The notes under the pieces: model-generated | What the model was told of the DNA's origin: nothing | Seen by the model: the letters and a program-made list of their open reading frames with translations, nothing else | Database searches by the model: none | Made by a program: the position numbers and the translations under genes | Part shown: piece after piece, positions 1 to 64,000 of the stretch | How the letters are laid out: every line of letters begins with the position of its first letter | How positions within the stretch are numbered: the first letter of the stretch is position 1 | NCBI RefSeq assembly: GCF_016612535.1 | Contig: NZ_JAENXS010000001.1 | Coordinates: 806,001 to 870,000, forward strand | Reading direction: 5' to 3' | Source of the DNA: Bradyrhizobium diazoefficiens | Lineage (GTDB): Bacteria; Pseudomonadota; Alphaproteobacteria; Rhizobiales; Xanthobacteraceae | Length of the DNA: 64,000 nt

Positions 1-2324
1 GAAAAGGTAGCGCCGTTCGATCGCTGAATCCTGAAAAATTGCTTTCCATCTTGGGTAAAGACGCCGAAGCTCGCGCCACCCCGAGCAGCGTTATCGACGT
101 ATTGGTCGTAATCAAGAGCGATGGTCATACTCTGCAAACGTTGGCCTTTCACCTTTCCCGCTTGAATTTGGTCGTCGCACGTCTTCTTTACGTTGTCGTA
201 TAAATGAATAAGGAAATGGTCCATTTTAGTAGGGTTGACGAATTCTCTGATGTTGATTGACGGATCGACTCGACCGGAAAAGCGCATCAACGGGCCGTTT
301 ACTGGCGGAAAGTCGTATCCATCACCGTAAAAGCCATCACATTTGATCCCCATCTTCATCGTTTTGGTCCATCGAATGAAATCGCTTTGCTCGTCCGATG
401 TCGGCGACTCCGCTTTTTCACCAGCGTTCGCACTACCACTCGCGGGCACTGCACCGGCTGCATTTGCCGTCTGCCTCTGGTCGAACGTAAAAATAATATC
501 TTTCCAGTTATCGTAGCTCTCTGGTTTGAGCATCGAGTAAGGTTGACTCTTCGTGACTGCGTTGATCACGCTTTCGGCCACTAACGCAAATTGTGGGCTA
601 TTCTTTGGTTTGACGACTTCGGCCGGCGCCGCGAGCGTTCCATCCGGCTTCAACCTTATGCGGACATCGACAACAAGCTCTTCTGGTCCAACGCCCTGCG
701 TTGCGGGTACACGCCATACGGTGAGGAGTTTCGTCGTCAATGCATTCATTTCCTCACGGGACAAGGTCTGGTTGGTATTGGATGGAGATGCGGTTGGAGC
801 GCTATCTGGCGGGTCTAGCGGCGCGCCTAATTCAACTATTCGAGAATTTATCGCTTCGAGCAGGCAAGGCTTCTTCTCTTGGAGTTCTGCTACCGGCACC
901 GCAGGTTTGTTATCCAGTTGGCATCGCATGTTACGATCGCGTATCCACCTAACTTGATCCTGAATCTTCATCTTCTTCTCATCGCCATTCAAGGTTTTGA
1001 CGACGTTGTGAAACGCCTTGCCGAGCGCGGCGTCCACATTGCTTAGTTCTGCATCGCTGCAAATCAGCCGTGCTGATGCACTCTTGGCCGTCGCGCAATT
1101 AAAACTTGGCTTATTGGATGGCGCAGGTGTTTCAGCAGATGCGACCGATGTATCAGCCCCCGATGCTGTTTTGCAGCACTCAATCCACTGCCTGTCGCGA
1201 CCACTGCTGAGGGCCCAACCCGTCTCACCTCTTGGGACCACTCGGACGTACCACCATCCATCAGGTTGCCGCTTCAATACCTCCAGCAAAGTACCGTTGG
1301 GCATCGCCATAAGTCGTTGTCCGCGTGACGAAGCCGGATCAGTTCTTAATGAAAGATAGGCGTCTGGCGGCTCAGTATTTGCGACATAAGACAGGGAGGC
1401 CCCGGGGGACGAATTGGAACTGAGCTGACCTTGTCTGGCCGATGACGTGGGTTGGCTAGTTGAACTGCATTCGGTACTGCGAAATTCTATCCACTTCCTT
1501 CCAGCGAGAGTCCCGGCAGCCTGTGCCGCCTGATATCTAGCAGCGCATTCCTGCGTCGTGATCCGCTGGACGATCGCTTCTTTTTGATTGTCCGCAACGG
1601 ACGGACTGGCAGGTTCTGTCGCCGGTGATGGCGATGGCGCCGGGCTCGTTACCTTCAGGCGTTCGTTACAAGCGGAGTAATAGCCTCCGCCTGCAGCGAT
1701 CCATTGCAATCCGCCGTTCGCGTTTATGCCCTTGTTCGCGTTGTATTGGTCGCGGCACGTGAGCATGCGGGCCCGCCCTTCAGTTTCTTGCGAATAGGCC
1801 GACGATACTTCAATGGGATAGATGATCTTGCTGTTGGAGGAGGGACTTGCAGGTGCAAGCGATGCGGACGCTTCAGCCGCTACATTCGCCTTGCACTGCG
1901 ACCTAATAACAAGTCGCTCGGCACCATGAAGCCCTTGGGCGTCAGCCTGCTTGGAACATTCGAGAGACTCTGCTGACTGAGGCAATCCTTCACTGGACGC
2001 CAATACGACGGCCTGAGCTTTTGTAATACCTAAGCCCTCTTTGATCTTTACGAACTTGCCCCCTGAGACCACAGCAACCGCGCTTGAACACCCACCACTC
2101 CCACAAAAGTCCTGATCGTTTGTGGTTATCAGAAACCCGACTTTACCGTTTGGCAGAACAAGACGAACCATGTTGAATGATTCATTCTTACATTCGTTCG
2201 AGCACGCTTTACTCAATTCAAAGGCTCCAGCTAGGTCCTTTTCATCGAGAGGTTCACCAAGCGCTGTAGTCGCAATGCCAAAAGCTATTCCAAAACCGGC
2301 GAAACCCAGCGCTATGGTCCGCAT
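1..2324 (-). CDS. Exported multidomain protein with SH3, LprI-like and TonB/TolA C-terminal-like domains (3' end beyond window)
   Basis: An uninterrupted reading frame of at least 774 codons starts at ATG 2324 behind a GGGAGG ribosome site and runs off the window edge. Residues 1-23 look like a signal peptide. Two similar Cys-containing segments (about 185-222 and 250-286) resemble each other. An SH3-type domain lies at about 318-382, ending in paired cysteines. Residues 408-498 resemble DUF1311/LprI, with the FNCATA and RLICSD motifs and paired downstream cysteines; in Mycobacterium, LprI is a lysozyme inhibitor. Residues about 520-616 resemble the TolA/TonB C-terminal fold. The rest is unrecognised. 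It is divergent from the Ivy-domain gene at 2533. A periplasmic envelope-protection role is inferred. Confidence 0.8.
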   Translation of the reverse strand, partial: MRTIALGFAGFGIAFGIATTALGEPLDEKDLAGAFELSKACSNECKNESFNMVRLVLPNGKVGFLITTNDQDFCGSGGCSSAVAVVSGGKFVKIKEGLGITKAQAVVLASSEGLPQSAESLECSKQADAQGLHGAERLVIRSQCKANVAAEASASLAPASPSSNSKIIYPIEVSSAYSQETEGRARMLTCRDQYNANKGINANGGLQWIAAGGGYYSACNERLKVTSPAPSPSPATEPASPSVADNQKEAIVQRITTQECAARYQAAQAAGTLAGRKWIEFRSTECSSTSQPTSSARQGQLSSNSSPGASLSYVANTEPPDAYLSLRTDPASSRGQRLMAMPNGTLLEVLKRQPDGWWYVRVVPRGETGWALSSGRDRQWIECCKTASGADTSVASAETPAPSNKPSFNCATAKSASARLICSDAELSNVDAALGKAFHNVVKTLNGDEKKMKIQDQVRWIRDRNMRCQLDNKPAVPVAELQEKKPCLLEAINSRIVELGAPLDPPDSAPTASPSNTNQTLSREEMNALTTKLLTVWRVPATQGVGPEELVVDVRIRLKPDGTLAAPAEVVKPKNSPQFALVAESVINAVTKSQPYSMLKPESYDNWKDIIFTFDQRQTANAAGAVPASGSANAGEKAESPTSDEQSDFIRWTKTMKMGIKCDGFYGDGYDFPPVNGPLMRFSGRVDPSINIREFVNPTKMDHFLIHLYDNVKKTCDDQIQAGKVKGQRLQSMTIALDYDQYVDNAARGGASFGVFTQDGKQFFRIQRSNGATF

Positions 2325-2532
2325 AACCGTCCTCCCCCCCTGAAATATGTCGAATTATCTCCGGTTCCTGATCACACGCAAGGGTTTAACGGTGGTGACA
2401 GTCGCTCGATTGCGTCCTGAAACGTGCTGGGTTGGCGATGGTTGCACCACATTTCCTCTTACGTCTGCGCGCTATTTCGATTGTAAGCCGGCGCAAATAG
2501 CGCCAAAATTGTTACCGGACTGGGGACGACCG

Positions 2533-3813
2533 ATGAGGCTGGCGGCACTTTTGCTGGGTATTTTTGGCGGGCTGTCAGGATTATCACTGGCGGTCTATGG
2601 GCACGTCGCGGTGGCGATTGTGGGTGGCCTCGGCGGCATGCCAACAGGTCAGCAGGATGCTGCGAAACTCCTGCTATATGGTCTTCCGATTGCCTCGTTT
2701 GTCGGAGCCGGCCTGGCATTTTCTCAGGCCGGCCTTAGCGCGTTGCTACTGCTCGGAAGTGCTGCAGGCTGGTATATTATCGGGGCAAATTTCGGCTACG
2801 GATTTAACGTAGTTACGGCAACAACCATGATCCTTGATGGTCTTGCAGGCCTGCTCGCAATCGGGGCAGCCGGCAGTCAAACGAAGTCTCAAGATTCCAG
2901 CGATATCCGTGTTTCAAGAATTCAAATAGATCGCAATGCCTATGAGGTGGACAATTCTCATGGCCCGGAAGTGGGCCTCATCGCAGCACCTCAATCGGGT
3001 TATGACGCGCGGAAATGGGACGCGCTGCTGAAATACGATGACGAACTTGCGAGGATCGCGGCTCTATTAGAACCCCTAGGAAAGAAATGGTCCGACCGAT
3101 TAGCCTCTGATTATCTCGCTATCAACGACAAAAGGTATTTGCCGGAGATAGCGAGAAAAATCATGCTCGATGCCAGGGCGGAACGTGACCGCGAGGATGC
3201 CGAAAGGCAGCTGTTGGAAGCGCACGATGCGCGAATACAAGCTGACTATGCGCAACGATTGGAAGAAGTCCGACGTACTGCTCCAAAACGGATAGCGGGA
3301 GGGCTTGCGGTTCTTGCCGGGATCGCCCTCGTCGGGGCGGGTCTGTGGTATTTTACGCCTTACTTCAGACCGGGGCCGAACCCACCTCTAGCCTCGACCC
3401 GTGCGGCGCAGAACTCGCCAGTTGCATCCTCTTCAACTCCATCAACCCCGGCGAATCTGCCCGACTTCGCCTATCAACTTCCGGAGAAATACCCGGGTGA
3501 CATGGCCGTACTGCGTTCGATCATCCCAGACGGGTTAAAGTCCGTTGAATGGGTTTATGACCTGAAAGGGGTCGCATCGGCGCTCAAGACCATTGAGTGG
3601 AATGGTAAGACCTATCGCGGAGGATCGGTTTGCAAACCGCACGATTGCGGAGCGAACATGTTTGTTTTCCTGATTGCGCTGGACGGCTCTCGTGCCATTG
3701 CGACCTTGAAATCGGATACCATTCCGGGAGTTCAGTCAGTGACACTCGGACCCTTTCAGTCTGGAGAGTTCGCGAGAATCCAGCAATTCTACAAAGAGAT
3801 CGGTAACAACTAG
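2533..3813 (+). CDS. Membrane protein with C-terminal Ivy-type lysozyme-inhibitor domain
   Basis: The protein has 426 residues from ATG 2533, which has a GGGGA box about 7 bases upstream; a longer frame from 2347 has an unconvincing N-terminus. Hydrophobic segments fill residues 3-125, then comes a charged, probably coiled region (about 165-258), one more membrane segment (about 264-284), a Pro/Ser/Thr linker and a C-terminal domain (about 320-426). That domain carries CKPHDCG at 377-383, the signature loop of the Ivy inhibitor of vertebrate lysozyme. Ivy proteins are normally small and periplasmic, so the membrane-anchored architecture is unusual. It is divergent from another gene with an LprI-like domain and is followed by a hairpin terminator. 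Confidence 0.75.
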   Translation: MRLAALLLGIFGGLSGLSLAVYGHVAVAIVGGLGGMPTGQQDAAKLLLYGLPIASFVGAGLAFSQAGLSALLLLGSAAGWYIIGANFGYGFNVVTATTMILDGLAGLLAIGAAGSQTKSQDSSDIRVSRIQIDRNAYEVDNSHGPEVGLIAAPQSGYDARKWDALLKYDDELARIAALLEPLGKKWSDRLASDYLAINDKRYLPEIARKIMLDARAERDREDAERQLLEAHDARIQADYAQRLEEVRRTAPKRIAGGLAVLAGIALVGAGLWYFTPYFRPGPNPPLASTRAAQNSPVASSSTPSTPANLPDFAYQLPEKYPGDMAVLRSIIPDGLKSVEWVYDLKGVASALKTIEWNGKTYRGGSVCKPHDCGANMFVFLIALDGSRAIATLKSDTIPGVQSVTLGPFQSGEFARIQQFYKEIGNN

Positions 3814-3851
3814 ACCCGATAAAAAAATCCGCCGAAGCAAAAAGTTAGTAA

Positions 3852-3876
3852 GGCTTGCCCGGACAAGTCTTTTTTA
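3852..3876 (+). terminator. Intrinsic terminator after the Ivy-domain gene
   Basis: A six-pair stem (GGCTTG / CAAGTC with one G-U) and a six-base loop are followed directly by a run of Ts, 39 bases after the stop codon. Confidence 0.75.
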
Positions 3877-4345
3877 TGAAATCGATCGCGCGCTCTCGCC
3901 TCGTCGCAAATTCAGCTTGCAGCGCCGCGATGATCTTCAGTGGATCACAACAGAATCAGCACATCACCCGTTTGTCACGTACTTCTTCACCCGATTACCC
4001 TGCCCGCGAGGCTTAGGTTGATCGCCAGGGCAGCTCGTCAAATGCTAGAGTTCAACGGAAATTTGCCAATAGTCACGGTGCCCATCTTTATCTCGGTTGG
4101 TGCGCCAGTTTTCCATTATTTTACAGCGCGATATGCACGTATCCGACAAAGACGCCAGCGGAGACTTACTTGAGCGAGTAAGCAATCCGAAGAAAACTCG
4201 TCGCTGAGTAGCGCAGCTCAGCCACGACGCGCGCGGTGATCAGTGGGCGGCGCTGCTGGCCAAGATGCGACGAAATTCGTAGCTGTGATTGGTAGGATGG
4301 CAGCAAGCCGGCCTAATCGTCGACGATAGGAGGCCGCCTCATTCG
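3877..4345. other. Gene-poor stretch between the Ivy-domain gene and cofD
   Basis: Only short frames without recognisable features are present. No clear terminator for the cofD end of the operon was seen. Confidence 0.5.
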
Positions 4346-5323
4346 CTACCGGCATCCGGACGTCGATAGCTGCGCCACAAAACCTAGTACCACCTCAGCC
4401 AGCTTGATGCGGCTATCGAGATCAGTCATGAACGTATTGGCGACGACGGCAGGCAGATCCAGTTCGTTCACGCTTGCCGCATCTTTGTGATCGAGAACGA
4501 GGCCGTCGATCAAACCTGCGTAGTGCCGCGCGACAGCTACAGATGTCGGTTCGACGCCAAGTTCATTCATGATCTTTTCAGTGGGACCCTTGACTGCCTT
4601 TCCAGCGATTATCGGCGACACGGCAATCGCCGGAACGCATCTCTTCCTAAGCCCTTCCTGTATCGGTGGTATGGATAGTATGGGATCGATGCTGAGGTAT
4701 GGATTGGACGGGCAAATCACAATTCCCGTCAGGCTATCCGATCCCATCGCGTCGGAAACCGCTTGCGAGATTCGAGCTCCATCGGCGCCTTCAAAGGCGA
4801 CGCCGCTGATCCTCGGCTCGCAACGCTCCTTCACAAAATATCTCTGGAAATCGAATGCTCCTTCGGAGGTGAGCACCTTCGTCTGGAGGACGTCATCCGT
4901 CGCCGGAAGCACTCTTGCGCGAACGCCCAACCTTCGAGCCAGATCGCCCGTTATGTCCGTGAGAGCTTCCCCGGCCCGCAAGCGTCGAGTTCTTTCGACA
5001 TGCACGGCTAGATCGCGATCGCCGAGGCTGAACCATGTCTCGCCGCCCAGTTCCGCGAGAGCCTGCATGAACTGCCACGTTTCGCCGGCCCGTCCCCAGC
5101 CTCGCGAATGGTCACTCAGACCCGACAGGGTGTAGAGCACGGTGTCGAGGTCGGGGCAGATACGGAGGCCGAGATGTTCAAAATCGTCGCCGACGTTCAC
5201 AATGACTGTTAGTCGATCACCGAGAACATGCTGAAGACCCAGAGCAAGCTTGGCCCCTCCCACTCCGCCACATAGTGCGATGACTTCGCCGCTGTTATCT
5301 CGCCCTTCCTGTTTGGCCGTCAT
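4346..5323 (-). CDS. cofD: 2-phospho-L-lactate transferase (F420-0 synthesis)
   Basis: CofD/FbiA joins the activated three-carbon GDP-linked moiety made by CofC to the deazaflavin Fo, giving (dehydro-)F420-0. At 325 residues it has the family length. The N-terminal glycine-rich CGGVGGAKLALGL, the NVGDDFEHLGLRICPDLDT segment and the later VVICPSNP-like stretch (ICPSNPYLS) are characteristic. Its ATG overlaps the cofE stop by four bases, so the two are translationally coupled. It is the last gene of the F420/pyrimidine operon. Confidence 0.95.
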   Translation of the reverse strand: MTAKQEGRDNSGEVIALCGGVGGAKLALGLQHVLGDRLTVIVNVGDDFEHLGLRICPDLDTVLYTLSGLSDHSRGWGRAGETWQFMQALAELGGETWFSLGDRDLAVHVERTRRLRAGEALTDITGDLARRLGVRARVLPATDDVLQTKVLTSEGAFDFQRYFVKERCEPRISGVAFEGADGARISQAVSDAMGSDSLTGIVICPSNPYLSIDPILSIPPIQEGLRKRCVPAIAVSPIIAGKAVKGPTEKIMNELGVEPTSVAVARHYAGLIDGLVLDHKDAASVNELDLPAVVANTFMTDLDSRIKLAEVVLGFVAQLSTSGCR

Positions 5324-6087
5324 CTGAACATGTCCAGCTCTTTGGGTCGCACAAGGGCCCGGGCAGGCTTGTTTTCAGCAGGACGATCAAATCCGCGGAT
5401 ATGGACAACCGGCATCCCTTCCGAAGCCTGCCCCATCATGAGCGACGCCGCAGCAGCCAGTTCATCTGCAACCGCAACTTCCGTTATCTGCAAGCGACGC
5501 CCGTATAAATCTGGCCTGCCAACGAGGCTTTCGATCGATGGTACGCCGGCGCACCCCAGCGCCACGCCAACCACGCCGTTCCGCCACGGCCTGCCGAACG
5601 AGTCGTTTATGATGACTCCAATGGAAACCTTGAACTCTGCGTCGATCGTCTGCTTGATCTTGGCGCAAGAGCCATCGGGATCTGATGGTAACAGCAGTAC
5701 GAGAGGGTCGCCACGCGAATGATCAATATTGGACTCGTCGATACCAGCGTTGGCCATAACGAAGCCCAGCCGATGAGCGACGATCAGCACATTCGTTCGA
5801 TATCTCAGTACCGCTGTCGATTCGGAAAGAACGACCTCAACATGCCTGGGGTCTTTGCCGGTCGCCTTGGCAAGCTCAAGGGCCTTCGGCCCTGGCGCAA
5901 TATCGGCTAGATTTACATAGCGCCCCTCGGCCTTTGATACGATCTTCTGAGCGATGACGATCACGTCACCATCGTTCGGGATGATCCCATCGCTGCGTAA
6001 GCGAGTCACTATGATCGCCGCGACGTCGTCGCCGGGCTCGATCATCGGAATGTCCGATATGGCCGATAGAGTGAGCTTTTTAGCCAT
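5320..6087 (-). CDS. cofE: Coenzyme F420-0:L-glutamate ligase
   Basis: CofE adds glutamates to F420-0 with GTP. The 255-residue protein shows the family's PGDDVAAII start, VIVIAQKIVSKAEG, MANAGIDESN and NDSFGRPWR motifs. It is monofunctional: the C-terminal FMN/nitroreductase-like domain of mycobacterial FbiB, which reduces dehydro-F420-0, is absent, and no separate copy was seen in the window. This bears on which three-carbon precursor the pathway uses. It overlaps cofD by four bases and follows the YdcZ-like gene by 19 bases. Confidence 0.95.
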   Translation of the reverse strand: MAKKLTLSAISDIPMIEPGDDVAAIIVTRLRSDGIIPNDGDVIVIAQKIVSKAEGRYVNLADIAPGPKALELAKATGKDPRHVEVVLSESTAVLRYRTNVLIVAHRLGFVMANAGIDESNIDHSRGDPLVLLLPSDPDGSCAKIKQTIDAEFKVSIGVIINDSFGRPWRNGVVGVALGCAGVPSIESLVGRPDLYGRRLQITEVAVADELAAAASLMMGQASEGMPVVHIRGFDRPAENKPARALVRPKELDMFR

Positions 6088-6106
6088 TGCTGTTTGATCT
6101 CCTGGC

Positions 6107-6574
6107 TCAGCGGCCGATCATTACCGCGCCGACGATGAGCACGATCGCACCGAGAATTCTTACCGCCGTCGCCGGGTGTTGAGGTATTCCCAGCAGGCCC
6201 ACATGATCGAAGACCAACCCCCCGAGCATTTGTCCGACGACGATGAGCGCGAGGACCGCCGCAACTCCTAACCGCGGCGTGAGTACGATCGTCGTCCCGA
6301 TAAAGATCGCGCCGAACACTCCACCCGCCCAGGAGACCAAGGGCAATTTCTGGACGCCGGCACCGGAGGACCAGGGGCTCCCCGACAGGACCGCAACAAT
6401 GAACATAACGAGGGTACCCGTGGCAAAGCTCACCAGCCCGGCCCACCACGGCGAGCCGAGATCCGCTTTCAGATTAGCGTTTAGAATTTGCTGAACCGCC
6501 GAGCTCAAGCCGGCTCCAACGGCCAACAAGCACAGCACAATGTTCGCGTAGGACGTCACGACACTACCCTCCAT
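6107..6574 (-). CDS. DMT-type (YdcZ/DUF606-like) membrane transporter
   Basis: A 155-residue hydrophobic protein with about five membrane segments, from the preferred ATG at 6574; an in-frame start at 6661 would add a polar, non-hydrophobic tail. The features (SAVQQILNANLKADLGSP and a WAGGVFGAIFIGTT segment) fit the YdcZ/DUF606 half-size family of the drug/metabolite transporter superfamily. It sits between the permease and cofE in the same operon, so it may move a pathway substrate, product or precursor. The substrate cannot be read from the sequence. Confidence 0.75.
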   Translation of the reverse strand: MEGSVVTSYANIVLCLLAVGAGLSSAVQQILNANLKADLGSPWWAGLVSFATGTLVMFIVAVLSGSPWSSGAGVQKLPLVSWAGGVFGAIFIGTTIVLTPRLGVAAVLALIVVGQMLGGLVFDHVGLLGIPQHPATAVRILGAIVLIVGAVMIGR

Positions 6575-6751
6575 CAGCGACTGGCAAATTGGCCGGGCCC
6601 TGCGCGGCATATTTGAGAGCTCCAACGTTAAGAGCTTCGAAGACGCACGAGATACGCACAATCGTCAGGAGCGCTGCCTTCCTTCCGCACGACCTTCACG
6701 ATCGCGGCAGCGCCGCATTGTCCGCGGCGCCGCTGCGCTGTCTCCTTGCCC

Positions 6752-8107
6752 CTATTCGGCGGCCAGGCCTTCCTCCGCCGGAACTAGCTTGCCATCCTCG
6801 ACAGATCCCTGCACTTCCTGCCTTTCAAGTGCTGCCAGCAACGCATTCAAGGCGATTCCTCCAAATGTCGCTGTGCCAATACCGTGAAGCGAGAAGCTTC
6901 CGATCTGAAGCGTGAAGTCACCCGTGCCCATGATCATGATCGCAGAGGCAACAATGAGGTTCCTGTTGCTCGTGAGGTTAACCCCATGATTCATCCAGAT
7001 CCGCATGCCGGTCACCGCGATTAGCCCGAACACGACGATGGACACGCCACCCAGTATCGGCGATGGAATCGTCATGATGAGCGCACCAAACTTCGGTGAA
7101 AAACCCAAGACCAGCGCCATGAGTGCTGCGATCACAAACACCAGGCTGGAGTATATCTTGGTAACGGCCATGACGCCGATGTTTTCCGCATAGGTCGTAA
7201 CGCCCGTACCGCCGAACATTCCGGAAACCATTGTTGCCAGACCGTCGCCGATAAATGCGCGTCCGACATACCGATCAAGATTCCGACCGGTGATAGCAGC
7301 GACCGCCTTCACATGACCGAGGTTCTCGGCCACGAGAATCAAGGCAATCGGCACGAGCAAGGTAATGCCGCTCGCTGTAAACGTCGGAGTCGAAAATGCC
7401 GGCACGCCGAACCATGCTGCGTTAGCGACGGAGGTGAAGTCGATCGGCTTCCCCATTCCACCGACATTGGCGAGGACCACGTAGAAGGCGTAGGAGCCCA
7501 ACACCCCAACCAGCAGCATCAATCGACGCGTTAGCCCCAGCATCGCAACAGCCACGAACCCGATCGTTACGACCGTGAGCAGGGCGAACGTCGTCTCAAA
7601 CACCCCCGTGCCGACGTTCTTGATGGCGACCCCCGCAAGATTGAGCCCGAGAACCGCAACGACGGCGCCCGTCACAACGGGCGGCATCAATCTTTCAATC
7701 CACTTGGTGCCTGTCATCGTGACGAGCAAGCCAATGCTTGCGTACGCGGCACCGCATACGATGATTCCGCCAAGAGCAGGTCCGATATTCGCGTTCGCTC
7801 CGGGTCCGGCATACGCGGTTGCAGCCATCACGGAGCCGATAAAAGCGAAGCTCGAACCGAGATAGCTGGGAATGCGCCCTCCCACGACGACGAAGAAGAT
7901 GAGAGTCCCAACGCCCGACATCAGGATCGCGACATTCGGATCAAATCCCATGAGCAGCGGCGCAATGACCGTCGCACCGAACATTGCGACGACGTGCTGC
8001 ATTCCCATGGCAATCATCTGGGGCCAGGGCAGTCGTTCATCCGGGCCGATGATTTGGCCCGTGCCGGATTTCGGCAGTCTCCAAGCGGGAAAATAACTAT
8101 CAGTCAT
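6752..8107 (-). CDS. NCS2-family uracil/xanthine permease
   Basis: A 451-residue inner-membrane symporter of the nucleobase:cation symporter-2 family. ATG 8107 is chosen because GGAGG precedes it; the frame extends to 8221 without signal. The N-terminal DERLPWPQMIAMGMQHVVAM and repeated glycine-rich membrane segments are typical of UraA-like members, as is VAENLGHVKAVAAITGRNLD near the middle. The operon context (dihydropyrimidinase, carbamoyl-beta-alanine amidohydrolase) favours uracil or thymine over purines. Substrate choice is inferred. Confidence 0.9.
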   Translation of the reverse strand: MTDSYFPAWRLPKSGTGQIIGPDERLPWPQMIAMGMQHVVAMFGATVIAPLLMGFDPNVAILMSGVGTLIFFVVVGGRIPSYLGSSFAFIGSVMAATAYAGPGANANIGPALGGIIVCGAAYASIGLLVTMTGTKWIERLMPPVVTGAVVAVLGLNLAGVAIKNVGTGVFETTFALLTVVTIGFVAVAMLGLTRRLMLLVGVLGSYAFYVVLANVGGMGKPIDFTSVANAAWFGVPAFSTPTFTASGITLLVPIALILVAENLGHVKAVAAITGRNLDRYVGRAFIGDGLATMVSGMFGGTGVTTYAENIGVMAVTKIYSSLVFVIAALMALVLGFSPKFGALIMTIPSPILGGVSIVVFGLIAVTGMRIWMNHGVNLTSNRNLIVASAIMIMGTGDFTLQIGSFSLHGIGTATFGGIALNALLAALERQEVQGSVEDGKLVPAEEGLAAE

Positions 8108-8174
8108 TTGATTTCCTCCGATTACATTCGTCCCCAAAACAACCAGCGGCGAGTCTTCTGCCCGCTGCCCACAG

Positions 8175-9425
8175 TCAACTCTCGTAGCCAGCACGCTCCA
8201 ACACCGCGTGAAGAAGCACATTGCCGCCTGCGGTCAGATCCTCAGGCTTGGCTGATTCCAGCTCGTTGTGACTAATGCCATCCTTGCATGGCACGAAGAT
8301 CATTCCTGTTGGTGCAACTCGGGCAACATAGACTGCGTCGTGGCCAGCACCAGAAATCACGTCCATCGTCGGATAATTGAATCGCTTTGCTGCTTCGCGA
8401 ACCGCTTGAATGCAGTCGACATGAAACGGACAAGGCGGATAGTACGAAACGCGCTCGATGTTGATCTCGAGGCCGCTCTTTCTGCGCTCGTCCTCCACGC
8501 ACTGAAGCATCTCTTCGTGCATCTGCACCAGGACTTGCTCTTCGGCATGCCGAAGGTCGATGGAGAACTTGACGCTTCCCGGGATGACGTTTCGGCTGTT
8601 CGGATGGACCTGCACCATCCCTACGGTGCCGCGGCCATGGGGCTGATAGCGGTCGGCAATCACGACCACCTGCTGCATGATCCGAGCAGCGACCTGCATG
8701 GCATCCTTCCGCAGCGCCATCGGCGTCGGTCCGGCATGCGCCTCCATGCCAATGACCTCGCAATCGTACCATGTCAGGCCCAGCACGGCCGGCACGACGC
8801 CGATGACCTTGTTTTCATCTTCGAGAATTGGGCCTTGCTCGATGTGAGCCTCGAAATACGCGCCGATCGGATGGTGGCCCGGAATCTCTGGCCCGACGTA
8901 GCCGATCCGTTCAAGTTCAGCCTCGACCGTCCTGCTGTCCGTATCGGTAGCAGCGTACGCGCGCTCCAGGTCGACAGCACCGCAGAATACGCCGGATCCC
9001 ATCATCACGGGGACAAATCGCGACCCTTCTTCGTTTGTCCAGGATGCAACCTCGATCGGGGCTCGCGTTCGTATGCCATGGTCATTGAGCGTGCGCACGA
9101 CCTCGAGCGCAGCAAGCACGCCGTAGCATCCGTCGAACTTCCCGCCTGTCGGTTGGGTATCGATATGGCTGCCGGCGACGACCGGAGGCAGCGAGTTGTC
9201 TGCCCCTTCCCGGCGCATAAAGATGTTGCCGATTTGGTCAATCGTGGTTTTCAGGCCCGCCGCCTCGCCCCAAGAAATCAGCAAATCTCTCGCTTGCTTG
9301 TCCAAGTCGGTAAGCGTCAGGCGATTGACGCCGCCCTTCGGCGTTGCGCCCAAACGCGCCAGCTCCATCAGGGAGTCCCAGAGACGTTGTCCGTTGATGG
9401 TGAGATTGGACTCTGTTGCTTGCAT
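8175..9425 (-). CDS. M20-family Zn hydrolase, probable N-carbamoyl-beta-alanine amidohydrolase
   Basis: The 416-residue enzyme has the two-metal M20 pattern: H87 in GSHIDTQPTGGKFDG, bridging D98, the WTNEEGSRF acidic pair (E132/E133) and H194 in AHIEQGP. The family includes beta-ureidopropionase (PydC), allantoate amidohydrolase and L-carbamoylases. Next to dihydropyrimidinase, and with beta-alanine aminotransferase and malonate-semialdehyde dehydrogenase downstream, hydrolysis of N-carbamoyl-beta-alanine to beta-alanine, CO2 and ammonia is the best reading. It begins 13 bases after the LLM gene; no clear Shine-Dalgarno is visible. Confidence 0.85.
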   Translation of the reverse strand: MQATESNLTINGQRLWDSLMELARLGATPKGGVNRLTLTDLDKQARDLLISWGEAAGLKTTIDQIGNIFMRREGADNSLPPVVAGSHIDTQPTGGKFDGCYGVLAALEVVRTLNDHGIRTRAPIEVASWTNEEGSRFVPVMMGSGVFCGAVDLERAYAATDTDSRTVEAELERIGYVGPEIPGHHPIGAYFEAHIEQGPILEDENKVIGVVPAVLGLTWYDCEVIGMEAHAGPTPMALRKDAMQVAARIMQQVVVIADRYQPHGRGTVGMVQVHPNSRNVIPGSVKFSIDLRHAEEQVLVQMHEEMLQCVEDERRKSGLEINIERVSYYPPCPFHVDCIQAVREAAKRFNYPTMDVISGAGHDAVYVARVAPTGMIFVPCKDGISHNELESAKPEDLTAGGNVLLHAVLERAGYES

Positions 9426-9438
9426 CGGAGGGGCTCAA

Positions 9439-10443
9439 CTAGGCGCGAAACGCGGGGATGATCTTCTGGCCGTACGTCGCGATGATGTTCTCCTCGTCTC
9501 CGTTATCCAGATAGATGTTGAACTGCGTTACGCCCGATCGCCTGAGCGCAGTCAGCTTCTCGATGTGATCGTTCGGGCTGCCAAGTACACAGAATGCGTC
9601 GACGACATCCGGCGTAATGAATTCCAAGTACGGATTGTCGCTCTGTCCATGCTTGGAATAGTCGTAGCCCTGGCGCTTTTCGACGTAAGCAGTCAGGGTG
9701 CGGGGGACGAGGTCCGTCTCCTTGCCATATTTTTCGACAATGTCGGCCACGTGATTGCCGACCATGGCCGGGAACCATTTGGTGGCCTCGAAGCACTCCT
9801 CCTGCGAGCCAAAGAACGCCGGCGCCGCAGACATCACCTTGAACTTGGTCGGATCGCGCCCGGCGCTCTTCGCGGCAGCACGGCACTGCTCGGCAAACCA
9901 TTTGCATAGGCCGGGCTCGGCAATCTGAAGAACGACGCCGTCCGCATTCTCACCGGCACACTTAAGTGCCATCGGACCATAGGCCCCGATCCAGGTGGGA
10001 AGTTCATAGCCTACCGCCCAGGGAAATTTCACGGCGCTTGGAGCGCCATCGTACCTCACCTCATCGCCCCGAACCATGGCTTTGACCGATTGAACGAACT
10101 CGGCAACTCGCTCCAGGGACGCCGGCTTCTTACCCATCACACGGCGCGAACTGTCGCCGCGACCCACCGCGATTTCGAACCTGCCCCCGGCCTGCTTCGC
10201 AAGCGAGGCGAACATCGAGGCGGCGACCGACCAGTCTCGCACGTCGGGGTTGGTGACGAGAGGCCCAAAGTGCATGTTCGACGTGTGCTCCATGCACATG
10301 GCGATGGCCGGATAGCAGTCTCGCCATAGCACGTGCGAGTCGTAAAACCAGCAGTGACTGAAACCTGCGTGTTCAGCCATCCTGACCAGATAGCGCGCGC
10401 GGTCGGCTTCAATGAAGCCCTTGAAGCAGATCCCGAAGTCCAT
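9439..10443 (-). CDS. F420-dependent LLM-family reductase, candidate pyrimidine (uracil/thymine) reductase
   Basis: The 334-residue protein has the luciferase-like TIM-barrel fold of F420 enzymes: MDFGICFKGF start, HFGPLVTNPDVRDW, GGRFEIAVGRGDSSRR and WIGAYGPMALKCAGENADGVVL. It resembles the group close to methylenetetrahydromethanopterin reductase annotated as F420-dependent. It sits between the NADPH:F420 reductase gene and the carbamoyl-amidohydrolase gene, in an operon holding every pyrimidine-degradation step except the first reduction. I infer that it reduces the 5,6 double bond of uracil and thymine with F420H2. LLM relatives such as RutA also act on uracil, but by oxygenation. Family is secure; substrate is hypothesis. 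Confidence 0.8.
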   Translation of the reverse strand: MDFGICFKGFIEADRARYLVRMAEHAGFSHCWFYDSHVLWRDCYPAIAMCMEHTSNMHFGPLVTNPDVRDWSVAASMFASLAKQAGGRFEIAVGRGDSSRRVMGKKPASLERVAEFVQSVKAMVRGDEVRYDGAPSAVKFPWAVGYELPTWIGAYGPMALKCAGENADGVVLQIAEPGLCKWFAEQCRAAAKSAGRDPTKFKVMSAAPAFFGSQEECFEATKWFPAMVGNHVADIVEKYGKETDLVPRTLTAYVEKRQGYDYSKHGQSDNPYLEFITPDVVDAFCVLGSPNDHIEKLTALRRSGVTQFNIYLDNGDEENIIATYGQKIIPAFRA

Positions 10444-10473
10444 AAGTCGTCTCCCTGAAATCGAGGCTCGAAG

Positions 10474-11169
10474 CTATTGAATGTGGCTTTTCACGCCCGG
10501 ATTCGGCCGCCAGATCCGTATCCCCGCATGCGTGAAAGGCACCTTCTTGCTGATGTTTAGGCGGATCAGAATTGCGGTAATCGCTTCAACGCACCTGGCA
10601 CTTTCGGCCGGTCCTGCATCGTAGGAGGTCACGCCGAGCTTCTGAATGAGATCCATGACCTCTGTCTTCGCTTCAAGCGAATTGCCGACGACCAGGACGT
10701 CGCAGTTGATGCTCTGATCGAGATGCGACAGGCAATGCGCCGATACGTTGTGTAGAGCGCCGACGACCGGCACGCTCTGGCCAAGAAGAGCTTGAGCGGC
10801 TTCTGTTGCGGATCCTTCCGGGGGCATCATCACGATCCGCGGATTGTCAGGTGCCAGCGGAACGGCAAGGTCGACAAGAATCTTGCCGGCAAGTTCCGCG
10901 CTTAGAGCACGCAGGGTTTCATTGTGAGCCGCAAATGGCACGGCAAGAAAGACGAACCGCTCTGCGGCCAAAAGGGCCCCCGAGTTGTCGCTTCCTTCTA
11001 TTCGGACCGCAGCCGGACAATCCGCCAGTTTCCGGTTCAGCTCACCCGCAATCTCTGCGGCGCGGCCTGCGTCTCGCGAGCCAAGCGTGACGCTTACGCC
11101 CGCGCGTGCGAAGCGAAGTGCCAGGCCTTGGCCTTGCGGTCCGGTGCCGCCCAAGATAGCGATGCTCAT
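10474..11169 (-). CDS. npdG: NADPH:F420 oxidoreductase
   Basis: The 231-residue protein has the NADP-binding start [18 protein letters not shown] and the following GSRD that reads the NADP phosphate, plus HNVSAHCL, as in archaeal and actinobacterial Fno/NpdG. It exchanges hydride between NADPH and F420. Its ATG overlaps the cofC stop by four bases. In this setting it would supply F420H2 to the LLM enzyme encoded immediately downstream, drawing NADPH possibly from the transhydrogenase at 19.8-22.7 kb. Confidence 0.9.
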
Positions 11170-11936
11170 CTGTGCGCCTCTACGATCGATGCTGCGATTT
11201 CGATTTCTTTTCCAAGGGATCGCTCGGCAACGTAAGCCGCGGGCGCCGTCTTGCCGCTGGACATACTGGCAATGTCACAATCGATGTGCCGAGCTCGATC
11301 GATCACACCCGCCAACGCAACCTGCCCCCACGAATAATCGAGCGGCGTATCCAGATCTCGAGACAGTGCTGGAAGATGCAGGCTTACCGGGGATAATCCG
11401 CAGCGTTGGGCTTCGATCAAATGCCGATCCGCCGACCCTCTGCCAAACCGAAACGTGAATGAACCAGGGATAGGAAGACACAGGCCGTTGGTTCCACCAT
11501 CGGCGGAGCGGACAACGACGACTTGATGGCGATCGGCTTGATCGAGCACTTGCGCCAACTCTTCCTGGCGCCAACTGATGATATCGCAGGGCACGACAAG
11601 GATCCGCTCGTAGCGGCGTGTCGCCGCCCACTCTGCTGCCCGCTCCACGGCCAGATTGAGCCCGCTCTCACACGGTTCGAGCAAAGCGCTTGCGCCGAGA
11701 GTCTGCGCTCGGCGCGCGATCGCCGCACTTGGCGTCACCACGAGACGCTCCAGTTCGGGGTAACAGGCTGTAAAGAACCTTTGGCTCTCATGAAAGAGCG
11801 CCAGAGCTAGACGCTGGCGTCCCTGCGCACCGACTGCCCTTTGGAGACGGGTTTTCGCTCGCATCAGGGCCTTCATAGGCATTGCCACGAGGATATTTTT
11901 CCTATGGCCCGTCCTTCCGGCATAAATGTTAGCCAT
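11166..11936 (-). CDS. cofC: Phospholactate-type guanylyltransferase (F420 synthesis)
   Basis: CofC/FbiD activates a three-carbon phosphate (2-phospholactate, phosphoenolpyruvate or 3-phosphoglycerate, depending on lineage) with GTP. The 256-residue protein shows the start region [22 protein letters not shown] (metal site) and [20 protein letters not shown]. It overlaps cofH by eight bases and npdG by four. The true substrate cannot be read from sequence; the lack of an FbiB-type reductase domain nearby argues mildly against the phosphoenolpyruvate route. Confidence 0.9.
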
Positions 11937-13173
11937 GCCGCATCTCCGTCAAATCGCGACTGCCCGATCGGTTCAGGAACGCGAGAGGATCTGACGCACG
12001 GGGCTTGAGCGGACCATGCTCTGCAGGATCGTGCTCCCTGTAATCCTCCAACGCATCGTACAACGTGCTTCTTCGACGGGGAGTCCGATTGGCGGCTCGT
12101 ATGAGTCGCACCATCTCCGACGCAGTGACTTCCTCGCCATAGTTTGCTCCGGCTGACTTCGAGATGGATTCATCCATCAACGTTCCACCAAGGTCGTTGA
12201 CACCTGCATTGAGGAGACCCGACGCCATTTCCGCTCCGAGCTTGACCCAGGAGACTTGAATATTGTCGATCCATCCGGCGAGCATGAGCCGCGCCACCGC
12301 GTGCACCTTGAGGTGTTCGTCGCCTGTCGCTCCCGGGCGCACCCCCGGTATCAAGCGCTCTACGAACAGAGGGGCCTGTGCGTGCACGAATCCCAACGGA
12401 ACGAACTCGGTGAAGCCGCCGGTGTCCTTTTGAATTGATCGGAGCAGTTCGATGTGCGACGCCCAATGGCGCGGCGCGTCGATGTGGCCGTACATCATCG
12501 TCGAAGTGCTTCGAAGCCCGATCGAATGAGCGGCTCGTATCGTCTCCACCCAGGCATCGGCCGTCAGCTTGTCTCGGGTCAACTGCCTGCGGATTTCGGT
12601 GTCGAGAATCTCGGCAGCTGTTCCGGGTATCGAGCCCAAACCCGCCTCCTTCAGTTCCTGCAACAACTCTATGACGGGCACTCTCAGCTTGCGGGCGCCG
12701 TGCCAGATTTCGAAGGGCGAGAAAGCGTGAACGTGTAGCCCCGGCACCTGCCCCTTAACGGCCCGCACCAGATCGCTGTAGTAATGGGGTGGCAGATCCG
12801 GGTGCAGCCCGCCTTGCATGCAGACTTCCGTTGCGCCGCGGTCCCAGGCGATTTGAGCCCGGTGCGCCACCTCTTCCATGCCGATCCACTGAGCATCGGC
12901 GTCTTCGCGCCTTTTCGCGAAACCACAAAATCGACAGCCCATGTAACAGACGTTCGTAAAATTGATGTTTCGGGTAACGACGAAGCTGACGACGTCTCCA
13001 ACCCTCGCTCGACGTACGTGATCGGCAGCAGCAGCAATTGCCGGAGCATCTGTGGGAAGGCCGTTCAGCAGGATTTCACCGTCCTCACGCGTTATCTCAT
13101 GCCCGCTCAACGCCCGTTCCAGGATTTCGCGGACGGTGGGGGACGCCGTGGAAAGCACGTATTCGATGTTCAT
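11929..13173 (-). CDS. cofH: Fo synthase subunit, radical SAM
   Basis: CofH joins tyrosine-derived chemistry to the ribityl pyrimidine in Fo synthesis. From ATG 13173 it has 414 residues, with the radical-SAM cluster CYMGCRFC at Cys76/80/83. This start was chosen over 13218 because GGAGGAGG lies 7 bases upstream and its ATG overlaps the cofG stop as ATGA. Other family motifs are CMQGGLHPDLP, HAFSPFEI, GSIPGTAAEIL and STMMYGHID. Fo made here contains a pyrimidine-like ring, but its precursor is the riboflavin intermediate. Confidence 0.95.
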   Translation of the reverse strand: MNIEYVLSTASPTVREILERALSGHEITREDGEILLNGLPTDAPAIAAAADHVRRARVGDVVSFVVTRNINFTNVCYMGCRFCGFAKRREDADAQWIGMEEVAHRAQIAWDRGATEVCMQGGLHPDLPPHYYSDLVRAVKGQVPGLHVHAFSPFEIWHGARKLRVPVIELLQELKEAGLGSIPGTAAEILDTEIRRQLTRDKLTADAWVETIRAAHSIGLRSTSTMMYGHIDAPRHWASHIELLRSIQKDTGGFTEFVPLGFVHAQAPLFVERLIPGVRPGATGDEHLKVHAVARLMLAGWIDNIQVSWVKLGAEMASGLLNAGVNDLGGTLMDESISKSAGANYGEEVTASEMVRLIRAANRTPRRRSTLYDALEDYREHDPAEHGPLKPRASDPLAFLNRSGSRDLTEMRHG

Positions 13174-14330
13174 GGCCGCGCCTCCTCCGTCAAACAATGC
13201 ACTTGCTTCCGAGGCCATCCGTTTTCCCCGGCCAGCCGAAACAGCGCGCTTCGTGGAGCAGGCGCAAGGAAGCGCTCACCGTCGCGGAGGTACGACGGGT
13301 ATGTGGTAAGGCGCTCCGCCAGGCCCATTCCTTTTTGGTGGCAGCGACGCTCAACCTCATCCACGGCCGGCCACGCTCGCTCGGGATTGATGTGATCAGC
13401 AGTCAAAGGCGATATGCCGCCCCAGTCGTTGATGCCCGCGTCGATGTAGCGTTCAAAGGCATCGCCGAGATTTGGCGGCGCCTGCAAGGATACCTCGACT
13501 GGCAGGATCAGGCGGGCTACGGCCAGGGTCCGCAGCATGTCATCGAGATCGGGCTCAGGCGCATCGGACATCGGCGTGCCCGCCTTGGCGCGGAAGTTTT
13601 GAACAATCACCTCCTGCAAGGTTCCGTATCTGGCTTGAATCTCGGCAAGAGCGAGCAGGCTATCGATCCGCTCAGCCCAGGTCTCTCCGATGCCGATAAG
13701 GATGCCGCTTGTCGTCGGCACGGACCATTCGCCAGCCAGCTCCAGCGTTCGCAGCCGCAGCAGAGGGGCCTTATCGGGACAACCGTGATGCGGCATGCCC
13801 TTCTTCGTCAGGCGGCGACTGGAATTCTCCAGCATGAGTCCGATGCTACCGGCGACCGAGCGAACCTTCTGCATCTCATCGGGCCGCAAGGTGCCTGCAT
13901 TCACGTGGGGAACGAGGCTGCTGTCGTTCAACACCTGACCGCACATGACCACGACGTAGTCGATCGTGCTGGCATAACCCAGGTTGCTTAGCGTCTGGCG
14001 AGCCTCTCCGTGGCGTAGCTCCGGGCGTTCTCCAAGGGAGAACAGCGCTTCCTTGCATCCGAGCTCCTCCCCTCGCAAAACGATGTCCATCACCTGGCGC
14101 GGAAGTAGATATCCAGCACCGGGTTCACCGGGTTGCTTTGCGAAGACGCAGTAGCCGCACGCCGATCGACAGAGATTGGTGAGCGGGACGAAAACCTTGC
14201 GGGAATAGGTCGTCACCTTGCCCCATTTGGCGTCGCGCAGCTCGACCGCCTCCGCCATCAATGCGTGCAGTGCTGCGCCGCTTGCGTCACCAAAGGACAG
14301 CCATGTCTCTCTCAAGCTACGTTTGGTCAT
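13170..14330 (-). CDS. cofG: Fo synthase subunit, radical SAM
   Basis: CofG completes 5-deazaflavin ring formation with CofH. The radical-SAM motif is CRSACGYC (Cys54/58/61 from ATG 14330), preceded by VFVPLTNL and followed by SLGERPE and VQNFRAKAGTPM. The start is uncertain: the frame is open to 14432, which would overlap the end of the dihydropyrimidinase gene. ATG 14330 was taken because family similarity begins just after it, though no strong ribosome site is seen. It overlaps cofH by four bases. In actinobacteria CofG and CofH are fused as FbiC; here they are separate. Confidence 0.92.
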   Translation of the reverse strand: MTKRSLRETWLSFGDASGAALHALMAEAVELRDAKWGKVTTYSRKVFVPLTNLCRSACGYCVFAKQPGEPGAGYLLPRQVMDIVLRGEELGCKEALFSLGERPELRHGEARQTLSNLGYASTIDYVVVMCGQVLNDSSLVPHVNAGTLRPDEMQKVRSVAGSIGLMLENSSRRLTKKGMPHHGCPDKAPLLRLRTLELAGEWSVPTTSGILIGIGETWAERIDSLLALAEIQARYGTLQEVIVQNFRAKAGTPMSDAPEPDLDDMLRTLAVARLILPVEVSLQAPPNLGDAFERYIDAGINDWGGISPLTADHINPERAWPAVDEVERRCHQKGMGLAERLTTYPSYLRDGERFLAPAPRSALFRLAGENGWPRKQVHCLTEEARP

Positions 14331-14367
14331 TGGGAGAACCACAAAAGGCGACAATGTCACGCGTGAA

Positions 14368-15903
<1,536 letters not shown>

Positions 15904-15907
15904 TTAT

Positions 15908-15925
15908 TCTTTCCAATCGGCCCAA
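15908..15925. promoter_or_regulatory. Degenerate second operator copy
   Basis: TCTTTCCAATCGGCCCAA matches the adjacent palindrome (read on the minus strand) at about 14 of 18 positions and lies one base from it, suggesting tandem binding sites. Confidence 0.4.
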
Positions 15926-15926
15926 C

Positions 15927-15944
15927 TTTTGCCGATTGGCAAAA
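15927..15944. promoter_or_regulatory. Operator-like palindrome upstream of the dihydropyrimidinase gene
   Basis: TTTTGCCGATTGGCAAAA has perfect seven-base arms, 123 bases upstream of the operon's first ATG. The same pattern recurs at 17360 and 29681. The CC(A/G)NNTGG core is like the RutR site of enteric bacteria, as I recall it, which fits a RutR-like regulator encoded at 18980. Confidence 0.7.
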
Positions 15945-16140
15945 CTTAGACTATGAGACTCCGGCATCCGGGACAGATACAGTTCTTGGGATTTTCACCA
16001 TCCGTATTGGTGGACAGAGCAATACAGCTATCCACCCCGCCGTTCCGACGCGGAGTAGCGGCGGGAAGAACGTCAAAACCAGAATGGCGCCGCGGGGGTC
16101 ATCGCAGCGCCATTCCTTTCACCCGGAGATCGTCAGGTGG

Positions 16141-17238
16141 TCAGAATTTCACGGTGATTCCGCCGTACACCGTCTCCTCGGTGCAGGAATTGTTGCTTAC
16201 GCCGGGCGCGACGTTGCAGACCGCGCTGGCCTTATGATCGATGCCGAATTTGTTCTGCCAGTAGCGATAGGCGACCCAGACGTCGACGAAATGAGAGTAC
16301 TTCGCGCCCCAGGCCGCCTTCGAAGCATCGAACGTCAGGCGGATCGGCTCGGAATTGAATTCCACCGCAGTCTTGGTACCCGGCAGCGGGTTGTTCTCGC
16401 TACCTTTCTGACCGTACCAGCCGGCGCGCCCACTGATCGACCAGAACTGCATTGTCTCGGGCAGGAAGCCGAGGTCCATGTAGTAGTTGGTCTCAACGGC
16501 CCATGTTGGATTGAAGCTGCGTTCACCATCCGTGAGGCAACTCACTCCCGGGACCGCGCCCGCGAAACCGCCGCCGCACTGGGTGAAGGCATTGCGGTTG
16601 TAATATTCCCAATACAACAGCGGCGACACGTTGAAATAGCCCTTGTACGGCAGGTCGAAGCCGAACTGGAGACCCGCTACTACGTCGCGCTTGGCCGGCG
16701 CCAGATACGTATTCTCGGTACTGGCGTCCATGCCGACTTCGAAGGAGACGTTGTGCAATGGCCCGACAGCGAACGCCTTCGTCTCGAAGATTTCATTCCA
16801 GCCAAGGGTGGAGCGAAACAGACCGTAGATTTCGGTAGCCCCAGCGCAGTTGGCGCCCGTCGCCACTCCCAAGCCTGGATTAAACACCACGCCGGCATTG
16901 GTACAGGGATTTGCCGGATCATTGTGATCCGACTTGAACATCGAGATCGTGAAAAAGTTCGAGCCGTAGGCCCAAAGATCGAAATGGGTAAAGGAATAGA
17001 CTTGTTTGGCAGTGGTGCCGTTGATGCTGCCGTCCGGGCGGATTGAAAACATCCCGGGGTCAGTGCCCTTGGGCATCCAGGAAAATGAAACCCGGTCGTC
17101 GATCACCAAGAAGAACGGAATATCTGGTGCCTTCTTGATGGCCTTGGCCGGAAGGTCGGCGGCCGTGGCCGAGTTCGGTCCTGGCACGGCTGCCGCCGCA
17201 AGCATGATTGCGCCGACTAGGTATGAGCGTTTCAACAT
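16141..17238 (-). CDS. Outer-membrane beta-barrel protein, possibly nucleoside/nucleobase channel
   Basis: The 365-residue protein starts with a signal peptide (MLKRSYLVGAIMLAAAAVPG, cleavage near ATAADLP) and ends in ...GGITVKF, the terminal Phe of outer-membrane barrels. Alternating aromatic strands (FTHFDLWAYGSNFFTISMF and similar) resemble Tsx-like channels, but I cannot assign the family firmly. The ATG has a GGGGGA ribosome site. A palindrome shared with the pyrimidine operon lies 122 bases upstream, so it is probably co-regulated and may admit pyrimidines through the outer membrane. Confidence 0.7.
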   Translation of the reverse strand: MLKRSYLVGAIMLAAAAVPGPNSATAADLPAKAIKKAPDIPFFLVIDDRVSFSWMPKGTDPGMFSIRPDGSINGTTAKQVYSFTHFDLWAYGSNFFTISMFKSDHNDPANPCTNAGVVFNPGLGVATGANCAGATEIYGLFRSTLGWNEIFETKAFAVGPLHNVSFEVGMDASTENTYLAPAKRDVVAGLQFGFDLPYKGYFNVSPLLYWEYYNRNAFTQCGGGFAGAVPGVSCLTDGERSFNPTWAVETNYYMDLGFLPETMQFWSISGRAGWYGQKGSENNPLPGTKTAVEFNSEPIRLTFDASKAAWGAKYSHFVDVWVAYRYWQNKFGIDHKASAVCNVAPGVSNNSCTEETVYGGITVKF

Positions 17239-17492
17239 GTAGTCCCCCTGGTTGTGACGCGACTCGATAGCTCAGGCGTTTGAGCCTGAGGCCCCAATGA
17301 CTCCCGTGCGGTCTACCGCCTCACAGCTCGTCACCCTGCAATTTTCCCACTGGCCTATTTTTTGCCATGTGGTAAAATCTCTTCAAAACAATGTGACAGC
17401 CGCCCTGGTGGCGACAGTCACAGTCATTTGAAAGTAGGCAAACCGTACTGACTATTTGACCTCCACAGTCATCAGACCTTCACGGCAAAGCG
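17239..17492. promoter_or_regulatory. Divergent promoter region, outer-membrane protein / MocR regulator
   Basis: The region holds the operator at 17360-17377 and a small hairpin, CTCAGGC / GCCTGAG, at 17271-17290 in the untranslated leader of the outer-membrane protein gene. No gene is present. Confidence 0.6.
17360..17377. promoter_or_regulatory. Operator-like palindrome between OMP and MocR genes
   Basis: TTTTGCCATGTGGTAAAA matches the 15927 and 29681 sites, with one arm mismatch. It can serve both divergent promoters. Confidence 0.65.
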
Positions 17493-18983
17493 ATGCAGTC
17501 TCTAACCGCGAGGAATACCGATCTGCGGATCGCACGGACGCTGCAGGCGATCGTCCTGGATCGATCGATTCGAGGCAGTCTGGTGGCGCAAATCGTTGCT
17601 GCTATTGAATCGCTCGTGAGCGGCGGAGCCTTGACGGCGGGCGAACGAATGCCGTCCGTGCGAAATATCGCCAGGCATCTCGAGGTAAGCACTTTCACAA
17701 TTGTGGAAGCATATGAGCGGTTGATCGCGGCTGGTTGTCTGATTTCCCGGCGTGGCTCCGGATATTTCGTAGCGAGGCGAGACTCGACCCTGGGCGCCAG
17801 GCGGCCCGCAAATGATCCCGGGATATCCTCTGAATCCGTGTCGTTGTCAGCGTTGTCCCCTGACCTTTACATGGCAAACAGCGGCAAGGTGCCGGCTGGT
17901 GTTGGTTGGTTGCCCACCCAATGGTACGGAGATGGTTGGCTTCGGGACGCTGCCCGCCAAGCGATGCGCGTCCATCCAGATCTTTTACAGGGCTACGGAC
18001 ACTCTCTCGGGTTCTTCGAACTACGTGCGCTACTTGCCAGAAAATGGCAGCAATCGATTCCAGGCGTCGAACCGGACAACATCCTGCTGACCCGTGGCGC
18101 AACTCACGCATTTGATCTTCTGCTGCAAGCTCTCACGCAGCCTGGCGACAGTGTGCTGGTCGAGGATCCGGGGTATCCGCCACTCTTGGCGTTGATCGAA
18201 CATCATGGTTGCGTACCCATTCCGGTCCCTCGTAACTCCTCCGGACTTAATATCGACGGGTTGGAGAAGTCGGCCGGGGAAATGGCGCCCAAATTGGCTT
18301 TCATTACGACCGTCCTGCACAATCCGTTGGGCACCACGTTAGACGCCGCCCAAGCACACCGCTTGTTGAAGTTGGCCGAACAGTTCGACTTCTGGCTCGT
18401 GGAGGACGATATCTTCCGGGAGCTTTCGGTGTCGGGGGCTCCGTCCTTAGCGGCGATGGATGGCCTCCGTCGCGTGATACGCGTCGACAGCACGTCCAAG
18501 ACGCTCTCACCCTTTGTGCGGGTTGGCTCGATCTGCGCGCCTGACAAATTGATTGTCGAGTTGACCAGGGTGAAGATGGTGACCGGTTTGACGTCGTCGG
18601 AGCTGGACGAACGAGTCGCCTACTGTGCCATGGCTTCGGGAGAATATAGAAGAGCGGTTTCGCGTCTCCAGACCAGGTTGGAGAGTTCGCTCACGAGAGG
18701 ATTGGAGCGTCTCGAGGCCATGGGATTGATGCCCCTGGCCCAGCCGCAGGGCGGCATGTTCATCGCAGCAAGCCTCGTTAGTGCAAACGGTGCTCCCACG
18801 AGCGGCAACTGGATTGCTCAATGCGCAGCGGCGCAGGGCCTCCTGTTGGCCCCGGCCTCTCTGTTTTCCCGGAACGTCGACGCGCCATGGTTCCGTTTCA
18901 ATGTTGCGCACCTCGATAATCCGTTGCTTCATCGCTTTTTTGTCCGGTGGCAGGACGGGTTCTTTGGAAAGTCGGAAAAATGA
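17493..18983 (+). CDS. MocR-type GntR/aminotransferase regulator
   Basis: The 496-residue protein has a winged helix (about 25-97; LTAGERMPSVRNIARHLEVS, GSGYFVARR) fused to a fold-type-I aminotransferase domain. The PLP site is intact: HNPLG at 277-281, D305 and K336 in STSKTLSPFVRVGS. MocR proteins sense amino acids or vitamin B6 through PLP chemistry. Beta-alanine or another amino-acid intermediate is a plausible effector here, by inference. It is divergent from the outer-membrane protein gene and translationally coupled (ATGA) to the RutR-like gene. Confidence 0.88.
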   Translation: MQSLTARNTDLRIARTLQAIVLDRSIRGSLVAQIVAAIESLVSGGALTAGERMPSVRNIARHLEVSTFTIVEAYERLIAAGCLISRRGSGYFVARRDSTLGARRPANDPGISSESVSLSALSPDLYMANSGKVPAGVGWLPTQWYGDGWLRDAARQAMRVHPDLLQGYGHSLGFFELRALLARKWQQSIPGVEPDNILLTRGATHAFDLLLQALTQPGDSVLVEDPGYPPLLALIEHHGCVPIPVPRNSSGLNIDGLEKSAGEMAPKLAFITTVLHNPLGTTLDAAQAHRLLKLAEQFDFWLVEDDIFRELSVSGAPSLAAMDGLRRVIRVDSTSKTLSPFVRVGSICAPDKLIVELTRVKMVTGLTSSELDERVAYCAMASGEYRRAVSRLQTRLESSLTRGLERLEAMGLMPLAQPQGGMFIAASLVSANGAPTSGNWIAQCAAAQGLLLAPASLFSRNVDAPWFRFNVAHLDNPLLHRFFVRWQDGFFGKSEK

Positions 18984-19759
18984 ACAAGAACTCAAAAACC
19001 AAGTCGAACGGAAAGCACTCTTCATCCAAGAAGCAGAGCTTGTTCACAGGGGCGATTAGCCGGCGTGCGAAACTGCGAGACGATTTGGAGCGCAAAATCC
19101 TGCTTGAGGCCGAAAAAATCTTCGCCGAGAAGGGATTTGCTGGCAGCTCGGTTGCAGAAATTGCATCCGCCGCCGATATCTCAAAACAGAATTTGATGTA
19201 TTACTTTCCGACGAAGCTCGCACTCTACAAGCGCGTTTTGGCGGATGTCTTGGAAGATTGGTTGCGTTGCATGCAGACTTTTGCGCACTCATCGCGGCCT
19301 ATCGATTTGGCGCTCATTGACTACATCAATGCGAAATTCGAGTTCTCCCGCCGCCGTCCCTTCGGATCGCGCGTGTTCGCGCTCGAGGTCATTGGCGGGG
19401 CCAAGAATTACGGTAAGGAACTGAAGGCAAAAGTGGTTCCAGCCTTGCGAGATGATATTGCAGCTCTGAACCGGTCAATTAAACCGAACGGACCGTCCTC
19501 GTTAAGCGCCGAACATCTGTTCTTTATAATTTGGGCTGCAACGCAATCCTATGCCGACTTCTCAGCCCAGATGGAGCTCATCCTCGATCGGCGACCGCTA
19601 TCAGACGCCGACTTCGACCAAGCTCGGGCGACCCTATCGCAACTGATTCTAAATACGATAAGACCATTTCTGGATTCACCCTCGTCTCGCCCGATAAACA
19701 ATATGCGGCCGCACCGACGCGAACTGGCAAAACAGCCACCCCAACAACAGCGTCCATGA
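18980..19759 (+). CDS. TetR-family regulator, RutR-like
   Basis: The 259-residue protein starts at ATG 18980, overlapping the MocR stop as ATGA. After a basic tail comes a TetR helix-turn-helix (ILLEAEKIFAEKGFAGSSVAEIASAADISKQNLMYYF, about 30-75) and a ligand domain with AKFEFSRRRPFGSRVFALE, close to the RutR subgroup. RutR is the uracil-sensing regulator of pyrimidine use in enteric bacteria. It is the best candidate to bind the TTTTGCC-N4-GGYAAAA sites. It is convergent with pntB. Confidence 0.85.
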   Translation: MNKNSKTKSNGKHSSSKKQSLFTGAISRRAKLRDDLERKILLEAEKIFAEKGFAGSSVAEIASAADISKQNLMYYFPTKLALYKRVLADVLEDWLRCMQTFAHSSRPIDLALIDYINAKFEFSRRRPFGSRVFALEVIGGAKNYGKELKAKVVPALRDDIAALNRSIKPNGPSSLSAEHLFFIIWAATQSYADFSAQMELILDRRPLSDADFDQARATLSQLILNTIRPFLDSPSSRPINNMRPHRRELAKQPPQQQRP

Positions 19760-19826
19760 CGCAGCACACGGTCCTTCCCCGCTCCGATGATGGCGATATT
19801 AGACAGTTTGTCACCGCTCGCCTTTA

Positions 19827-21224
19827 TCACATCGCCTTGACGATGTTCTCGGTCACTTTCTTGGCGTCGCCGAGCAGCATCATGGTATTGTCGCGGTAGA
19901 ACAGCGGATTGTCGATACCGGCATAACCCGACGCCAGTGACCGCTTGATGAACATCACGGTGCCGGCCTTCCAGACCTGGAGCACGGGCATGCCGTAGAT
20001 CGGCGAGGTCTTGTCCTCTTCGGCCGCCGGGTTGGTGACGTCGTTGGCACCGATCACGAAGGCGATGTCGGCCTGCGCGAATTCGGAGTTGATGTCCTCG
20101 AGCTCGAACACCTCATCGTAGGGAACGTTGGCTTCGGCCAGCAGCACGTTCATGTGGCCGGGCATGCGGCCCGCGACCGGGTGAATGGCGTACTTCACCT
20201 CGACGCCTTCCTTCTTCAGAATATCGCCCAGTTCACGCAGTGCGTGCTGGGCCTGCGCCACCGCCATGCCATAGCCGGGCACGATGATGACTTTCTGTGC
20301 ATTCTTCATGATGAAGGCGGCGTCGTCGGCCGAGCCGAGCTTGGCGGGCTTTTGCTCGCCGGTTGCACCACCTGCTGCGGCGGTCTCGCCGCCGAAGCCG
20401 CCGAGGATGACCGAGATGAACGACCGGTTCATCGCGTGGCACATGATGTAGGACAGGATCGCGCCGGACGAGCCGACCAGCGCGCCGGTGATGATCAGCG
20501 CCGAATTGCCGAGCGTGAAGCCGATGCCGGCCGCGGCCCATCCCGAATAGGAGTTCAGCATCGAGATCACGACCGGCATGTCGGCGCCGCCGATCGGGAC
20601 GATCATCAGCACGCCCAGCGCCAGCGCGATGATGACGATCAGCCAGAAGTCGAGCGCGCTGCCCGACATCACCAGACCGACGATGAAGACGACGAGCGCG
20701 ATCGCGAGCGCGATGTTGATGACGTGGCGGAACGGCAGGATGATCGGCGCGCCGCTCATCCGCGCGGACAGCTTCAGGAACGCGATCACCGAGCCGGTGA
20801 AGGTCAGCGCGCCGATGGCGACGCCGAGCGACATCTCGACCAGGCTCTGCGGATGGATGTTGCCGGGCGTGCCGATGTCGAAGGCCTCGGGCGCGTAGAA
20901 CGCTCCGGCCGCGACCAACACCGCAGCCATGCCGACCAGCGAGTGGAAGGCGGCAACCAATTCCGGCATCGACGTCATCGGCACGCGGCGCGCGACGACG
21001 GCACCGATCGAGCCACCGATAGCGATGCCGAGAATGACGAGCACCCAGGCGAGACCATCCGCCGGCGGATGATTGGCGAGCGTCGTGGCAACCGCGATCG
21101 CCATGCCGATCATGCCGAACAGATTGCCCTGGCGCGACGAGGCCGGGCTCGACAATCCTCGCAGCGACAGGATGAAGAGCACCCCCGCCACGAGATACAA
21201 AAATGCAGAGAAATTAGCGCTCAT
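19827..21224 (-). CDS. pntB: NAD(P) transhydrogenase subunit beta
   Basis: The 465-residue subunit has about eight or nine membrane helices, followed by the NADP-binding domain III (VIIVPGYGMAVAQAQHALREL; IGANDVTNPAA; GYAGIDNPLFY). With PntA it uses the proton gradient to drive NADH-to-NADP hydride transfer. The gene is rich in G and C compared with its island neighbours, suggesting a different origin. Its NADPH could feed NpdG. It is last in pntA-pntA2-pntB. Confidence 0.95.
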   Translation of the reverse strand: MSANFSAFLYLVAGVLFILSLRGLSSPASSRQGNLFGMIGMAIAVATTLANHPPADGLAWVLVILGIAIGGSIGAVVARRVPMTSMPELVAAFHSLVGMAAVLVAAGAFYAPEAFDIGTPGNIHPQSLVEMSLGVAIGALTFTGSVIAFLKLSARMSGAPIILPFRHVINIALAIALVVFIVGLVMSGSALDFWLIVIIALALGVLMIVPIGGADMPVVISMLNSYSGWAAAGIGFTLGNSALIITGALVGSSGAILSYIMCHAMNRSFISVILGGFGGETAAAGGATGEQKPAKLGSADDAAFIMKNAQKVIIVPGYGMAVAQAQHALRELGDILKKEGVEVKYAIHPVAGRMPGHMNVLLAEANVPYDEVFELEDINSEFAQADIAFVIGANDVTNPAAEEDKTSPIYGMPVLQVWKAGTVMFIKRSLASGYAGIDNPLFYRDNTMMLLGDAKKVTENIVKAM

Positions 21225-21263
21225 CTCAGGTCCCCATCTGTCCCATCAGCCCGAGGTGGCCGC

Positions 21264-21581
21264 TTACTTCGACTTCTTCTTGTACATCGCCAGCATGCGC
21301 TGGGTGACCAGGAAGCCGCCGAAGATGTTGATGCAGGCAAAGATCAGCGCGACGAAGCCGAAGGCGCGCGCCCATCCCGAACCGCTCGATACGTTGGCGA
21401 CGCCGCCGGCAAGGAGCGCGCCGACCACGATCACCGAGGAGATCGCGTTGGTCACGCTCATCAGCGGCGTGTGCAGCGCCGGCGTCACCGACCACACCAC
21501 GAAATAGCCGACGAAGACGGCGAGGACGAAGATCGACAGCCGGAAGATGAAGGGGTCGACGACCTGTGCAGCATGCTCCAT
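21264..21581 (-). CDS. pntA2: NAD(P) transhydrogenase subunit alpha part 2
   Basis: This 105-residue protein carries the C-terminal membrane helices of the alpha subunit as a separate polypeptide, the usual arrangement in alphaproteobacteria. Membrane segments are visible at about 12-33, 38-58 and 68-95 ([21 protein letters not shown]). An AAGGAG ribosome site lies 7 bases before the ATG. It lies 11 bases after pntA. Confidence 0.93.
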
Positions 21582-21592
21582 GGCGGCTCTCC

Positions 21593-22720
21593 TTAGACCT
21601 TCGGCTGGAAGTTCGGGTGGATCACGGCGCCATCCTTGGTCAGCGCGGTGGCCTTGACGAGTTCGTCGTCCCAGTTCACGGCGAGCGCCTTGCTGGCCTT
21701 GTCGACCATGGTCTCGATGAAGTTGAACAGGTTGCGCGCGTAAAGGCTGGAGGCCGACGCGGCGACGCGGCCGGCGACATTGGTGTAGCCGACGATCTTG
21801 ATGCCATCGAGGTCGGCGACTTCGCCGGCCTTGGCACCCTCGACATTGCCGCCGCGCTCGACGGCGAGATCGACCAGCACCGAACCCGGCTTCATCGACC
21901 TGACCATCTCGGCCGAGACCAGCTTCGGCGCCGGCCGGCCCGGGATCAGCGCGGTGGTGATCACGATGTCCTGCTTCTTGATGTGTTCGGCGGTGAGCGC
22001 GGCCTGCTTGGCCTGGTACTCCTTGGACATTTCCTTGGCGTAGCCGCCGGCGGTCTGCGCGTTCTTGAACTCCTCGTCCTCGACGGCGAGGAACTTTGCT
22101 CCGAGCGATTCGACCTGCTCCTTCGTCGCGGGCCGCACGTCAGTCGCGGTGACGATGGCGCCGAGGCGGCGCGCGGTCGCGATCGCCTGCAGGCCGGCGA
22201 CGCCGACGCCCATCACGAACACCTTTGCGGCCGGAACGGTGCCCGCCGCGGTCATCATCATCGGGAAGGCGCGGCCGAAGGCCTCGGCGCCCTCGATCAC
22301 GGCGCGGTAGCCGGCGAGATTTGCCTGCGACGACAGCACGTCCATCACCTGCGCGCGCGTGATGCGCGGCATCAATTCCATCGCGAAGGCGGAGACACCG
22401 GCATCCGCCATCGTCTTCAGCGCGGCCTCGTTGCCGTAGGGATCCATGATGGCGATGACGAGCGCGCCGCGCTTGTACTGCGCAAGCTCGGAGGCCTCGG
22501 GACGCTTCACCTTGATGATGATGTCGGCGTCCTTCAGCGCATCGGCGCTGACGGTGGCGCCTACTGCGGTGAATTCGGAATCGGGCAGGCCCGATTTGAG
22601 GCCGGCGCCCGGCTCGATGGCAATCTCGGCGCCCAGCGCCTTGAACTTCTTCACCGTATCGGGCGAAGCGGCAACGCGCGGCTCCGACGGATCGATTTCC
22701 TTGGCAACGGCGATCTTCAT
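21593..22720 (-). CDS. pntA: NAD(P) transhydrogenase subunit alpha part 1
   Basis: The 375-residue soluble NAD(H)-binding domain starts at ATG 22720 ([17 protein letters not shown]); the frame is open to 22885 but upstream sequence includes a terminator hairpin. The nucleotide-binding motif is [22 protein letters not shown]. It belongs to the same protein family as alanine dehydrogenase, whose gene lies just upstream. The strong hairpin at 22745-22774 separates the two, so transcript from ald may stop before pntA. Confidence 0.95.
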
Positions 22721-22744
22721 GGACGCTTCCGAATTCGGCTCTCT

Positions 22745-22774
22745 AAAAATGAGGGCTGCTCCAAAGAGCAGCCC
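22745..22774 (-). terminator. Intrinsic terminator between ald and pntA
   Basis: A perfect eight-pair stem (GGGCTGCT / AGCAGCCC, loop of six) is followed on the minus strand by TCATTTTT. It ends 25 bases before the pntA ATG. Confidence 0.75.
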
Positions 22775-22805
22775 AGTCAGGGAGGTCCCTATAAGAAATG
22801 GAAGA

Positions 22806-23921
22806 CTACGCGGCCTCTTCCAACACCGCCGGTGAGAATTCGATTCCCAAGCTTTCCGCCACAGCCCTGTTCGTAACCCGACCACGATGCACGTTGAGGC
22901 CGGCGCGCAAATGTGGGTTTTCCCGGACCGCAGCGAGCCCGTTCGTTGCCAGAGCTAGGCCAAACGGCAGTGTTGCGTTGTTTAACGCTTGGCTTGACGT
23001 GAGCGGGACCGCTCCGGGCATATTCGCAACGCAATAGTGAATGATACCCTCGCAGTCATATGTAGGCTCAGCGTGCGTCGTTGCTCGGGATGTTTCAAAG
23101 CAACCGCCTTGATCGATGGCGACATCGACGAGGACCGCTCCCGGCTTCATTGCAGCAAGCATCTGCCGCGTAATCAGTTTTGGAGCAGTAGCTCCCGGCA
23201 CGAGGACTGCTCCGATGACGACATCGGCCGAGAACACCTCCTCCTCGATCGAATCGATCGTCGAAAAGCGAGTGATCGCTCTTCCTTGGAAGAGCTCGTC
23301 CAACTCCCGCAAACGGGGAATTGATCGGTCGAGAATCGCCACCTCTGCGCCCAGCCCGACGGCCATCCGGGCAGCATGCGTGCCGACAACCCCGCCGCCG
23401 ATTACGACGATCTTCGCAGGCCGAACTCCCGGGACACCTCCCATCAGGAGACCGCAACCGCCGGCGTAGCGCTTCAACGCGCTTCCGGCGGCCTCGATCG
23501 AGAGCCGTCCGGCAACCTCGCTCATCGGCGCCAGGAGAGGAAGCGCTCCTTGCGAATCGGTAACCGTCTCGTAGGCGATCGCCGTGACGCCCGAGCCTAT
23601 GAGCCCTTTCGTCTGATTCGGATCGGGCGCAAGGTGAAGATAGGTGAAGAGGATCTGCCCCTCACGTAGTCGGCGCCATTCGCTCGGCTGTGGCTCCTTC
23701 ACCTTCACCACCACATCGGCGCCTGCGAAGATCTCTTCCGCCGTATCGACGATCGCCGCGCCCGCTTTGCGGTAGACGTCGTCAGGTGCACCTATTCCCG
23801 CACCGGCATTAGTTTCGACTACGACACGATGTCCTGCGGCGACGTATTCACGCACCGCGGCCGGCGTAAGGCCGACCCGATACTCGTGCGTTTTGATTTC
23901 CTTCGGGACCCCGACCAGCAT
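22806..23921 (-). CDS. ald: Alanine dehydrogenase
   Basis: The 371-residue enzyme oxidatively deaminates L-alanine to pyruvate with NAD. It shows the family start [21 protein letters not shown]73-region [12 protein letters not shown]95 in FTYLHLAPD and the NAD fold [18 protein letters not shown]. In this context it regenerates pruvate-type acceptor (pyruvate) consumed by the beta-alanine aminotransferase at 26185. It is divergent from an Lrp-type regulator; TTGTCAATTGA boxes lie just upstream of its start. Confidence 0.95.
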
Positions 23922-23932
23922 CTAAATGATCC

Positions 23933-23967
23933 TTGTCAATTGAGAATGATCTTCTGTATCAATTGTC
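23933..23967. promoter_or_regulatory. Putative Lrp boxes between ald and lrp-type gene
   Basis: Two related elements, TTGTCAATTGA (23933-23943) and TATCAATTGTC (23957-23967), flank a 13-base spacer and are roughly inverted. The same CAATTGACAA word occurs at 27803, upstream of the aminotransferase gene. Confidence 0.5.
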
Positions 23968-24056
23968 GAAGTTGGATGTTGTGCAAAGATCAACCTGACT
24001 TGCTACAATACGCCGCTTTTCAAACCATTTCGTCACAGATGCGCAGGATTTCAAAC

Positions 24057-24560
24057 ATGGAGCTCGACAAGATCGATACGACGATATTGGCCGAACTGTC
24101 GGCCAACGCACGCGCCAGCCAGATCGAATTGGCAAGTCGGGTCGGCTTGTCCGGGACCGCTGTCGCCCGGCGCCAAAAGGCCCTCGAGGAGAACGGCTTC
24201 ATCAGAGGATATCAGGCCGTCCTCGAACTGAGCCTGTTCGGATTGCGCACAACTGTCCTGGTCAGAATCGCGTTGGACAGCCAAAGCGAAGACGCTTTGA
24301 AGGCTTTCGAGGACGGAGTGCTCAAGTGTCCGTCGGTCACCCGATGTTTCCTGATGTCGGGCAGCGACGACTATCTCGCCATAGTCTTGGCGAAGGACAT
24401 CGAGGACTTCGAACGAATCCATAGGACAGAACTATCCCGTTTGCCTCGCGTAGCTCGCATCCAGTCGAGCTTTGCGATCCGCAGCGTGGTGGACCGTGTA
24501 GTGCCACCGGCGATCTTCAGAACGCAGCAGCGCAAGAGAGCCTCGCGCGGGTCAATCTGA
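24057..24560 (+). CDS. Lrp/AsnC-family regulator
   Basis: The 167-residue protein starts at ATG 24057, with AGGA upstream; the open frame back to 23829 overlaps ald and is not credible. It has an N-terminal helix-turn-helix (DTTILAELSANARASQIELASRVGLSGTAVARR) and a RAM ligand domain (GYQAVLELSLFGLRTTVLVRI; SGSDDYLAIVLAKDIEDFE). It is divergent from ald, the standard position of AldR-like activators that respond to alanine. Confidence 0.9.
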   Translation: MELDKIDTTILAELSANARASQIELASRVGLSGTAVARRQKALEENGFIRGYQAVLELSLFGLRTTVLVRIALDSQSEDALKAFEDGVLKCPSVTRCFLMSGSDDYLAIVLAKDIEDFERIHRTELSRLPRVARIQSSFAIRSVVDRVVPPAIFRTQQRKRASRGSI

Positions 24561-24652
24561 AATCTCGCTCCTGAATTGTGAGGACAACAACGCGATGAAC
24601 CGCCGACATTAGGTCGGCGGTTCATCGGCAAACGACCCGTGGTGAGCAGAAC

Positions 24653-26152
24653 TCACGTCATGGTTGGCATGACGAAATCGGCTCCTGCTCGAATTCCAGT
24701 CGGCCATCGCGATGTGATCGTCTTCAATCGCGTGTAAAAGCGCACACCTTCCGGCCCGTGCATGTGATGGTCCCCGAAGAGCGACGCCTTCCAACCGCCG
24801 AAGGAATGAAACGCCATCGGGACCGGGATTGGAACATTGATTCCGACCATCCCTACCTTGATCTGATGCGCGAACTCTCTGGCGGCATCTCCGTCCCGTG
24901 TGAAGATCGCAGTTCCGTTGCCAAACTCGTGCTTGTTGATCAGGCTCGCGGCCTCGCTATAGTCCTTGGTCCGCACCACCGATAGGACAGGGCCGAAGAT
25001 CTCTTCCTTGTAGATCGTCATGTCCGGCGAGACGTGATCGAACAACGTTCCACCAACGAAGTAGCCACGCTCAAAGCCTTGCATCCTGAAGTCGCGGCCA
25101 TCGACGACAAGCTCGGCTCCTTCCTTGACCCCAATGTCGATGTACTTGCGAACCTTCGCAAGGTGCTGGTCCGTCACCAAAGGACCCATCTCCGCTTCCG
25201 GATCCGTGCCAGGTCCAATCTTTAGACCGCGAATTCTGGGCGTCAGCCGGGTTACCAGTTCATTCGCTGTCTGCTCGCCGACCGGGACCGCTACCGAGAT
25301 CGCCATGCAACGTTCGCCGGCAGAACCATATGCCGCGCCCATCAAGGCGTCGACTGCCTGATCCATGTCGGCATCCGGCATTATTATCATGTGGTTCTTG
25401 GCGCCGCCGAGCGCCTGGCATCGCTTTCCAGTTGAAGCAGCCGATTCGTAGATATACTTGGCTATCGGCGTAGACCCCACGAAGCTGATCGCAGCCACGT
25501 CGGGATGCTCCAGGAGACCGTCGACTGCTTCTTTGTCTCCTTGGACCACGTTGAAGACACCATCAGGCAATCCAGCCTCCTTCAGCCACTCCGCGATCAG
25601 CAGCGAAGCGGACGGATCCCGCTCCGAAGGCTTCAGGACGAAGCAATTGCCACAAGCAAGGGCGACCGGAAACATCCACATCGGGACCATGGCAGGAAAA
25701 TTGAATGGCGTGATACCTGCGACGACACCAAGCGGCTGTCGGAGCGAGTAACTGTCCACCCTGGACCCAACGTTCTCGGTAATCTCGCCCTTGAGAAGCT
25801 GTGGCGCGCCGGTCGAGAACTCCACGACTTCCATGCCGCGCTGAATTTCGCCAGCCGCGTCCGATTGCACTTTCCCGTGCTCCGACGAAATCACGGCGGC
25901 CAATTCTTGCGTACGCTCCTCGAGGATTCGCAAGAACCGGTTTAGAATTCGCGAGCGCCGCAGAGGCGTCTTAGCCGACCAGTCTGCGAATGCTGCGGAG
26001 GCCGTCGTCACGGCGCGGTCTACGTCGTTCTTGCTCGCAAGCCTCACCGATCCGGTTTGCTCGCCCGTCGCAGGGTTGAAGACAGGAGAAGTTCTCGTGC
26101 CTTCGCCGACAACTCTTCGTCCGCCGATATAGTGAGCGATTTGCTTGGGCAT
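24653..26152 (-). CDS. mmsA: (Methyl)malonate-semialdehyde dehydrogenase, CoA-acylating
   Basis: The 499-residue aldehyde dehydrogenase has [16 protein letters not shown], the KPSERDPSA loop and catalytic Cys282 in [11 protein letters not shown], all characteristic of the MmsA/IolA group. It converts malonate semialdehyde to acetyl-CoA, and methylmalonate semialdehyde to propionyl-CoA, with CoA and NAD. It is 32 bases after the aminotransferase gene whose product it would use, forming the last step of uracil and thymine carbon catabolism. Confidence 0.93.
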
Positions 26153-26184
26153 CAGGTGATATCCTTCCTATGATTGCTGGCTGA

Positions 26185-27510
26185 CTAAGCGATTGTTTGA
26201 AGCGAGTTGCCGAGAACGGTCACGATTTCATCGATTTGAGCCGTGGTGACAATCAGCGGCGGCGACAACGCGATTGTGTCGCCGGTGGTCCGAATCAACA
26301 GCCCCTTCTCGAAGCAATCGAGGAAGGCGTCGTAGGCGCGATCGCCTGGCGCTCCGTCCCTCCCTTTCAATTCGATGCCGGCGACCAGTCCGATCGCTCG
26401 AATATCGATCACGTTGGGGAATTCTCGGAGACTGTGAACAACATCTTGCCACTCTCCCGTTACTTCCTGCGCCCGAGTGAGTAGTCCCTCCGCCTGACAG
26501 ATTTCCAACATGGCTAAGCCGGCGGCACAGCCCGCAGGGTGTCCCGAATATGTATATCCGTGGAACAGCTCGATCTGACTCTCGGGACCCTGCATCAGAC
26601 CATCGTAGATCGTTCGGCTCGCCAACACGGCGCCCATCGGAATCACCCCATTCGTCAGGGCTTTCGCCGTCGTAATGATGTCCGGCGTGACGCCGAAATA
26701 GTCTGCCGCGAAGGGAGCTCCGAGGCGGCCAAAACCCGTGATCACCTCATCGAAGATCAGAAGGATGCCGTGTCGGTCACAGATCTCACGGAGCCGCTGC
26801 AAGTACCCTTTGGGAGGAAGCAAGACTCCGGTCGATCCAGCCAACGGCTCGACGATCACGGCCGCAATCGTCTCACTCCCATGCAGTGCAACAAGGCCCT
26901 CGAGATCGTCGGCCAATTCGACGCCGTATTCGGGCAATCCTCTCGAGAAGCTGTTGCGCACAGGGTCATGGGTGTGACGCAAGTGATCGGTTCCAGACAA
27001 CTGAGGGAATACTCGTCTGTTATTGACGATGCCGCCAACCGAGATCCCTCCGAAGCCAACACCATGATAGCCTCTCTCGCGGCCAATCAGTCTAGTCCGC
27101 GCGCCCTGGCCGATGGCTCTTTGGTAGGCGATGGCGATCTTCAAAGCGGTATCGACAGATTCGGACCCCGAACCAGTGAAGAAGATGCGATCCAAGCCTT
27201 TCGGCGCCAGAGCCGCCAATTTCTCCGCGAACTCGAAAGCGATCGGATGCCCCATCTGAAACGACGGCGCATAGTCCAGCGACGTCAACTGACGTTCGAC
27301 CGCGCGAACTATCTTTTCACGGCCGTGGCCCGCGTTTACGCACCATAGGCCAGCCGTCCCATCCATAATCCTTCGACCGTCGATACTGGTGTAGTGCATT
27401 CCGTCTGCCGAGCAGAGAAGCCTCGGTGCGGCCTTGAATTGACGATTTGCGGTGAAGGGCATCCAATAGGACGACAGGTCAGGCATATTGGCGACGACAC
27501 GCGTGCTCAT
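26185..27510 (-). CDS. Omega-amino acid (beta-alanine):pyruvate aminotransferase
   Basis: A class-III PLP aminotransferase of 441 residues. ATG 27510 is chosen for its GGGAG site eight bases upstream. Motifs: SSYWMPFTANRQFK at the start, FFTGSGSESVDTALK, IFDEVITGFGRLG (D254) and TTAKALTNG (PLP Lys283). This subgroup moves the amino group of beta-alanine to pyruvate, giving malonate semialdehyde and alanine. The adjacent mmsA and nearby ald would handle both products. Confidence 0.9.
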   Translation of the reverse strand: MSTRVVANMPDLSSYWMPFTANRQFKAAPRLLCSADGMHYTSIDGRRIMDGTAGLWCVNAGHGREKIVRAVERQLTSLDYAPSFQMGHPIAFEFAEKLAALAPKGLDRIFFTGSGSESVDTALKIAIAYQRAIGQGARTRLIGRERGYHGVGFGGISVGGIVNNRRVFPQLSGTDHLRHTHDPVRNSFSRGLPEYGVELADDLEGLVALHGSETIAAVIVEPLAGSTGVLLPPKGYLQRLREICDRHGILLIFDEVITGFGRLGAPFAADYFGVTPDIITTAKALTNGVIPMGAVLASRTIYDGLMQGPESQIELFHGYTYSGHPAGCAAGLAMLEICQAEGLLTRAQEVTGEWQDVVHSLREFPNVIDIRAIGLVAGIELKGRDGAPGDRAYDAFLDCFEKGLLIRTTGDTIALSPPLIVTTAQIDEIVTVLGNSLQTIA

Positions 27511-27546
27511 GTTTCGACTCCCTTTGAGTTGAGCGAAAGAGCACAC

Positions 27547-28143
27547 GTTCTTCGTCTCGCAACAAGTCCTTTTCTTCTTAGCTGCACCCTGTTGAAATCC
27601 TTGGTGTCATCTTCAAGAGTGTTGCAAATAGCGAACAACACAAACACCTAGAGACCATCGATCTGGAAGACGGGACGCTCGATTGACTTGTTACGGCTCA
27701 CAAAAGTACGCGGCAATGCGCGTGTCGGCGTCGTGCTCCGACGCCAACCGCGATTTGGAAAAGTGGGCGGTATCGTTTGTGGCTTGCGGATCTGTCGTGC
27801 TAGACAATTGACAATTGGGCTAGTGATTTGCTCGACGCGAGATATGCAGCACCCGTCGGGGAATTAGGCTTAAGCACGCAACTTAACGAACTTCCTGAAG
27901 TTTGGTCTACGATTCCGCTAAACTGCCGATTGCTGTCGCAGTAGTGTGGAAGGCTCGATCGCTAGATCGCCTCCGACCAGTCAAGACAAGCATCTTGGTG
28001 AAACTGATATCAGGCCAGATCGCCGCGCACGCAAGACGCAGAGAGAGCTGGCCTATGGTTTCCTCAGCCCAGTGGGGAGTGGTGCATTATGGCCACCGAC
28101 CGTGACCCGTCCTGTAGAAGACATCGCGCTGTGCCACGGCGAT
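27547..28143. promoter_or_regulatory. Intergenic region upstream of the aminotransferase gene
   Basis: About 600 bases without a convincing gene; short frames here have no recognisable features. It contains the tandem CAATTG element at 27803-27818 and presumably the aminotransferase-mmsA promoter. Confidence 0.5.
27803..27818. promoter_or_regulatory. Putative Lrp box
   Basis: GACAATTGACAATTGG contains the exact reverse complement of the TTGTCAATTG word in the ald/lrp intergenic region, about 290 bases upstream of the aminotransferase ATG. Confidence 0.4.
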
Positions 28144-28692
28144 CTAAAACGATGCAGGAGCACACGCGCTGATCACTTCGCAAGCAACGGGGCCCACGCA
28201 TCGGAATCGGTGGGGCCGCCGGCTCTCGAAATAGTATGCGTCTCCTGGTCCGAGAATTTTTCGTTCATCGCCGACAGTCACTTCGAGTCGACCAGTCAGC
28301 ACGATCCCACCTTCTTCTCCGTCGTGCGTAAGCGGGACCTTGCCGGTATCCGCGCCCGGTGAGTAACGCTCCTTCAGTAACTGGAGAGTGCGCCCAAATA
28401 GGTTCTCACCGACTTGTCGGTACGAAATCTTGCCCTTCCCAATTTCAACGAGATCATCTGATTGATAGAAAGTCTTGATCGTTCGCTCAGGTTCGAGCGC
28501 GAAGAATTCAGACAGTCCAATCGGTATCCCGTCCAGTATCCGTTTGAGAGCTCCGACTGACGGATTCGTTTGGTTCGACTCGATCAACGAAATGGTCGAG
28601 TTTGGAATGCCCGCTCGCTTGGCAAGCTCTCGCTGTGAGACCTTGCAACGCAGACGCAAGTACCGCAGTCTGTTTCCAATATCGACGCTCAT
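28144..28692 (-). CDS. XRE-family regulator with cupin domain (PuuR-like)
   Basis: The 182-residue protein has an N-terminal helix-turn-helix (LRYLRLRCKVSQRELAKRAGIPNSTISLIES, about 8-40) and a C-terminal cupin (about 105-178; GIVLTGRLEVTVGD, GDAYYFESRRPHRFR). Such regulators often sit beside amine or omega-amino-acid catabolic genes. It lies 21 bases after the PAS/MCP-like gene on the same strand and upstream of the aminotransferase gene. Its ligand is unknown. Confidence 0.88.
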   Translation of the reverse strand: MSVDIGNRLRYLRLRCKVSQRELAKRAGIPNSTISLIESNQTNPSVGALKRILDGIPIGLSEFFALEPERTIKTFYQSDDLVEIGKGKISYRQVGENLFGRTLQLLKERYSPGADTGKVPLTHDGEEGGIVLTGRLEVTVGDERKILGPGDAYYFESRRPHRFRCVGPVACEVISACAPASF

Positions 28693-28713
28693 TTCGGTGG
28701 GGCCAAGCTCATA

Positions 28714-29451
28714 CTACTTCGGGTCAAGCAATTCATCAGTCGACTGGCTTAGTACGCCATGAATCGACGACGCTTTGAGCGTCGCGGTATTGATTCGTTG
28801 GGCGAGTATCTTGAGCTCGTTCGCGAGCACGCCAAAGCCCTGGCCGACTTCACCCACGCGGGTCACCTCAATGGCGGCGTTAAAAGCCAGCATAGTTGTC
28901 TGACGGGATATTGTGCGAATTTCGCCGACAATTCCGTTGATTCTGGCGAGACCTTCTTCAAGGCGGCCCTGTCGTTCAGTCTGCTGCTCGATGAGCGATG
29001 CCCGGTCCTTTTCTGCCTGTATATTCGTCATGACGCCGACCGTACGCAGCGGTGCTCCACTGGCGGAACGATGTGTAGACCCTTGCGACCTGAACCATCG
29101 GTAGACGCCATCAGCGCATCGCATGCGCGCCTCGACGTCATATTTCCTGTCGAGGATCGAAAGGTGCTGGTTGAAGTCCTGAACCACCCTGTTTTTATCG
29201 CCGGGATGCAAACGTGAAGACCAACTCTCAAGGCTGTCTGGAAAGTCAGCCGTTGTTTGAAATCCTAGCAAAACTCTGTACTGTGGTGAATACCAATACG
29301 CATGGTCCTTTCCATTAGATGCGAATTCGATATCCCAGATTCCATCGCTGATCAGCTTCTGCGATAAACGAAAGCGCACCAGCGCTCGCTCAAGCTCGAC
29401 TTCGCTACATTTGTCGGACTTCGACGATTCTTGACCCATAGCTGCATTCAT
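28714..29451 (-). CDS. Short soluble PAS-containing chemoreceptor-like protein
   Basis: A 245-residue protein with no membrane segment. A PAS domain with PAC-like tail occupies about 30-145 (WDIEFASNGKDHAYWYSPQYRVLLGF; RCADGVYRWFRSQG). A short MCP signalling helix pair follows, with the hairpin-tip sequence ISRQTTMLAFNAAIEVTRVGE close to the conserved chemoreceptor tip. The signalling domain is much shorter than in classical receptors. An operator palindrome shared with the pyrimidine genes lies about 230 bases upstream, suggesting pyrimidine- or energy-linked taxis or signalling. Confidence 0.8.
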   Translation of the reverse strand: MNAAMGQESSKSDKCSEVELERALVRFRLSQKLISDGIWDIEFASNGKDHAYWYSPQYRVLLGFQTTADFPDSLESWSSRLHPGDKNRVVQDFNQHLSILDRKYDVEARMRCADGVYRWFRSQGSTHRSASGAPLRTVGVMTNIQAEKDRASLIEQQTERQGRLEEGLARINGIVGEIRTISRQTTMLAFNAAIEVTRVGEVGQGFGVLANELKILAQRINTATLKASSIHGVLSQSTDELLDPK

Positions 29452-30172
29452 GTTGTCGCGCTCGCCGATCGAAGACGGCTATCGATTTCAGCAATAGAAC
29501 TCCCATATCGCCTTCTCTGCAGGCGCAAACATATTCCGCTGAGTTGGCGAAGTAGTTTTATATGTCACCGTGCAGCATCTCATCGGTTGAGCGTGACCTG
29601 GATTACCCGGTTATCTCGGTGGCATAGTTCCGGGCGGAAACGCCGAAGCCAGCCGCTCCATATTTTATGTACGGTAGCCTTTTTGCCGGGTGGCAAAATC
29701 ACCATGTGACCATCGGACATGCTGAGCCTAGACCGACAGGCACAGTTGGAAGGAAAACCGGCAACCGTACAGGTGCATCCACCGAAACAGTGGACTGGAC
29801 GGAAATTGGGAGGCGAGCATGCAGGTTGAATGTGCGAGCGTCCGGCAATACGTCTGACGAACGCAAGCTCGCCTTAGGATCGGCAGGATACCGTGCATTG
29901 CAGAAAATGCGGCACTCCCGTCGCCTTCGGATCGACGCGCGCATTGAGCGAGGACACGGTCCAATACTTTCTGGGTTTGACCTGACACCAAATAGCTATT
30001 TGTGGCGTGCAGTCTGCCTGACAGATCAATCGTTGGCGAACTGGCGGCGCGCGCCGTCGCCGGCGTATGGGATGGCACTCCGCACGGACTGGATAAGGTT
30101 CTCGCGTTACTGCGGGCGCTCGGAGATCTCAGAGGCTAGTTTCGTTCGATCCTGGGCGCCAGCTCACCGCGG
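29452..30172. other. Region without a convincing gene
   Basis: Apart from the palindrome at 29681 I recognise nothing. Open frames on both strands have no domain features; the right part may be decayed DNA like the adjacent pseudogenes. Confidence 0.45.
29681..29698. promoter_or_regulatory. Operator-like palindrome upstream of the PAS/MCP gene
   Basis: TTTTGCCGGGTGGCAAAA has perfect seven-base arms and is the third copy of the pattern found at 15927 and 17360. Confidence 0.65.
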
Positions 30173-30629
30173 TCAGGCTGCGGTGAGCTGCCACTGGAGC
30201 AACGAAAAAGGCGGCCTGGATTCGACGTGATGTTCGAACACACCCTCGACGCCGGCGCCGATGATGACGGCCTGCATGGGATCGCCCAGCAGGTTGCCGA
30301 TCATTCGCACGCCGCCGGCATGAGGTATCTCCACCAGGACGGCGACGTATGGACCATGGTGCCTGAGCGCGGCGTGGGAGGGATGCCAGACGCGCTCCCA
30401 ACTGAAGATCCGGCCGCGTGATTCGATCTCGATCCATTCGGGATCGAAGCATGGCACCGGTGACAGACCCACTCCGGCCCGAATTGCCATGAGTCGCAAT
30501 GACTGCACCGTTGCGCCATCAGGCGGCTCTCGCGCAGTCCCGCCCAGTACGGGGCGGACAGCCCGTCCGGCTCCGCCACCGGAATCGGCAGGCGTCGGGA
30601 AGATAGGTCGGACTTCTGCGGCCACTCAT
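30173..30629 (-). pseudogene. Frameshifted DUF35 (Zn-ribbon/OB-fold acyl-CoA-associated) gene
   Basis: The family sequence can be followed across two frame changes. PIPVAEPDGLSAPYW and the zinc ribbon CSHCDSWQFGPEWVCHRC lie in one frame, and FDPEWIEIESRGRIFSWERV through GGVRMIGNLLGDP to the end lie in another. Breaks are near 30,600 and 30,445. DUF35 proteins normally pair with SCP-x-type thiolases, and the remnant just upstream is such a thiolase. Confidence 0.75.
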
Positions 30630-31140
30630 AGCGTCGCCTCTGAGCCGAGAAGGAGATTGCTGGCCGGCGCCGCCGATGACCATCGCCGCCTCGTTTCGCG
30701 TCGCCTGATTGGTCGAGGTACCACGCACCTGGCGCACGGCCTCGAGCACCAGCGTGCATGTAGCATTCGGCAAGATTACCGCCGCTGGTGTTGAGCGGCA
30801 GCCGTCCGGACGGCGCGATGAGGTTCTCGAGCCTAAGGAATTCATTCGCCTCGTCCGGGTTGAAGAAGCCATGATCGGCCAAGGCCATCGCCACGCCACC
30901 AGTGAAATTCTCGTTGGCCTGCACCACGCCGACATCGGAGGGGCCAAGACCAGCCATGCGGTAAAGGTCCGGCGCTACCGTCTCGAAGCTGGCACAGGCA
31001 TAGAGCGGTGAATTGTGCGGAATGGCGCCGGTGCGATGTCCCGATCCGACCGCCGCCCCGAGGAGATAAGCCGGCTTTTGCCTGAAGTCGCCCGCGCGCT
31101 CCTCGGGCACCATAACAAGGACGAAACCACTCGGATCGAG
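30630..31140 (-). pseudogene. Truncated, frameshifted SCP-x-type thiolase remnant
   Basis: Only the C-terminal half is present: FVLVMVPEERAGDFRQKPAY, GSGHRTGAIPHNSPLYACAS, VQANENFTGGVAMALADHGF and NTSGGNLAECYMH, then a shift near 30,755 into LVLEAVRQVRGTSTNQA. The N-terminal half is replaced by unrelated DNA at about 31,140, close to the broken HTH gene. It was probably part of a lipid or CoA operon cut by island rearrangement. Confidence 0.75.
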
Positions 31141-31161
31141 GTATTTAGATTGCCAGGTACT

Positions 31162-31458
31162 ATGAAGCGTCGTCGCAAGAATCGTGGCATGCCGCCGCCC
31201 GCGACGTTTGATATCGATACGCTGCCAGGCAGCTCCAATTTGACGGCATTGGAGGTGGCCGCGGTCATCCGGCGCACGCCCGGAGCGCTGGAGCAGTGAC
31301 GGCGCGATCCGAACCACGCGCTGAAATGGCGTTACGTCGACGGGCGCCCGCTCTATCGCGCCGACGCAGTGCGCGACTATCTGGCTGGGCGCGATAAGAG
31401 CACTAAGCGCCCTCAGCCGCATAGTGCTCGCGGAGACGACCAAGCAGTTCGGCTTTGA
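31162..31458 (+). pseudogene. Broken small HTH (excisionase-like) gene with in-frame TGA
   Basis: The frame LTALEVAAVIRRTPGALEQ is followed by TGA at 31297-31299, then RRDPNHALKWRYVDGRPLY and RADAVRDYLAG. The stop sits where this AlpA/MerR-like family usually has Trp, so TGG to TGA is likely. The frame overlaps the 3' end of the convergent integrase gene. Such small HTH proteins often accompany integrases. A short product ending at 31299 would lack half of the domain. Confidence 0.65.
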
Positions 31459-32761
31459 TGGAGTCGAGCGGATTGGTCCGCTGCAGGCGCACAACCTTGC
31501 CGACCCGTTTCGCGCCGACCAACTGTGCGATGTAGTCGTGAGCGGCTTCGAACGCCATCTTGCGGATGATCCACTGTTCGTCGTGATTGTAGACCTGATC
31601 GATTCCGCGCGGCTTTTGTCCGACACACAGCCGCTGAATTTCGTTGTCATAACCGCATCGGGACATGATGGTGCGCAAGCTGCGCCTCAAGTCATGCATG
31701 GTAAACCTGGCGACGCTCGCTTCCTTGATTAGGCGGCTGACCATCTTGGTGAAACCCGACATCTGGCCGCCGGTCTTCGGTGACGGGAAGACGTGGTCGG
31801 AGGTTGCGCGCTGGAAATGCTTTGCGGCTGCAAGCACCTCGTCGACGAGGTGAGTGCGGGGCACATCGTGGTGCAGCCCCATCTTGGTCCATGCCTCATC
31901 GAAGGTAATGCGGTCCTCCATGACGTGCTTCGACCACTGGATCATTGTTGGCTCGCTACGACGCGGACCACCGAGCAGGCACAGGCGTGCTAATAGCCCG
32001 AAAGCTCCGAGCTTGCCGGATGCATGCCAGACCTTGATGATCTCCTCATCGGTCAGCGCGCGGCCCTTGGATCGGCGTCCAATCCTCTGCGCACGGGTTT
32101 CCTTGGGCGCGCGATAGCCGGCGAGCACGTTATGCTCGACGTAACCTTCGCCGACACACCATTCGAGGAACGTGTGCACGTGCTTGCGCAAGTCCTTAGC
32201 TGCGCCGCGCTTGCCGGTGTTGGCGATCTTGTCCACCGCCGCCATGATTTGCCGCCGCGTCAGGTCGCCGATGGCCAGATCCACATGGACCTTGAGACCC
32301 CGTCGCAGCGCCGACATTGCTGGCTTCCAATTGACGACTTGGCGTCCAGTCAGGGACGTTTCGTAGGGGCCGTCCTCAATGATCAGGTTCGCCAGCGTCG
32401 TGCGCTCCCTCTCGGCCAGCTGTTGCCGCTTGGCCTCACGCTTGGCGTCGTTCGGATCGCCCCCCTTGACCACCTCGCCAGCGGCGATGATGGCGGCCTG
32501 GCGCGCCGCCTTCTCATTGAACTTGGGCCATGCACCCAACGTCTTGCGATGCGTGCCCCTCGCCCCAGGCTTGGTGAACAGGTAGACCCAAGTCCGGCCG
32601 CCAGTGGCGCGCATCCTGATCGCCAGCCCAGGCTGCTCTGTGTCGTGCAGATAGTGCTGCGACTTGCCCGACGGCAGCGTGGCCGCACGGATCACCGCGT
32701 CGGTAAGCCTCAGGTAGTTCGTCCTCACTCCAGCGCTGAGGTCTTTGTCGCTCGCTTCCAT
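31403..32761 (-). CDS. Tyrosine site-specific integrase of the island
   Basis: The 452-residue recombinase has an N-terminal DUF4102-like arm-binding domain (YLHDTEQPGLAIRMRATGGRTWVYLF), a core-binding region and a catalytic domain with GGPRRSEP (first Arg), HDLRRSLRTI (His-x-x-Arg) and a late region with candidate nucleophile Tyr (QVYNHDE). Its start lies about 260 bases from the tRNA-Val fragment that would be its attachment core. It appears intact. Confidence 0.92.
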   Translation of the reverse strand: MEASDKDLSAGVRTNYLRLTDAVIRAATLPSGKSQHYLHDTEQPGLAIRMRATGGRTWVYLFTKPGARGTHRKTLGAWPKFNEKAARQAAIIAAGEVVKGGDPNDAKREAKRQQLAERERTTLANLIIEDGPYETSLTGRQVVNWKPAMSALRRGLKVHVDLAIGDLTRRQIMAAVDKIANTGKRGAAKDLRKHVHTFLEWCVGEGYVEHNVLAGYRAPKETRAQRIGRRSKGRALTDEEIIKVWHASGKLGAFGLLARLCLLGGPRRSEPTMIQWSKHVMEDRITFDEAWTKMGLHHDVPRTHLVDEVLAAAKHFQRATSDHVFPSPKTGGQMSGFTKMVSRLIKEASVARFTMHDLRRSLRTIMSRCGYDNEIQRLCVGQKPRGIDQVYNHDEQWIIRKMAFEAAHDYIAQLVGAKRVGKVVRLQRTNPLDSIKAELLGRLREHYAAEGA

Positions 32762-33020
32762 CTTCCCTGCCCTCTCAGTGTCCCCCGCGACACGCCCAGA
32801 GGAGGCCCGAGAAATGGGTCACAACCCCGTTCGCTCCATGTTCCCGGCTCTTTTGTGCCCGGAGGGAAAAATCACGGAGGGGCACAGCGGGGGCATACAA
32901 AATATGGGATGTCCAGCCATGGCCAACTATGGTCGCATGTGGATTATTAACCCCATATCGCAGGGGTTTTTGCAATTTTACTATGGCGGAATTTGGTTGG
33001 TTGCGGTCTACAAATTGTGG

Positions 33021-33065
33021 TTCACACGGGAGAGGTCCAAGGTTCGATCCCTTGTGCGCCCACCA
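33021..33065 (+). other. Attachment-site remnant: 3' end of tRNA-Val(CAC)
   Basis: The 45 bases reproduce a tRNA from anticodon-loop position 32: TTCACAC (anticodon CAC), GGGAG stem strand, AGGTC, a perfect CAAGG/CCTTG T stem with TTCGATC loop, TGCGCCC and ACCA. The bases just upstream do not pair with GGGAG, so this is not a whole gene. It marks the island-chromosome junction. Confidence 0.8.
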
Positions 33066-33255
33066 TTCATCGTCGTGACACTGACCGGTTGCGGACGATC
33101 GCTGAGGCGTGGCGGCTTTTGTCACCCGCTCCAACGAAAAGTCGAAAACAACCCCATGCACAGTAGCCGACATCAGTCGGATTTAATGGGTTTCTAATTT
33201 TCCGAATTAGATTTGACACGTCGGGCAAAACACCGGCAGGATGGCATCATCCGAC

Positions 33256-33738
33256 CTACTTGATCGACAAAACCTCGATCTCCTGCGCGCCCGCCCCCAC
33301 GACATCGCCGACGCCCTTCCCCATCAGCGACCTCGCAACCGGGGACACGAACGAAATCGACCCCGCCTTCGGATCGGCTTCATCTTCTCCGACGATGCGA
33401 TAGGTCTGCACGCGGCCGTCGGCGCGGCTGAAGGTCACCGTGCTGCCGAAGGCGACCGTCTCGTTTGACACCGGATCGGGGACCAGTTGCGCCGTGCGCA
33501 GCCGTTCGGCCAGATAGCGCGCGTCGCGCAAGGGCACCGCCGACTGCCGGCGCTTTTCGTTGACGTCGTCGATAGCTTGCGCGGCCTCATAGGCCGCGCG
33601 CGCGTCTTGGAGCTGCGTCTGCAACGCCTGCAGGCCCGCTTCCGTCACCAGATTTGGATGCGGCGAGATCGGACGATCCGGCAACAGCGTTTCGGACGCC
33701 GTCTCGGCGCTCTCTTCTTTGGTAAAGGCGACGCTCAA
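33256..33738 (-). CDS. GreA/GreB-family transcription elongation factor
   Basis: The 160-residue protein starts at a TTG (33738). It has an N-terminal antiparallel coiled coil (TEAGLQALQTQLQDARAAYE through YLAERLRTAQ) and the GreA C-terminal domain (VAFGSTVTF, YRIVGEDEADPKAGSISF, SPVARSLMGKGVGD). Gre factors stimulate transcript cleavage in stalled RNA polymerase. It differs from housekeeping GreA in its longer N-terminal tail and is probably a paralogue. It is the first gene on the chromosomal side of the attachment site. Confidence 0.85.
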   Translation of the reverse strand: MSVAFTKEESAETASETLLPDRPISPHPNLVTEAGLQALQTQLQDARAAYEAAQAIDDVNEKRRQSAVPLRDARYLAERLRTAQLVPDPVSNETVAFGSTVTFSRADGRVQTYRIVGEDEADPKAGSISFVSPVARSLMGKGVGDVVGAGAQEIEVLSIK

Positions 33739-33774
33739 CTCGAATATCCCGTCGAACTGTTTTGGAGTCCCGGA

Positions 33775-34257
33775 CTATAACTCAAGTTCGACGAAACGGC
33801 GCAGCTTGAAGACGATGTCGGGCAGCGCCTGGCGGAACCGGGTTGCGTTCCGGAAATTGGTCGAGAACGGCGCGAACGTGATCATCGCATTCCAGTGCCG
33901 ATAGCCGTAGACCGTGACCGAGACGCCGGACGCCGGAAAATCCTCGATCTTGCGCAACTCGCCGAGCACGAGATCGGCAATCGCGTCCGCCGGCAGAAGT
34001 CGCTTGCCATCGGGCGTCAGGGATTGACTGGCAGGCGCGACCGGCTTCGCAGCGGTCACCGCTTCATCGGGTGCATCCTGGAGCTTCGGAGACTCCGCTT
34101 CCGGGATTTGGGCCACGTCCGGTGCTGGTTCGGCCGCCGGCGCGGCCGGCATGACGTCAGCAAGCGGCGGCGGGCTGGCGGCCTCTGCACGCTTGTTGCC
34201 GCCCAGGATGCTGCTGATCATGGCCACAAGGCCAGCATCCTTCGCATCGTCGCTCAT
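33775..34257 (-). CDS. Hypothetical protein with Ala/Pro-rich middle
   Basis: 160 residues from ATG 34257. A short N-terminal segment and an Ala/Pro/Glu-rich linker (about 25-85) precede a compact C-terminal part (about 90-160; GVSVTVYGYRHWNAMITFAP) that I do not recognise. It ends 36 bases before the Gre-factor start on the same strand. Confidence 0.6.
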   Translation of the reverse strand: MSDDAKDAGLVAMISSILGGNKRAEAASPPPLADVMPAAPAAEPAPDVAQIPEAESPKLQDAPDEAVTAAKPVAPASQSLTPDGKRLLPADAIADLVLGELRKIEDFPASGVSVTVYGYRHWNAMITFAPFSTNFRNATRFRQALPDIVFKLRRFVELEL

Positions 34258-34421
34258 CACAGCTTCCCCCCGGCTTGGCCTACTGTAACACCGGCACCGT
34301 AGGCCGCCACAGGGTCAGCCGATCGGATCGAACCATCGCTCCTGCATGGCTCCCAACCAGTCCCACCGCGGCGCAAGACGGGGAGCAAGACGGACAGCAC
34401 CTGGCGCCGCGGTGCGATCCG

Positions 34422-34772
34422 TCACTGCTTCTCGAACGGAATATATTGCTGGTACTGCTTCGGCACGGAGCTGCGATAGCGCGCCGGAACGGTGCCGCTG
34501 TCGACCGAATGATCGATCTCCTGCTGCCGCGTCATCTTCTTCTTCGCTGGCTTCTTCCCTGCACTCTTCGAGCCGGCCGGCGGGGCCGAATTGTCGGTGG
34601 TCGCAGCCGGCGGGGTGGTCGCGGCAGGTGCAGGGGTCGCAGCAGGCGGCGTGGTGGCCGCGGCGGCCGGCGCCGCGCCACCTGCGGCCGGTGCGGTCTG
34701 CGCCAGCGCGAGCGATGTTTGCAGGATGAGCGCCAGCGCCGCAGTCGCAGCCAACAAATATGATCTTTGCAT
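34422..34772 (-). CDS. Small exported Ala/Pro-rich protein
   Basis: 116 residues from ATG 34772, beginning with a signal peptide (MQRSYLLAATAALALILQTS, cleavage near ALAQ). A low-complexity Ala/Pro/Thr stretch and a lysine cluster (SAGKKPAKKKMTRQQ) follow, with a conserved-looking end (VPKQYQQYIPF). Function is unknown; the frame's longer start at 34850 would hide the signal peptide. Confidence 0.65.
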   Translation of the reverse strand: MQRSYLLAATAALALILQTSLALAQTAPAAGGAAPAAAATTPPAATPAPAATTPPAATTDNSAPPAGSKSAGKKPAKKKMTRQQEIDHSVDSGTVPARYRSSVPKQYQQYIPFEKQ

Positions 34773-35244
34773 CAGAACCTCCAAAATGTCTGATCCCCAA
34801 TGACGGAAGCGTAGTCCCGCGGGATCGTCGCGTGCAAGTCCGCCGACCATAGGCGGGACCCGGGCTGCAAACTGTGGCCGAGATCACATCCCGGGACGGC
34901 TTGGCCTGCGAGGCAGCGTACGCGTGCCGCTACAATTTTTACGCGAACACGATGTTCGCTACGACAAGTCGCTTCGCCGATTAGGTCGGCGAAGCTGACA
35001 TTGCTTCGCGACGAAAATTTCGATGACGAGAATGTTATTCGGCATCGATGCGGGAAAAATTTGCAAAGCACATCCGCAGCTTGATCGCAACGCTTGCTCC
35101 TGGAACCGCATCGACGTCGCGCGATGTGTGAAGCAGAGGCTTGTGACGCCAAAATCCCCGATCTAGCTTCGCCTGCATATTTTATGATGAACAACTTTAG
35201 CTTTAGTTGCTTGCCGTCGTCACTTTTCATGGAGGAGGTACTTT
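34773..35244. other. Intergenic region between the small exported protein and peroxidase genes
   Basis: No gene seen. It presumably holds the two divergent promoters; GGAGGAGG stands before the peroxidase start. Confidence 0.5.
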
Positions 35245-36789
35245 ATGAGCAGTCGTCACGCCATTACCCCGCGCGGTCTGAACGCCACCCGCTCGCCGTT
35301 GTCACAAGGCCGCTTCGGCCGCATGTTTCGCACTCTGACGCCGGCGAAATTCGGCCCGAACGAGGCCGACAACATCGCAAATCTCGCTGCGCTCGCCGAC
35401 AACATGGTCGGCGATTTCGACGCCCCCAAAGACAGCCCCGACGCCGAGGAGAGCGGAATTCCCGCGCTCTATACCTATTTCAGCCAATTCGTCGATCACG
35501 ACATCACCTTCGACCCGGTGAGCTCGCTGACCAAGCAACAGGACCCGGACGGGCTCGTCGATTTCCGCACGCCGGCGCTCGATCTCGATAATCTCTACGG
35601 GCGTGGCCCGAACGACCAGCCCTATATGTACGACAATAGCGGCAAGTTTCTCCTCGGCGAAAACTTGACCGGCACCGGCGTGTCCAACGCCTTCGACCTG
35701 CCGCGCTTCAAGGGCCGCGCGCTCATCGGCGATCCCCGCAACGACGAGAACAGCATCGTCTCGCAGTTCCAGGGGTTGATGCTGCGCTTCCACAACCGCA
35801 TGGTCGACGACAATGAAGGGCTCTCCTTCGAGACCGTGCAGCAGCGCGTCCGCTTCCACTATCAATACGTCGTGCTGAACGACTTCCTGCCGCGGATCGT
35901 CAATGCCGGCGTGCTGAACGATCTCAGGACCGGCGGCCATTACGACCACAGCAAGCTCGCCTACTATCACTGGAAGACGTATCCCTACATGCCGGTCGAG
36001 TTTTCGGTCGCGGCCTATCGGCTCGGGCACTCGATGATCCGGCCCGGCTATCGGCTGAACGACGCCGACAACATGCTGCTGCAGATCTTCCCCGATCCCA
36101 ACAACCCCGACAACAACGCGCTGACCGGCTTCCGCGCGATGGGTCCGGGCCGCGCCATCGACTGGGGCCGGTTCATCGACATCGACACCCGCGCTTATGG
36201 CGTCGAAGACGACAGCACCAATACGGACAACAAGCGGCGGCTGCAGTTCGCCTATCGCATCGACACCTCCCTGGTCGATCCGCTACGCAAGCTGCCGCCG
36301 GAGATCGCCTCCAATCCGTCGTCGCTGGCGCTGCGCAATCTCGAGCGCGGCTGGCGGCTCGGACTGCCGTCGGGCCAGGCGGTTGCCAGGGCGATGCACC
36401 AGACGCCGCTGACCGACGAGCAGATCGTCATCGGCCGGGCCGTCGACGGCCCCGACCCGACAGGCGATCCGCAAGTGCCGATCGCGTCGATTGCGAACGG
36501 CGTGTTCAGGGGCAACTGCCCGCTCTGGACCTACATCCTCGCGGAAGCTCGCCAGTTCCAGACCGCGGTCACGATCCCGGCCACCGGTGCGCCGGCGAGC
36601 GGCATCAACACGCCGCAGCTCGGGCCGGTCGGTGGACGCATCCTCGCCGAAGTCTTCCTCGGCATGATGTTCGGCGACGCCTCCTCCATGCTGTCACTCG
36701 ACCCGAACTGGGCGCCGGTAACCGGTCCGGATTTCAAGCTGAAGGATCTCGTGACCTACGCGCTCGGCCAGGGCGCTCCGCTGCATTGA
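35245..36789 (+). CDS. Animal-type haem peroxidase family protein
   Basis: The 514-residue protein starts after a GGAGGAGG site. It carries the distal-haem/calcium motif FVDHDITFDP (about residues 83-92), the catalytic arginine region (LMLRFHNRMVDDN), the proximal helix YRLGHSMIRPGY and a C-terminal FLGMMFGDASSML. No signal peptide is visible. Bacterial members oxidise halides or organic substrates with peroxide; the substrate here is unknown. The gene stands alone. Confidence 0.88.
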   Translation: MSSRHAITPRGLNATRSPLSQGRFGRMFRTLTPAKFGPNEADNIANLAALADNMVGDFDAPKDSPDAEESGIPALYTYFSQFVDHDITFDPVSSLTKQQDPDGLVDFRTPALDLDNLYGRGPNDQPYMYDNSGKFLLGENLTGTGVSNAFDLPRFKGRALIGDPRNDENSIVSQFQGLMLRFHNRMVDDNEGLSFETVQQRVRFHYQYVVLNDFLPRIVNAGVLNDLRTGGHYDHSKLAYYHWKTYPYMPVEFSVAAYRLGHSMIRPGYRLNDADNMLLQIFPDPNNPDNNALTGFRAMGPGRAIDWGRFIDIDTRAYGVEDDSTNTDNKRRLQFAYRIDTSLVDPLRKLPPEIASNPSSLALRNLERGWRLGLPSGQAVARAMHQTPLTDEQIVIGRAVDGPDPTGDPQVPIASIANGVFRGNCPLWTYILAEARQFQTAVTIPATGAPASGINTPQLGPVGGRILAEVFLGMMFGDASSMLSLDPNWAPVTGPDFKLKDLVTYALGQGAPLH

Positions 36790-36808
36790 GCTGGTGACAA
36801 TTGACGAC

Positions 36809-36837
36809 AAGGCCGCTCGCGTCCCGTGGGCGGCCTT
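36809..36837 (+). terminator. Possible terminator hairpin after the peroxidase gene
   Basis: AAGGCCGC and GCGGCCTT form an eight-pair stem with a 13-base loop 20 bases after the stop. There is no T tract, so termination is uncertain. Confidence 0.4.
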
Positions 36838-36951
36838 GCCAGCTAAAACGTGGATGAAATCAGGTTCTCGGGCTGTCTGTGGTTCGCCTCACCCGACGGC
36901 GACCGGCATTGGGCCAATGACGGACTCATGCAGCGCAACAAACATCGGGAT

Positions 36952-37926
36952 CTATTCGATCACCTCGTCGGCCCGCCCGATCAGAGCGGACGGAACCACC
37001 AGGCCGATCTTCTTCGCGGTGCCAAGATTGATGACGAGTTCGAATCTTGTGGGCTGCTCCATCGGCGTCTCGCCGGCTGACTCGCTGCTAAGGGCCTTCT
37101 TGATAAGTCGCGCGGATTGGCGACACATGTCCTGCACGTTGGGACCATAGGACATCAGCCCACCGGCCTCCACAAATTCCCTGAAATTAAAAACTGTCGC
37201 GATGCCTTTGCTCACCGCGATTTCGTTCAGTTCACGCCGGCGAAGAAAGAACATCGGATCGTAGATGACGATTGCGCCGGTGGCGCCGGCGCTGGCGGCC
37301 TGCGAGAAAGCCGGAACGATCTCTTCGGGTTTAAGGACGGACTGCCGCAGCAATTCTATCGAGCTTGCCTTCGCTGCCAGTTCGATTTGTTTAAATTCGG
37401 CCACCGAGCGCTGATCATCCGGGTTGAGCATGACGACCAGCCGGGAGATCGATGGAAGAATCTCCTTGATAAGCTCGACGCGCTTGCCGTCCAAGTCGGC
37501 ATTAATGCAGGTGACCCCGGTCAGATTTCCGCCCGGCCGGGAAAGATTCGATACAAGCCCCGCCGCGAGCGCATCACAGGTCACAGCGATGATGGGTATC
37601 CTGTCGGTTGCCTGCTTCGCTGCCTTCGCTGCCTGATCGCCGCTCGTGAAAATCAGATTGACACCCGAAGCGGCCAATTCGGCTGCAAGCGCAGGCAATT
37701 GATCGATTCGTCCGTTCGCATAGCGGCGTTCAAGGGAAATGTTTTTTCCCTCGATCAATCCCTGTTCGACGAGCCCCTGATAAAGACCCTTCAGATAGCC
37801 GGAAGACGCCTCCGATCCCGGCAGCAGCATTCCGATTCTGGACGGCTTCGGACGATCCTCGGCCTCGGCGCTGGCGGAAAACATTGCGTAAATTGCGACG
37901 ATGAAAAGCACTAAGCGAATTGTCAT
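36952..37926 (-). CDS. ABC-type substrate-binding protein (TrpX/ABC_sub_bind family)
   Basis: 324 residues from ATG 37926, with a signal peptide (TIRLVLFIVAIYAMFSASAEA). The features RIGMLLPGSEASSGYLKGL, FTSGDQAAKAAKQATDRIPI and LVVMLNPDDQRSVAE fit the periplasmic ABC_sub_bind family, which is often found as lone genes in rhizobia. No permease or ATPase gene is adjacent, so the ligand is unknown. Confidence 0.85.
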   Translation of the reverse strand: MTIRLVLFIVAIYAMFSASAEAEDRPKPSRIGMLLPGSEASSGYLKGLYQGLVEQGLIEGKNISLERRYANGRIDQLPALAAELAASGVNLIFTSGDQAAKAAKQATDRIPIIAVTCDALAAGLVSNLSRPGGNLTGVTCINADLDGKRVELIKEILPSISRLVVMLNPDDQRSVAEFKQIELAAKASSIELLRQSVLKPEEIVPAFSQAASAGATGAIVIYDPMFFLRRRELNEIAVSKGIATVFNFREFVEAGGLMSYGPNVQDMCRQSARLIKKALSSESAGETPMEQPTRFELVINLGTAKKIGLVVPSALIGRADEVIE

Positions 37927-38220
37927 GACGCTGTTTCGTAACGACACTGTTGCATATCGCGGACGGGGGACAGTACTGCCAAAGGACAGCTTGTGTAAGC
38001 GACGATGCGGTCTTTTTCGCCTGAATTTCCGATGCCGCCCGATGTCCGGGTTGGGTCAAAGGCCGACAGTCGGCCGGGTGGCGTCGAAGTCCGCTACGGG
38101 CCAGAAGCGGGGCGTCCTGGCGCCTAACGGTTGTTGTGGACTGTCCCGTCGCATCTGCCATAGTTGGCGATCCAGGCGGTCTCATTGAGGAGATCGAATA
38201 ACGTCAGTTCTGGGGATGAC

Positions 38221-39012
38221 ATGCCATCGAACTTTGTCGCTAAAAGTGCGGATGGTTACGAAGCCATCATGGGACGCTGGAGCCGACGGTTGGCCATCCC
38301 TTTTCTTAAGTTTTCAGATGTGCCGGCCAAGGGCTGCGTTCTGGACGCCGGGTGCGGCACCGGTAGCCTAACCCAGGCATTGGCGGCTCACCGCGGCCTG
38401 ACAGCGATTGAAGCTTTGGATTTTGACGAAAACTTCGTAGCAGCTTTGCGCGCACGCACCTCCGATCCGCGGATTACAGCACAAAGAGGCGACGTCTGCG
38501 CGCTGCCATATGCAAATGAAACGTTTGACTGCGTCTATTCCCTTCTGGTGCTCCATTTCGTATCTGATGCACATCGAGCAATCCGGGAAATGCGGCGAGT
38601 CCTACGGCCCGGAGCCACGGCTGCGGCGACCGTATGGGACACATACGGCGGTATGCCGAGTTGGCGCTTGTTCTGGGACACGGTCCGGGCGCTTGAGCCT
38701 GAGGCAACCGACGCAATACCCCGCAAGCGGCCAATGACAAGCGAAGGCGAGTTGCGCTCCGCATTCGAGAGTGCAGGCTTCAAGGAAGTCGTGGACACGA
38801 TGCTCGCGATCCGTATGGACTACATCAACTTCGACGATTTCTGGCACCCAATGGTCTATGGCCAAGGATCATTTGGAACTCTTTTTGACGGACTACCTGA
38901 GGCGAGGCGCGATCGAATCCGCAGCGGAGTGCGAGCGGCCTATCTTGCTGGCGACAACGATGGCCCTCGTGGATTTGCAAGTATCGCTTGGGCGGTAAAA
39001 GGCACTGCCTGA
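38221..39012 (+). CDS. Class I SAM-dependent methyltransferase
   Basis: 263 residues from ATG 38221; a GGGGA box precedes it. The Rossmann SAM site is visible (VLDAGCGTGSLTQAL at about 38-52; DVCALPYANETFDCVYS; RRVLRPGATAAATVWD). It resembles small-molecule type-11 methyltransferases. It is a single gene without informative neighbours, so its substrate is unknown. Confidence 0.88.
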   Translation: MPSNFVAKSADGYEAIMGRWSRRLAIPFLKFSDVPAKGCVLDAGCGTGSLTQALAAHRGLTAIEALDFDENFVAALRARTSDPRITAQRGDVCALPYANETFDCVYSLLVLHFVSDAHRAIREMRRVLRPGATAAATVWDTYGGMPSWRLFWDTVRALEPEATDAIPRKRPMTSEGELRSAFESAGFKEVVDTMLAIRMDYINFDDFWHPMVYGQGSFGTLFDGLPEARRDRIRSGVRAAYLAGDNDGPRGFASIAWAVKGTA

Positions 39013-39125
39013 CTTCGCCGGTCGCCAATCTTGGCAGGTCCGCTTCGGGTCATAAACAGTCGATGCTGATCAAGCGGAGCGACTTCCGCTTTATCCTCAA
39101 AATCTGACGTTTATGAGTACAGGCC

Positions 39126-39644
39126 CTAATGCGCAGCCCCGAGGCCAATCTCTTTCAGCCGCGTCGCAAACCAGAGCGAGATCGGCTGATCAACGACGCC
39201 GCCGACATAGACCTCCGACATGGTGACGTCGTCCTTCGCCAGCACCAGCAGCACGCCGATCCAATAGGCGAACCAGATATGCGGATCGGTCAGCGCCTTC
39301 AGCTTGTGCTGGTCGTGCTCGAGCGGCGTGTGATTGCTCGCCTTGCGGATCTCGATCGTGAGCAGATTGTTCGGAATCTCGCGCTGGTGCACGACGACGT
39401 CGGGGTAGATCGACTTGCCGAGATGATCGTCGGTCGAGATGATGGTGCCGTGCGGCAAATGCAGCGTGCGCTCGCCAAGCCGGTCGTAATTGCAGTCGAC
39501 CGCCCAGCCTGAAAATTGCCGCTCGAGATGGACGGCGAAACGGTGCGTGATCGCACGCTCGCCGATATCCTTCTCGAACAGGAATCCTTCATGGGTGTAG
39601 AAGTCCCGGAGCGCCGCGATCACCTTGTTCAGCTCGGTCTGCAT
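39126..39644 (-). CDS. Orphan protein with possible PD-(D/E)xK nuclease-like core
   Basis: The 172-residue protein contains IYPDVVVHQR followed by NLLTIEIRKAS, the spacing of a PD-(D/E)xK nuclease core with Arg or a shifted Lys in the final position. No helicase, methyltransferase or specificity partner is nearby. It may be a solitary conserved protein rather than an active nuclease. Confidence 0.55.
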   Translation of the reverse strand: MQTELNKVIAALRDFYTHEGFLFEKDIGERAITHRFAVHLERQFSGWAVDCNYDRLGERTLHLPHGTIISTDDHLGKSIYPDVVVHQREIPNNLLTIEIRKASNHTPLEHDQHKLKALTDPHIWFAYWIGVLLVLAKDDVTMSEVYVGGVVDQPISLWFATRLKEIGLGAAH

Positions 39645-39730
39645 CGTGCCTCCGGGCCCATCACGTGCGCTCAGTTGCGCCGTCTACCACTTCCGGGGCG
39701 AGAAGCGCGCGTGCGCGTCACACCCTCGGT

Positions 39731-39859
39731 GTCGTCCCGGCGAAAGCCGGGACCCATACCGCGAGGTCTATCGAGCGTACGCAGTGCGCGTACCAGCCCC
39801 CTAAGTCTTCGCCAAATTTCTCCCTGGGGTTATGGGTCCCGGCCTTCGCCGGGACGACG
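39731..39859. repeat. Paired hairpin repeat (TCCCGGC...GCCGGGA type)
   Basis: Two inverted copies of GTCGTCCCGGCGAAAGCC-type hairpins face each other about 100 bases apart, each ending in GGGACCCAT. This is a typical intergenic REP-like element. Confidence 0.75.
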
Positions 39860-39885
39860 TGGAGAGAAAGCTTGGCCAACCCGCC

Positions 39886-41433
39886 CTACATCTGCACTTC
39901 GATCAGCCGCGGTCCGGGCTCGGCGACGGCCTCAGTCAGCGCCTTGTTGAACTCGTCGGCATTGGTGACGGCGCGGCCGGGCACGCCCATGCCCTTGGCC
40001 AGCGCCACGAAATCCAGCGTCGGCCGGTCGAGCCGCAGCATGTCGTTGGCGCGCTGGCCGGGCTCGCCGGCGCCGACATTGTCGAACTCGCCGCGCAGGA
40101 TCTGGTAGATGCGGTTGGCGAACACGATGGTGACGATGTTGAGGTTCTCGCGCGCCTGCGTCCACAGCGACTGGATCGTGTACATCGCGCTGCCGTCGCC
40201 GACCATGCAGATCACCTTGCGGTCCGGGCAGGCGATCGCGGCGCCGATCGACAGCGGCGTGGAGAAGCCGATCGAGCCGCCCATGTTCTGGAGCCAGTCG
40301 TGCGGCGCGGCGGCCGCCGTCGGCGGAAAGAAGGCGCGGCCGGTGGTGAGGGACTCGTCGACCATGATCGCGTTCTCGGGAATCGCGTAGGCGATCGCCT
40401 GCGCGATCGAGGCGTGGGTCAGCGCACCGGTCGGCTTGACCAGCTCAGCCAAGGCCTGCGGCTTGACGTCCTTCGCGCTGGCCTTCACGGCGCCGGCCAG
40501 GGCTTCCAGCGCCGCGACCGAATTCTCGCCCCAGGAGGTCATGCGATGCACGTCGCAGCCCTCGGGCTTCAGAATGCTCGGCTTGTTCGGATAGGCGAAG
40601 AACGCCACCGGATCGTCGGACTCGACCAGCACGATGTGACGGAATTTGGCCAACATCGACAACGCGTTCTCGATCACGTAGTGGATGCGATCGATCGAGA
40701 AGCGGCCGCGGCCGCGCGCCATCCTGGGGCGGAAGGTCGGGCCCATCACGGTGCAGCCGGTCTTGGCGGCGATGCGTTCGGCCTGCGCCAGGCCCTGCTC
40801 GCTCAGCGCACTGCCGGTCATCAGCAGCAGCGTGCCCTCGCCGTCGCCGTGCAAAATCCTTGCGGCCTGCTCGACCGCTTGCGGCGAGTAGCTGGCACGC
40901 TGCTGCTCGGCCGGCACCTCGGCAATGCCGTCGGCCTCGTTCCAGGCGGTGTCGGCGGGCAGGATCAGGGTCGCGATCTGCGGCGGCGCGCTCTTGGCGG
41001 CGGCGATGGCCGCGGCGCCGTCAGCGGCGATCGATTTCGAATCCGGCGAGGTGCGGACCCAGGACGACATCGGCCGGGCCAGGCCCTCGATGTCGGACGT
41101 CAGCGGCGAGTTATAGCCGATGTGATAGACCGCGTGCTGGCCGACGATGTTGACGATGCCGGAATTCGCCTTCTTGGCGTTATGCAGATTGGCCAGGCCG
41201 TTGGCGAGGCCGGGGCCGAGGTGGAGAAGCGTCGAGGCCGGCGTGCCCTTCATGCGGAAATAGCCGTCGGCCGCCCCCGTCACCACGCCTTCGAACAGGC
41301 CGAGCACGCAGCGCATGCCCGGCACGCGGTCGAGCGCTGCGACAAAATGCATCTCGGAGGTGCCCGGGTTGGTGAAGCAGACGTCCACCCCACCCTTGAC
41401 CATCGTCCGCACCAGGCTTTCCGCACCGTTCAT
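39886..41433 (-). CDS. Acetolactate-synthase-like TPP enzyme
   Basis: 515 residues from ATG 41433. The activating glutamate (LFEGVVTGAADGYFRM, about 48) and the TPP-binding GDGSAMYTIQSLWTQARENLN are present, with all three TPP-family domains. It resembles orphan acetolactate synthase-like proteins or phosphonopyruvate/benzoylformate-type decarboxylases rather than IlvB, being shorter and without a small subunit. The start region is duplicated (41431-41464), giving a six-codon leader frame whose stop overlaps the ATG. Confidence 0.8.
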   Translation of the reverse strand: MNGAESLVRTMVKGGVDVCFTNPGTSEMHFVAALDRVPGMRCVLGLFEGVVTGAADGYFRMKGTPASTLLHLGPGLANGLANLHNAKKANSGIVNIVGQHAVYHIGYNSPLTSDIEGLARPMSSWVRTSPDSKSIAADGAAAIAAAKSAPPQIATLILPADTAWNEADGIAEVPAEQQRASYSPQAVEQAARILHGDGEGTLLLMTGSALSEQGLAQAERIAAKTGCTVMGPTFRPRMARGRGRFSIDRIHYVIENALSMLAKFRHIVLVESDDPVAFFAYPNKPSILKPEGCDVHRMTSWGENSVAALEALAGAVKASAKDVKPQALAELVKPTGALTHASIAQAIAYAIPENAIMVDESLTTGRAFFPPTAAAAPHDWLQNMGGSIGFSTPLSIGAAIACPDRKVICMVGDGSAMYTIQSLWTQARENLNIVTIVFANRIYQILRGEFDNVGAGEPGQRANDMLRLDRPTLDFVALAKGMGVPGRAVTNADEFNKALTEAVAEPGPRLIEVQM

Positions 41434-41464
41434 TCCAAGGCTCCCGTCATTCCAAGGCTCCCGC
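41431..41464. repeat. 17-bp tandem duplication over the TPP-enzyme start
   Basis: CATTCCAAGGCTCCCGT is repeated immediately with a single difference. On the minus strand both copies carry GGGAG and an ATG, so the ribosome site and start codon are duplicated. Confidence 0.8.
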
Positions 41465-41711
41465 AACCGGCCAATTCCAGTGATCCGTCCGATCAATCAT
41501 TGTTCGCGAGCCCGGTCAAAGCAAGTGCCGGCATCGCGGCCCTGCCCCGCATGACGACGCGCCGGTAAAGCTTTTTCAGCAAATTGGCGCGGTTGCCGAT
41601 TTGGTAACGCCAACCGCGGGAGACGACGGCCCTCACGGGGCCGTGGCTTGCGAAATGCCGGCGAATATGGCCTCTGGCGTTGGTTGAGAAGATCTTTTGC
41701 TGGGGGATACA

Positions 41712-42290
41712 ATGATCCGGTTTTTTGCCGCACCAATTGCCGCCATCGCACTGCTGACCGCCACCGCTGGCGGCGCGTTCGCCGAGGAGTTCGACACCCG
41801 CGACATCATGGGCGGCGGCCCGAACTTCTTCCGCGGCGGCGCCAACCCGGTCCCCCGCACCACCGTCATGTACAACGGCAATTATGCCCCCGGCACCATT
41901 GTGGTGAATACCGCCGAGCGGCGGCTCTATCTGGTGCTGCAGAACGGCCAGGCGCTGCGCTACGGCATCGGCGTCGGCCGCGACGGCTTCCGCTGGGGTG
42001 GCGTGCACAAGATCACCGCCAAGAAGGAATGGCCGGAGTGGACGCCGCCGTCGCAGATGATCGCGCGCCGGCCGGACCTGCCGCGCCACATGAAGGGCGG
42101 CATCGAAAATCCGCTCGGCGCCCGCGCGATGTATCTGGGATCGACGCTCTACCGCATCCACGGCTCCAACGAGCCGGAGACGATCGGCCAAGCCGTGTCC
42201 TCTGGCTGCTTCCGCATGACCAATGACGACGTCACCGACCTCTACGGCCGCGTCGGGGTCGGCACCACCGTCGTGGTGCTCAACAACTGA
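41712..42290 (+). CDS. L,D-transpeptidase (YkuD/ErfK family)
   Basis: 192 residues from ATG 41712, preceded by GGGGGA. A signal peptide (MIRFFAAPIAAIALLTATAG) leads into the catalytic domain with IHGSNEPETIGQAVSSGCFRM, giving the active-site His and Cys. Such enzymes make 3-3 peptidoglycan cross-links or attach proteins to the wall in the periplasm. Rhizobiales carry many paralogues; this one is monocistronic. Confidence 0.92.
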   Translation: MIRFFAAPIAAIALLTATAGGAFAEEFDTRDIMGGGPNFFRGGANPVPRTTVMYNGNYAPGTIVVNTAERRLYLVLQNGQALRYGIGVGRDGFRWGGVHKITAKKEWPEWTPPSQMIARRPDLPRHMKGGIENPLGARAMYLGSTLYRIHGSNEPETIGQAVSSGCFRMTNDDVTDLYGRVGVGTTVVVLNN

Positions 42291-42320
42291 GGCGCAATTG
42301 CCTCCATGCACGAGTGCGCT

Positions 42321-42442
42321 CCCTCTCCCGCCTGCGGGAGAGGGTTGGGGAGAGGGTCTCTCCACAACGGGACAATCTCCCAGAGGAAAGAACCCTCACC
42401 CGCCGCTACGCGACGACCTCTCCCGCAAGCGGGAGAGGTTGA
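42321..42442. repeat. Hairpin repeat pair (CCCTCTCCCG type)
   Basis: Two inverted CTCTCCCGC-GCGGGAGAGG hairpins about 90 bases apart occupy the space between the transpeptidase and DUF2927 genes. Related copies are at 47424 and 52117. Confidence 0.75.
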
Positions 42443-42528
42443 GCGGAGCGCGACGCACTATGGGAACCCGCAGCGCGTGAATTTGCAGGCTTGTGCGCAG
42501 GCAGCGAATACGGCAGCGTTGCGTAACG

Positions 42529-43344
42529 ATGAGCGCACTCAACCCGCCCTCGCCCGCCCTTCGCTTCGCCCTGCTGACGCTTGCAGCGCTCACATGCGTG
42601 CCTAACATCGCACCCATGACCGCCGCCGGCGAACTGCCTGCGATCGTTTCGCGCCAACGCGCCGAGAAGAAGAGCTTCACCGACGCCGAGATCGTCGACG
42701 GCTTTCTGAAGACCGCCTTCGGGGCCGAATACCACCTCGCCGGCCGCGTCGACCGCATCCGCAAGTTCGACGGGCCGGTGCGCGTGTTCGCCGAGACCGA
42801 CCGCGCCGACCGCAAGGCGCAGCTCGCTAAAGTCGTGGCCGACATCGGCACCCGCGTGCAGCATCTCGACATCGCCATGATCGACACCGCCGAAGCCGCG
42901 AATGTCCGGGTCAAGCTCGTGCGCGACCGCGACCTCTACCGCACCATCACGAGCTTCTACGGCGCGGAGAAGGCGCGCGATATCCGCACCTCGCTCGACC
43001 CGCAATGCCTGTCCGGTTTCCGCAAGAACGACAATTTCGAGATCGAGCATTCCGACGTCATCCTCACCGTCGACGTCAGCGACTTCACCTTCCTCGACTG
43101 CGCCTATGAGGAGCTGCTGCAAGCGCTTGGGCCTATCAACGACACCGCGAGCGTGCCGTGGACCATGTTCAACGACAATGTGTCGATGGGCTATTTCGAC
43201 GTCTATGACCAGTACATCCTCAATCTGCTCTATGATCCTCGCATCAAGCCCGGCATGACCGTGCTGGAGGTGAGGTCGGTGCTGCCCGAAGTCCTCACCG
43301 ACGTGCGCGCCTGGGTGAAGAGGGTGAACGATCTGAAGGAGTGA
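42529..43344 (+). CDS. DUF2927 family exported protein
   Basis: 271 residues with a probable N-terminal export signal (about 8-35). The EIVDGFLKTAFGAEY and RVRKFDGPVRVF-like segments (RIRKFDGPVRVFAE), a Cys in DPQCLSGF and FTFLDCAYEELLQALG fit DUF2927. These proteins are exported and of unknown function. The start 42529 was chosen over 42493 to leave the hydrophobic segment near the N-terminus. Confidence 0.75.
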   Translation: MSALNPPSPALRFALLTLAALTCVPNIAPMTAAGELPAIVSRQRAEKKSFTDAEIVDGFLKTAFGAEYHLAGRVDRIRKFDGPVRVFAETDRADRKAQLAKVVADIGTRVQHLDIAMIDTAEAANVRVKLVRDRDLYRTITSFYGAEKARDIRTSLDPQCLSGFRKNDNFEIEHSDVILTVDVSDFTFLDCAYEELLQALGPINDTASVPWTMFNDNVSMGYFDVYDQYILNLLYDPRIKPGMTVLEVRSVLPEVLTDVRAWVKRVNDLKE

Positions 43345-43369
43345 GGTGCGTCATTGCGAGCGCGGCGCG

Positions 43370-43482
43370 TAGGGTGGGTTAGCGTCAGCGTAACCCACCT
43401 CTTTCGTCGCCCGCGTCGAGAGACGCGGTGGGTTACGCCAAGCGGTCTGCGCTTCGCGCAGCCGCACGGCTAACCCACCCTA
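43370..43482. repeat. Repeat bounded by TAGGGTGGGTTAGC inverted ends
   Basis: The ends TAGGGTGGGTTAGC and GCTAACCCACCCTA enclose internal GTAACCCACC / GGTGGGTTAC arms. The right end supplies the stop codon of the following minus-strand gene. Confidence 0.75.
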
Positions 43483-44607
43483 CTGCACGAGATCGGCGAC
43501 GGTGGTTGCGGCTTTCAGGCCGGTGCCGGTGAGGACGGACACCGTGGTCTCGCTCGCCTTGATGGCTCCAACAGCAGACAGTTTCTCCAGCGCCGCAGCT
43601 GCGCTCGCGCTGGTGGGCTCGGCGAACAGGCCCTGCCGGGCGAGGCGCCGCAGCGCGGCGACGATCTCGTCCTCGGTGAGCGCAACGGTGCCGCCGCCGC
43701 TTTCACGCAGGGCGCCGATGATCTCGCGCAGACGCAGCGGATTCTTGATCGCGGTGCCTTCGGCGATGGTTTTGTTGACCTCGCGCGCGACCGGCGTATC
43801 GACGCCGGCCCTGAAGCTTGCATCGATCGGCGAGCAATTCAGCGGCTGAGCCGCGAACAGGCGCGGCAGCTTTGCAATCTGGCCCGCCTTCAACAACTCG
43901 CGGAAGCCGAAGGCGCAGCCGAGCAGACTGCTGCCAGCGCCGACGGGAACGATGACATTGTCGGGCGCGCGAAAACCGAGATCTTCCCAGATCTCATAGG
44001 CGAGCGATTTCGTGCCCTCGAGGAAGAAGGGCTGCCAGTTGTGGCTGGCATAGAAAGTCTGGCTCGACTGGCGGATGGCCTCGGCCTCCGACTCCTCGCG
44101 CGGGCCCTCGACCAGCTGCACCTCGGCGCCGTAGGCGCGCACCTGCGCGATCTTGGCTGGCGACGTGGAGGCAGGCGCGAGGATTTTCACGCGCATGCCG
44201 CCTGCCGCACCGAGACCTGCCATGGACGAACCGCCATTGCCGGAGCTGTCCTCCAGGATGGCGTCGACGCCGATCTGCCGAAGGAAGGACAGCATCACGG
44301 CCGAGCCCCTGTCCTTGAAGCTGCCGGTCGGATTGAACCATTCGAGCTTGAAGAACGGACGCAGGTCGCCCCAAGCCTGCTGCACCAGCGGCGTGCAGCC
44401 TTCGCCAAGCGTGATCGGATTCTTGATCTCGACCGAGAGCGCCGCGCGGTAGCGCCAGAGCGACCGCGTGCGGCCGTCGATGTCGTCGCGCGAAATCCCC
44501 GCTCGCGGCGTCACCAGCAGCGGCGTGCGCTCGTCCGAGCACCAGCGCGGCTGGTCGAGCGGATAGAGCTTTCCGTTGCGGGGATCGATGTAGCTGGCGC
44601 TGGGCAT
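43480..44607 (-). CDS. Threonine synthase-like PLP enzyme
   Basis: 375 residues from ATG 44607, with CGGAGAA upstream. A fold-type-II PLP core is visible: PTGSFKDRGSAVML (PLP Lys), EDSSGNGGSSMAGL and VPVGAGSSLLG, with a serine/glycine-rich LTGTGLKA at the end. It resembles threonine synthase but lacks its N-terminal zinc-finger-like section. It could be a threonine synthase paralogue or a related beta-eliminating enzyme. Confidence 0.78.
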   Translation of the reverse strand: MPSASYIDPRNGKLYPLDQPRWCSDERTPLLVTPRAGISRDDIDGRTRSLWRYRAALSVEIKNPITLGEGCTPLVQQAWGDLRPFFKLEWFNPTGSFKDRGSAVMLSFLRQIGVDAILEDSSGNGGSSMAGLGAAGGMRVKILAPASTSPAKIAQVRAYGAEVQLVEGPREESEAEAIRQSSQTFYASHNWQPFFLEGTKSLAYEIWEDLGFRAPDNVIVPVGAGSSLLGCAFGFRELLKAGQIAKLPRLFAAQPLNCSPIDASFRAGVDTPVAREVNKTIAEGTAIKNPLRLREIIGALRESGGGTVALTEDEIVAALRRLARQGLFAEPTSASAAAALEKLSAVGAIKASETTVSVLTGTGLKAATTVADLVQ

Positions 44608-44920
44608 GGTGTTCTCCGGGGGCAGAGCCGATCCGGTCGATATGTCCGAATATGCAGGTTTTATCCAGTCGCCTGTTTGGAGGGTGCCGGGGCGGCCCTT
44701 CAAAAATTCAAACAATTACATACATATAGGATGCATTCCGGCGCCGTTCGCCCATCAGGACGAGCGCTGGGATGGCCGCTGGCCACCCCGAACGATTAAC
44801 TTGTCTGTCGTGGCTGGCCGCTACAATATGTTGGATTGCGTCGCCGGAGCTCTGTTCCGGTAGCGCGAGTGAGCCAGGCCCGTCCGAGCGGCGGGCCGTT
44901 GGCTTTTTGGGAGTTTGGCC

Positions 44921-46177
44921 ATGAGCCGCGCGAACCGTACCGACCACATCCGCCTCACCTCCCATCCGGAGCCGGGCCGGAAAGCCGCCTTCCCGATTCA
45001 CTGGGGTGCAGCCGACGCGCGCGCCCGCGGACCGATCATCGGCACGGTGTCGCGCGCGCAGGACCGCAACGTCATCGGCAGCCATGGCGGCTCCTATGCG
45101 ATGTACCGCGCGCTCGCCGTCTCCGCCGGCGCGCTCGACCCGATCCGGCGTCCCGACCTCACCAACACGTTTCCGGCCGCGACCGTCGGGCCGTTCGAGC
45201 AATGGCGCGATCCCGCAAAAATCGTCGCGCTCGATCCCTGGGGGCATCTGGTCGCGGAGAATTTCGGCAAGGACATCGCCGAAGGCATCGATATCCGCCC
45301 GAGCATCGCGGTGACGCGGGCGCGGCTGGATCTGCCAGAGATCCGTGAGGCGCTGGCCGCGAAGCGATTGCGCGCCGACGGCGAGGTCGTGCACGCCAAC
45401 GGCAGCGTCTCGGTGGTGAAGATCGCGATCGATCCGGTCTGGTATCTGCCGGGCCTCGCCGAGCGCTTCGAAACCAATGAGACCGAGCTGCGCCGCACGC
45501 TGTTCGAGCAGACCGCCGGCATGTTCCCTGAGCTCGTGACCCGACCGGACATGAAGGTTTTTCTGCCGCCGATCGGCGGCACCACCGTGTACATGTTCGG
45601 TGACGTGACCAAACTGCCGGACCATCGCACCAAGATCACCTGCCGCGTGCATGACGAGTGCAACGGCTCCGACGTGTTCGGCTCCGACATCTGCACCTGC
45701 CGGCCGTATCTGATCCACGGCATCGAGGAATCCGCGCGCGGCGCGCAGGAGGGCGGGCTCGGGCTCGTGATCTACAACCGCAAGGAAGGCCGCGCGCTCG
45801 GCGAGGTCACCAAATTCCTGGTCTACAACGCACGCAAGCGCCAGGAGGACGGCGATGCGGCGGCCGCCTATTTCGAACGCACCGAATGCGTCGCCGGCGT
45901 CCAGGACGCACGCTTCCAGCAGCTGATGCCGGATACGATCCACTGGCTCGGGCTGAAGCGCATCGACCGTTTCCTGTCGATGAGTGACATGAAATATGAT
46001 GCGCTGACCTCGCAGGGCATCGACATCGTCGAGCGCGTGCCGATCCCGCTGGAGCTGATCCCCGCCGACGCCCATGTCGAGATCGCCGCCAAGAAAGCCG
46101 CCGGCTACTACACCACCGACATTGCGCCGGAAAAGGACGTCGACGGCGTGGTCGGGCGTTCGCTGGAAAAATATTGA
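44921..46177 (+). CDS. GTP cyclohydrolase II-like protein of the URC uracil catabolism type
   Basis: 418 residues from ATG 44921, with GGGAG eight bases before. The C-terminal half is RibA-like: HDECNGSDVFGSDICTC gives the three zinc cysteines, and EGRALGEVTKF follows. The N-terminal half (about 1-200) is a long extension not found in RibA. DUF1688 and UPRT-like genes follow immediately, the combination known from the URC pathway of Lachancea kluyveri, where URC1 is a GTP cyclohydrolase II homologue acting in uracil breakdown. Confidence 0.85.
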   Translation: MSRANRTDHIRLTSHPEPGRKAAFPIHWGAADARARGPIIGTVSRAQDRNVIGSHGGSYAMYRALAVSAGALDPIRRPDLTNTFPAATVGPFEQWRDPAKIVALDPWGHLVAENFGKDIAEGIDIRPSIAVTRARLDLPEIREALAAKRLRADGEVVHANGSVSVVKIAIDPVWYLPGLAERFETNETELRRTLFEQTAGMFPELVTRPDMKVFLPPIGGTTVYMFGDVTKLPDHRTKITCRVHDECNGSDVFGSDICTCRPYLIHGIEESARGAQEGGLGLVIYNRKEGRALGEVTKFLVYNARKRQEDGDAAAAYFERTECVAGVQDARFQQLMPDTIHWLGLKRIDRFLSMSDMKYDALTSQGIDIVERVPIPLELIPADAHVEIAAKKAAGYYTTDIAPEKDVDGVVGRSLEKY

Positions 46178-46184
46178 TCGATTG

Positions 46185-47423
46185 ATGGCGGACGCTTTGG
46201 AACGAGAGGCACGTGCGTTGCTCACCGCAAAGGCGGTTCGCACGCGTGCCGGACAAATGCTCGAGCTGGCCCTGAGCGATCGGCTCACCCATTTCACCAT
46301 CGATCTCGATCGGATGGACGGCGTCGCGGAAGCCGTGCTGGCTGTCACGCGCAAAGCCTATCCGGCGCTCGACATTCCCTTCCACGCGCGATGGCGGCAC
46401 TTTGTGTTCGGCGGCGTCGACCGCTGGGCCCAGCTGGCCGACGCGGCATCGTGGCCTGATCGCGCGGCGCGCGCGCGCGCGGAGTTCGACCTCGCCATCG
46501 TCAGCGTGCTGCTCGACGCCGGCGCGGGTGCCGCGTGGCGATATCGGGACGCTGTGACCGGACAAGGCATTGGCCGATCCGAGGGGCTCGCGATCGCAAG
46601 CCTCGACATGTTTGCCGGCGGCCTGTTTTCGGGTGATGCGCGCGCGCCCTTCAGGGTCGATGCCGGCGTGCTCGCAAAACTGCCGCTCGCCGCACTGACG
46701 TCTGCATTTCAAGCGAGCGACGCCAACCCGCTGCTCGGCCTCGACGGGCGCACCGATCTGCTGCGGCGACTGGGCCGGCAGGTGGCGGCGCGCGCCGATG
46801 TTTTCGGCACGCAGGACTCGCCGCGGCCGGGCGGCTTGTTCGACCACATCGCGGCACAGGCTGTGGGCGGCGCCATCCCCGCGCCCGCGATCCTGTCCGC
46901 GGTGCTCAACCAGCTCGGGCCGATCTGGCCGTCACGGCTCGAGCTCGCAGGCGTCCCGCTCGGTGATTGCTGGCGCCACCCGGCGCTTAGGGCGGAGGAC
47001 GGGACGGCAGGCCTCGTGCCGCTGCACAAGCTATCGCAATGGCTGAGCTATTCGCTGATCGAGCCGCTCCAGCGCGCCGGATTTGACGTCATTGACATCG
47101 ACGGCCTGACCGGGCTCGCCGAATACCGCAATGGCGGGTTGTTCGTGGATCACGAGGTGCTGCGCCTGCGCGATGCAGCGGACGCCGATCGCGCGCATGC
47201 GGTGGATTCGATGCTCGTGGTGGAATGGCGTGCGCTCACTGTTGCGCTGCTGGACCGTCTGGCCGAACTGGTGCGCGCCAAGCTCGGCCGCACGCCGGAG
47301 TCCCTGCCGCTCGCCAGCGTCCTGGAAGGCGGCACCTGGGCCGCAGGCCGGGCCATCGCGTTCGCGCGCCGTCCCGACGGTGCCCCGCCGCTCAAGGTGA
47401 TCAGCGACGGCACGGTTTTCTGA
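46185..47423 (+). CDS. DUF1688 (URC4-like) protein
   Basis: 412 residues starting 8 bases after the GTP cyclohydrolase-like gene. The protein matches DUF1688 in general build: AGQMLELALSDRLTHF, YPALDIPFHARWRHF, LAGVPLGDCWRHPA and HKLSQWLSYSLIEPLQ. URC4 of yeast is required for uracil degradation, but its reaction was not established to my knowledge. The tight spacing supports one operon with its neighbours. Confidence 0.85.
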   Translation: MADALEREARALLTAKAVRTRAGQMLELALSDRLTHFTIDLDRMDGVAEAVLAVTRKAYPALDIPFHARWRHFVFGGVDRWAQLADAASWPDRAARARAEFDLAIVSVLLDAGAGAAWRYRDAVTGQGIGRSEGLAIASLDMFAGGLFSGDARAPFRVDAGVLAKLPLAALTSAFQASDANPLLGLDGRTDLLRRLGRQVAARADVFGTQDSPRPGGLFDHIAAQAVGGAIPAPAILSAVLNQLGPIWPSRLELAGVPLGDCWRHPALRAEDGTAGLVPLHKLSQWLSYSLIEPLQRAGFDVIDIDGLTGLAEYRNGGLFVDHEVLRLRDAADADRAHAVDSMLVVEWRALTVALLDRLAELVRAKLGRTPESLPLASVLEGGTWAAGRAIAFARRPDGAPPLKVISDGTVF

Positions 47424-47472
47424 CCCCTCATCCGGCGCTTCGCGCCACCTTCTCCCACAGGGGGAGAAGGGA
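47424..47472. repeat. Short hairpin repeat inside the URC cluster
   Basis: GGCGCTTCGCGCC and CTTCTCCCACAGGGGGAGAAG hairpins lie between the DUF1688 and UPRT-like genes, in the space where their transcript would run. Confidence 0.7.
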
Positions 47473-47492
47473 AGAAGCAAGAGCATCCGATC

Positions 47493-48122
47493 ATGGAAGG
47501 CGTCACGATCGTCGATCATCCGCTGGTCCAGCACAAGCTGACGTTGGTGCGCGACAAATCGATCTCGACAAAGTCGTTCCGCGAGCTGATCAAGGAGATC
47601 GGCATGCTCTTGTGCTACGAGGTGACGCGCGACCTGCCGCTCACCGACACCGTCATCGAGACGCCGCTGGCGACGATGCACTCGGCCAAGATCGCCGGCA
47701 AGAAGCTGGTGTTCGTGCCGATGCTGCGCGCCGGCACCACGTTCGTCGACGGCATGATGGATCTGGTGCCGACCGCGCGCGTCGCCCATATCGGGCTCTA
47801 CCGCGAGCCGCACAGTTTTGCCGCGGTCGAATATTTCTTCAAATCGCCGTCCGATCTCGGCGAGCGCCTGGCGATCGTGGTGACGCCGGTGGTCGCGACC
47901 GCCAATACGGCCGTGGCCGCGATCGACCGGCTGAAGGAGCGCGGCGCCAAGGACATCCGCCTCGCCTGCCTGATCGCCGCGCCGGAAGGACTCGAGCGGC
48001 TGCGGGGCCTGCATACGGACGTGCGGATCTGGACGGCCGCGGTCGACGAAGGTCTCGACGAGAACGGCTTTATTTTGCCGGGCCTCGGCGACGCCGGCGA
48101 TCGCGCTTACGGAACGAGATAG
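47493..48122 (+). CDS. Uracil phosphoribosyltransferase-like protein with altered PRPP loop
   Basis: The 209-residue protein follows Upp along its length ([49 protein letters not shown]). The PRPP loop, normally DPMLATGG, reads TPVVATAN at 131-138, losing the Asp and both Gly. The uracil-binding C-terminal part is conserved. It may be a URC6-type paralogue with changed chemistry rather than a salvage enzyme. It is third in the URC cluster. Confidence 0.85.
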
Positions 48123-48140
48123 CAGCGCGGGCGCCTACAA

Positions 48141-48236
48141 CCCCGTTCCGATGGAATCGGAACGGGGCTCTAGATTCTTGTTTTGACGCGTTTTCTTTAC
48201 GCGAACCGGCATCCACTTCGCTCGAAAACGCTCTAG
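48141..48236. repeat. Dispersed repeat with 12-bp perfect hairpin
   Basis: CCCCGTTCCGAT / ATCGGAACGGGG is followed by a second inverted pair around ACGCG and GAAAACGC. This element type is widespread in Bradyrhizobium-like genomes, by recollection. Its right end overlaps the M48 gene's stop. Confidence 0.75.
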
Positions 48237-49345
48237 ATCTTCCCGCTGCCGCAAATCCCCTTCAGCGCCTGCCACTCCTTGTCCGTCAGCAGCGGCGGCC
48301 CGCTGGCGGGACGGTCTTCCCTCGTCATGCGGGCGAGACGGTCCTCGGTGAGCGGATGGCTCGCCAGCAGCGTCGCAAAGCTCGAGCCGCCTTCCTTGCC
48401 GGTGATGCGGAACATCAATTCGGCCGCGGGTTTCGGCGAGCGGCCGAGCCTGTGCATGATCTCGATCGCGAAGGTGTCGGCGTTGGTCTCGGCCTCGCGC
48501 GAATAGGAGGCTTCGACCACGCTGCGCGAGGCGAAGATCACGGCGGACGAACCGGTGACGTCGCCGAACAACAGGCCGATCAGGAACGAGGTGCCGCCGT
48601 TGTAGATCAGGCCGCGCATGTTGTCGTGATGCTTGAGATGGCCGAGCTCGTGGGCGAGGATGCCGGCGATCTCGTCCGGATTGTCGGCCTTGTCGAGCAG
48701 ACCGCTCAGCACGAAGACCTTGCCCCCGGGCAGCGCAAATGCATTCGGCACCGAGGTCTGCAGCACGCCGGCCGTCATGGAGTCGTCGTCGAGCCCGGCG
48801 GCGTCGCGCAGGCGGTTGACGAGCTTGGAAAAGGCGGCCTGCCCGGCTGGCTCGCTGCAGGCGCCGCCGCGGAAGATGGTCTTAATCTGAACCTCGGACG
48901 CATCGCCGATCCGCCGCTCGATCGGTTTCGGCACCAGCGGCGCCAGGCGATCCGCGGCAAGCGGCACACCGAACAGCACGACGCAGACGATTGAGATGGC
49001 GGCAGCCAACGACCAGCCGACGATTTTTGCGACACCGCGGCGCGAGGTCTGGTGCTCGTCGAGACGCATGCAGCGGGCGGTCACGTCTGCGGCGAGTGCG
49101 GCGTCGCGGATTTCGAGCCGCGCCAGCGGCGGTGCGGATGTCGAGGCCAGACGTAAAATTCCGGAGGGACTGTCGGCGCGGCGAATGTCTGCGTAGACCC
49201 AGCGAACTGGCGTACCACCGTCCTCGAGAATCTCGAGTGCTTCGCCGAGGGCCAACGTCACCTGCCGCCGGCGGCTCGACACGCCGTCGAAGAAGATCGT
49301 CGGCTTGGCCGACTGCGCCGGGGCCTCGGTGGACAATTCACTCAC
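48233..49345 (-). CDS. M48-family metallopeptidase, membrane-anchored
   Basis: 370 residues from a GTG start, 3 bases after the yjgN-like stop. One membrane segment (about 108-130; VGWSLAAAISIVCVVLFGVPL) precedes a periplasmic zinc protease domain with HELGHLKHHD (about 230) and a downstream EAETNADTFAIEIM giving the third ligand. It resembles BepA/LoiP-like proteases that act on outer-membrane proteins. It is probably co-transcribed with the YjgN-like gene. Confidence 0.9.
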   Translation of the reverse strand: MSELSTEAPAQSAKPTIFFDGVSSRRRQVTLALGEALEILEDGGTPVRWVYADIRRADSPSGILRLASTSAPPLARLEIRDAALAADVTARCMRLDEHQTSRRGVAKIVGWSLAAAISIVCVVLFGVPLAADRLAPLVPKPIERRIGDASEVQIKTIFRGGACSEPAGQAAFSKLVNRLRDAAGLDDDSMTAGVLQTSVPNAFALPGGKVFVLSGLLDKADNPDEIAGILAHELGHLKHHDNMRGLIYNGGTSFLIGLLFGDVTGSSAVIFASRSVVEASYSREAETNADTFAIEIMHRLGRSPKPAAELMFRITGKEGGSSFATLLASHPLTEDRLARMTREDRPASGPPLLTDKEWQALKGICGSGKI

Positions 49346-49348
49346 AGC

Positions 49349-50539
49349 TCAGAATCCCGCGACATCGAGACCATCGGCAAAGCCTTCGCCGAGTGCGCTG
49401 GCGAGCTCGCCGCTGGCGCGGACATCGGCCGCCGCTCCGATATCGTGCACCGCGACGGTTTCCAGCACCTTGGCCCAGAGATCGCGCTGGAGATAGACGC
49501 GCATGACGATGTTGAGAGCAAGCGCAACGGCGAAATAGCCGACCACCATCATGACCAGCATGGGAATGCTCTTGGCGTGACCACCGGGCCCGAGGACCTG
49601 CTCGACCGGAAGGCCACTCAGCTTGACCGCGAGCGCCATCACCCCGGCAATGTAGAGGCCAAAGATCGTGCTCAGCAGCAGCCACCAGCCGACCACCTTC
49701 CAGTACAAGCCGTAGAACGCGTGGTGCGGCAAGCTCGAGGACAGGCTCACGCCGCCGATGCGGATGCCGTCGAGCCACCAGCGCCATTCGCGCGCTTTGA
49801 ATTCGGCGTAGAAGAACGGTGCGAGCGGGAAGATCACGATTGCAATCGGGCTGAGCAGCCACAGCCACCAGCCGCGTTTGAAGAACGTCCAGCCGTCGGC
49901 TTCGAAATCGCCTTGGAGGTCGCCAAAATGCGTATGTCGCAGCTTGTAGCGCTCCAGCGACGCCTCGCGCCACGGCAGCGCCAGGCCGAGCGTCAGGAAC
50001 ACCAGCAGACCCCACAACATCGCGCGGAACGAATAGACCCAGCCTGAGCCGTCCATCCAGAAGCGCACACCACGCCAGACCGTGCGGGTCAAACGATAAC
50101 GTCGCGCGCGAAAAATCGCGAACTGGCCGAAGGCGTAGAAAGAGATGAACAGCGGCGTCGAGGCAAAGCCCTGCCAGCGCTCGAACTCGATGCCGACCAG
50201 GAAGTATGCAAGGTAGATCGGCACCAGGATCGCAAGCGCGAACAGGAAGCCGATCAAGAGCTCCTTGCCCCGGCCGGTGTATTCGGCGGCGTCGCCGTCG
50301 ACCGCAGTGTTCGACCACAGATGCCGGCGAATGTCGGTGACGAGCCAGAACCGGTAGAAGCCGAAGGTGACGAGCTCCAGCATGGCACCCTTGGTGACCA
50401 TTTTTCGGAACTCGGAGCGATTGCCGGTGAAGTCGACCCGCGTGGGCGGCAGCGGCGGCGGGACCGGTTCGGAGCCGGTGGGGGCCCATTGCATGTCGTT
50501 CACGGCGGCAACCTCGGGATGCGGAGTTGGCTCGATCAA
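49349..50539 (-). CDS. YjgN/DUF898 family membrane protein
   Basis: The 396-residue protein has about eight membrane segments. Its TKGAMLELVTFGFYRFWLVTDIRRHLWSNT, GQFAIFRARRYRLTRTVWRGVRF and SLERYKLRHTHFGDL segments are typical of DUF898. Pairing with an M48 protease gene is common for this family. Its function is unknown. Confidence 0.9.
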   Translation of the reverse strand: MIEPTPHPEVAAVNDMQWAPTGSEPVPPPLPPTRVDFTGNRSEFRKMVTKGAMLELVTFGFYRFWLVTDIRRHLWSNTAVDGDAAEYTGRGKELLIGFLFALAILVPIYLAYFLVGIEFERWQGFASTPLFISFYAFGQFAIFRARRYRLTRTVWRGVRFWMDGSGWVYSFRAMLWGLLVFLTLGLALPWREASLERYKLRHTHFGDLQGDFEADGWTFFKRGWWLWLLSPIAIVIFPLAPFFYAEFKAREWRWWLDGIRIGGVSLSSSLPHHAFYGLYWKVVGWWLLLSTIFGLYIAGVMALAVKLSGLPVEQVLGPGGHAKSIPMLVMMVVGYFAVALALNIVMRVYLQRDLWAKVLETVAVHDIGAAADVRASGELASALGEGFADGLDVAGF

Positions 50540-50651
50540 ACTATAGATCAGAGATTAGTCGATCCCCAAGATGGCCGGGTTCGATTTTACCCCGGTTTCG
50601 ATCGATTTCTCGCATGGTGCAGATTGACCGGCGTGCCGCGGGTCACGTTTC

Positions 50652-50684
50652 GTAGCCCGGATGGAGCGAAGCGTAATCCGGGAC
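50652..50684. repeat. Half copy of a GTAGCCCGGATGGAGCG repeat
   Basis: The sequence reads GTAGCCCGGATGGAGCGAAG and onward, matching one arm of the full element at 59908. Confidence 0.65.
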
Positions 50685-50845
50685 AGCATCAATGGCGGCC
50701 TACGCACCTCTCCCCACCTCTCGCGACGGTTGGATGTGGTAAAACTCGCTCTTGCTCCGACGCAGACAACCGGCTGTAATTGCAAGCCAAATACCGCAGA
50801 GCAGAATTCAAGAAAATCGCGCGGTTCACGCCAGGGAGAACGGTC

Positions 50846-52111
50846 ATGCACGGGACCATCGAGAGCGCGGCCAAGCTCGACGCACTGCGCGAGCGGGCAT
50901 CGACATTGCCGCTTGCGCAATTCGATCCGGGCGATCCCGAATTGTTCAGGACCGATACGTTCTGGCCCTATTTCGATCGCCTGCGCCGCGAAGATCCCGT
51001 GCACTATTGCAAGGATTCGATGTTCGGGCCGTACTGGTCGGTGACCCGCTACAACGACATCATGGAGATCGAGACCAATCATTCGGTGTTCTCCTCCGCC
51101 TCCGCGCTCGGCGGCATCACCATCCGCGACATCGATCCCGACCTGCGCCGCGAGAGCTTCATCTCGATGGATCCACCACGGCATGCCGCGCAGCGCAAGA
51201 CCGTGGCGCCGATGTTCACGCCGACGCATCTGGACAATCTCGCGCTCAACATCCGCAAGCGCTCGGCCGAGTGCCTGGACAATCTGCCGCGCGGCAAGGT
51301 CTTCGACTGGGTCGACCAGGTCTCGATCGAGCTCACCACGCAGATGCTCGCGGTGCTGTTCGACTTTCCCTGGGAAGACCGTCGCAAGCTGACGCGCTGG
51401 TCGGACATCGCCACCACCATTCCCGGTCCCGACGGACTGGTCGCGACCGAGGACGAACGTCAGGCCGAGCTCGCGGAATGCGCGGGTTATTTCGCGCGTC
51501 TGTGGAAGGATCGCGGCGAGCAGCCGCCGAAGAGCGATTTGCTCTCGATGATGGCGCATGGCCCCGCAACGCGCGACATGGACGCGAGGAACTTCCTCGG
51601 CAATCTCGTCCTCTTGATCGTCGGCGGCAACGACACCACGCGCAACACCATGTCGGGCTCGCTTCTCGCGCTGAGCCAGCATCCGGAGCAATATCGTAAG
51701 CTGCGCGAAAATCCTGCGCTGCTCGACAGCTTCGTGCCGGAGGTGATCCGCTGGCAGACGCCGCTGGCGCATATGCGCCGCACTGCGCTCGCCGATTTCG
51801 AATTCCGCGGCAAGCAGATCAAGAAAGATGACAAGGTCGTGATGTGGTACGTCTCGGGCAACCGCGACGAGGAGGCGATCGAGAGGCCCTACGATTTCAT
51901 CATCGACCGCGCCCGCCCGCGCACCCACCTCTCCTTCGGCTTCGGCATCCACCGCTGCGTCGGCTTGCGGCTCGCCGAACTTCAGCTCAAGATTATCTGG
52001 GAAGAGATCCTGAAACGGTTCGACCAAATCGACGTGGTCGGCGAACCCAAGCGGGTGTATTCGAGTTTCGTAAAGGGTTTGGAAACGCTGCCGGTGAAGA
52101 TTGCGGCGTGA
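50846..52111 (+). CDS. Cytochrome P450, CYP153-like (first of pair)
   Basis: 421 residues from ATG 50846 (GGGAGA upstream). The I-helix IVGGNDTTRNTM, the K-helix region PEVIRWQTPLAHMRR and the haem motif FGFGIHRCVG are intact. The WYVSGNRDEEAI stretch is typical of the CYP153 group, whose members hydroxylate alkanes or fatty chains; that assignment is from memory. No ferredoxin or reductase gene is nearby. The next gene is a close paralogue. Confidence 0.88.
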   Translation: MHGTIESAAKLDALRERASTLPLAQFDPGDPELFRTDTFWPYFDRLRREDPVHYCKDSMFGPYWSVTRYNDIMEIETNHSVFSSASALGGITIRDIDPDLRRESFISMDPPRHAAQRKTVAPMFTPTHLDNLALNIRKRSAECLDNLPRGKVFDWVDQVSIELTTQMLAVLFDFPWEDRRKLTRWSDIATTIPGPDGLVATEDERQAELAECAGYFARLWKDRGEQPPKSDLLSMMAHGPATRDMDARNFLGNLVLLIVGGNDTTRNTMSGSLLALSQHPEQYRKLRENPALLDSFVPEVIRWQTPLAHMRRTALADFEFRGKQIKKDDKVVMWYVSGNRDEEAIERPYDFIIDRARPRTHLSFGFGIHRCVGLRLAELQLKIIWEEILKRFDQIDVVGEPKRVYSSFVKGLETLPVKIAA

Positions 52112-52116
52112 ATCAA

Positions 52117-52264
52117 CTCCCTCTCCCCGTTCTTACGGGGAGAGGGTTGGGGTGAGGGGCTCTATCCGCGAACGCGGTGAGAACCGGATCGCGGAGAGTC
52201 CCCCTCACCCGGAATTCAAGCTTCGCTCGAATTCCGGCCTCTCCCCGCGCGGGGGGAGAGGCGA
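52117..52264. repeat. Hairpin repeat pair between the two P450 genes
   Basis: CTCTCCCCGT...ACGGGGAGAG and CTCTCCCCGC...GGGGGGAGAGG hairpins, with a GAATTC-containing palindrome between them, fill the spacer. Confidence 0.7.
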
Positions 52265-52287
52265 AAGAACAACTGGGAGCCACCACC

Positions 52288-53562
52288 ATGAACGTCCAAG
52301 CGCCGGTTAAAGTGGACAAGGCCGAACGCATGCGCCGGGCCCGCGAGGAGGCCTATTCGACGCCGCTGGCACAATTCCACCCCGGTGCGCCCCGGCTGTT
52401 CCAGGACGACACGCTGTGGCCGTGGTTCGAGCGGCTGCGCAACGAAGAGCCGGTGCATTACTGCACCAATGCGCCGATCGAGCCCTATTGGTCGGTTGTG
52501 AAATACAACGACATCATGCATGTCGACACCAGTCACGGCATGTTTTCCTCGGACTCGACGCTCGGCGGCATCGGCATCCGCGATGTGCCGGCGGGTTACG
52601 ACTGGCCGAGCTTCATCGCCATGGACCAGCCCAAGCACTCGTCGCAGCGCAAGACCGTGTCGCCGATGTTCACGCCGACGCATTTGGACGAGCTGGCAAA
52701 GCTGATCCGCCAGCGTTCGCAGACCGTGCTGGACAATCTTCCCCGCAACGAGACCTTCAATTTCGTCGAGCGGGTCTCGATCGAGCTGACGACGCAGATG
52801 CTGGCGACGCTGTTCGACTTCCCCTGGGAAGAGCGGCGCAAGCTGACGCGCTGGTCCGACGTCTCCACCGCGCTGCCCAAGAGCGGCATCGTCGAATCCG
52901 CCGAACAGCGCCGCCGCGAGATGGACGAGTGCTACGCCTACATGTCGAAGCTGTGGAACGAGCGCGTCAATTCGGCGCCGCGCAACGATCTGCTGTCGCT
53001 GATGGCGCATAGCGACGCCACGCGCTTCATGGACCCCGACAATCTCATGGGCAACATCATCCTGCTCATCGTCGGCGGCAACGACACCACGCGCAACACC
53101 ATGACCGGCTCGGTGCTGGCGCTGAACGAGAATCCCGAGCAGTACGACAAGCTGCGCGCCAATCCAGCGCTGATCGACACTATGGTGCCGGAGGTGATCC
53201 GCTGGCAGACCCCGCTCGCGCATATGCGGCGGACCGCGCTCCAGGACACCGAGATCGGCGGCAAGCACGTCAAGAAGGGCGACCGTGTCGTGATGTGGTA
53301 CGTCTCGGGCAACCGCGACGAGGAGATGATCGAGAAGCCGAACGAGTTTATCATCGACCGCCCGCGGCCGCGCACCCATCTCTCCTTCGGCTTCGGCATC
53401 CACCGCTGCGTCGGCATGCGGCTTGCCGAGCTCCAGCTCAAGATCGTCTGGGAGGAGATGCTGAAGCGGTTCGACCGCATCGAGGTGGTGGGCGAGCCGA
53501 AGCGGATCTATTCGAGCTTCATCAAGGGATACGAGTCGCTGCCGGTAAGGATTCCGGGGTAG
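52288..53562 (+). CDS. Cytochrome P450, CYP153-like (second of pair)
   Basis: 424 residues from ATG 52288 (MNVQAPVKVDKAERM). It is closely similar to the preceding P450 along its whole length, with the same IVGGNDTTRNTMTG, TPLAHMRRTA and FGFGIHRCVG motifs, so the pair arose by tandem duplication. The N-terminal region and the helix around 215-235 differ most. The copies are separated by a hairpin repeat. Confidence 0.88.
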   Translation: MNVQAPVKVDKAERMRRAREEAYSTPLAQFHPGAPRLFQDDTLWPWFERLRNEEPVHYCTNAPIEPYWSVVKYNDIMHVDTSHGMFSSDSTLGGIGIRDVPAGYDWPSFIAMDQPKHSSQRKTVSPMFTPTHLDELAKLIRQRSQTVLDNLPRNETFNFVERVSIELTTQMLATLFDFPWEERRKLTRWSDVSTALPKSGIVESAEQRRREMDECYAYMSKLWNERVNSAPRNDLLSLMAHSDATRFMDPDNLMGNIILLIVGGNDTTRNTMTGSVLALNENPEQYDKLRANPALIDTMVPEVIRWQTPLAHMRRTALQDTEIGGKHVKKGDRVVMWYVSGNRDEEMIEKPNEFIIDRPRPRTHLSFGFGIHRCVGMRLAELQLKIVWEEMLKRFDRIEVVGEPKRIYSSFIKGYESLPVRIPG

Positions 53563-53573
53563 GCTCTCTCCTC

Positions 53574-53653
53574 CGTCATTGCGAGCGCAGCGAAGCGATC
53601 CAGAATCCCACCGCGGAGACAATCTGGATTCCTTCGCTGCGCTCGTAATGACG
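53574..53653. repeat. REP-like inverted repeat (CGTCATTGCGAGCGCAGCGAAG type)
   Basis: The left arm CGTCATTGCGAGCGCAGCG and the right arm CGCTGCGCTCGTAATGACG face each other about 45 bases apart. Confidence 0.75.
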
Positions 53654-53809
53654 AGATTTTGGATGCGTATGCGCGTCACACTTCAGGCGGCGAACGCTGC
53701 GACACCTACAGCTATAAAATTTCGGCATGACAGCTCGCACAACATGCGATGGGGTCGCTCGCGGCCTTCTGTCCTAAACCGCGTTGAAGGAACCCCAGCT
53801 GTCTACGGC

Positions 53810-53896
53810 GTCATGGCCGGGCTTGTCCCGGCCATCCACGCGTTGCCCAGCGGCACAAAGAACGTGGATGCCCGGGACAAGCCCGGGCATGACGAC
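53810..53896. repeat. REP-like inverted repeat (GTCATGGCCGGGCTTGTCC type)
   Basis: GTCATGGCCGGGCTTGTCCC faces GGGACAAGCCCGGGCATGAC across the element, which ends two bases before the LysR gene's stop. Confidence 0.75.
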
Positions 53897-53897
53897 C

Positions 53898-54818
53898 TTA
53901 GGCAAGCCGGATGTCCCACACGCCCTCCTTGCGGCAGGCGGCGACTTCGTCGCGCAGCAATGCGGTGACGGCTAGCGACGCCGTCGAGGCCGGGCGGTCG
54001 ATCGGAGAGGCAAAAATGAGCTCGCGCGTCATCGGTTTGGAGACGACAGCGGTTTCGAGCCGTCCGTCCGCGACCTCGCCGTGCACCGACGAGGGCGGCA
54101 GCAGCGCGAAGCCGAGACCTTCCTCGACGAGGCTCGTCAGCACGCGAAACGAATCTGCTTCTAACTGGACGTTGAGCTTGATCTTGCGCTGGGCGGCGGC
54201 GTGCTCGATCAGCGCGCGGAGGCCGTGGGAATGACTGGGCAGCACCAGCCTCTGCCGCAGCAGCCAGCCGATATCGACGCTCTTCCTGCGCGCGAGACCG
54301 CAGCCGCGCGGGCCGACGGCGACGATGTTGTCGCGGCCGAGACTTTGCACGTCGAGATGCAGATCGGCGGAACGGCCGTAGAGGATGGCGAGATCCATCT
54401 CGCCGCGATGCAGCCATTCGACGATATGGCCGCTATAGCTCTCGACGATGCGCAGCGAAATGCCGGGAAATTTTTCGACGCAGCGCCGCGCAAAGCGCGC
54501 CGACAGCACACAGCTTACGGTCGGAACCAGGCCCAGCACGACTTGGCCGGACGGCGGTCCCTTGACCGACTGGATGTCGTCGCGGATCTGGTCGATCTGG
54601 CGGACGATGCCGGAGGTGCGCGCCAGCAGAAGCCGGCCGGCCTCGGTCAGCACCATGCCGCGACCGTTGCGGGTGAACAGTTCGACGCGCAGCTCGTGCT
54701 CGAGAAGCTTGATCTGGCGGCTGAGCGCCGGCTGCGCCACGCGCAACGTGTCGGAGGCCTTCGAGAGACTGCCGAGCTCCGCCACGCAACTGAAGGTCCT
54801 GAGCTGCCGGAAATCCAT
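53898..54818 (-). CDS. LysR-family regulator
   Basis: 306 residues from ATG 54818. The helix-turn-helix (LRTFSCVAELGSLSKASDTLRVAQPALSRQIKLLE, about 5-40) is classical, followed by an effector domain of the usual length. It is divergent from an acyl-CoA dehydrogenase operon and is its probable activator. The 125-base gap would contain the operator. Confidence 0.93.
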   Translation of the reverse strand: MDFRQLRTFSCVAELGSLSKASDTLRVAQPALSRQIKLLEHELRVELFTRNGRGMVLTEAGRLLLARTSGIVRQIDQIRDDIQSVKGPPSGQVVLGLVPTVSCVLSARFARRCVEKFPGISLRIVESYSGHIVEWLHRGEMDLAILYGRSADLHLDVQSLGRDNIVAVGPRGCGLARRKSVDIGWLLRQRLVLPSHSHGLRALIEHAAAQRKIKLNVQLEADSFRVLTSLVEEGLGFALLPPSSVHGEVADGRLETAVVSKPMTRELIFASPIDRPASTASLAVTALLRDEVAACRKEGVWDIRLA

Positions 54819-54943
54819 GCTTGCCAATCCTGGAAGGCTACCCCATACGCTATAGCAAATGAGCATAGGGGGCTGGCATTGTTTTCACAACGCCAGAGGA
54901 TCGGCCGGCGTTATCTTAACTGCCGCTATCAACGGGAAACGCC

Positions 54944-56113
54944 ATGAGTGAAGACCACCACAGCGAAGATCACGCCGACATCCGCGAAGCCGTCGCAAAA
55001 CTCTGCGCGCAGTTTCCCGGCGAATATTGGCGCAAGCTCGATCGCGAGATGGCTTATCCCAAGGCCTTCGTCGATGCGCTGACGCAGGCCGGCTATCTCT
55101 CCGTGCTGATCCCCGAGGAATATGGCGGCGCGGGTCTGAAGCTCTCGGCCGCCGCGGCAATCCTCGAAGAGATCCAGCGCGCCGGCTGCAACGGCGGCGG
55201 CTGCCACGCCCAGATGTACACGATGGGCACGCTGCTGCGGCACGGCAATGACGAGCAGAAGGCAAAATACCTGCCGAAGATCGCGAGCGGCGAATTGCGC
55301 CTGCAGGCGTTCGGCGTCACCGAGCCGACCAGCGGCACCGACACGACGTCGCTGAAGACGTTTGCGCGCAAGAACGGCAATGCCGGCTACATCGTCAACG
55401 GCCAGAAGATCTGGACCAGCCGCGCTGAGCATTCCGACCTGATGCTCCTGCTGGCGCGCACCACGCCGAAGGATGAGGTCAAGAAGCGCACGGATGGACT
55501 TTCGGTCTTCATCGTCGACATGCGCGAGGCCAGGAACAACGGTCTGGAGATCCGGCCGATCCGCACCATGATGAACCACGCCACCACCGAAGTGTTCTTT
55601 ACCGACATGAAGGTGCCGGCGGAAAACCTGATCGGCGAGGAAGGCAAGGGTTTTCGTTACATCCTCTCCGGCATGAATGCCGAGCGCATCCTGATCGCCG
55701 CCGAATGCATCGGCGACGCCAAATGGTTTATCGCCAAGGCCACGAGCTACGCCAAGGAACGCAGCGTGTTCGGCCGGCCGATCGGCCAGAATCAAGGCGT
55801 CCAGTTCCCGATCGCCAAGGCCTACGCCGCGATGCGCGCGGCTGAATTGATGGTGAAGGAAGCCACGCGCAAATACGAAGCCGGGCTCGACTGCGGCGCG
55901 GAAGCCAACATGGCAAAAATGCTCGCGGCGGATGCGTCCTGGGAGGCGGCGAATGCCTGCGTCCAGACCCATGGCGGCTTCGGCTTCGCCGAGGAGTACG
56001 ATATCGAGCGCAAATTCCGCGAGACGCGGCTGTATCAAGTGGCGCCGATCTCGACCAACCTCGTGCTGTCCTTCCTCGCCGAGCACGTGCTCGGCATGCC
56101 CCGCTCGTACTGA
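54944..56113 (+). CDS. Acyl-CoA dehydrogenase
   Basis: The 389-residue flavoprotein shows LRLQAFGVTEPTSGTDTTSLKT (FAD/substrate loop), YIVNGQKIWTS, and the C-terminal QTHGGFGFAEEYDIERKFRETRLYQV with a catalytic-region glutamate. It oxidises an acyl-CoA to the enoyl-CoA. It is the first gene of a three-gene operon with a CoA transferase and a hydratase, facing a LysR gene. Confidence 0.93.
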   Translation: MSEDHHSEDHADIREAVAKLCAQFPGEYWRKLDREMAYPKAFVDALTQAGYLSVLIPEEYGGAGLKLSAAAAILEEIQRAGCNGGGCHAQMYTMGTLLRHGNDEQKAKYLPKIASGELRLQAFGVTEPTSGTDTTSLKTFARKNGNAGYIVNGQKIWTSRAEHSDLMLLLARTTPKDEVKKRTDGLSVFIVDMREARNNGLEIRPIRTMMNHATTEVFFTDMKVPAENLIGEEGKGFRYILSGMNAERILIAAECIGDAKWFIAKATSYAKERSVFGRPIGQNQGVQFPIAKAYAAMRAAELMVKEATRKYEAGLDCGAEANMAKMLAADASWEAANACVQTHGGFGFAEEYDIERKFRETRLYQVAPISTNLVLSFLAEHVLGMPRSY

Positions 56114-56123
56114 GGCAGCCATC

Positions 56124-57227
56124 ATGGGAGCATTGGACGGGATTCGGGTGATTGCGGTCGAGCAGGCGGTGGCGGCGCCGTTCTGCTCGTCGCGGCTGGC
56201 GGATGCCGGCGCGGAGGTCATCAAGATCGAGCGGCCGGAAGGCGATTTCGCCCGTGGCTACGACGCGGCTGCCAGGGGCCAGAGCAGCTATTTCGTCTGG
56301 CTCAACCGCGGCAAGCAATCAGCGGTGGTCGACCTCGCCACCAAAGAGGGGTGCGCCGAGCTGGAGAAGCTGATCGCGAGCGCAGACGTGCTGATCCAGA
56401 ACCTCAAGCCGGGTTCGATGGACAAGCTCGGCTTTTCGCGCGAGCGGCTTTTGCAGGACTATCCCAAGCTGATCTCCTGCACCATCACCGGCTATGGCGA
56501 CGAGGGCCCCTACGCGCACCGCAAGGCCTATGATCTGCTGATCCAGGCCGAGAGTGGCCTTGCCTCGATCACCGGCAATCCCGACGGCGCCTCGCGCGTC
56601 GGTATGTCGATCGTCGACGTTGCGACCGGCGCGACCGCGCATGCGGCGATCCTGGAGGCGCTGATCGCACGCGGACGGACCGGCAAGGGCTGTGACATCC
56701 GCATCTCCATGTTCGACGTGATGGCGGACTGGTGCACCGTGCCGCTGCTCAACTCCGAGGCCGGCAATCCGCCCAAACGCATGGGGCTGCGTCATCCCTC
56801 GATCGCGCCCTATGGCGTGTTCACCTCGAAAGACGGCAAGGACATTCTGATCTCGATCCAGAGCGAGCGTGAGTGGAAGACGCTCTGCGCCGAGGTGCTG
56901 GACCAGCCCGACCTGCCCAAGGACCCCCGCGTCGCCAACATGGTCGAGCGCGTGCGCAACCGCGACTTCACCGACACGACGGTTGCCGATATCTTCGGCA
57001 AGATGACGCGCGACGAACTGTTGAAGCGGCTGTCGGACGCCGACATCGCGTTTGCCGAGGTCAACACCATGGCCGATCTCACCAATCATCCGCATCTGCG
57101 CCGCATCGAGGTCGACACGCCGAACGGCCGCGTCAGCTATCCCGCGCCGGCGCCGATCGTCGTCGGCGAGACTCGCGCTTACGGCGCGGTGCCTGCGATC
57201 GGCGAGAAACCTGCCAAGAAGTCATAA
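56124..57227 (+). CDS. CaiB/BaiF family III CoA-transferase
   Basis: 367 residues from ATG 56124, 10 bases after the dehydrogenase stop. It has LDGIRVIAVEQAVAAPFCSSRLADAGAEVIKIE and the catalytic-Asp region NLKPGSMDKLGF, standard for the family. It probably activates the operon's carboxylic acid substrate by transferring CoA from a donor such as succinyl-CoA. Confidence 0.92.
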   Translation: MGALDGIRVIAVEQAVAAPFCSSRLADAGAEVIKIERPEGDFARGYDAAARGQSSYFVWLNRGKQSAVVDLATKEGCAELEKLIASADVLIQNLKPGSMDKLGFSRERLLQDYPKLISCTITGYGDEGPYAHRKAYDLLIQAESGLASITGNPDGASRVGMSIVDVATGATAHAAILEALIARGRTGKGCDIRISMFDVMADWCTVPLLNSEAGNPPKRMGLRHPSIAPYGVFTSKDGKDILISIQSEREWKTLCAEVLDQPDLPKDPRVANMVERVRNRDFTDTTVADIFGKMTRDELLKRLSDADIAFAEVNTMADLTNHPHLRRIEVDTPNGRVSYPAPAPIVVGETRAYGAVPAIGEKPAKKS

Positions 57228-57242
57228 CAAGAGCGAGGCGTC

Positions 57243-58094
57243 ATGACCGAGAAGCTCGACATCGATCATTTGCGGCAATGGATCGGCCGCAGCACGGAAG
57301 CCACCGATATCGTCACCGCGCAGCTCGTGATGGGCCTGCGCGCGACGCTATTCCAGGAGGTCGGCGAGCCCAAGGCGGGCGATGCCGCGCCGTTCACGGT
57401 GCATTGGTGCCTGGCGCAGCCGGTGTTTCCGATGTCGATGCTCGGCCCCGACGGCCACCCGACCCGTGGCGGCTTCCTGCCGCCGGTGCCGCTGCCGCGC
57501 CGGATGTGGGCCGGCGGCGAGATCGAGTTCCTGCAACCCTTGCGCGTCGGCGATGAATCGACGCGAACCTCGCGCATTGCCGACGTGCAGGTGAAGACCG
57601 GATCGACCGGAACGCTGTGCTTCGTCTCGGTCGAGCACAGCATCTCCTCGCCACGCGGCGCAGCCATCCATGAGCGGCAGGACATCGTCTATCGCGAGGT
57701 GACGAGCAGCGCGCCGGCAACGGCCAAAACCGCGCCGCCGCCACCGAAGGCGCAGCATCGCGAGACGCATGTGTCGGATCCCGTGCTGCTGTTCCGCTAC
57801 TCCGCACTGACCTTCAACGGCCATCGCATCCATTACGACCGCGACTATGTCACCAAGGTCGAGGGCTATCCGGGCCTGATCTTCCACGGGCCCTTGCAGG
57901 CGGCGCTCATCGTCGAGATGGCGGCAAAACTCCGCAGCGGCAAGCCGCCGAAGAAGTTTACCTATCGCGGCGTGCAGCCGCTGTTCGAGGGGTCAGAATT
58001 CTCCATCAACGCCAACGATGCCGGCGACAGCATGGAGCTGTGGACGGCGAACGCAGAGGGGCAGCCGACGATGAAAGGCACGGCGGTGTGGTAG
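57243..58094 (+). CDS. MaoC/HTD2-like hydratase
   Basis: The 283-residue protein resembles fused hot-dog hydratases (mesaconyl-C4-CoA or itaconyl-CoA hydratase type): GGFLPPVPLPRRMWAGGEIEF in the N-terminal half, and RYSALTFNGHRIHYD with FHGPLQAALIVEMA in the C-terminal half (catalytic Asn/His region). With the dehydrogenase and CoA transferase it forms a short dicarboxylic or branched-acid CoA pathway. Confidence 0.88.
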   Translation: MTEKLDIDHLRQWIGRSTEATDIVTAQLVMGLRATLFQEVGEPKAGDAAPFTVHWCLAQPVFPMSMLGPDGHPTRGGFLPPVPLPRRMWAGGEIEFLQPLRVGDESTRTSRIADVQVKTGSTGTLCFVSVEHSISSPRGAAIHERQDIVYREVTSSAPATAKTAPPPPKAQHRETHVSDPVLLFRYSALTFNGHRIHYDRDYVTKVEGYPGLIFHGPLQAALIVEMAAKLRSGKPPKKFTYRGVQPLFEGSEFSINANDAGDSMELWTANAEGQPTMKGTAVW

Positions 58095-58112
58095 AACACC
58101 GCTGCGTCCTCC

Positions 58113-58238
58113 CCGTCATTGCGAGCCAACGGGTCCGCGCAAAGCGCGGCCCGATGACAGGCTCCGCGAAGCAATCCAGACCTTTCCCGCGGCGACATTC
58201 TGGATTGCTTCGTCGCAAGGGCTCCTCGCAAGGACGGG
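58113..58238. repeat. REP-like inverted repeat before the decarboxylase gene
   Basis: The CGTCATTGCGAG arm and a degenerate inverted partner ending CTCGCAAGGACGG surround paired TCCAGA / TCTGGA segments. It separates the hydratase and decarboxylase genes. Confidence 0.65.
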
Positions 58239-58268
58239 GGATGGTAGCGCGCCAACAAACAACAGGGG

Positions 58269-59900
58269 ATGGAAACCATGTCCAAGAACGGCAAGACCGG
58301 CAGCAAGTCCGTCACCGTCAAGCAGGCCACGCTCGACCTGCTGCGCTCGTTCGGCATCAGACGCGTGTTCGGCAACCCCGGCTCGACCGAGCTGCCGTTC
58401 CTGAGCGACTGGCCCGATGACATCGATTACGAGCTGGCGCTCCAGGAAGCCTCCGCCGTCGGCATGGCCGACGGTTATGCGCAGGCGACCCGCAATGCCG
58501 GCTTCGTCAATCTGCATTCGGCAGCCGGCGTCGGCAACGCGCTCGGCAACATCTACACCGCGCATCGCAACCAGACGCCGCTCGTCATCACCGCGGGCCA
58601 GCAGGCGCGCTCGATCCTGCCGTTGCAGGCGTTTCTCTACGCCGAGCGCGCGTCCGAATTTCCGCGCCCCTATGTGAAGTACAGCGTCGAGCCGGCGCGG
58701 CCCGAGGACGTGCCGGCCGCGATCGCGCGGGCCTATTACACCGCCATGCAGCCGCCCTGCGGGCCGACCTTCGTGTCGATCCCGGTCGACGACTGGGCGC
58801 ATGCGGCAGCGCCGATCGAGGCGCGCAAAGTCAGCCGCGAGATCGGGCCCGAGCCCGACGCGATGAAAGCGCTGGTCGCAGCCCTCGGTTCCGCAAAACA
58901 CCCTGCCCTCGTCGTCGGCCCCGGCGTCGATCGCGCCGGTGCGGTCGATTTGATGGTGCGCGTGGCCGAGAAGGCCAAGGCGAGCGTCTGGGTCAGCCCG
59001 TTCTCGGCGCGCTGCTCGTTCCCCGAGCGGCATCCGCAATTCGCGGGCTTCCTGCATGCGTCACCGGCGCAACTCTCCGATGCGCTGCGCGAGCACGATG
59101 TCGTTGTCGTGATCGGCGCGCCCGTGTTCACATTCCATGTCGAGGGCCATGCGGCGATCTTCGATGGCGGCGCGACGATCTTCCAGATCACCGATGATCC
59201 AGACGCCGCCGCCGTGACGCCGGTCGGCACCAGCATCATCGCGACCATGAAGCCGGCGCTGGCTACGCTCCTCGACATGCTGCCGGAGAGCAAACGCGCC
59301 ACGCCAAAGGGACGCACCTTGCCGCTGGCGCCGCAGGCAGCCGATCCGCTGCCGGTCGAATTCCTGCTGCATTCGCTGTCTCAGGCGATGCCGGATGGCG
59401 CGTCGCTGGTCGAGGAAGTCCCGTCACATCGGCCAGCGATGCAAAAGTTCATGCCGATGCGCGGCCAGGACAGTTTTTACACCATGGCGAGCGGTGGCCT
59501 TGGCTATTCCCTGCCCGCTGCCGTGGGCATGGCGCTCGGCAAGCCGAACAGCCGCACGGTGTGCCTGATCGGCGACGGCTCGGCGATGTATTCGATCCAG
59601 GCGCTGTGGACCGCCGCGCAGCGCAACCTGCCGCTTACCATCGTCGTCATCAACAATTCCGGCTACGGCGCGATGCGCTCGTTCAGCCAGGTGATGCAGG
59701 TGAGGAACGTACCGGGACTGGAGCTGCCGGGGATCGATTTCGTGCGGCTGGCCGAAGGCATGGGCTGCCATGCCGTGCGCGTGAGCAAGGCCGCGGAGCT
59801 TGGCGAGGCACTGAAGCGCGGGATGGCGCACGAGGGGACGAGCCTGGTCGAGGTCGTCGTCGATTCGGCGGTGCCGGTGCTGTACGGGCAGAAGCATTGA
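58269..59900 (+). CDS. Benzoylformate decarboxylase-like TPP enzyme
   Basis: 543 residues; ATG 58278 is an alternative start with a better ribosome-site distance. The TPP motif GDGSAMYSIQALWTAAQRNLP and the activating Glu in ALQEASAVGMADGYAQ are present, and the active-site HSAAGVGNALGNIY is typical of benzoylformate decarboxylase (MdlC), with LVEEVPSHRP. It decarboxylates an aryl 2-oxo acid. It may be the last gene of the LysR operon or independent. Confidence 0.85.
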   Translation: METMSKNGKTGSKSVTVKQATLDLLRSFGIRRVFGNPGSTELPFLSDWPDDIDYELALQEASAVGMADGYAQATRNAGFVNLHSAAGVGNALGNIYTAHRNQTPLVITAGQQARSILPLQAFLYAERASEFPRPYVKYSVEPARPEDVPAAIARAYYTAMQPPCGPTFVSIPVDDWAHAAAPIEARKVSREIGPEPDAMKALVAALGSAKHPALVVGPGVDRAGAVDLMVRVAEKAKASVWVSPFSARCSFPERHPQFAGFLHASPAQLSDALREHDVVVVIGAPVFTFHVEGHAAIFDGGATIFQITDDPDAAAVTPVGTSIIATMKPALATLLDMLPESKRATPKGRTLPLAPQAADPLPVEFLLHSLSQAMPDGASLVEEVPSHRPAMQKFMPMRGQDSFYTMASGGLGYSLPAAVGMALGKPNSRTVCLIGDGSAMYSIQALWTAAQRNLPLTIVVINNSGYGAMRSFSQVMQVRNVPGLELPGIDFVRLAEGMGCHAVRVSKAAELGEALKRGMAHEGTSLVEVVVDSAVPVLYGQKH

Positions 59901-59907
59901 CGGTGCC

Positions 59908-59990
59908 GTAGCCCGAATGGAGCGAAGCGAAATCCGGGGCTGTCTCTTCGGGGGTGATTCCCGGATTGCGCTGCGCTCCATCCGAGCTAC
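59908..59990. repeat. Inverted repeat (GTAGCCCGAATGGAGCGAAG type)
   Basis: GTAGCCCGAATGGAGCG and CGCTCCATCCGAGCTAC are inverted ends of one element; a half copy is at 50652. Confidence 0.75.
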
Positions 59991-59996
59991 AAGATT

Positions 59997-60791
59997 CTAC
60001 TTCCCGAACTCCTCCCGCATCTTCGCCTGGATCTTGGCCATGCCGCCGATCCAGCGGTCGTAATTCTCGGTCTTCTTGCGCATGTAGCCGAGCACCTGGG
60101 GGTGCGGGAGGATCAGGAAGGTTTCCTGCTCGAGGCCGGCCAGCACATCCTTCGCCACCTGCTCGGGCGTGAGGTCGCCGTCGCCGGACTGCGGGCCCTT
60201 CGGGATCGAGCGCAGCATGTTGGTGTCGACGCCCTGCGGGCAGAGGATCGAGACCTTGATGTTGTGAGCCTTGTGCGAGATCGCGAGGTTCTCGGCAAAA
60301 CCCACCGCGGCGTGCTTGGTGGTGGAATAGGCCGGGCTGCCGACCTGCGACAGCAGGCCCGCGGCCGAGATCGTGTTGAGGAAATAACCGCCGCCGCGCG
60401 CCTTCATGCGGGGGACAAGATGCCGCGCCGCATAGACATGGGCCATGACGTGGATCGCCCAGCTACGCTGCCATGGCTCGTCGGAGGCACCGCCGGCATT
60501 CGCCGACATCGGATCGAAGCCGCCGCCGATGCCGGCGTTGGAGCAAAACAATTCGATCGGGCCGAACTGCCGCTCGGTCTCATCGATGACGTGCGAAACA
60601 TCTTTCTCCTGCGCAACGTCGCATTTGAAGGCCGCGCCATCCACCGTGGCGGCGACGGCCCGCGCATTCGCAGCGTCCATGTCCGCGACCACGACCTTGG
60701 CCGCCCCCGCCGTGTGAAAGGCCTCGCACAGCGCCTTGCCGATGCCGTTGGCGCCGCCCGTGACGACCACGACCTTGCCGGTCACCTGCAT
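59997..60791 (-). CDS. Short-chain dehydrogenase/reductase
   Basis: 264 residues with the SDR cofactor site VVVTGGANGIGKALCEAF, NAGIGGG, the catalytic Ser-Tyr-Lys set (ISAAG..., AYSTTKHAAVGF) and DMDAAN after strand 2, which suggests NAD preference. Substrate is unknown. It is convergent with the decarboxylase gene. Confidence 0.92.
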   Translation of the reverse strand: MQVTGKVVVVTGGANGIGKALCEAFHTAGAAKVVVADMDAANARAVAATVDGAAFKCDVAQEKDVSHVIDETERQFGPIELFCSNAGIGGGFDPMSANAGGASDEPWQRSWAIHVMAHVYAARHLVPRMKARGGGYFLNTISAAGLLSQVGSPAYSTTKHAAVGFAENLAISHKAHNIKVSILCPQGVDTNMLRSIPKGPQSGDGDLTPEQVAKDVLAGLEQETFLILPHPQVLGYMRKKTENYDRWIGGMAKIQAKMREEFGK

Positions 60792-60842
60792 GCGACGTCT
60801 CCTGTTTTCTTGATTTGTCTTATCCCGCTGCGCGGGACGCGC

Positions 60843-61538
60843 TCAGCTCAACACGAGGTCGAGCACCGCGGTATAGTGGCACGCCGCGCCGGCCAAGACA
60901 AAGCCGTGCCAGATCGCGTTCTGGAAACGCAGCCGCCGCCAGGCGTGGAAGATTACGCCGAGGCTGTAGAGAACGCCGCCCGCCAGGATGAAACCCAGCA
61001 CCAGCGCGGGCAGCGCCTTGACCACGGGGCCATAGAGCATCATCCCACTCCAGCCCATCACAAGATAGATGCCGACAGCGACACGGTCGAACCGGCCGGG
61101 ATAGCGAAGCTTCAGCACGATGCCGACGATCGCGACACACCAGACGCAGACCAGCAGCATCAGCGCGAACACACTGTCCTTCACCTCCAGGATGAACGGC
61201 GTGTAGGTCGCGGCGATCAGGAGATAGATCGCGGAATGGTCGAACCGCCGCAGCAGCCATTTCACCGGCGAGACCGGCCAGAGATTATAGGTCGCCGACA
61301 GCACCAGCATCGACAGCAGGCCGGCGACATAGATCGAGACCCCGACGATGTCGGTCGCATCGGCATAGATCGCCGCCAGCACCACCAGAACGGTCGCGGC
61401 GATGACGCCGGAGAGCACGCCGATGGCATGGATGATACCGTCAGCGATGACCTCGGCGCGGTCGTAGTTCCAGCCCATCGCATCGGCGGCGGCATGGACG
61501 GAGTTCGAGGCGAACTGTTTCAGCGTAAAGACGGGCAT
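60843..61538 (-). CDS. Haemolysin III (HlyIII/PAQR) family membrane protein
   Basis: 231 residues from ATG 61538, with seven predicted membrane segments. DGIIHAIGVLSG, the SATYNLWP... region (S/A-x-x-Y-N), RRFDHSAIYLLIAATYTPF and GFVLAGAACHYTAV hold the family's metal-binding His and Asp residues. The function in bacteria is not settled. Confidence 0.9.
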   Translation of the reverse strand: MPVFTLKQFASNSVHAAADAMGWNYDRAEVIADGIIHAIGVLSGVIAATVLVVLAAIYADATDIVGVSIYVAGLLSMLVLSATYNLWPVSPVKWLLRRFDHSAIYLLIAATYTPFILEVKDSVFALMLLVCVWCVAIVGIVLKLRYPGRFDRVAVGIYLVMGWSGMMLYGPVVKALPALVLGFILAGGVLYSLGVIFHAWRRLRFQNAIWHGFVLAGAACHYTAVLDLVLS

Positions 61539-61719
61539 GGCGGTCCGAAAGCGTCGATCAGTGTCCAATATTGGTCTTTCGCAGTTAACGCAGCGTTCAA
61601 TGGCTGCTTTGCCCAAGAAGGCGGTGGAAGTATGAAGCTTGATTTTCGTCAGGCAGTTGCCACTTTTGTGACTAGTCCATTTTGCGTATTTGCCCCGCCC
61701 GAGATCGATCAACGTTCAT

Positions 61720-63189
61720 ATGGCATTCAGTTTCCAGGATATGGTCGAAGAGGCGCGCCTGTCGACCCGGGCGCTGATCGACTATGGCGGGCACTTCTTC
61801 AACCCGACGGTGCGGCTTGGGGTCACCGGCCTGTCGCGGGCCGGTAAGACTGTATTCATCACCGCATTGATCCACGGGCTGACGCGCGGCGGCCGGTTTC
61901 CGGTGTTCGAGGCCTATGCCTCGGGCCGGATCGCGCGGGCGGACCTGGCGCCGCAGCCGGACGACGCCGTGCCGCGCTTTTCCTATGAAAGCCATCTGCG
62001 CGCGCTGATCGAGGCGCGGCGCTGGCCGAACTCGACGGTTGACATCAGCGAGCTGCGTCTCGTCATCGACTACCAGCGCCAGAACGGCGCCGACCGCACC
62101 CTGACGCTCGACATCGTCGACTATCCCGGCGAATGGCTGCTCGACCTGCCGCTGCTTCAGAAGAGCTTTGAGCAATGGTCGGCGGAGAGCCTGGCGCTGT
62201 CGCGCGAGGCGCCGCGCGCGCATCTGGCCGCGGACTGGCACGCGCATCTGGCAACGCTCAAGCCCGAAGCGCGCGAGGACGAGCAGGCGACGCTGACAGC
62301 CGCAAAGCTCTTCACCAATTATCTGCGCGCCTGCCGCGACGAGCGCTTTGCGATGAGCCTGCTGCCGCCCGGCCGCTTCCTCATGCCCGGCAATCTCGCC
62401 GACACGCCGGCGCTGACTTTTGCACCGCTCGACGTACCCGCAGGCCGGCAGGCGCCGGACGGATCGCTCTGGGCGATGATGGTGCGCCGCTACGAGGCCT
62501 ACAAGGACGTCGTGGTGCGGCCGTTCTTCCGCGATCATTTTGCCCGGCTCGATCGCCAAATCGTGCTCGCCGATGCGCTCGCCGCATTCAATTCGGGTCC
62601 CGAGGCGCTGCACGATCTCGAAGCGGCGCTCGCCGGCATTCTCGATTGCTTCCGCATCGGTCGCAGCACGTTCCTCACCAGCCTGTTCCGTCCGCGCATC
62701 GACCGCATCCTGTTCGCAGCGACCAAGGCTGATCATCTGCATCATTCCAGCCACGACCGGCTCGAGGCCGTGCTGCGCCGTGCCGTCACCCGCGCCGCGG
62801 CACGCGCGGAAGACACCGGGGCGAGCATCGATGTGGTGGCACTCGCCGCCGTCCGCGCCACACGCGAGGCGGAGGTCGCGCACGGCCGCGACAAATTACC
62901 CTCGATCCTGGGAACACCGGCCGCAGGCGAAAGCGCCGGTGGCGAGTTCTTCGACGGCAACACGGAGGTCGCGACCTTTCCGGGCGACCTGCCGCTCGAT
63001 CCCGAACCGCTGTTCAACGGCACCGATGCGTTTCGCGGATTGTCGACGCAAGCCGCCGAGAAAAGCGACTTCCGCTTCCTGCGCTTCCGTCCGCCAAAGC
63101 TCGAGCGCGAGGGAACGAACGAGCCGACACTGCCTCACATCCGCCTCGACCGTGCCTTGCAGTTCCTGATCGGAGACAAGCTCGCATGA
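61720..63189 (+). CDS. ycjX: YcjX-family (DUF463) GTP-binding protein
   Basis: 489 residues from ATG 61720. The Walker A is GLSRAGKTVFIT (about 37-48), and the LDIVDYPGEWLLDLP switch and TKADHL specificity motif (about 333-338) are present. YcjX is a stress-associated conserved P-loop protein, normally followed by YcjF as here. Its stop overlaps the next start as ATGA. Confidence 0.92.
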   Translation: MAFSFQDMVEEARLSTRALIDYGGHFFNPTVRLGVTGLSRAGKTVFITALIHGLTRGGRFPVFEAYASGRIARADLAPQPDDAVPRFSYESHLRALIEARRWPNSTVDISELRLVIDYQRQNGADRTLTLDIVDYPGEWLLDLPLLQKSFEQWSAESLALSREAPRAHLAADWHAHLATLKPEAREDEQATLTAAKLFTNYLRACRDERFAMSLLPPGRFLMPGNLADTPALTFAPLDVPAGRQAPDGSLWAMMVRRYEAYKDVVVRPFFRDHFARLDRQIVLADALAAFNSGPEALHDLEAALAGILDCFRIGRSTFLTSLFRPRIDRILFAATKADHLHHSSHDRLEAVLRRAVTRAAARAEDTGASIDVVALAAVRATREAEVAHGRDKLPSILGTPAAGESAGGEFFDGNTEVATFPGDLPLDPEPLFNGTDAFRGLSTQAAEKSDFRFLRFRPPKLEREGTNEPTLPHIRLDRALQFLIGDKLA

Positions 63190-64000
63190 ACGATCGATCC
63201 AAGCCGCGACGACCGGCGACGTTCCGGCTCGACGATCCCGGCGTCGTCGTCACCGAAGCGGACGAGACGAGCCGTGTCAGTCGCGCCACGATCCTGATCA
63301 CGCCGGAGCCCGATCCGGCCACGCTGCCCGTACCCGTCGAAACCGCGATTCCTGCGCGACGCGGCTTCCCCTGGGGCGCGCTGTTCTGGTCTGGCGTCGC
63401 CGGGTTGACGTTGCTCGGTACCGGGCTCGGCGTCGTGCATTTGATCGAGGATCTGTTTGCGCGCAGCGAGAGTCTCGGCTTTGTCGGGCTTGCGCTCGCC
63501 TTCGTCACCACGCTTGCGCTTGCAGTGGTGATCGGACGCGAGGCGTTCGGGCTCGCGCGTCTTGCGACGATCGAGAAGCTGCATCGGCGCGCCGCAGAGG
63601 TGCTCGCCAGCGACGATCGCAAGGAGAGCCGCGCCATCGTGCGGGATCTGATCGTCATCGCGCACCAGAATCCGCGGCTCGCGCGCGCCCGCGCCGCGCT
63701 GGAGAGCCATGCCGGCGAGATCATCGACGGCGCCGACATGATCCGCCTCGCCGAGCGCGAGCTGATGTCGCCGCTGGATGCGGAGGCGCGGCGGCTGGTG
63801 TCGTCGGCCGCGCAGCGGGTGTCGATCGTCACCGCCGTTTCGCCGCGCGCACTGTTCGACGTGCTGTTCGTGTTCGTGGCCTCGCTCCGGCTGATCCGTC
63901 AGCTGGCCCGCCTCTATGGCGGTCGGCCCGGCGCACTCGGCATGATCCGCCTGCTCCGCCACGTCATCGCCCACCTCGCCATCACCGGCGGCCTCGCCGC
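63186..64000 (+). CDS. ycjF: YcjF-family (DUF697) membrane protein, 3' end beyond window
   Basis: The frame starts at ATG 63186, overlapping the ycjX stop by four bases, and stays open to the window end (271 codons). Two membrane helices are seen (about 72-92 and 100-122), then a cytoplasmic stretch (LHRRAAEVLASDDRKESRAIV) and FDVLFVFVASLRLIRQLARLYGGRPG, typical of TIGR01620/YcjF. Confidence 0.9.
   Translation, partial: MNDRSKPRRPATFRLDDPGVVVTEADETSRVSRATILITPEPDPATLPVPVETAIPARRGFPWGALFWSGVAGLTLLGTGLGVVHLIEDLFARSESLGFVGLALAFVTTLALAVVIGREAFGLARLATIEKLHRRAAEVLASDDRKESRAIVRDLIVIAHQNPRLARARAALESHAGEIIDGADMIRLAERELMSPLDAEARRLVSSAAQRVSIVTAVSPRALFDVLFVFVASLRLIRQLARLYGGRPGALGMIRLLRHVIAHLAITGGLA

Follow-up and report, generated by a model that had tools for sequence, protein, structure and literature searches.

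A putative F420H2-dependent uracil/thymine reductase of family TIGR03842 encoded among F420 synthesis and pyrimidine degradation genes in Bradyrhizobium diazoefficiens

The window analyzed here, the whole stretch of 64,000 nucleotides from Bradyrhizobium diazoefficiens, interleaves genes for pyrimidine degradation with genes for F420 synthesis, which raises the question of which enzyme takes the first, reductive step of the pathway. An earlier note on this DNA had found dihydropyrimidine dehydrogenase missing and proposed that F420H2 takes the place of NAD(P)H in that step, with the cofactor pathway accompanying the enzyme that uses it.

Window ORFs were scored with NCBIfam profiles against the curated cut-offs. 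The genes named in the earlier note proved real: each is an open ORF lying at or near its claimed position, with a score over cut-off for the family named. It had also described a single minus-strand operon mixing a complete F420 biosynthesis set, an NADPH:F420 oxidoreductase, a luciferase-fold (LLM) protein of F420 type, and pyrimidine genes. This description held. Between dihydropyrimidinase and CofD, neighboring ORFs are spaced by −65 to +90 bp and can therefore be read as one operon, in the following order:

14368..15804, minus strand: dihydropyrimidinase, first operon gene, predicted to open the dihydrouracil/dihydrothymine ring (TIGR02033, 582 bits; cut-off, 393)
13170..14432, minus strand: CofG, FO synthase subunit 1 (TIGR03550, 420 bits; cut-off, 213)
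11929..13218, minus strand: CofH, FO synthase subunit 2 (TIGR03551, 489 bits; cut-off, 374)
11166..11936, minus strand: CofC, guanylyltransferase of F420 synthesis (TIGR03552, 122 bits; cut-off, 105)
10474..11169, minus strand: NpdG/Fno, NADPH:F420 oxidoreductase, F420 recharging (TIGR01915, 188 bits; cut-off, 150)
9439..10443, minus strand: LLM protein, putative F420H2-dependent uracil/thymine reductase (TIGR03842, 488 bits; cut-off, 295)
8175..9425, minus strand: M20-family N-carbamoyl amidohydrolase, putative beta-ureidopropionase (TIGR01879, hydantoinase/carbamoylase family, 436 bits; cut-off, 204)
6752..8221, minus strand: NCS2 nucleobase permease, RutG-like (ncs2, 332 bits; cut-off, 292)
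6107..6661, minus strand: YdcZ-type DMT membrane protein, inside the operon (PF04657, 124 bits)
5320..6087, minus strand: CofE, F420-0:glutamate ligase (TIGR01916, 286 bits; cut-off, 181)
4346..5323, minus strand: CofD, phospholactate transferase (TIGR01819, 292 bits; cut-off, 257)

The CofG ORF overlaps that of dihydropyrimidinase, and its start codon is uncertain. The top PDB matches of the dihydropyrimidinase were 5ykd and 5e5c (D-hydantoinase/dihydropyrimidinase; E value, 1e−218), and its putative activity is assigned by family. The amidohydrolase, which the note had likened to a carbamoyl-beta-alanine amidohydrolase, retains that likeness at the family level and matched the structures 8c46 (N-carbamoyl-beta-alanine amidohydrolase; E value, 1e−125) and 1r3n (beta-alanine synthase; E value, 3e−79). 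The NCS2 permease call likewise stood; the best model for this protein was RutG, at 605 bits under a cut-off of 759, making it RutG-like only.

Genes outside the operon but nearby complete the route to acyl-CoA, in agreement with the earlier claim that an aminotransferase, a semialdehyde dehydrogenase, and alanine dehydrogenase finish the pathway. Two regulators lie upstream of the operon on the opposite strand, and transhydrogenase genes were identified between these and alanine dehydrogenase:

17493..18983, plus strand: MocR-like regulator (best NCBIfam match PdxR/MocR, 239 bits, under the cut-off of 320)
18947..19759, plus strand: RutR-like TetR regulator that may sense pyrimidines (145 bits with the RutR model, below the cut-off of 368; PF08362 YcdC-like C-terminal domain)
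19827..21224, minus strand: PntB-like beta subunit of transhydrogenase, which may supply NADPH (NF006974, 564 bits, under the cut-off of 689)
21264..21581, minus strand: small ORF between pntA and pntB, by position and translation probably a second piece of the transhydrogenase alpha subunit
21593..22885, minus strand: transhydrogenase alpha subunit, PntA (NF006942, 426 bits; cut-off, 383); the match begins at residue 56, and the true start is probably internal to the ORF
22806..23921, minus strand: alanine dehydrogenase (TIGR00518, 497 bits; cut-off, 392)
24653..26152, minus strand: CoA-acylating (methyl)malonate-semialdehyde dehydrogenase (TIGR01722, 700 bits; cut-off, 448)
26185..27546, minus strand: omega-aminotransferase, beta-alanine type proposed (NF052567 AptA, 721 bits; cut-off, 500)

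This gene set shares with the Pyd pathway (PreTA/PydA) the dihydropyrimidinase, a beta-ureidopropionase-like enzyme, a beta-alanine-type aminotransferase, and the semialdehyde dehydrogenase, but in place of the flavin/Fe-S PreA/PydA it holds the TIGR03842 LLM and an F420 supply. The ferredoxin-dependent PydAc variant is still a PydA homologue (PMC7332683). A genome-wide search with the PreA profile (NF006183), a check set beforehand, was negative in the window's own genome, with a best score of 31.7 bits versus a cut-off of 335; among the profile controls, 2 of 14 (E. coli and Deinobacterium chartae) scored over cut-off. RutA (TIGR03612) gave no match at an E value of 1e−60 in any of 51 genomes with the LLM, the own genome included, and the controls for this search, E. 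coli and Caulobacter, were positive. PreA exceeded its cut-off in 39 of 55 background genomes that had dihydropyrimidinase and no LLM and in 5 of 81 LLM genomes. Neither PreA nor the LLM was identified in 16 of 57 background genomes of the phylum bearing dihydropyrimidinase, so that a missing reductase alone is little proof.

The LLM matches TIGR03842 over its full length (profile positions 1 to 329 of 329). NCBIfam classes this model as hypoth_equivalog and names no substrate or pathway for it, and a pyrimidine role was found neither in the model name nor in the plasmid annotation examined. Relatives were drawn from genome contigs (the best 80 of 161) and from plasmids, and comparison counts cover 81 loci. 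At 50 of these, the LLM was accompanied by F420 synthesis genes and NpdG (NADPH:F420 reductase), at 7 by F420 synthesis genes and Fgd, and at 15, mainly in Devosia, by an F420-0 importer, Fgd, and CofE. The LLM is thus mostly found with whichever F420 supply the lineage has, in agreement with the proposal that cofactor pathway and user travel together. CofE, present in the flank of 70 of the 81 loci, is common to all three arrangements; as it belongs to F420 supply itself, the LLM remains the sole common candidate user. Two sets of apparent counter-examples were dropped: Devosia, in which CofG is missing from 9 of 9 genomes but which proved to have the arrangement of F420-0 import, CofE, and Fgd, and eight loci with no flanking F420 gene, as CofE was located elsewhere in all eight genomes. 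F420 genes occurred without the LLM in two of four CofG-bearing genomes of the phylum.

Dihydropyrimidinase was present somewhere in all 51 LLM genomes tested. A dihydropyrimidinase or carbamoylase gene lay ≤10 kb from the LLM at 49 of 81 loci, made up of 44 of 50 with NpdG, 5 of 10 others, and 0 of 21 with Fgd or the importer; at these last, the tie to pyrimidines is one of genome co-occurrence alone. The link between LLM and dihydropyrimidinase was found in two phyla, the second instance being one Streptomyces record in which a relative (41%) lies 11 bp downstream of dihydropyrimidinase.

Because the LLM tracks F420 supply, accompanies pyrimidine genes, and occurs in genomes where PreA is rare, we put at roughly 80% the probability that TIGR03842 stands in for dihydropyrimidine dehydrogenase as a uracil/thymine reductase dependent on F420H2, a reading drawn from comparative genomics that supports what the earlier note had proposed for the first step. 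We infer that the operon encodes reductive pyrimidine degradation with that step run on F420, and likewise the substrate, hydride chemistry, direction, and cofactor use. NpdG would reduce F420 with NADPH, which the transhydrogenase next door might supply, and in the LLM the F420H2 would donate a hydride to uracil or thymine at C6. An active-site acid would add a proton at C5, the product being dihydrouracil or dihydrothymine. The steps that follow pyrimidine reduction are textbook chemistry. The dihydropyrimidinase would then open the reduced ring, and the M20 amidohydrolase would release CO2, NH3, and beta-alanine (or beta-aminoisobutyrate); the aminotransferase and (methyl)malonate-semialdehyde dehydrogenase would lead on to acetyl-CoA or propionyl-CoA, and the amino group would be recycled by alanine dehydrogenase. 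The F420 genes would be present to serve the LLM.

Among the matches listed by searches of an open-access library, no F420-dependent pyrimidine reductase was described. If the reading is correct, uracil and thymine breakdown would have a further solution alongside PreTA/PydA (NAD(P)H-dependent) and PydAc (ferredoxin-dependent), in the form of an unstudied F420 enzyme. The reading predicts that the reductase is one small protein, an Fe-S-free stand-in for PreTA/PydA, and proposes a function for a family whose NCBI label goes no further than F420-dependent oxidoreductase. It would also give a specific, testable answer on F420 use for many proteobacterial carriers. We also lean, with less assurance, towards a wider version, in which the family has this role across phyla and is a main reason for F420 synthesis in many Proteobacteria, and Actinobacteria, to which F420 is native, carry the enzyme with pyrimidine genes alone. 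Devosia and Pelagibacterium, being without F420 synthesis, would take up F420-0 as a vitamin for pyrimidine use, which in both would hinge on cross-feeding from F420 makers.

The LLM could instead depend on F420 and belong to the pathway yet act naturally on another cyclic amide or modified pyrimidine (hydantoin, a 5-substituted uracil, or a ring derived from a purine), uracil then being no more than a side substrate. The dihydropyrimidinase and carbamoylase families act on hydantoins too, and the NCBIfam model matched by the dihydropyrimidinase ORF bears the name D-hydantoinase. Furthermore, a 2025 report on uric acid clusters of Chloroflexota proposes that an F420-type, luciferase-family protein serves there as yanthine reductase, reducing a uracil-like ring in place of a PydA/YgfK-type enzyme (PMC12507026). 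That protein was compared with TIGR03842 by description only, and it differs in its purine-derived substrate, its phylum, and its proposal from gene neighborhood. We regard another natural substrate as unlikely here, given that the RutG-like permease, RutR-like regulator, AptA-type aminotransferase, and (methyl)malonate-semialdehyde dehydrogenase indicate uracil/thymine, that RutR-like genes flank 46 of the 81 LLM loci, and that PreA is scarce in LLM genomes.

The linkage itself may be incidental, F420 and pyrimidine genes having been co-acquired on a mobile island while another enzyme reduces uracil. The LLM was identified in 1 of 146 genomes of the genus, that of the window, and a tyrosine-integrase-like gene lies near the operon, so the region looks acquired; a scan of the region for tRNA genes found none. 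The 16 background genomes with neither reductase further imply that other reductases may exist. However, the same genes recur in varied orders, with different F420 supply systems, in many families and on plasmids, and the PreA and RutA profiles, the two families searched, pointed to no alternative reductase in the window's genome. Incidental linkage is very improbable.

Equally hard to sustain is a Mer-like role, in which the LLM would reduce a tetrahydrofolate or pterin for one-carbon units and owe its place among pyrimidine genes to chance or to regulation. Mer (F420-dependent methylene-tetrahydromethanopterin reductase) is the closest solved relative and has the same fold; its Asp96 corresponds to LLM Asp97, and Val-Thr-Asn after the cis-peptide site is kept in the window protein. 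The LLM, however, reached only 125 bits on the Mer model (cut-off, 348.7), and the dihydropyrimidinase link recurs across the two phyla. PMC11094777 gives Glu6 as the catalytic acid of Mer, Glu6Gln keeping 0.4% of kcat. In all 85 family sequences this residue is replaced (Thr, 48; Cys, 36; Val, 1), and the motifs Asn230-His231 and Arg257-x-Gly-Tyr-Asp-Tyr are specific to TIGR03842. Phe233 of the proposed Mer pterin pocket aligns with invariant His231 in one alignment and with Met227 in another, so the column is unsure. The idea that Cys6 donates the proton, as a counterpart of Cys671 in mammalian dihydropyrimidine dehydrogenase (PMC8097209), was rejected, as position 6 varies. For the putative uracil/thymine reductase, His231, invariant in the 85 sequences, is a candidate acid, but it sits in a stretch (residues 221 to 280) modeled with a pLDDT of 59 to 74.

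Least credible of all is an oxidative attack on the ring by a RutA-like FMN monooxygenase: the Rut pathway shares the LLM fold, uracil as substrate, and RutG-like and RutR-like partners, but RutA uses FMN and O2 and was missing from all 51 LLM genomes, RutG and RutR were the only Rut models to appear as best matches among the scanned window ORFs, both under cut-off, the cluster holds F420 supply and recharging genes together with a dihydropyrimidinase, which acts on reduced rings, and the predicted LLM fold falls in the F420-dependent branch, its 15 best fold matches all being F420 enzymes.

A luciferase-fold protein matching TIGR03842 (LLM), encoded at window positions 9439 to 10443 on the minus strand, is probably an F420H2-dependent uracil/thymine reductase (probability about 0.8), as judged from its family and gene associations. 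Its gene lies among 11 head-to-tail ORFs, separated by intergenic gaps of −65 to +90 bp, in an 8.0-Mb genome assembled in 14 contigs. The operon and its surroundings comprise the following.

Window 15804 down to 4346, minus strand, ORFs 1 to 6 in order: dihydropyrimidinase, CofG, CofH, CofC, NpdG, TIGR03842 LLM
The same stretch, minus strand, ORFs 7 to 11 in order: M20 carbamoylase, RutG-like NCS2 permease, YdcZ-type membrane protein, CofE, CofD
Upstream of the operon, plus strand: MocR-like and RutR-like regulators
Past the regulators, minus strand: transhydrogenase genes, alanine dehydrogenase, (methyl)malonate-semialdehyde dehydrogenase, AptA-type omega-aminotransferase

Curated cut-offs were exceeded for the Cof, Npd, dihydropyrimidinase, carbamoylase-family, NCS2 and LLM models, as well as for the aminotransferase, semialdehyde dehydrogenase, alanine dehydrogenase and PntA models. 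The profile scores thus bear out the earlier note, which had claimed an operon of Cof genes, NpdG, LLM and pyrimidine genes with downstream-pathway genes nearby. The RutG, RutR, MocR and PntB models scored under their cut-offs, and these names are therefore used only with the suffix "-like." The plus strand of the window also carries a 488-aa ORF (2347-3813) with an Ivy (lysozyme inhibitor) domain match near its C terminus and an ORF (35245-36789) with an animal-haem-peroxidase domain match (PF03098).

The best 80 of 161 LLM relatives from a GTDB genome scan (66 to 81% identity; all labelled Pseudomonadota in the tree), together with one from the phylum sample (G198), gave 81 loci, at which up to 10 kb around the LLM was scored, or less where the contig ended. 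The flanks held an F420 gene from the scored set at 71 of the 81 loci, a carbamoylase at 46, transhydrogenase genes at 13, and a dihydropyrimidinase match at 37, of which 29 covered at least 80% of the query; seven of the eight partial matches were truncated where the scored sequence stopped, and the eighth was that of L003. Dihydropyrimidinase or carbamoylase was present at 49/81. Among the 10 loci lacking an F420 gene from the scored set, L016 starts with an importer ATPase, L018 is a short contig, and the genomes of the other eight all carry CofE elsewhere.

Three F420 supply arrangements were identified. At 50 loci, npdG lies immediately upstream of the LLM gene, usually in the order cofG-cofH-(cofD)-cofC-cofE-npdG-LLM and often with the carbamoylase next. 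At seven loci Fgd is upstream of the LLM, and at 15, from Devosia and relatives, the order is Fgd-cofE-F420-0 binding protein-permease-ATPase-LLM, with importer component names taken from NCBIfam hypothetical equivalogs.

L008, L009, L010, L019, L023, L025: full cof set before Fgd-LLM
L026: Fgd-LLM, with cofH on the opposite strand
L011:5251-11002: F420-0 import, CofE and Fgd cassette, like other Devosia loci

The importer-type locus L016 is cut, leaving the ATPase as the sole visible part, and the "Fgd" of L028 and L029, also of this type, is 34% identical to Devosia Fgd and may be another LLM instead. CofG was found in none of the nine Devosia genomes tested; an import cassette without CofG suggests reliance on F420-0 from other organisms. 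Common to all three arrangements are CofE and the LLM and, as CofE is a supply enzyme, the LLM is the sole common candidate F420 user. None of these supply genes is directly upstream at the nine remaining loci. The LLM gene lies <100 bp after a full dihydropyrimidinase gene at L040 and L047 and follows a dihydropyrimidinase end at the contig edge at L053; at L046 the two are 6 kb apart.

Flanking dihydropyrimidinase or carbamoylase genes were present at 44 of the 50 loci of the npdG type and at 5 of the 10 untyped loci (L016 counted here), but at none of the 21 loci of the Fgd and importer types, for which the pyrimidine tie is one of genome co-occurrence. In G007, the one Devosia genome whose dihydropyrimidinase locus was examined, the gene is on a contig other than the LLM's, alongside RutR-like, aminotransferase, semialdehyde dehydrogenase, carbamoylase and NMT1-type ABC transporter genes. 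Confidence in the LLM reading is tempered because both Fgd-using arrangements are without a local pyrimidine link and because CofE is also common to all arrangements.

From the observed gene content, fold class and linkages we infer a substrate, hydride chemistry and acid as follows. F420 would be charged by NADPH or glucose-6-phosphate. On uracil or thymine, the LLM would then deliver the hydride to C6, and C5 would be protonated by an acid in the active site, with His231 as a possible candidate. In enzymatic pyrimidine reduction the hydride goes to C6. The proton goes to C5 in mammalian dihydropyrimidine dehydrogenase (PMC8097209).

The earlier note had also claimed that dihydropyrimidine dehydrogenase was absent. 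A genome-wide profile check of two families agreed for PreA, the usual reductase, and found no RutA either. The best PreA (NF006183) match in the genome reached 31.7 bits, with the cut-off at 335; similarly weak matches occurred in 51 of 51 LLM genomes (this one plus those of 50 of the 80 loci, 48 not labelled MAG and two MAGs added) and in all 14 controls, two of which (E. coli and Deinobacterium chartae) had PreA over cut-off. RutA gave no match in the genome at E 1e-60, with two controls positive. A second dihydropyrimidinase/hydantoinase-family gene, 34% identical to the window's, lies on another contig (G000:C2:1420139-1421503); a similar gene is present in G085, a genus member without the LLM.

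Across a background of 249 phylum genomes, this one included, LLM was found in 2, PreA in 39, dihydropyrimidinase in 57 and CofG in 4; all 39 PreA genomes fall within the 57, and both LLM genomes (this one and G198) are positive for dihydropyrimidinase and CofG and negative for PreA. The 51 LLM genomes had dihydropyrimidinase in 51, CofG in 42, PreA in 4 and RutA in 0. PreA was present in one of a further 29, from the remaining 30 loci, and thus in 5/81 overall, G198 included; matches of 115 to 152 bits, under the cut-off of 335, were seen in G005, G008, G439 and G454. PreA frequency (5/81 LLM genomes versus 39/55 with dihydropyrimidinase and no LLM; Fisher p = 7e-16) and dihydropyrimidinase frequency (52/52 versus 55/247 without LLM; p = 2e-28) are indications only, as the tests ignore relatedness and the samples were drawn differently.

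Among the PreA carriers, Paraburkholderia (L003/G002) has PreA and a second dihydropyrimidinase elsewhere in its genome, and its LLM-cluster dihydropyrimidinase (L003:3736-4260) is truncated, matching residues 2-176 only, which fits the proposed LLM role. The others, Aquamicrobium, Devosia psychrophila, Ruegeria and an uncultured Colwellia, simply carry PreA as well as the LLM. Against the missing-reductase argument, PreA and LLM are both absent from 16 of the 57 genomes with dihydropyrimidinase. Two of these 16 carry RutR-like, carbamoylase and dihydropyrimidinase genes together, and two of the four CofG-bearing phylum genomes lack the LLM.

G241:C9:4000-20000 (L087): pyrimidine genes without LLM
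G295:C1:750000-768000 (L088): pyrimidine genes without LLM
G184:C1:1220001-1237000 (L091): F420 synthesis cluster without LLM, with an Fgd-like gene
G222:C13:78001-95000 (L092): F420 synthesis cluster without LLM, with an NpdG-like gene

No PreA, LLM or CofE match was obtained in G241 or G295, and Pfam identified no reductase in five neighboring ORFs scanned in G241. Either another reductase acts in these two genomes or ready-made dihydropyrimidines or hydantoins are used. In G184 and G222, F420 therefore has other uses.

Within the window's genus, the LLM was found in 1 of 146 genomes, this one only, and its closest relatives in the tree of this and the best 80 of 161 LLMs are from Methylobacterium, Paraburkholderia and Ventosimonas. 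GC content is 0.59 in the region, 0.60 as far as 40 kb and 0.65 from there on. It is probable that this lineage acquired the operon. A tyrosine-integrase-like ORF (window 31403-32761, minus strand) lies ∼4 kb outside the region, on the aminotransferase side, a possible mark of island acquisition. In a search of open-access literature, with subscription papers and preprints mostly outside it, TIGR03842 was unmentioned, and no F420-dependent pyrimidine reductase appeared among the matches listed, by title or abstract beginning. The nearest of these matches proposed an F420-type LLM as a yanthine reductase in Chloroflexota in 2025 (PMC12507026).

In another phylum, a Streptomyces plasmid (one record) encodes a TIGR03842 protein that shares 41% identity with the window's and scores 590 bits against the model. 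Its gene begins 11 bp past a dihydropyrimidinase gene, and genes for a carbon-nitrogen-hydrolase amidase and an aminotransferase lie upstream. This amidase and the window's M20 enzyme belong to different families, and therefore the pathway seems to have been built separately around the same reductase. F420 synthesis and recharging models gave no match among the neighbors scanned; an opposite-strand ORF weakly matched (33 bits) the periplasmic-binding family that includes the F420-0 binding protein. Plasmids in two other records, one from Leisingera and one from Paracoccus alcaliphilus, carried synthesis-type clusters as well. On Caballeronia plasmid pSBC2-6, an LLM gene fragment (L097:11001-11384; 38% of the query) precedes genes for a Zn-dependent hydrolase, alanine dehydrogenase and a short transhydrogenase. 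IS66 genes are close by, and the stretch resembles a degenerating version of the LLM cluster.
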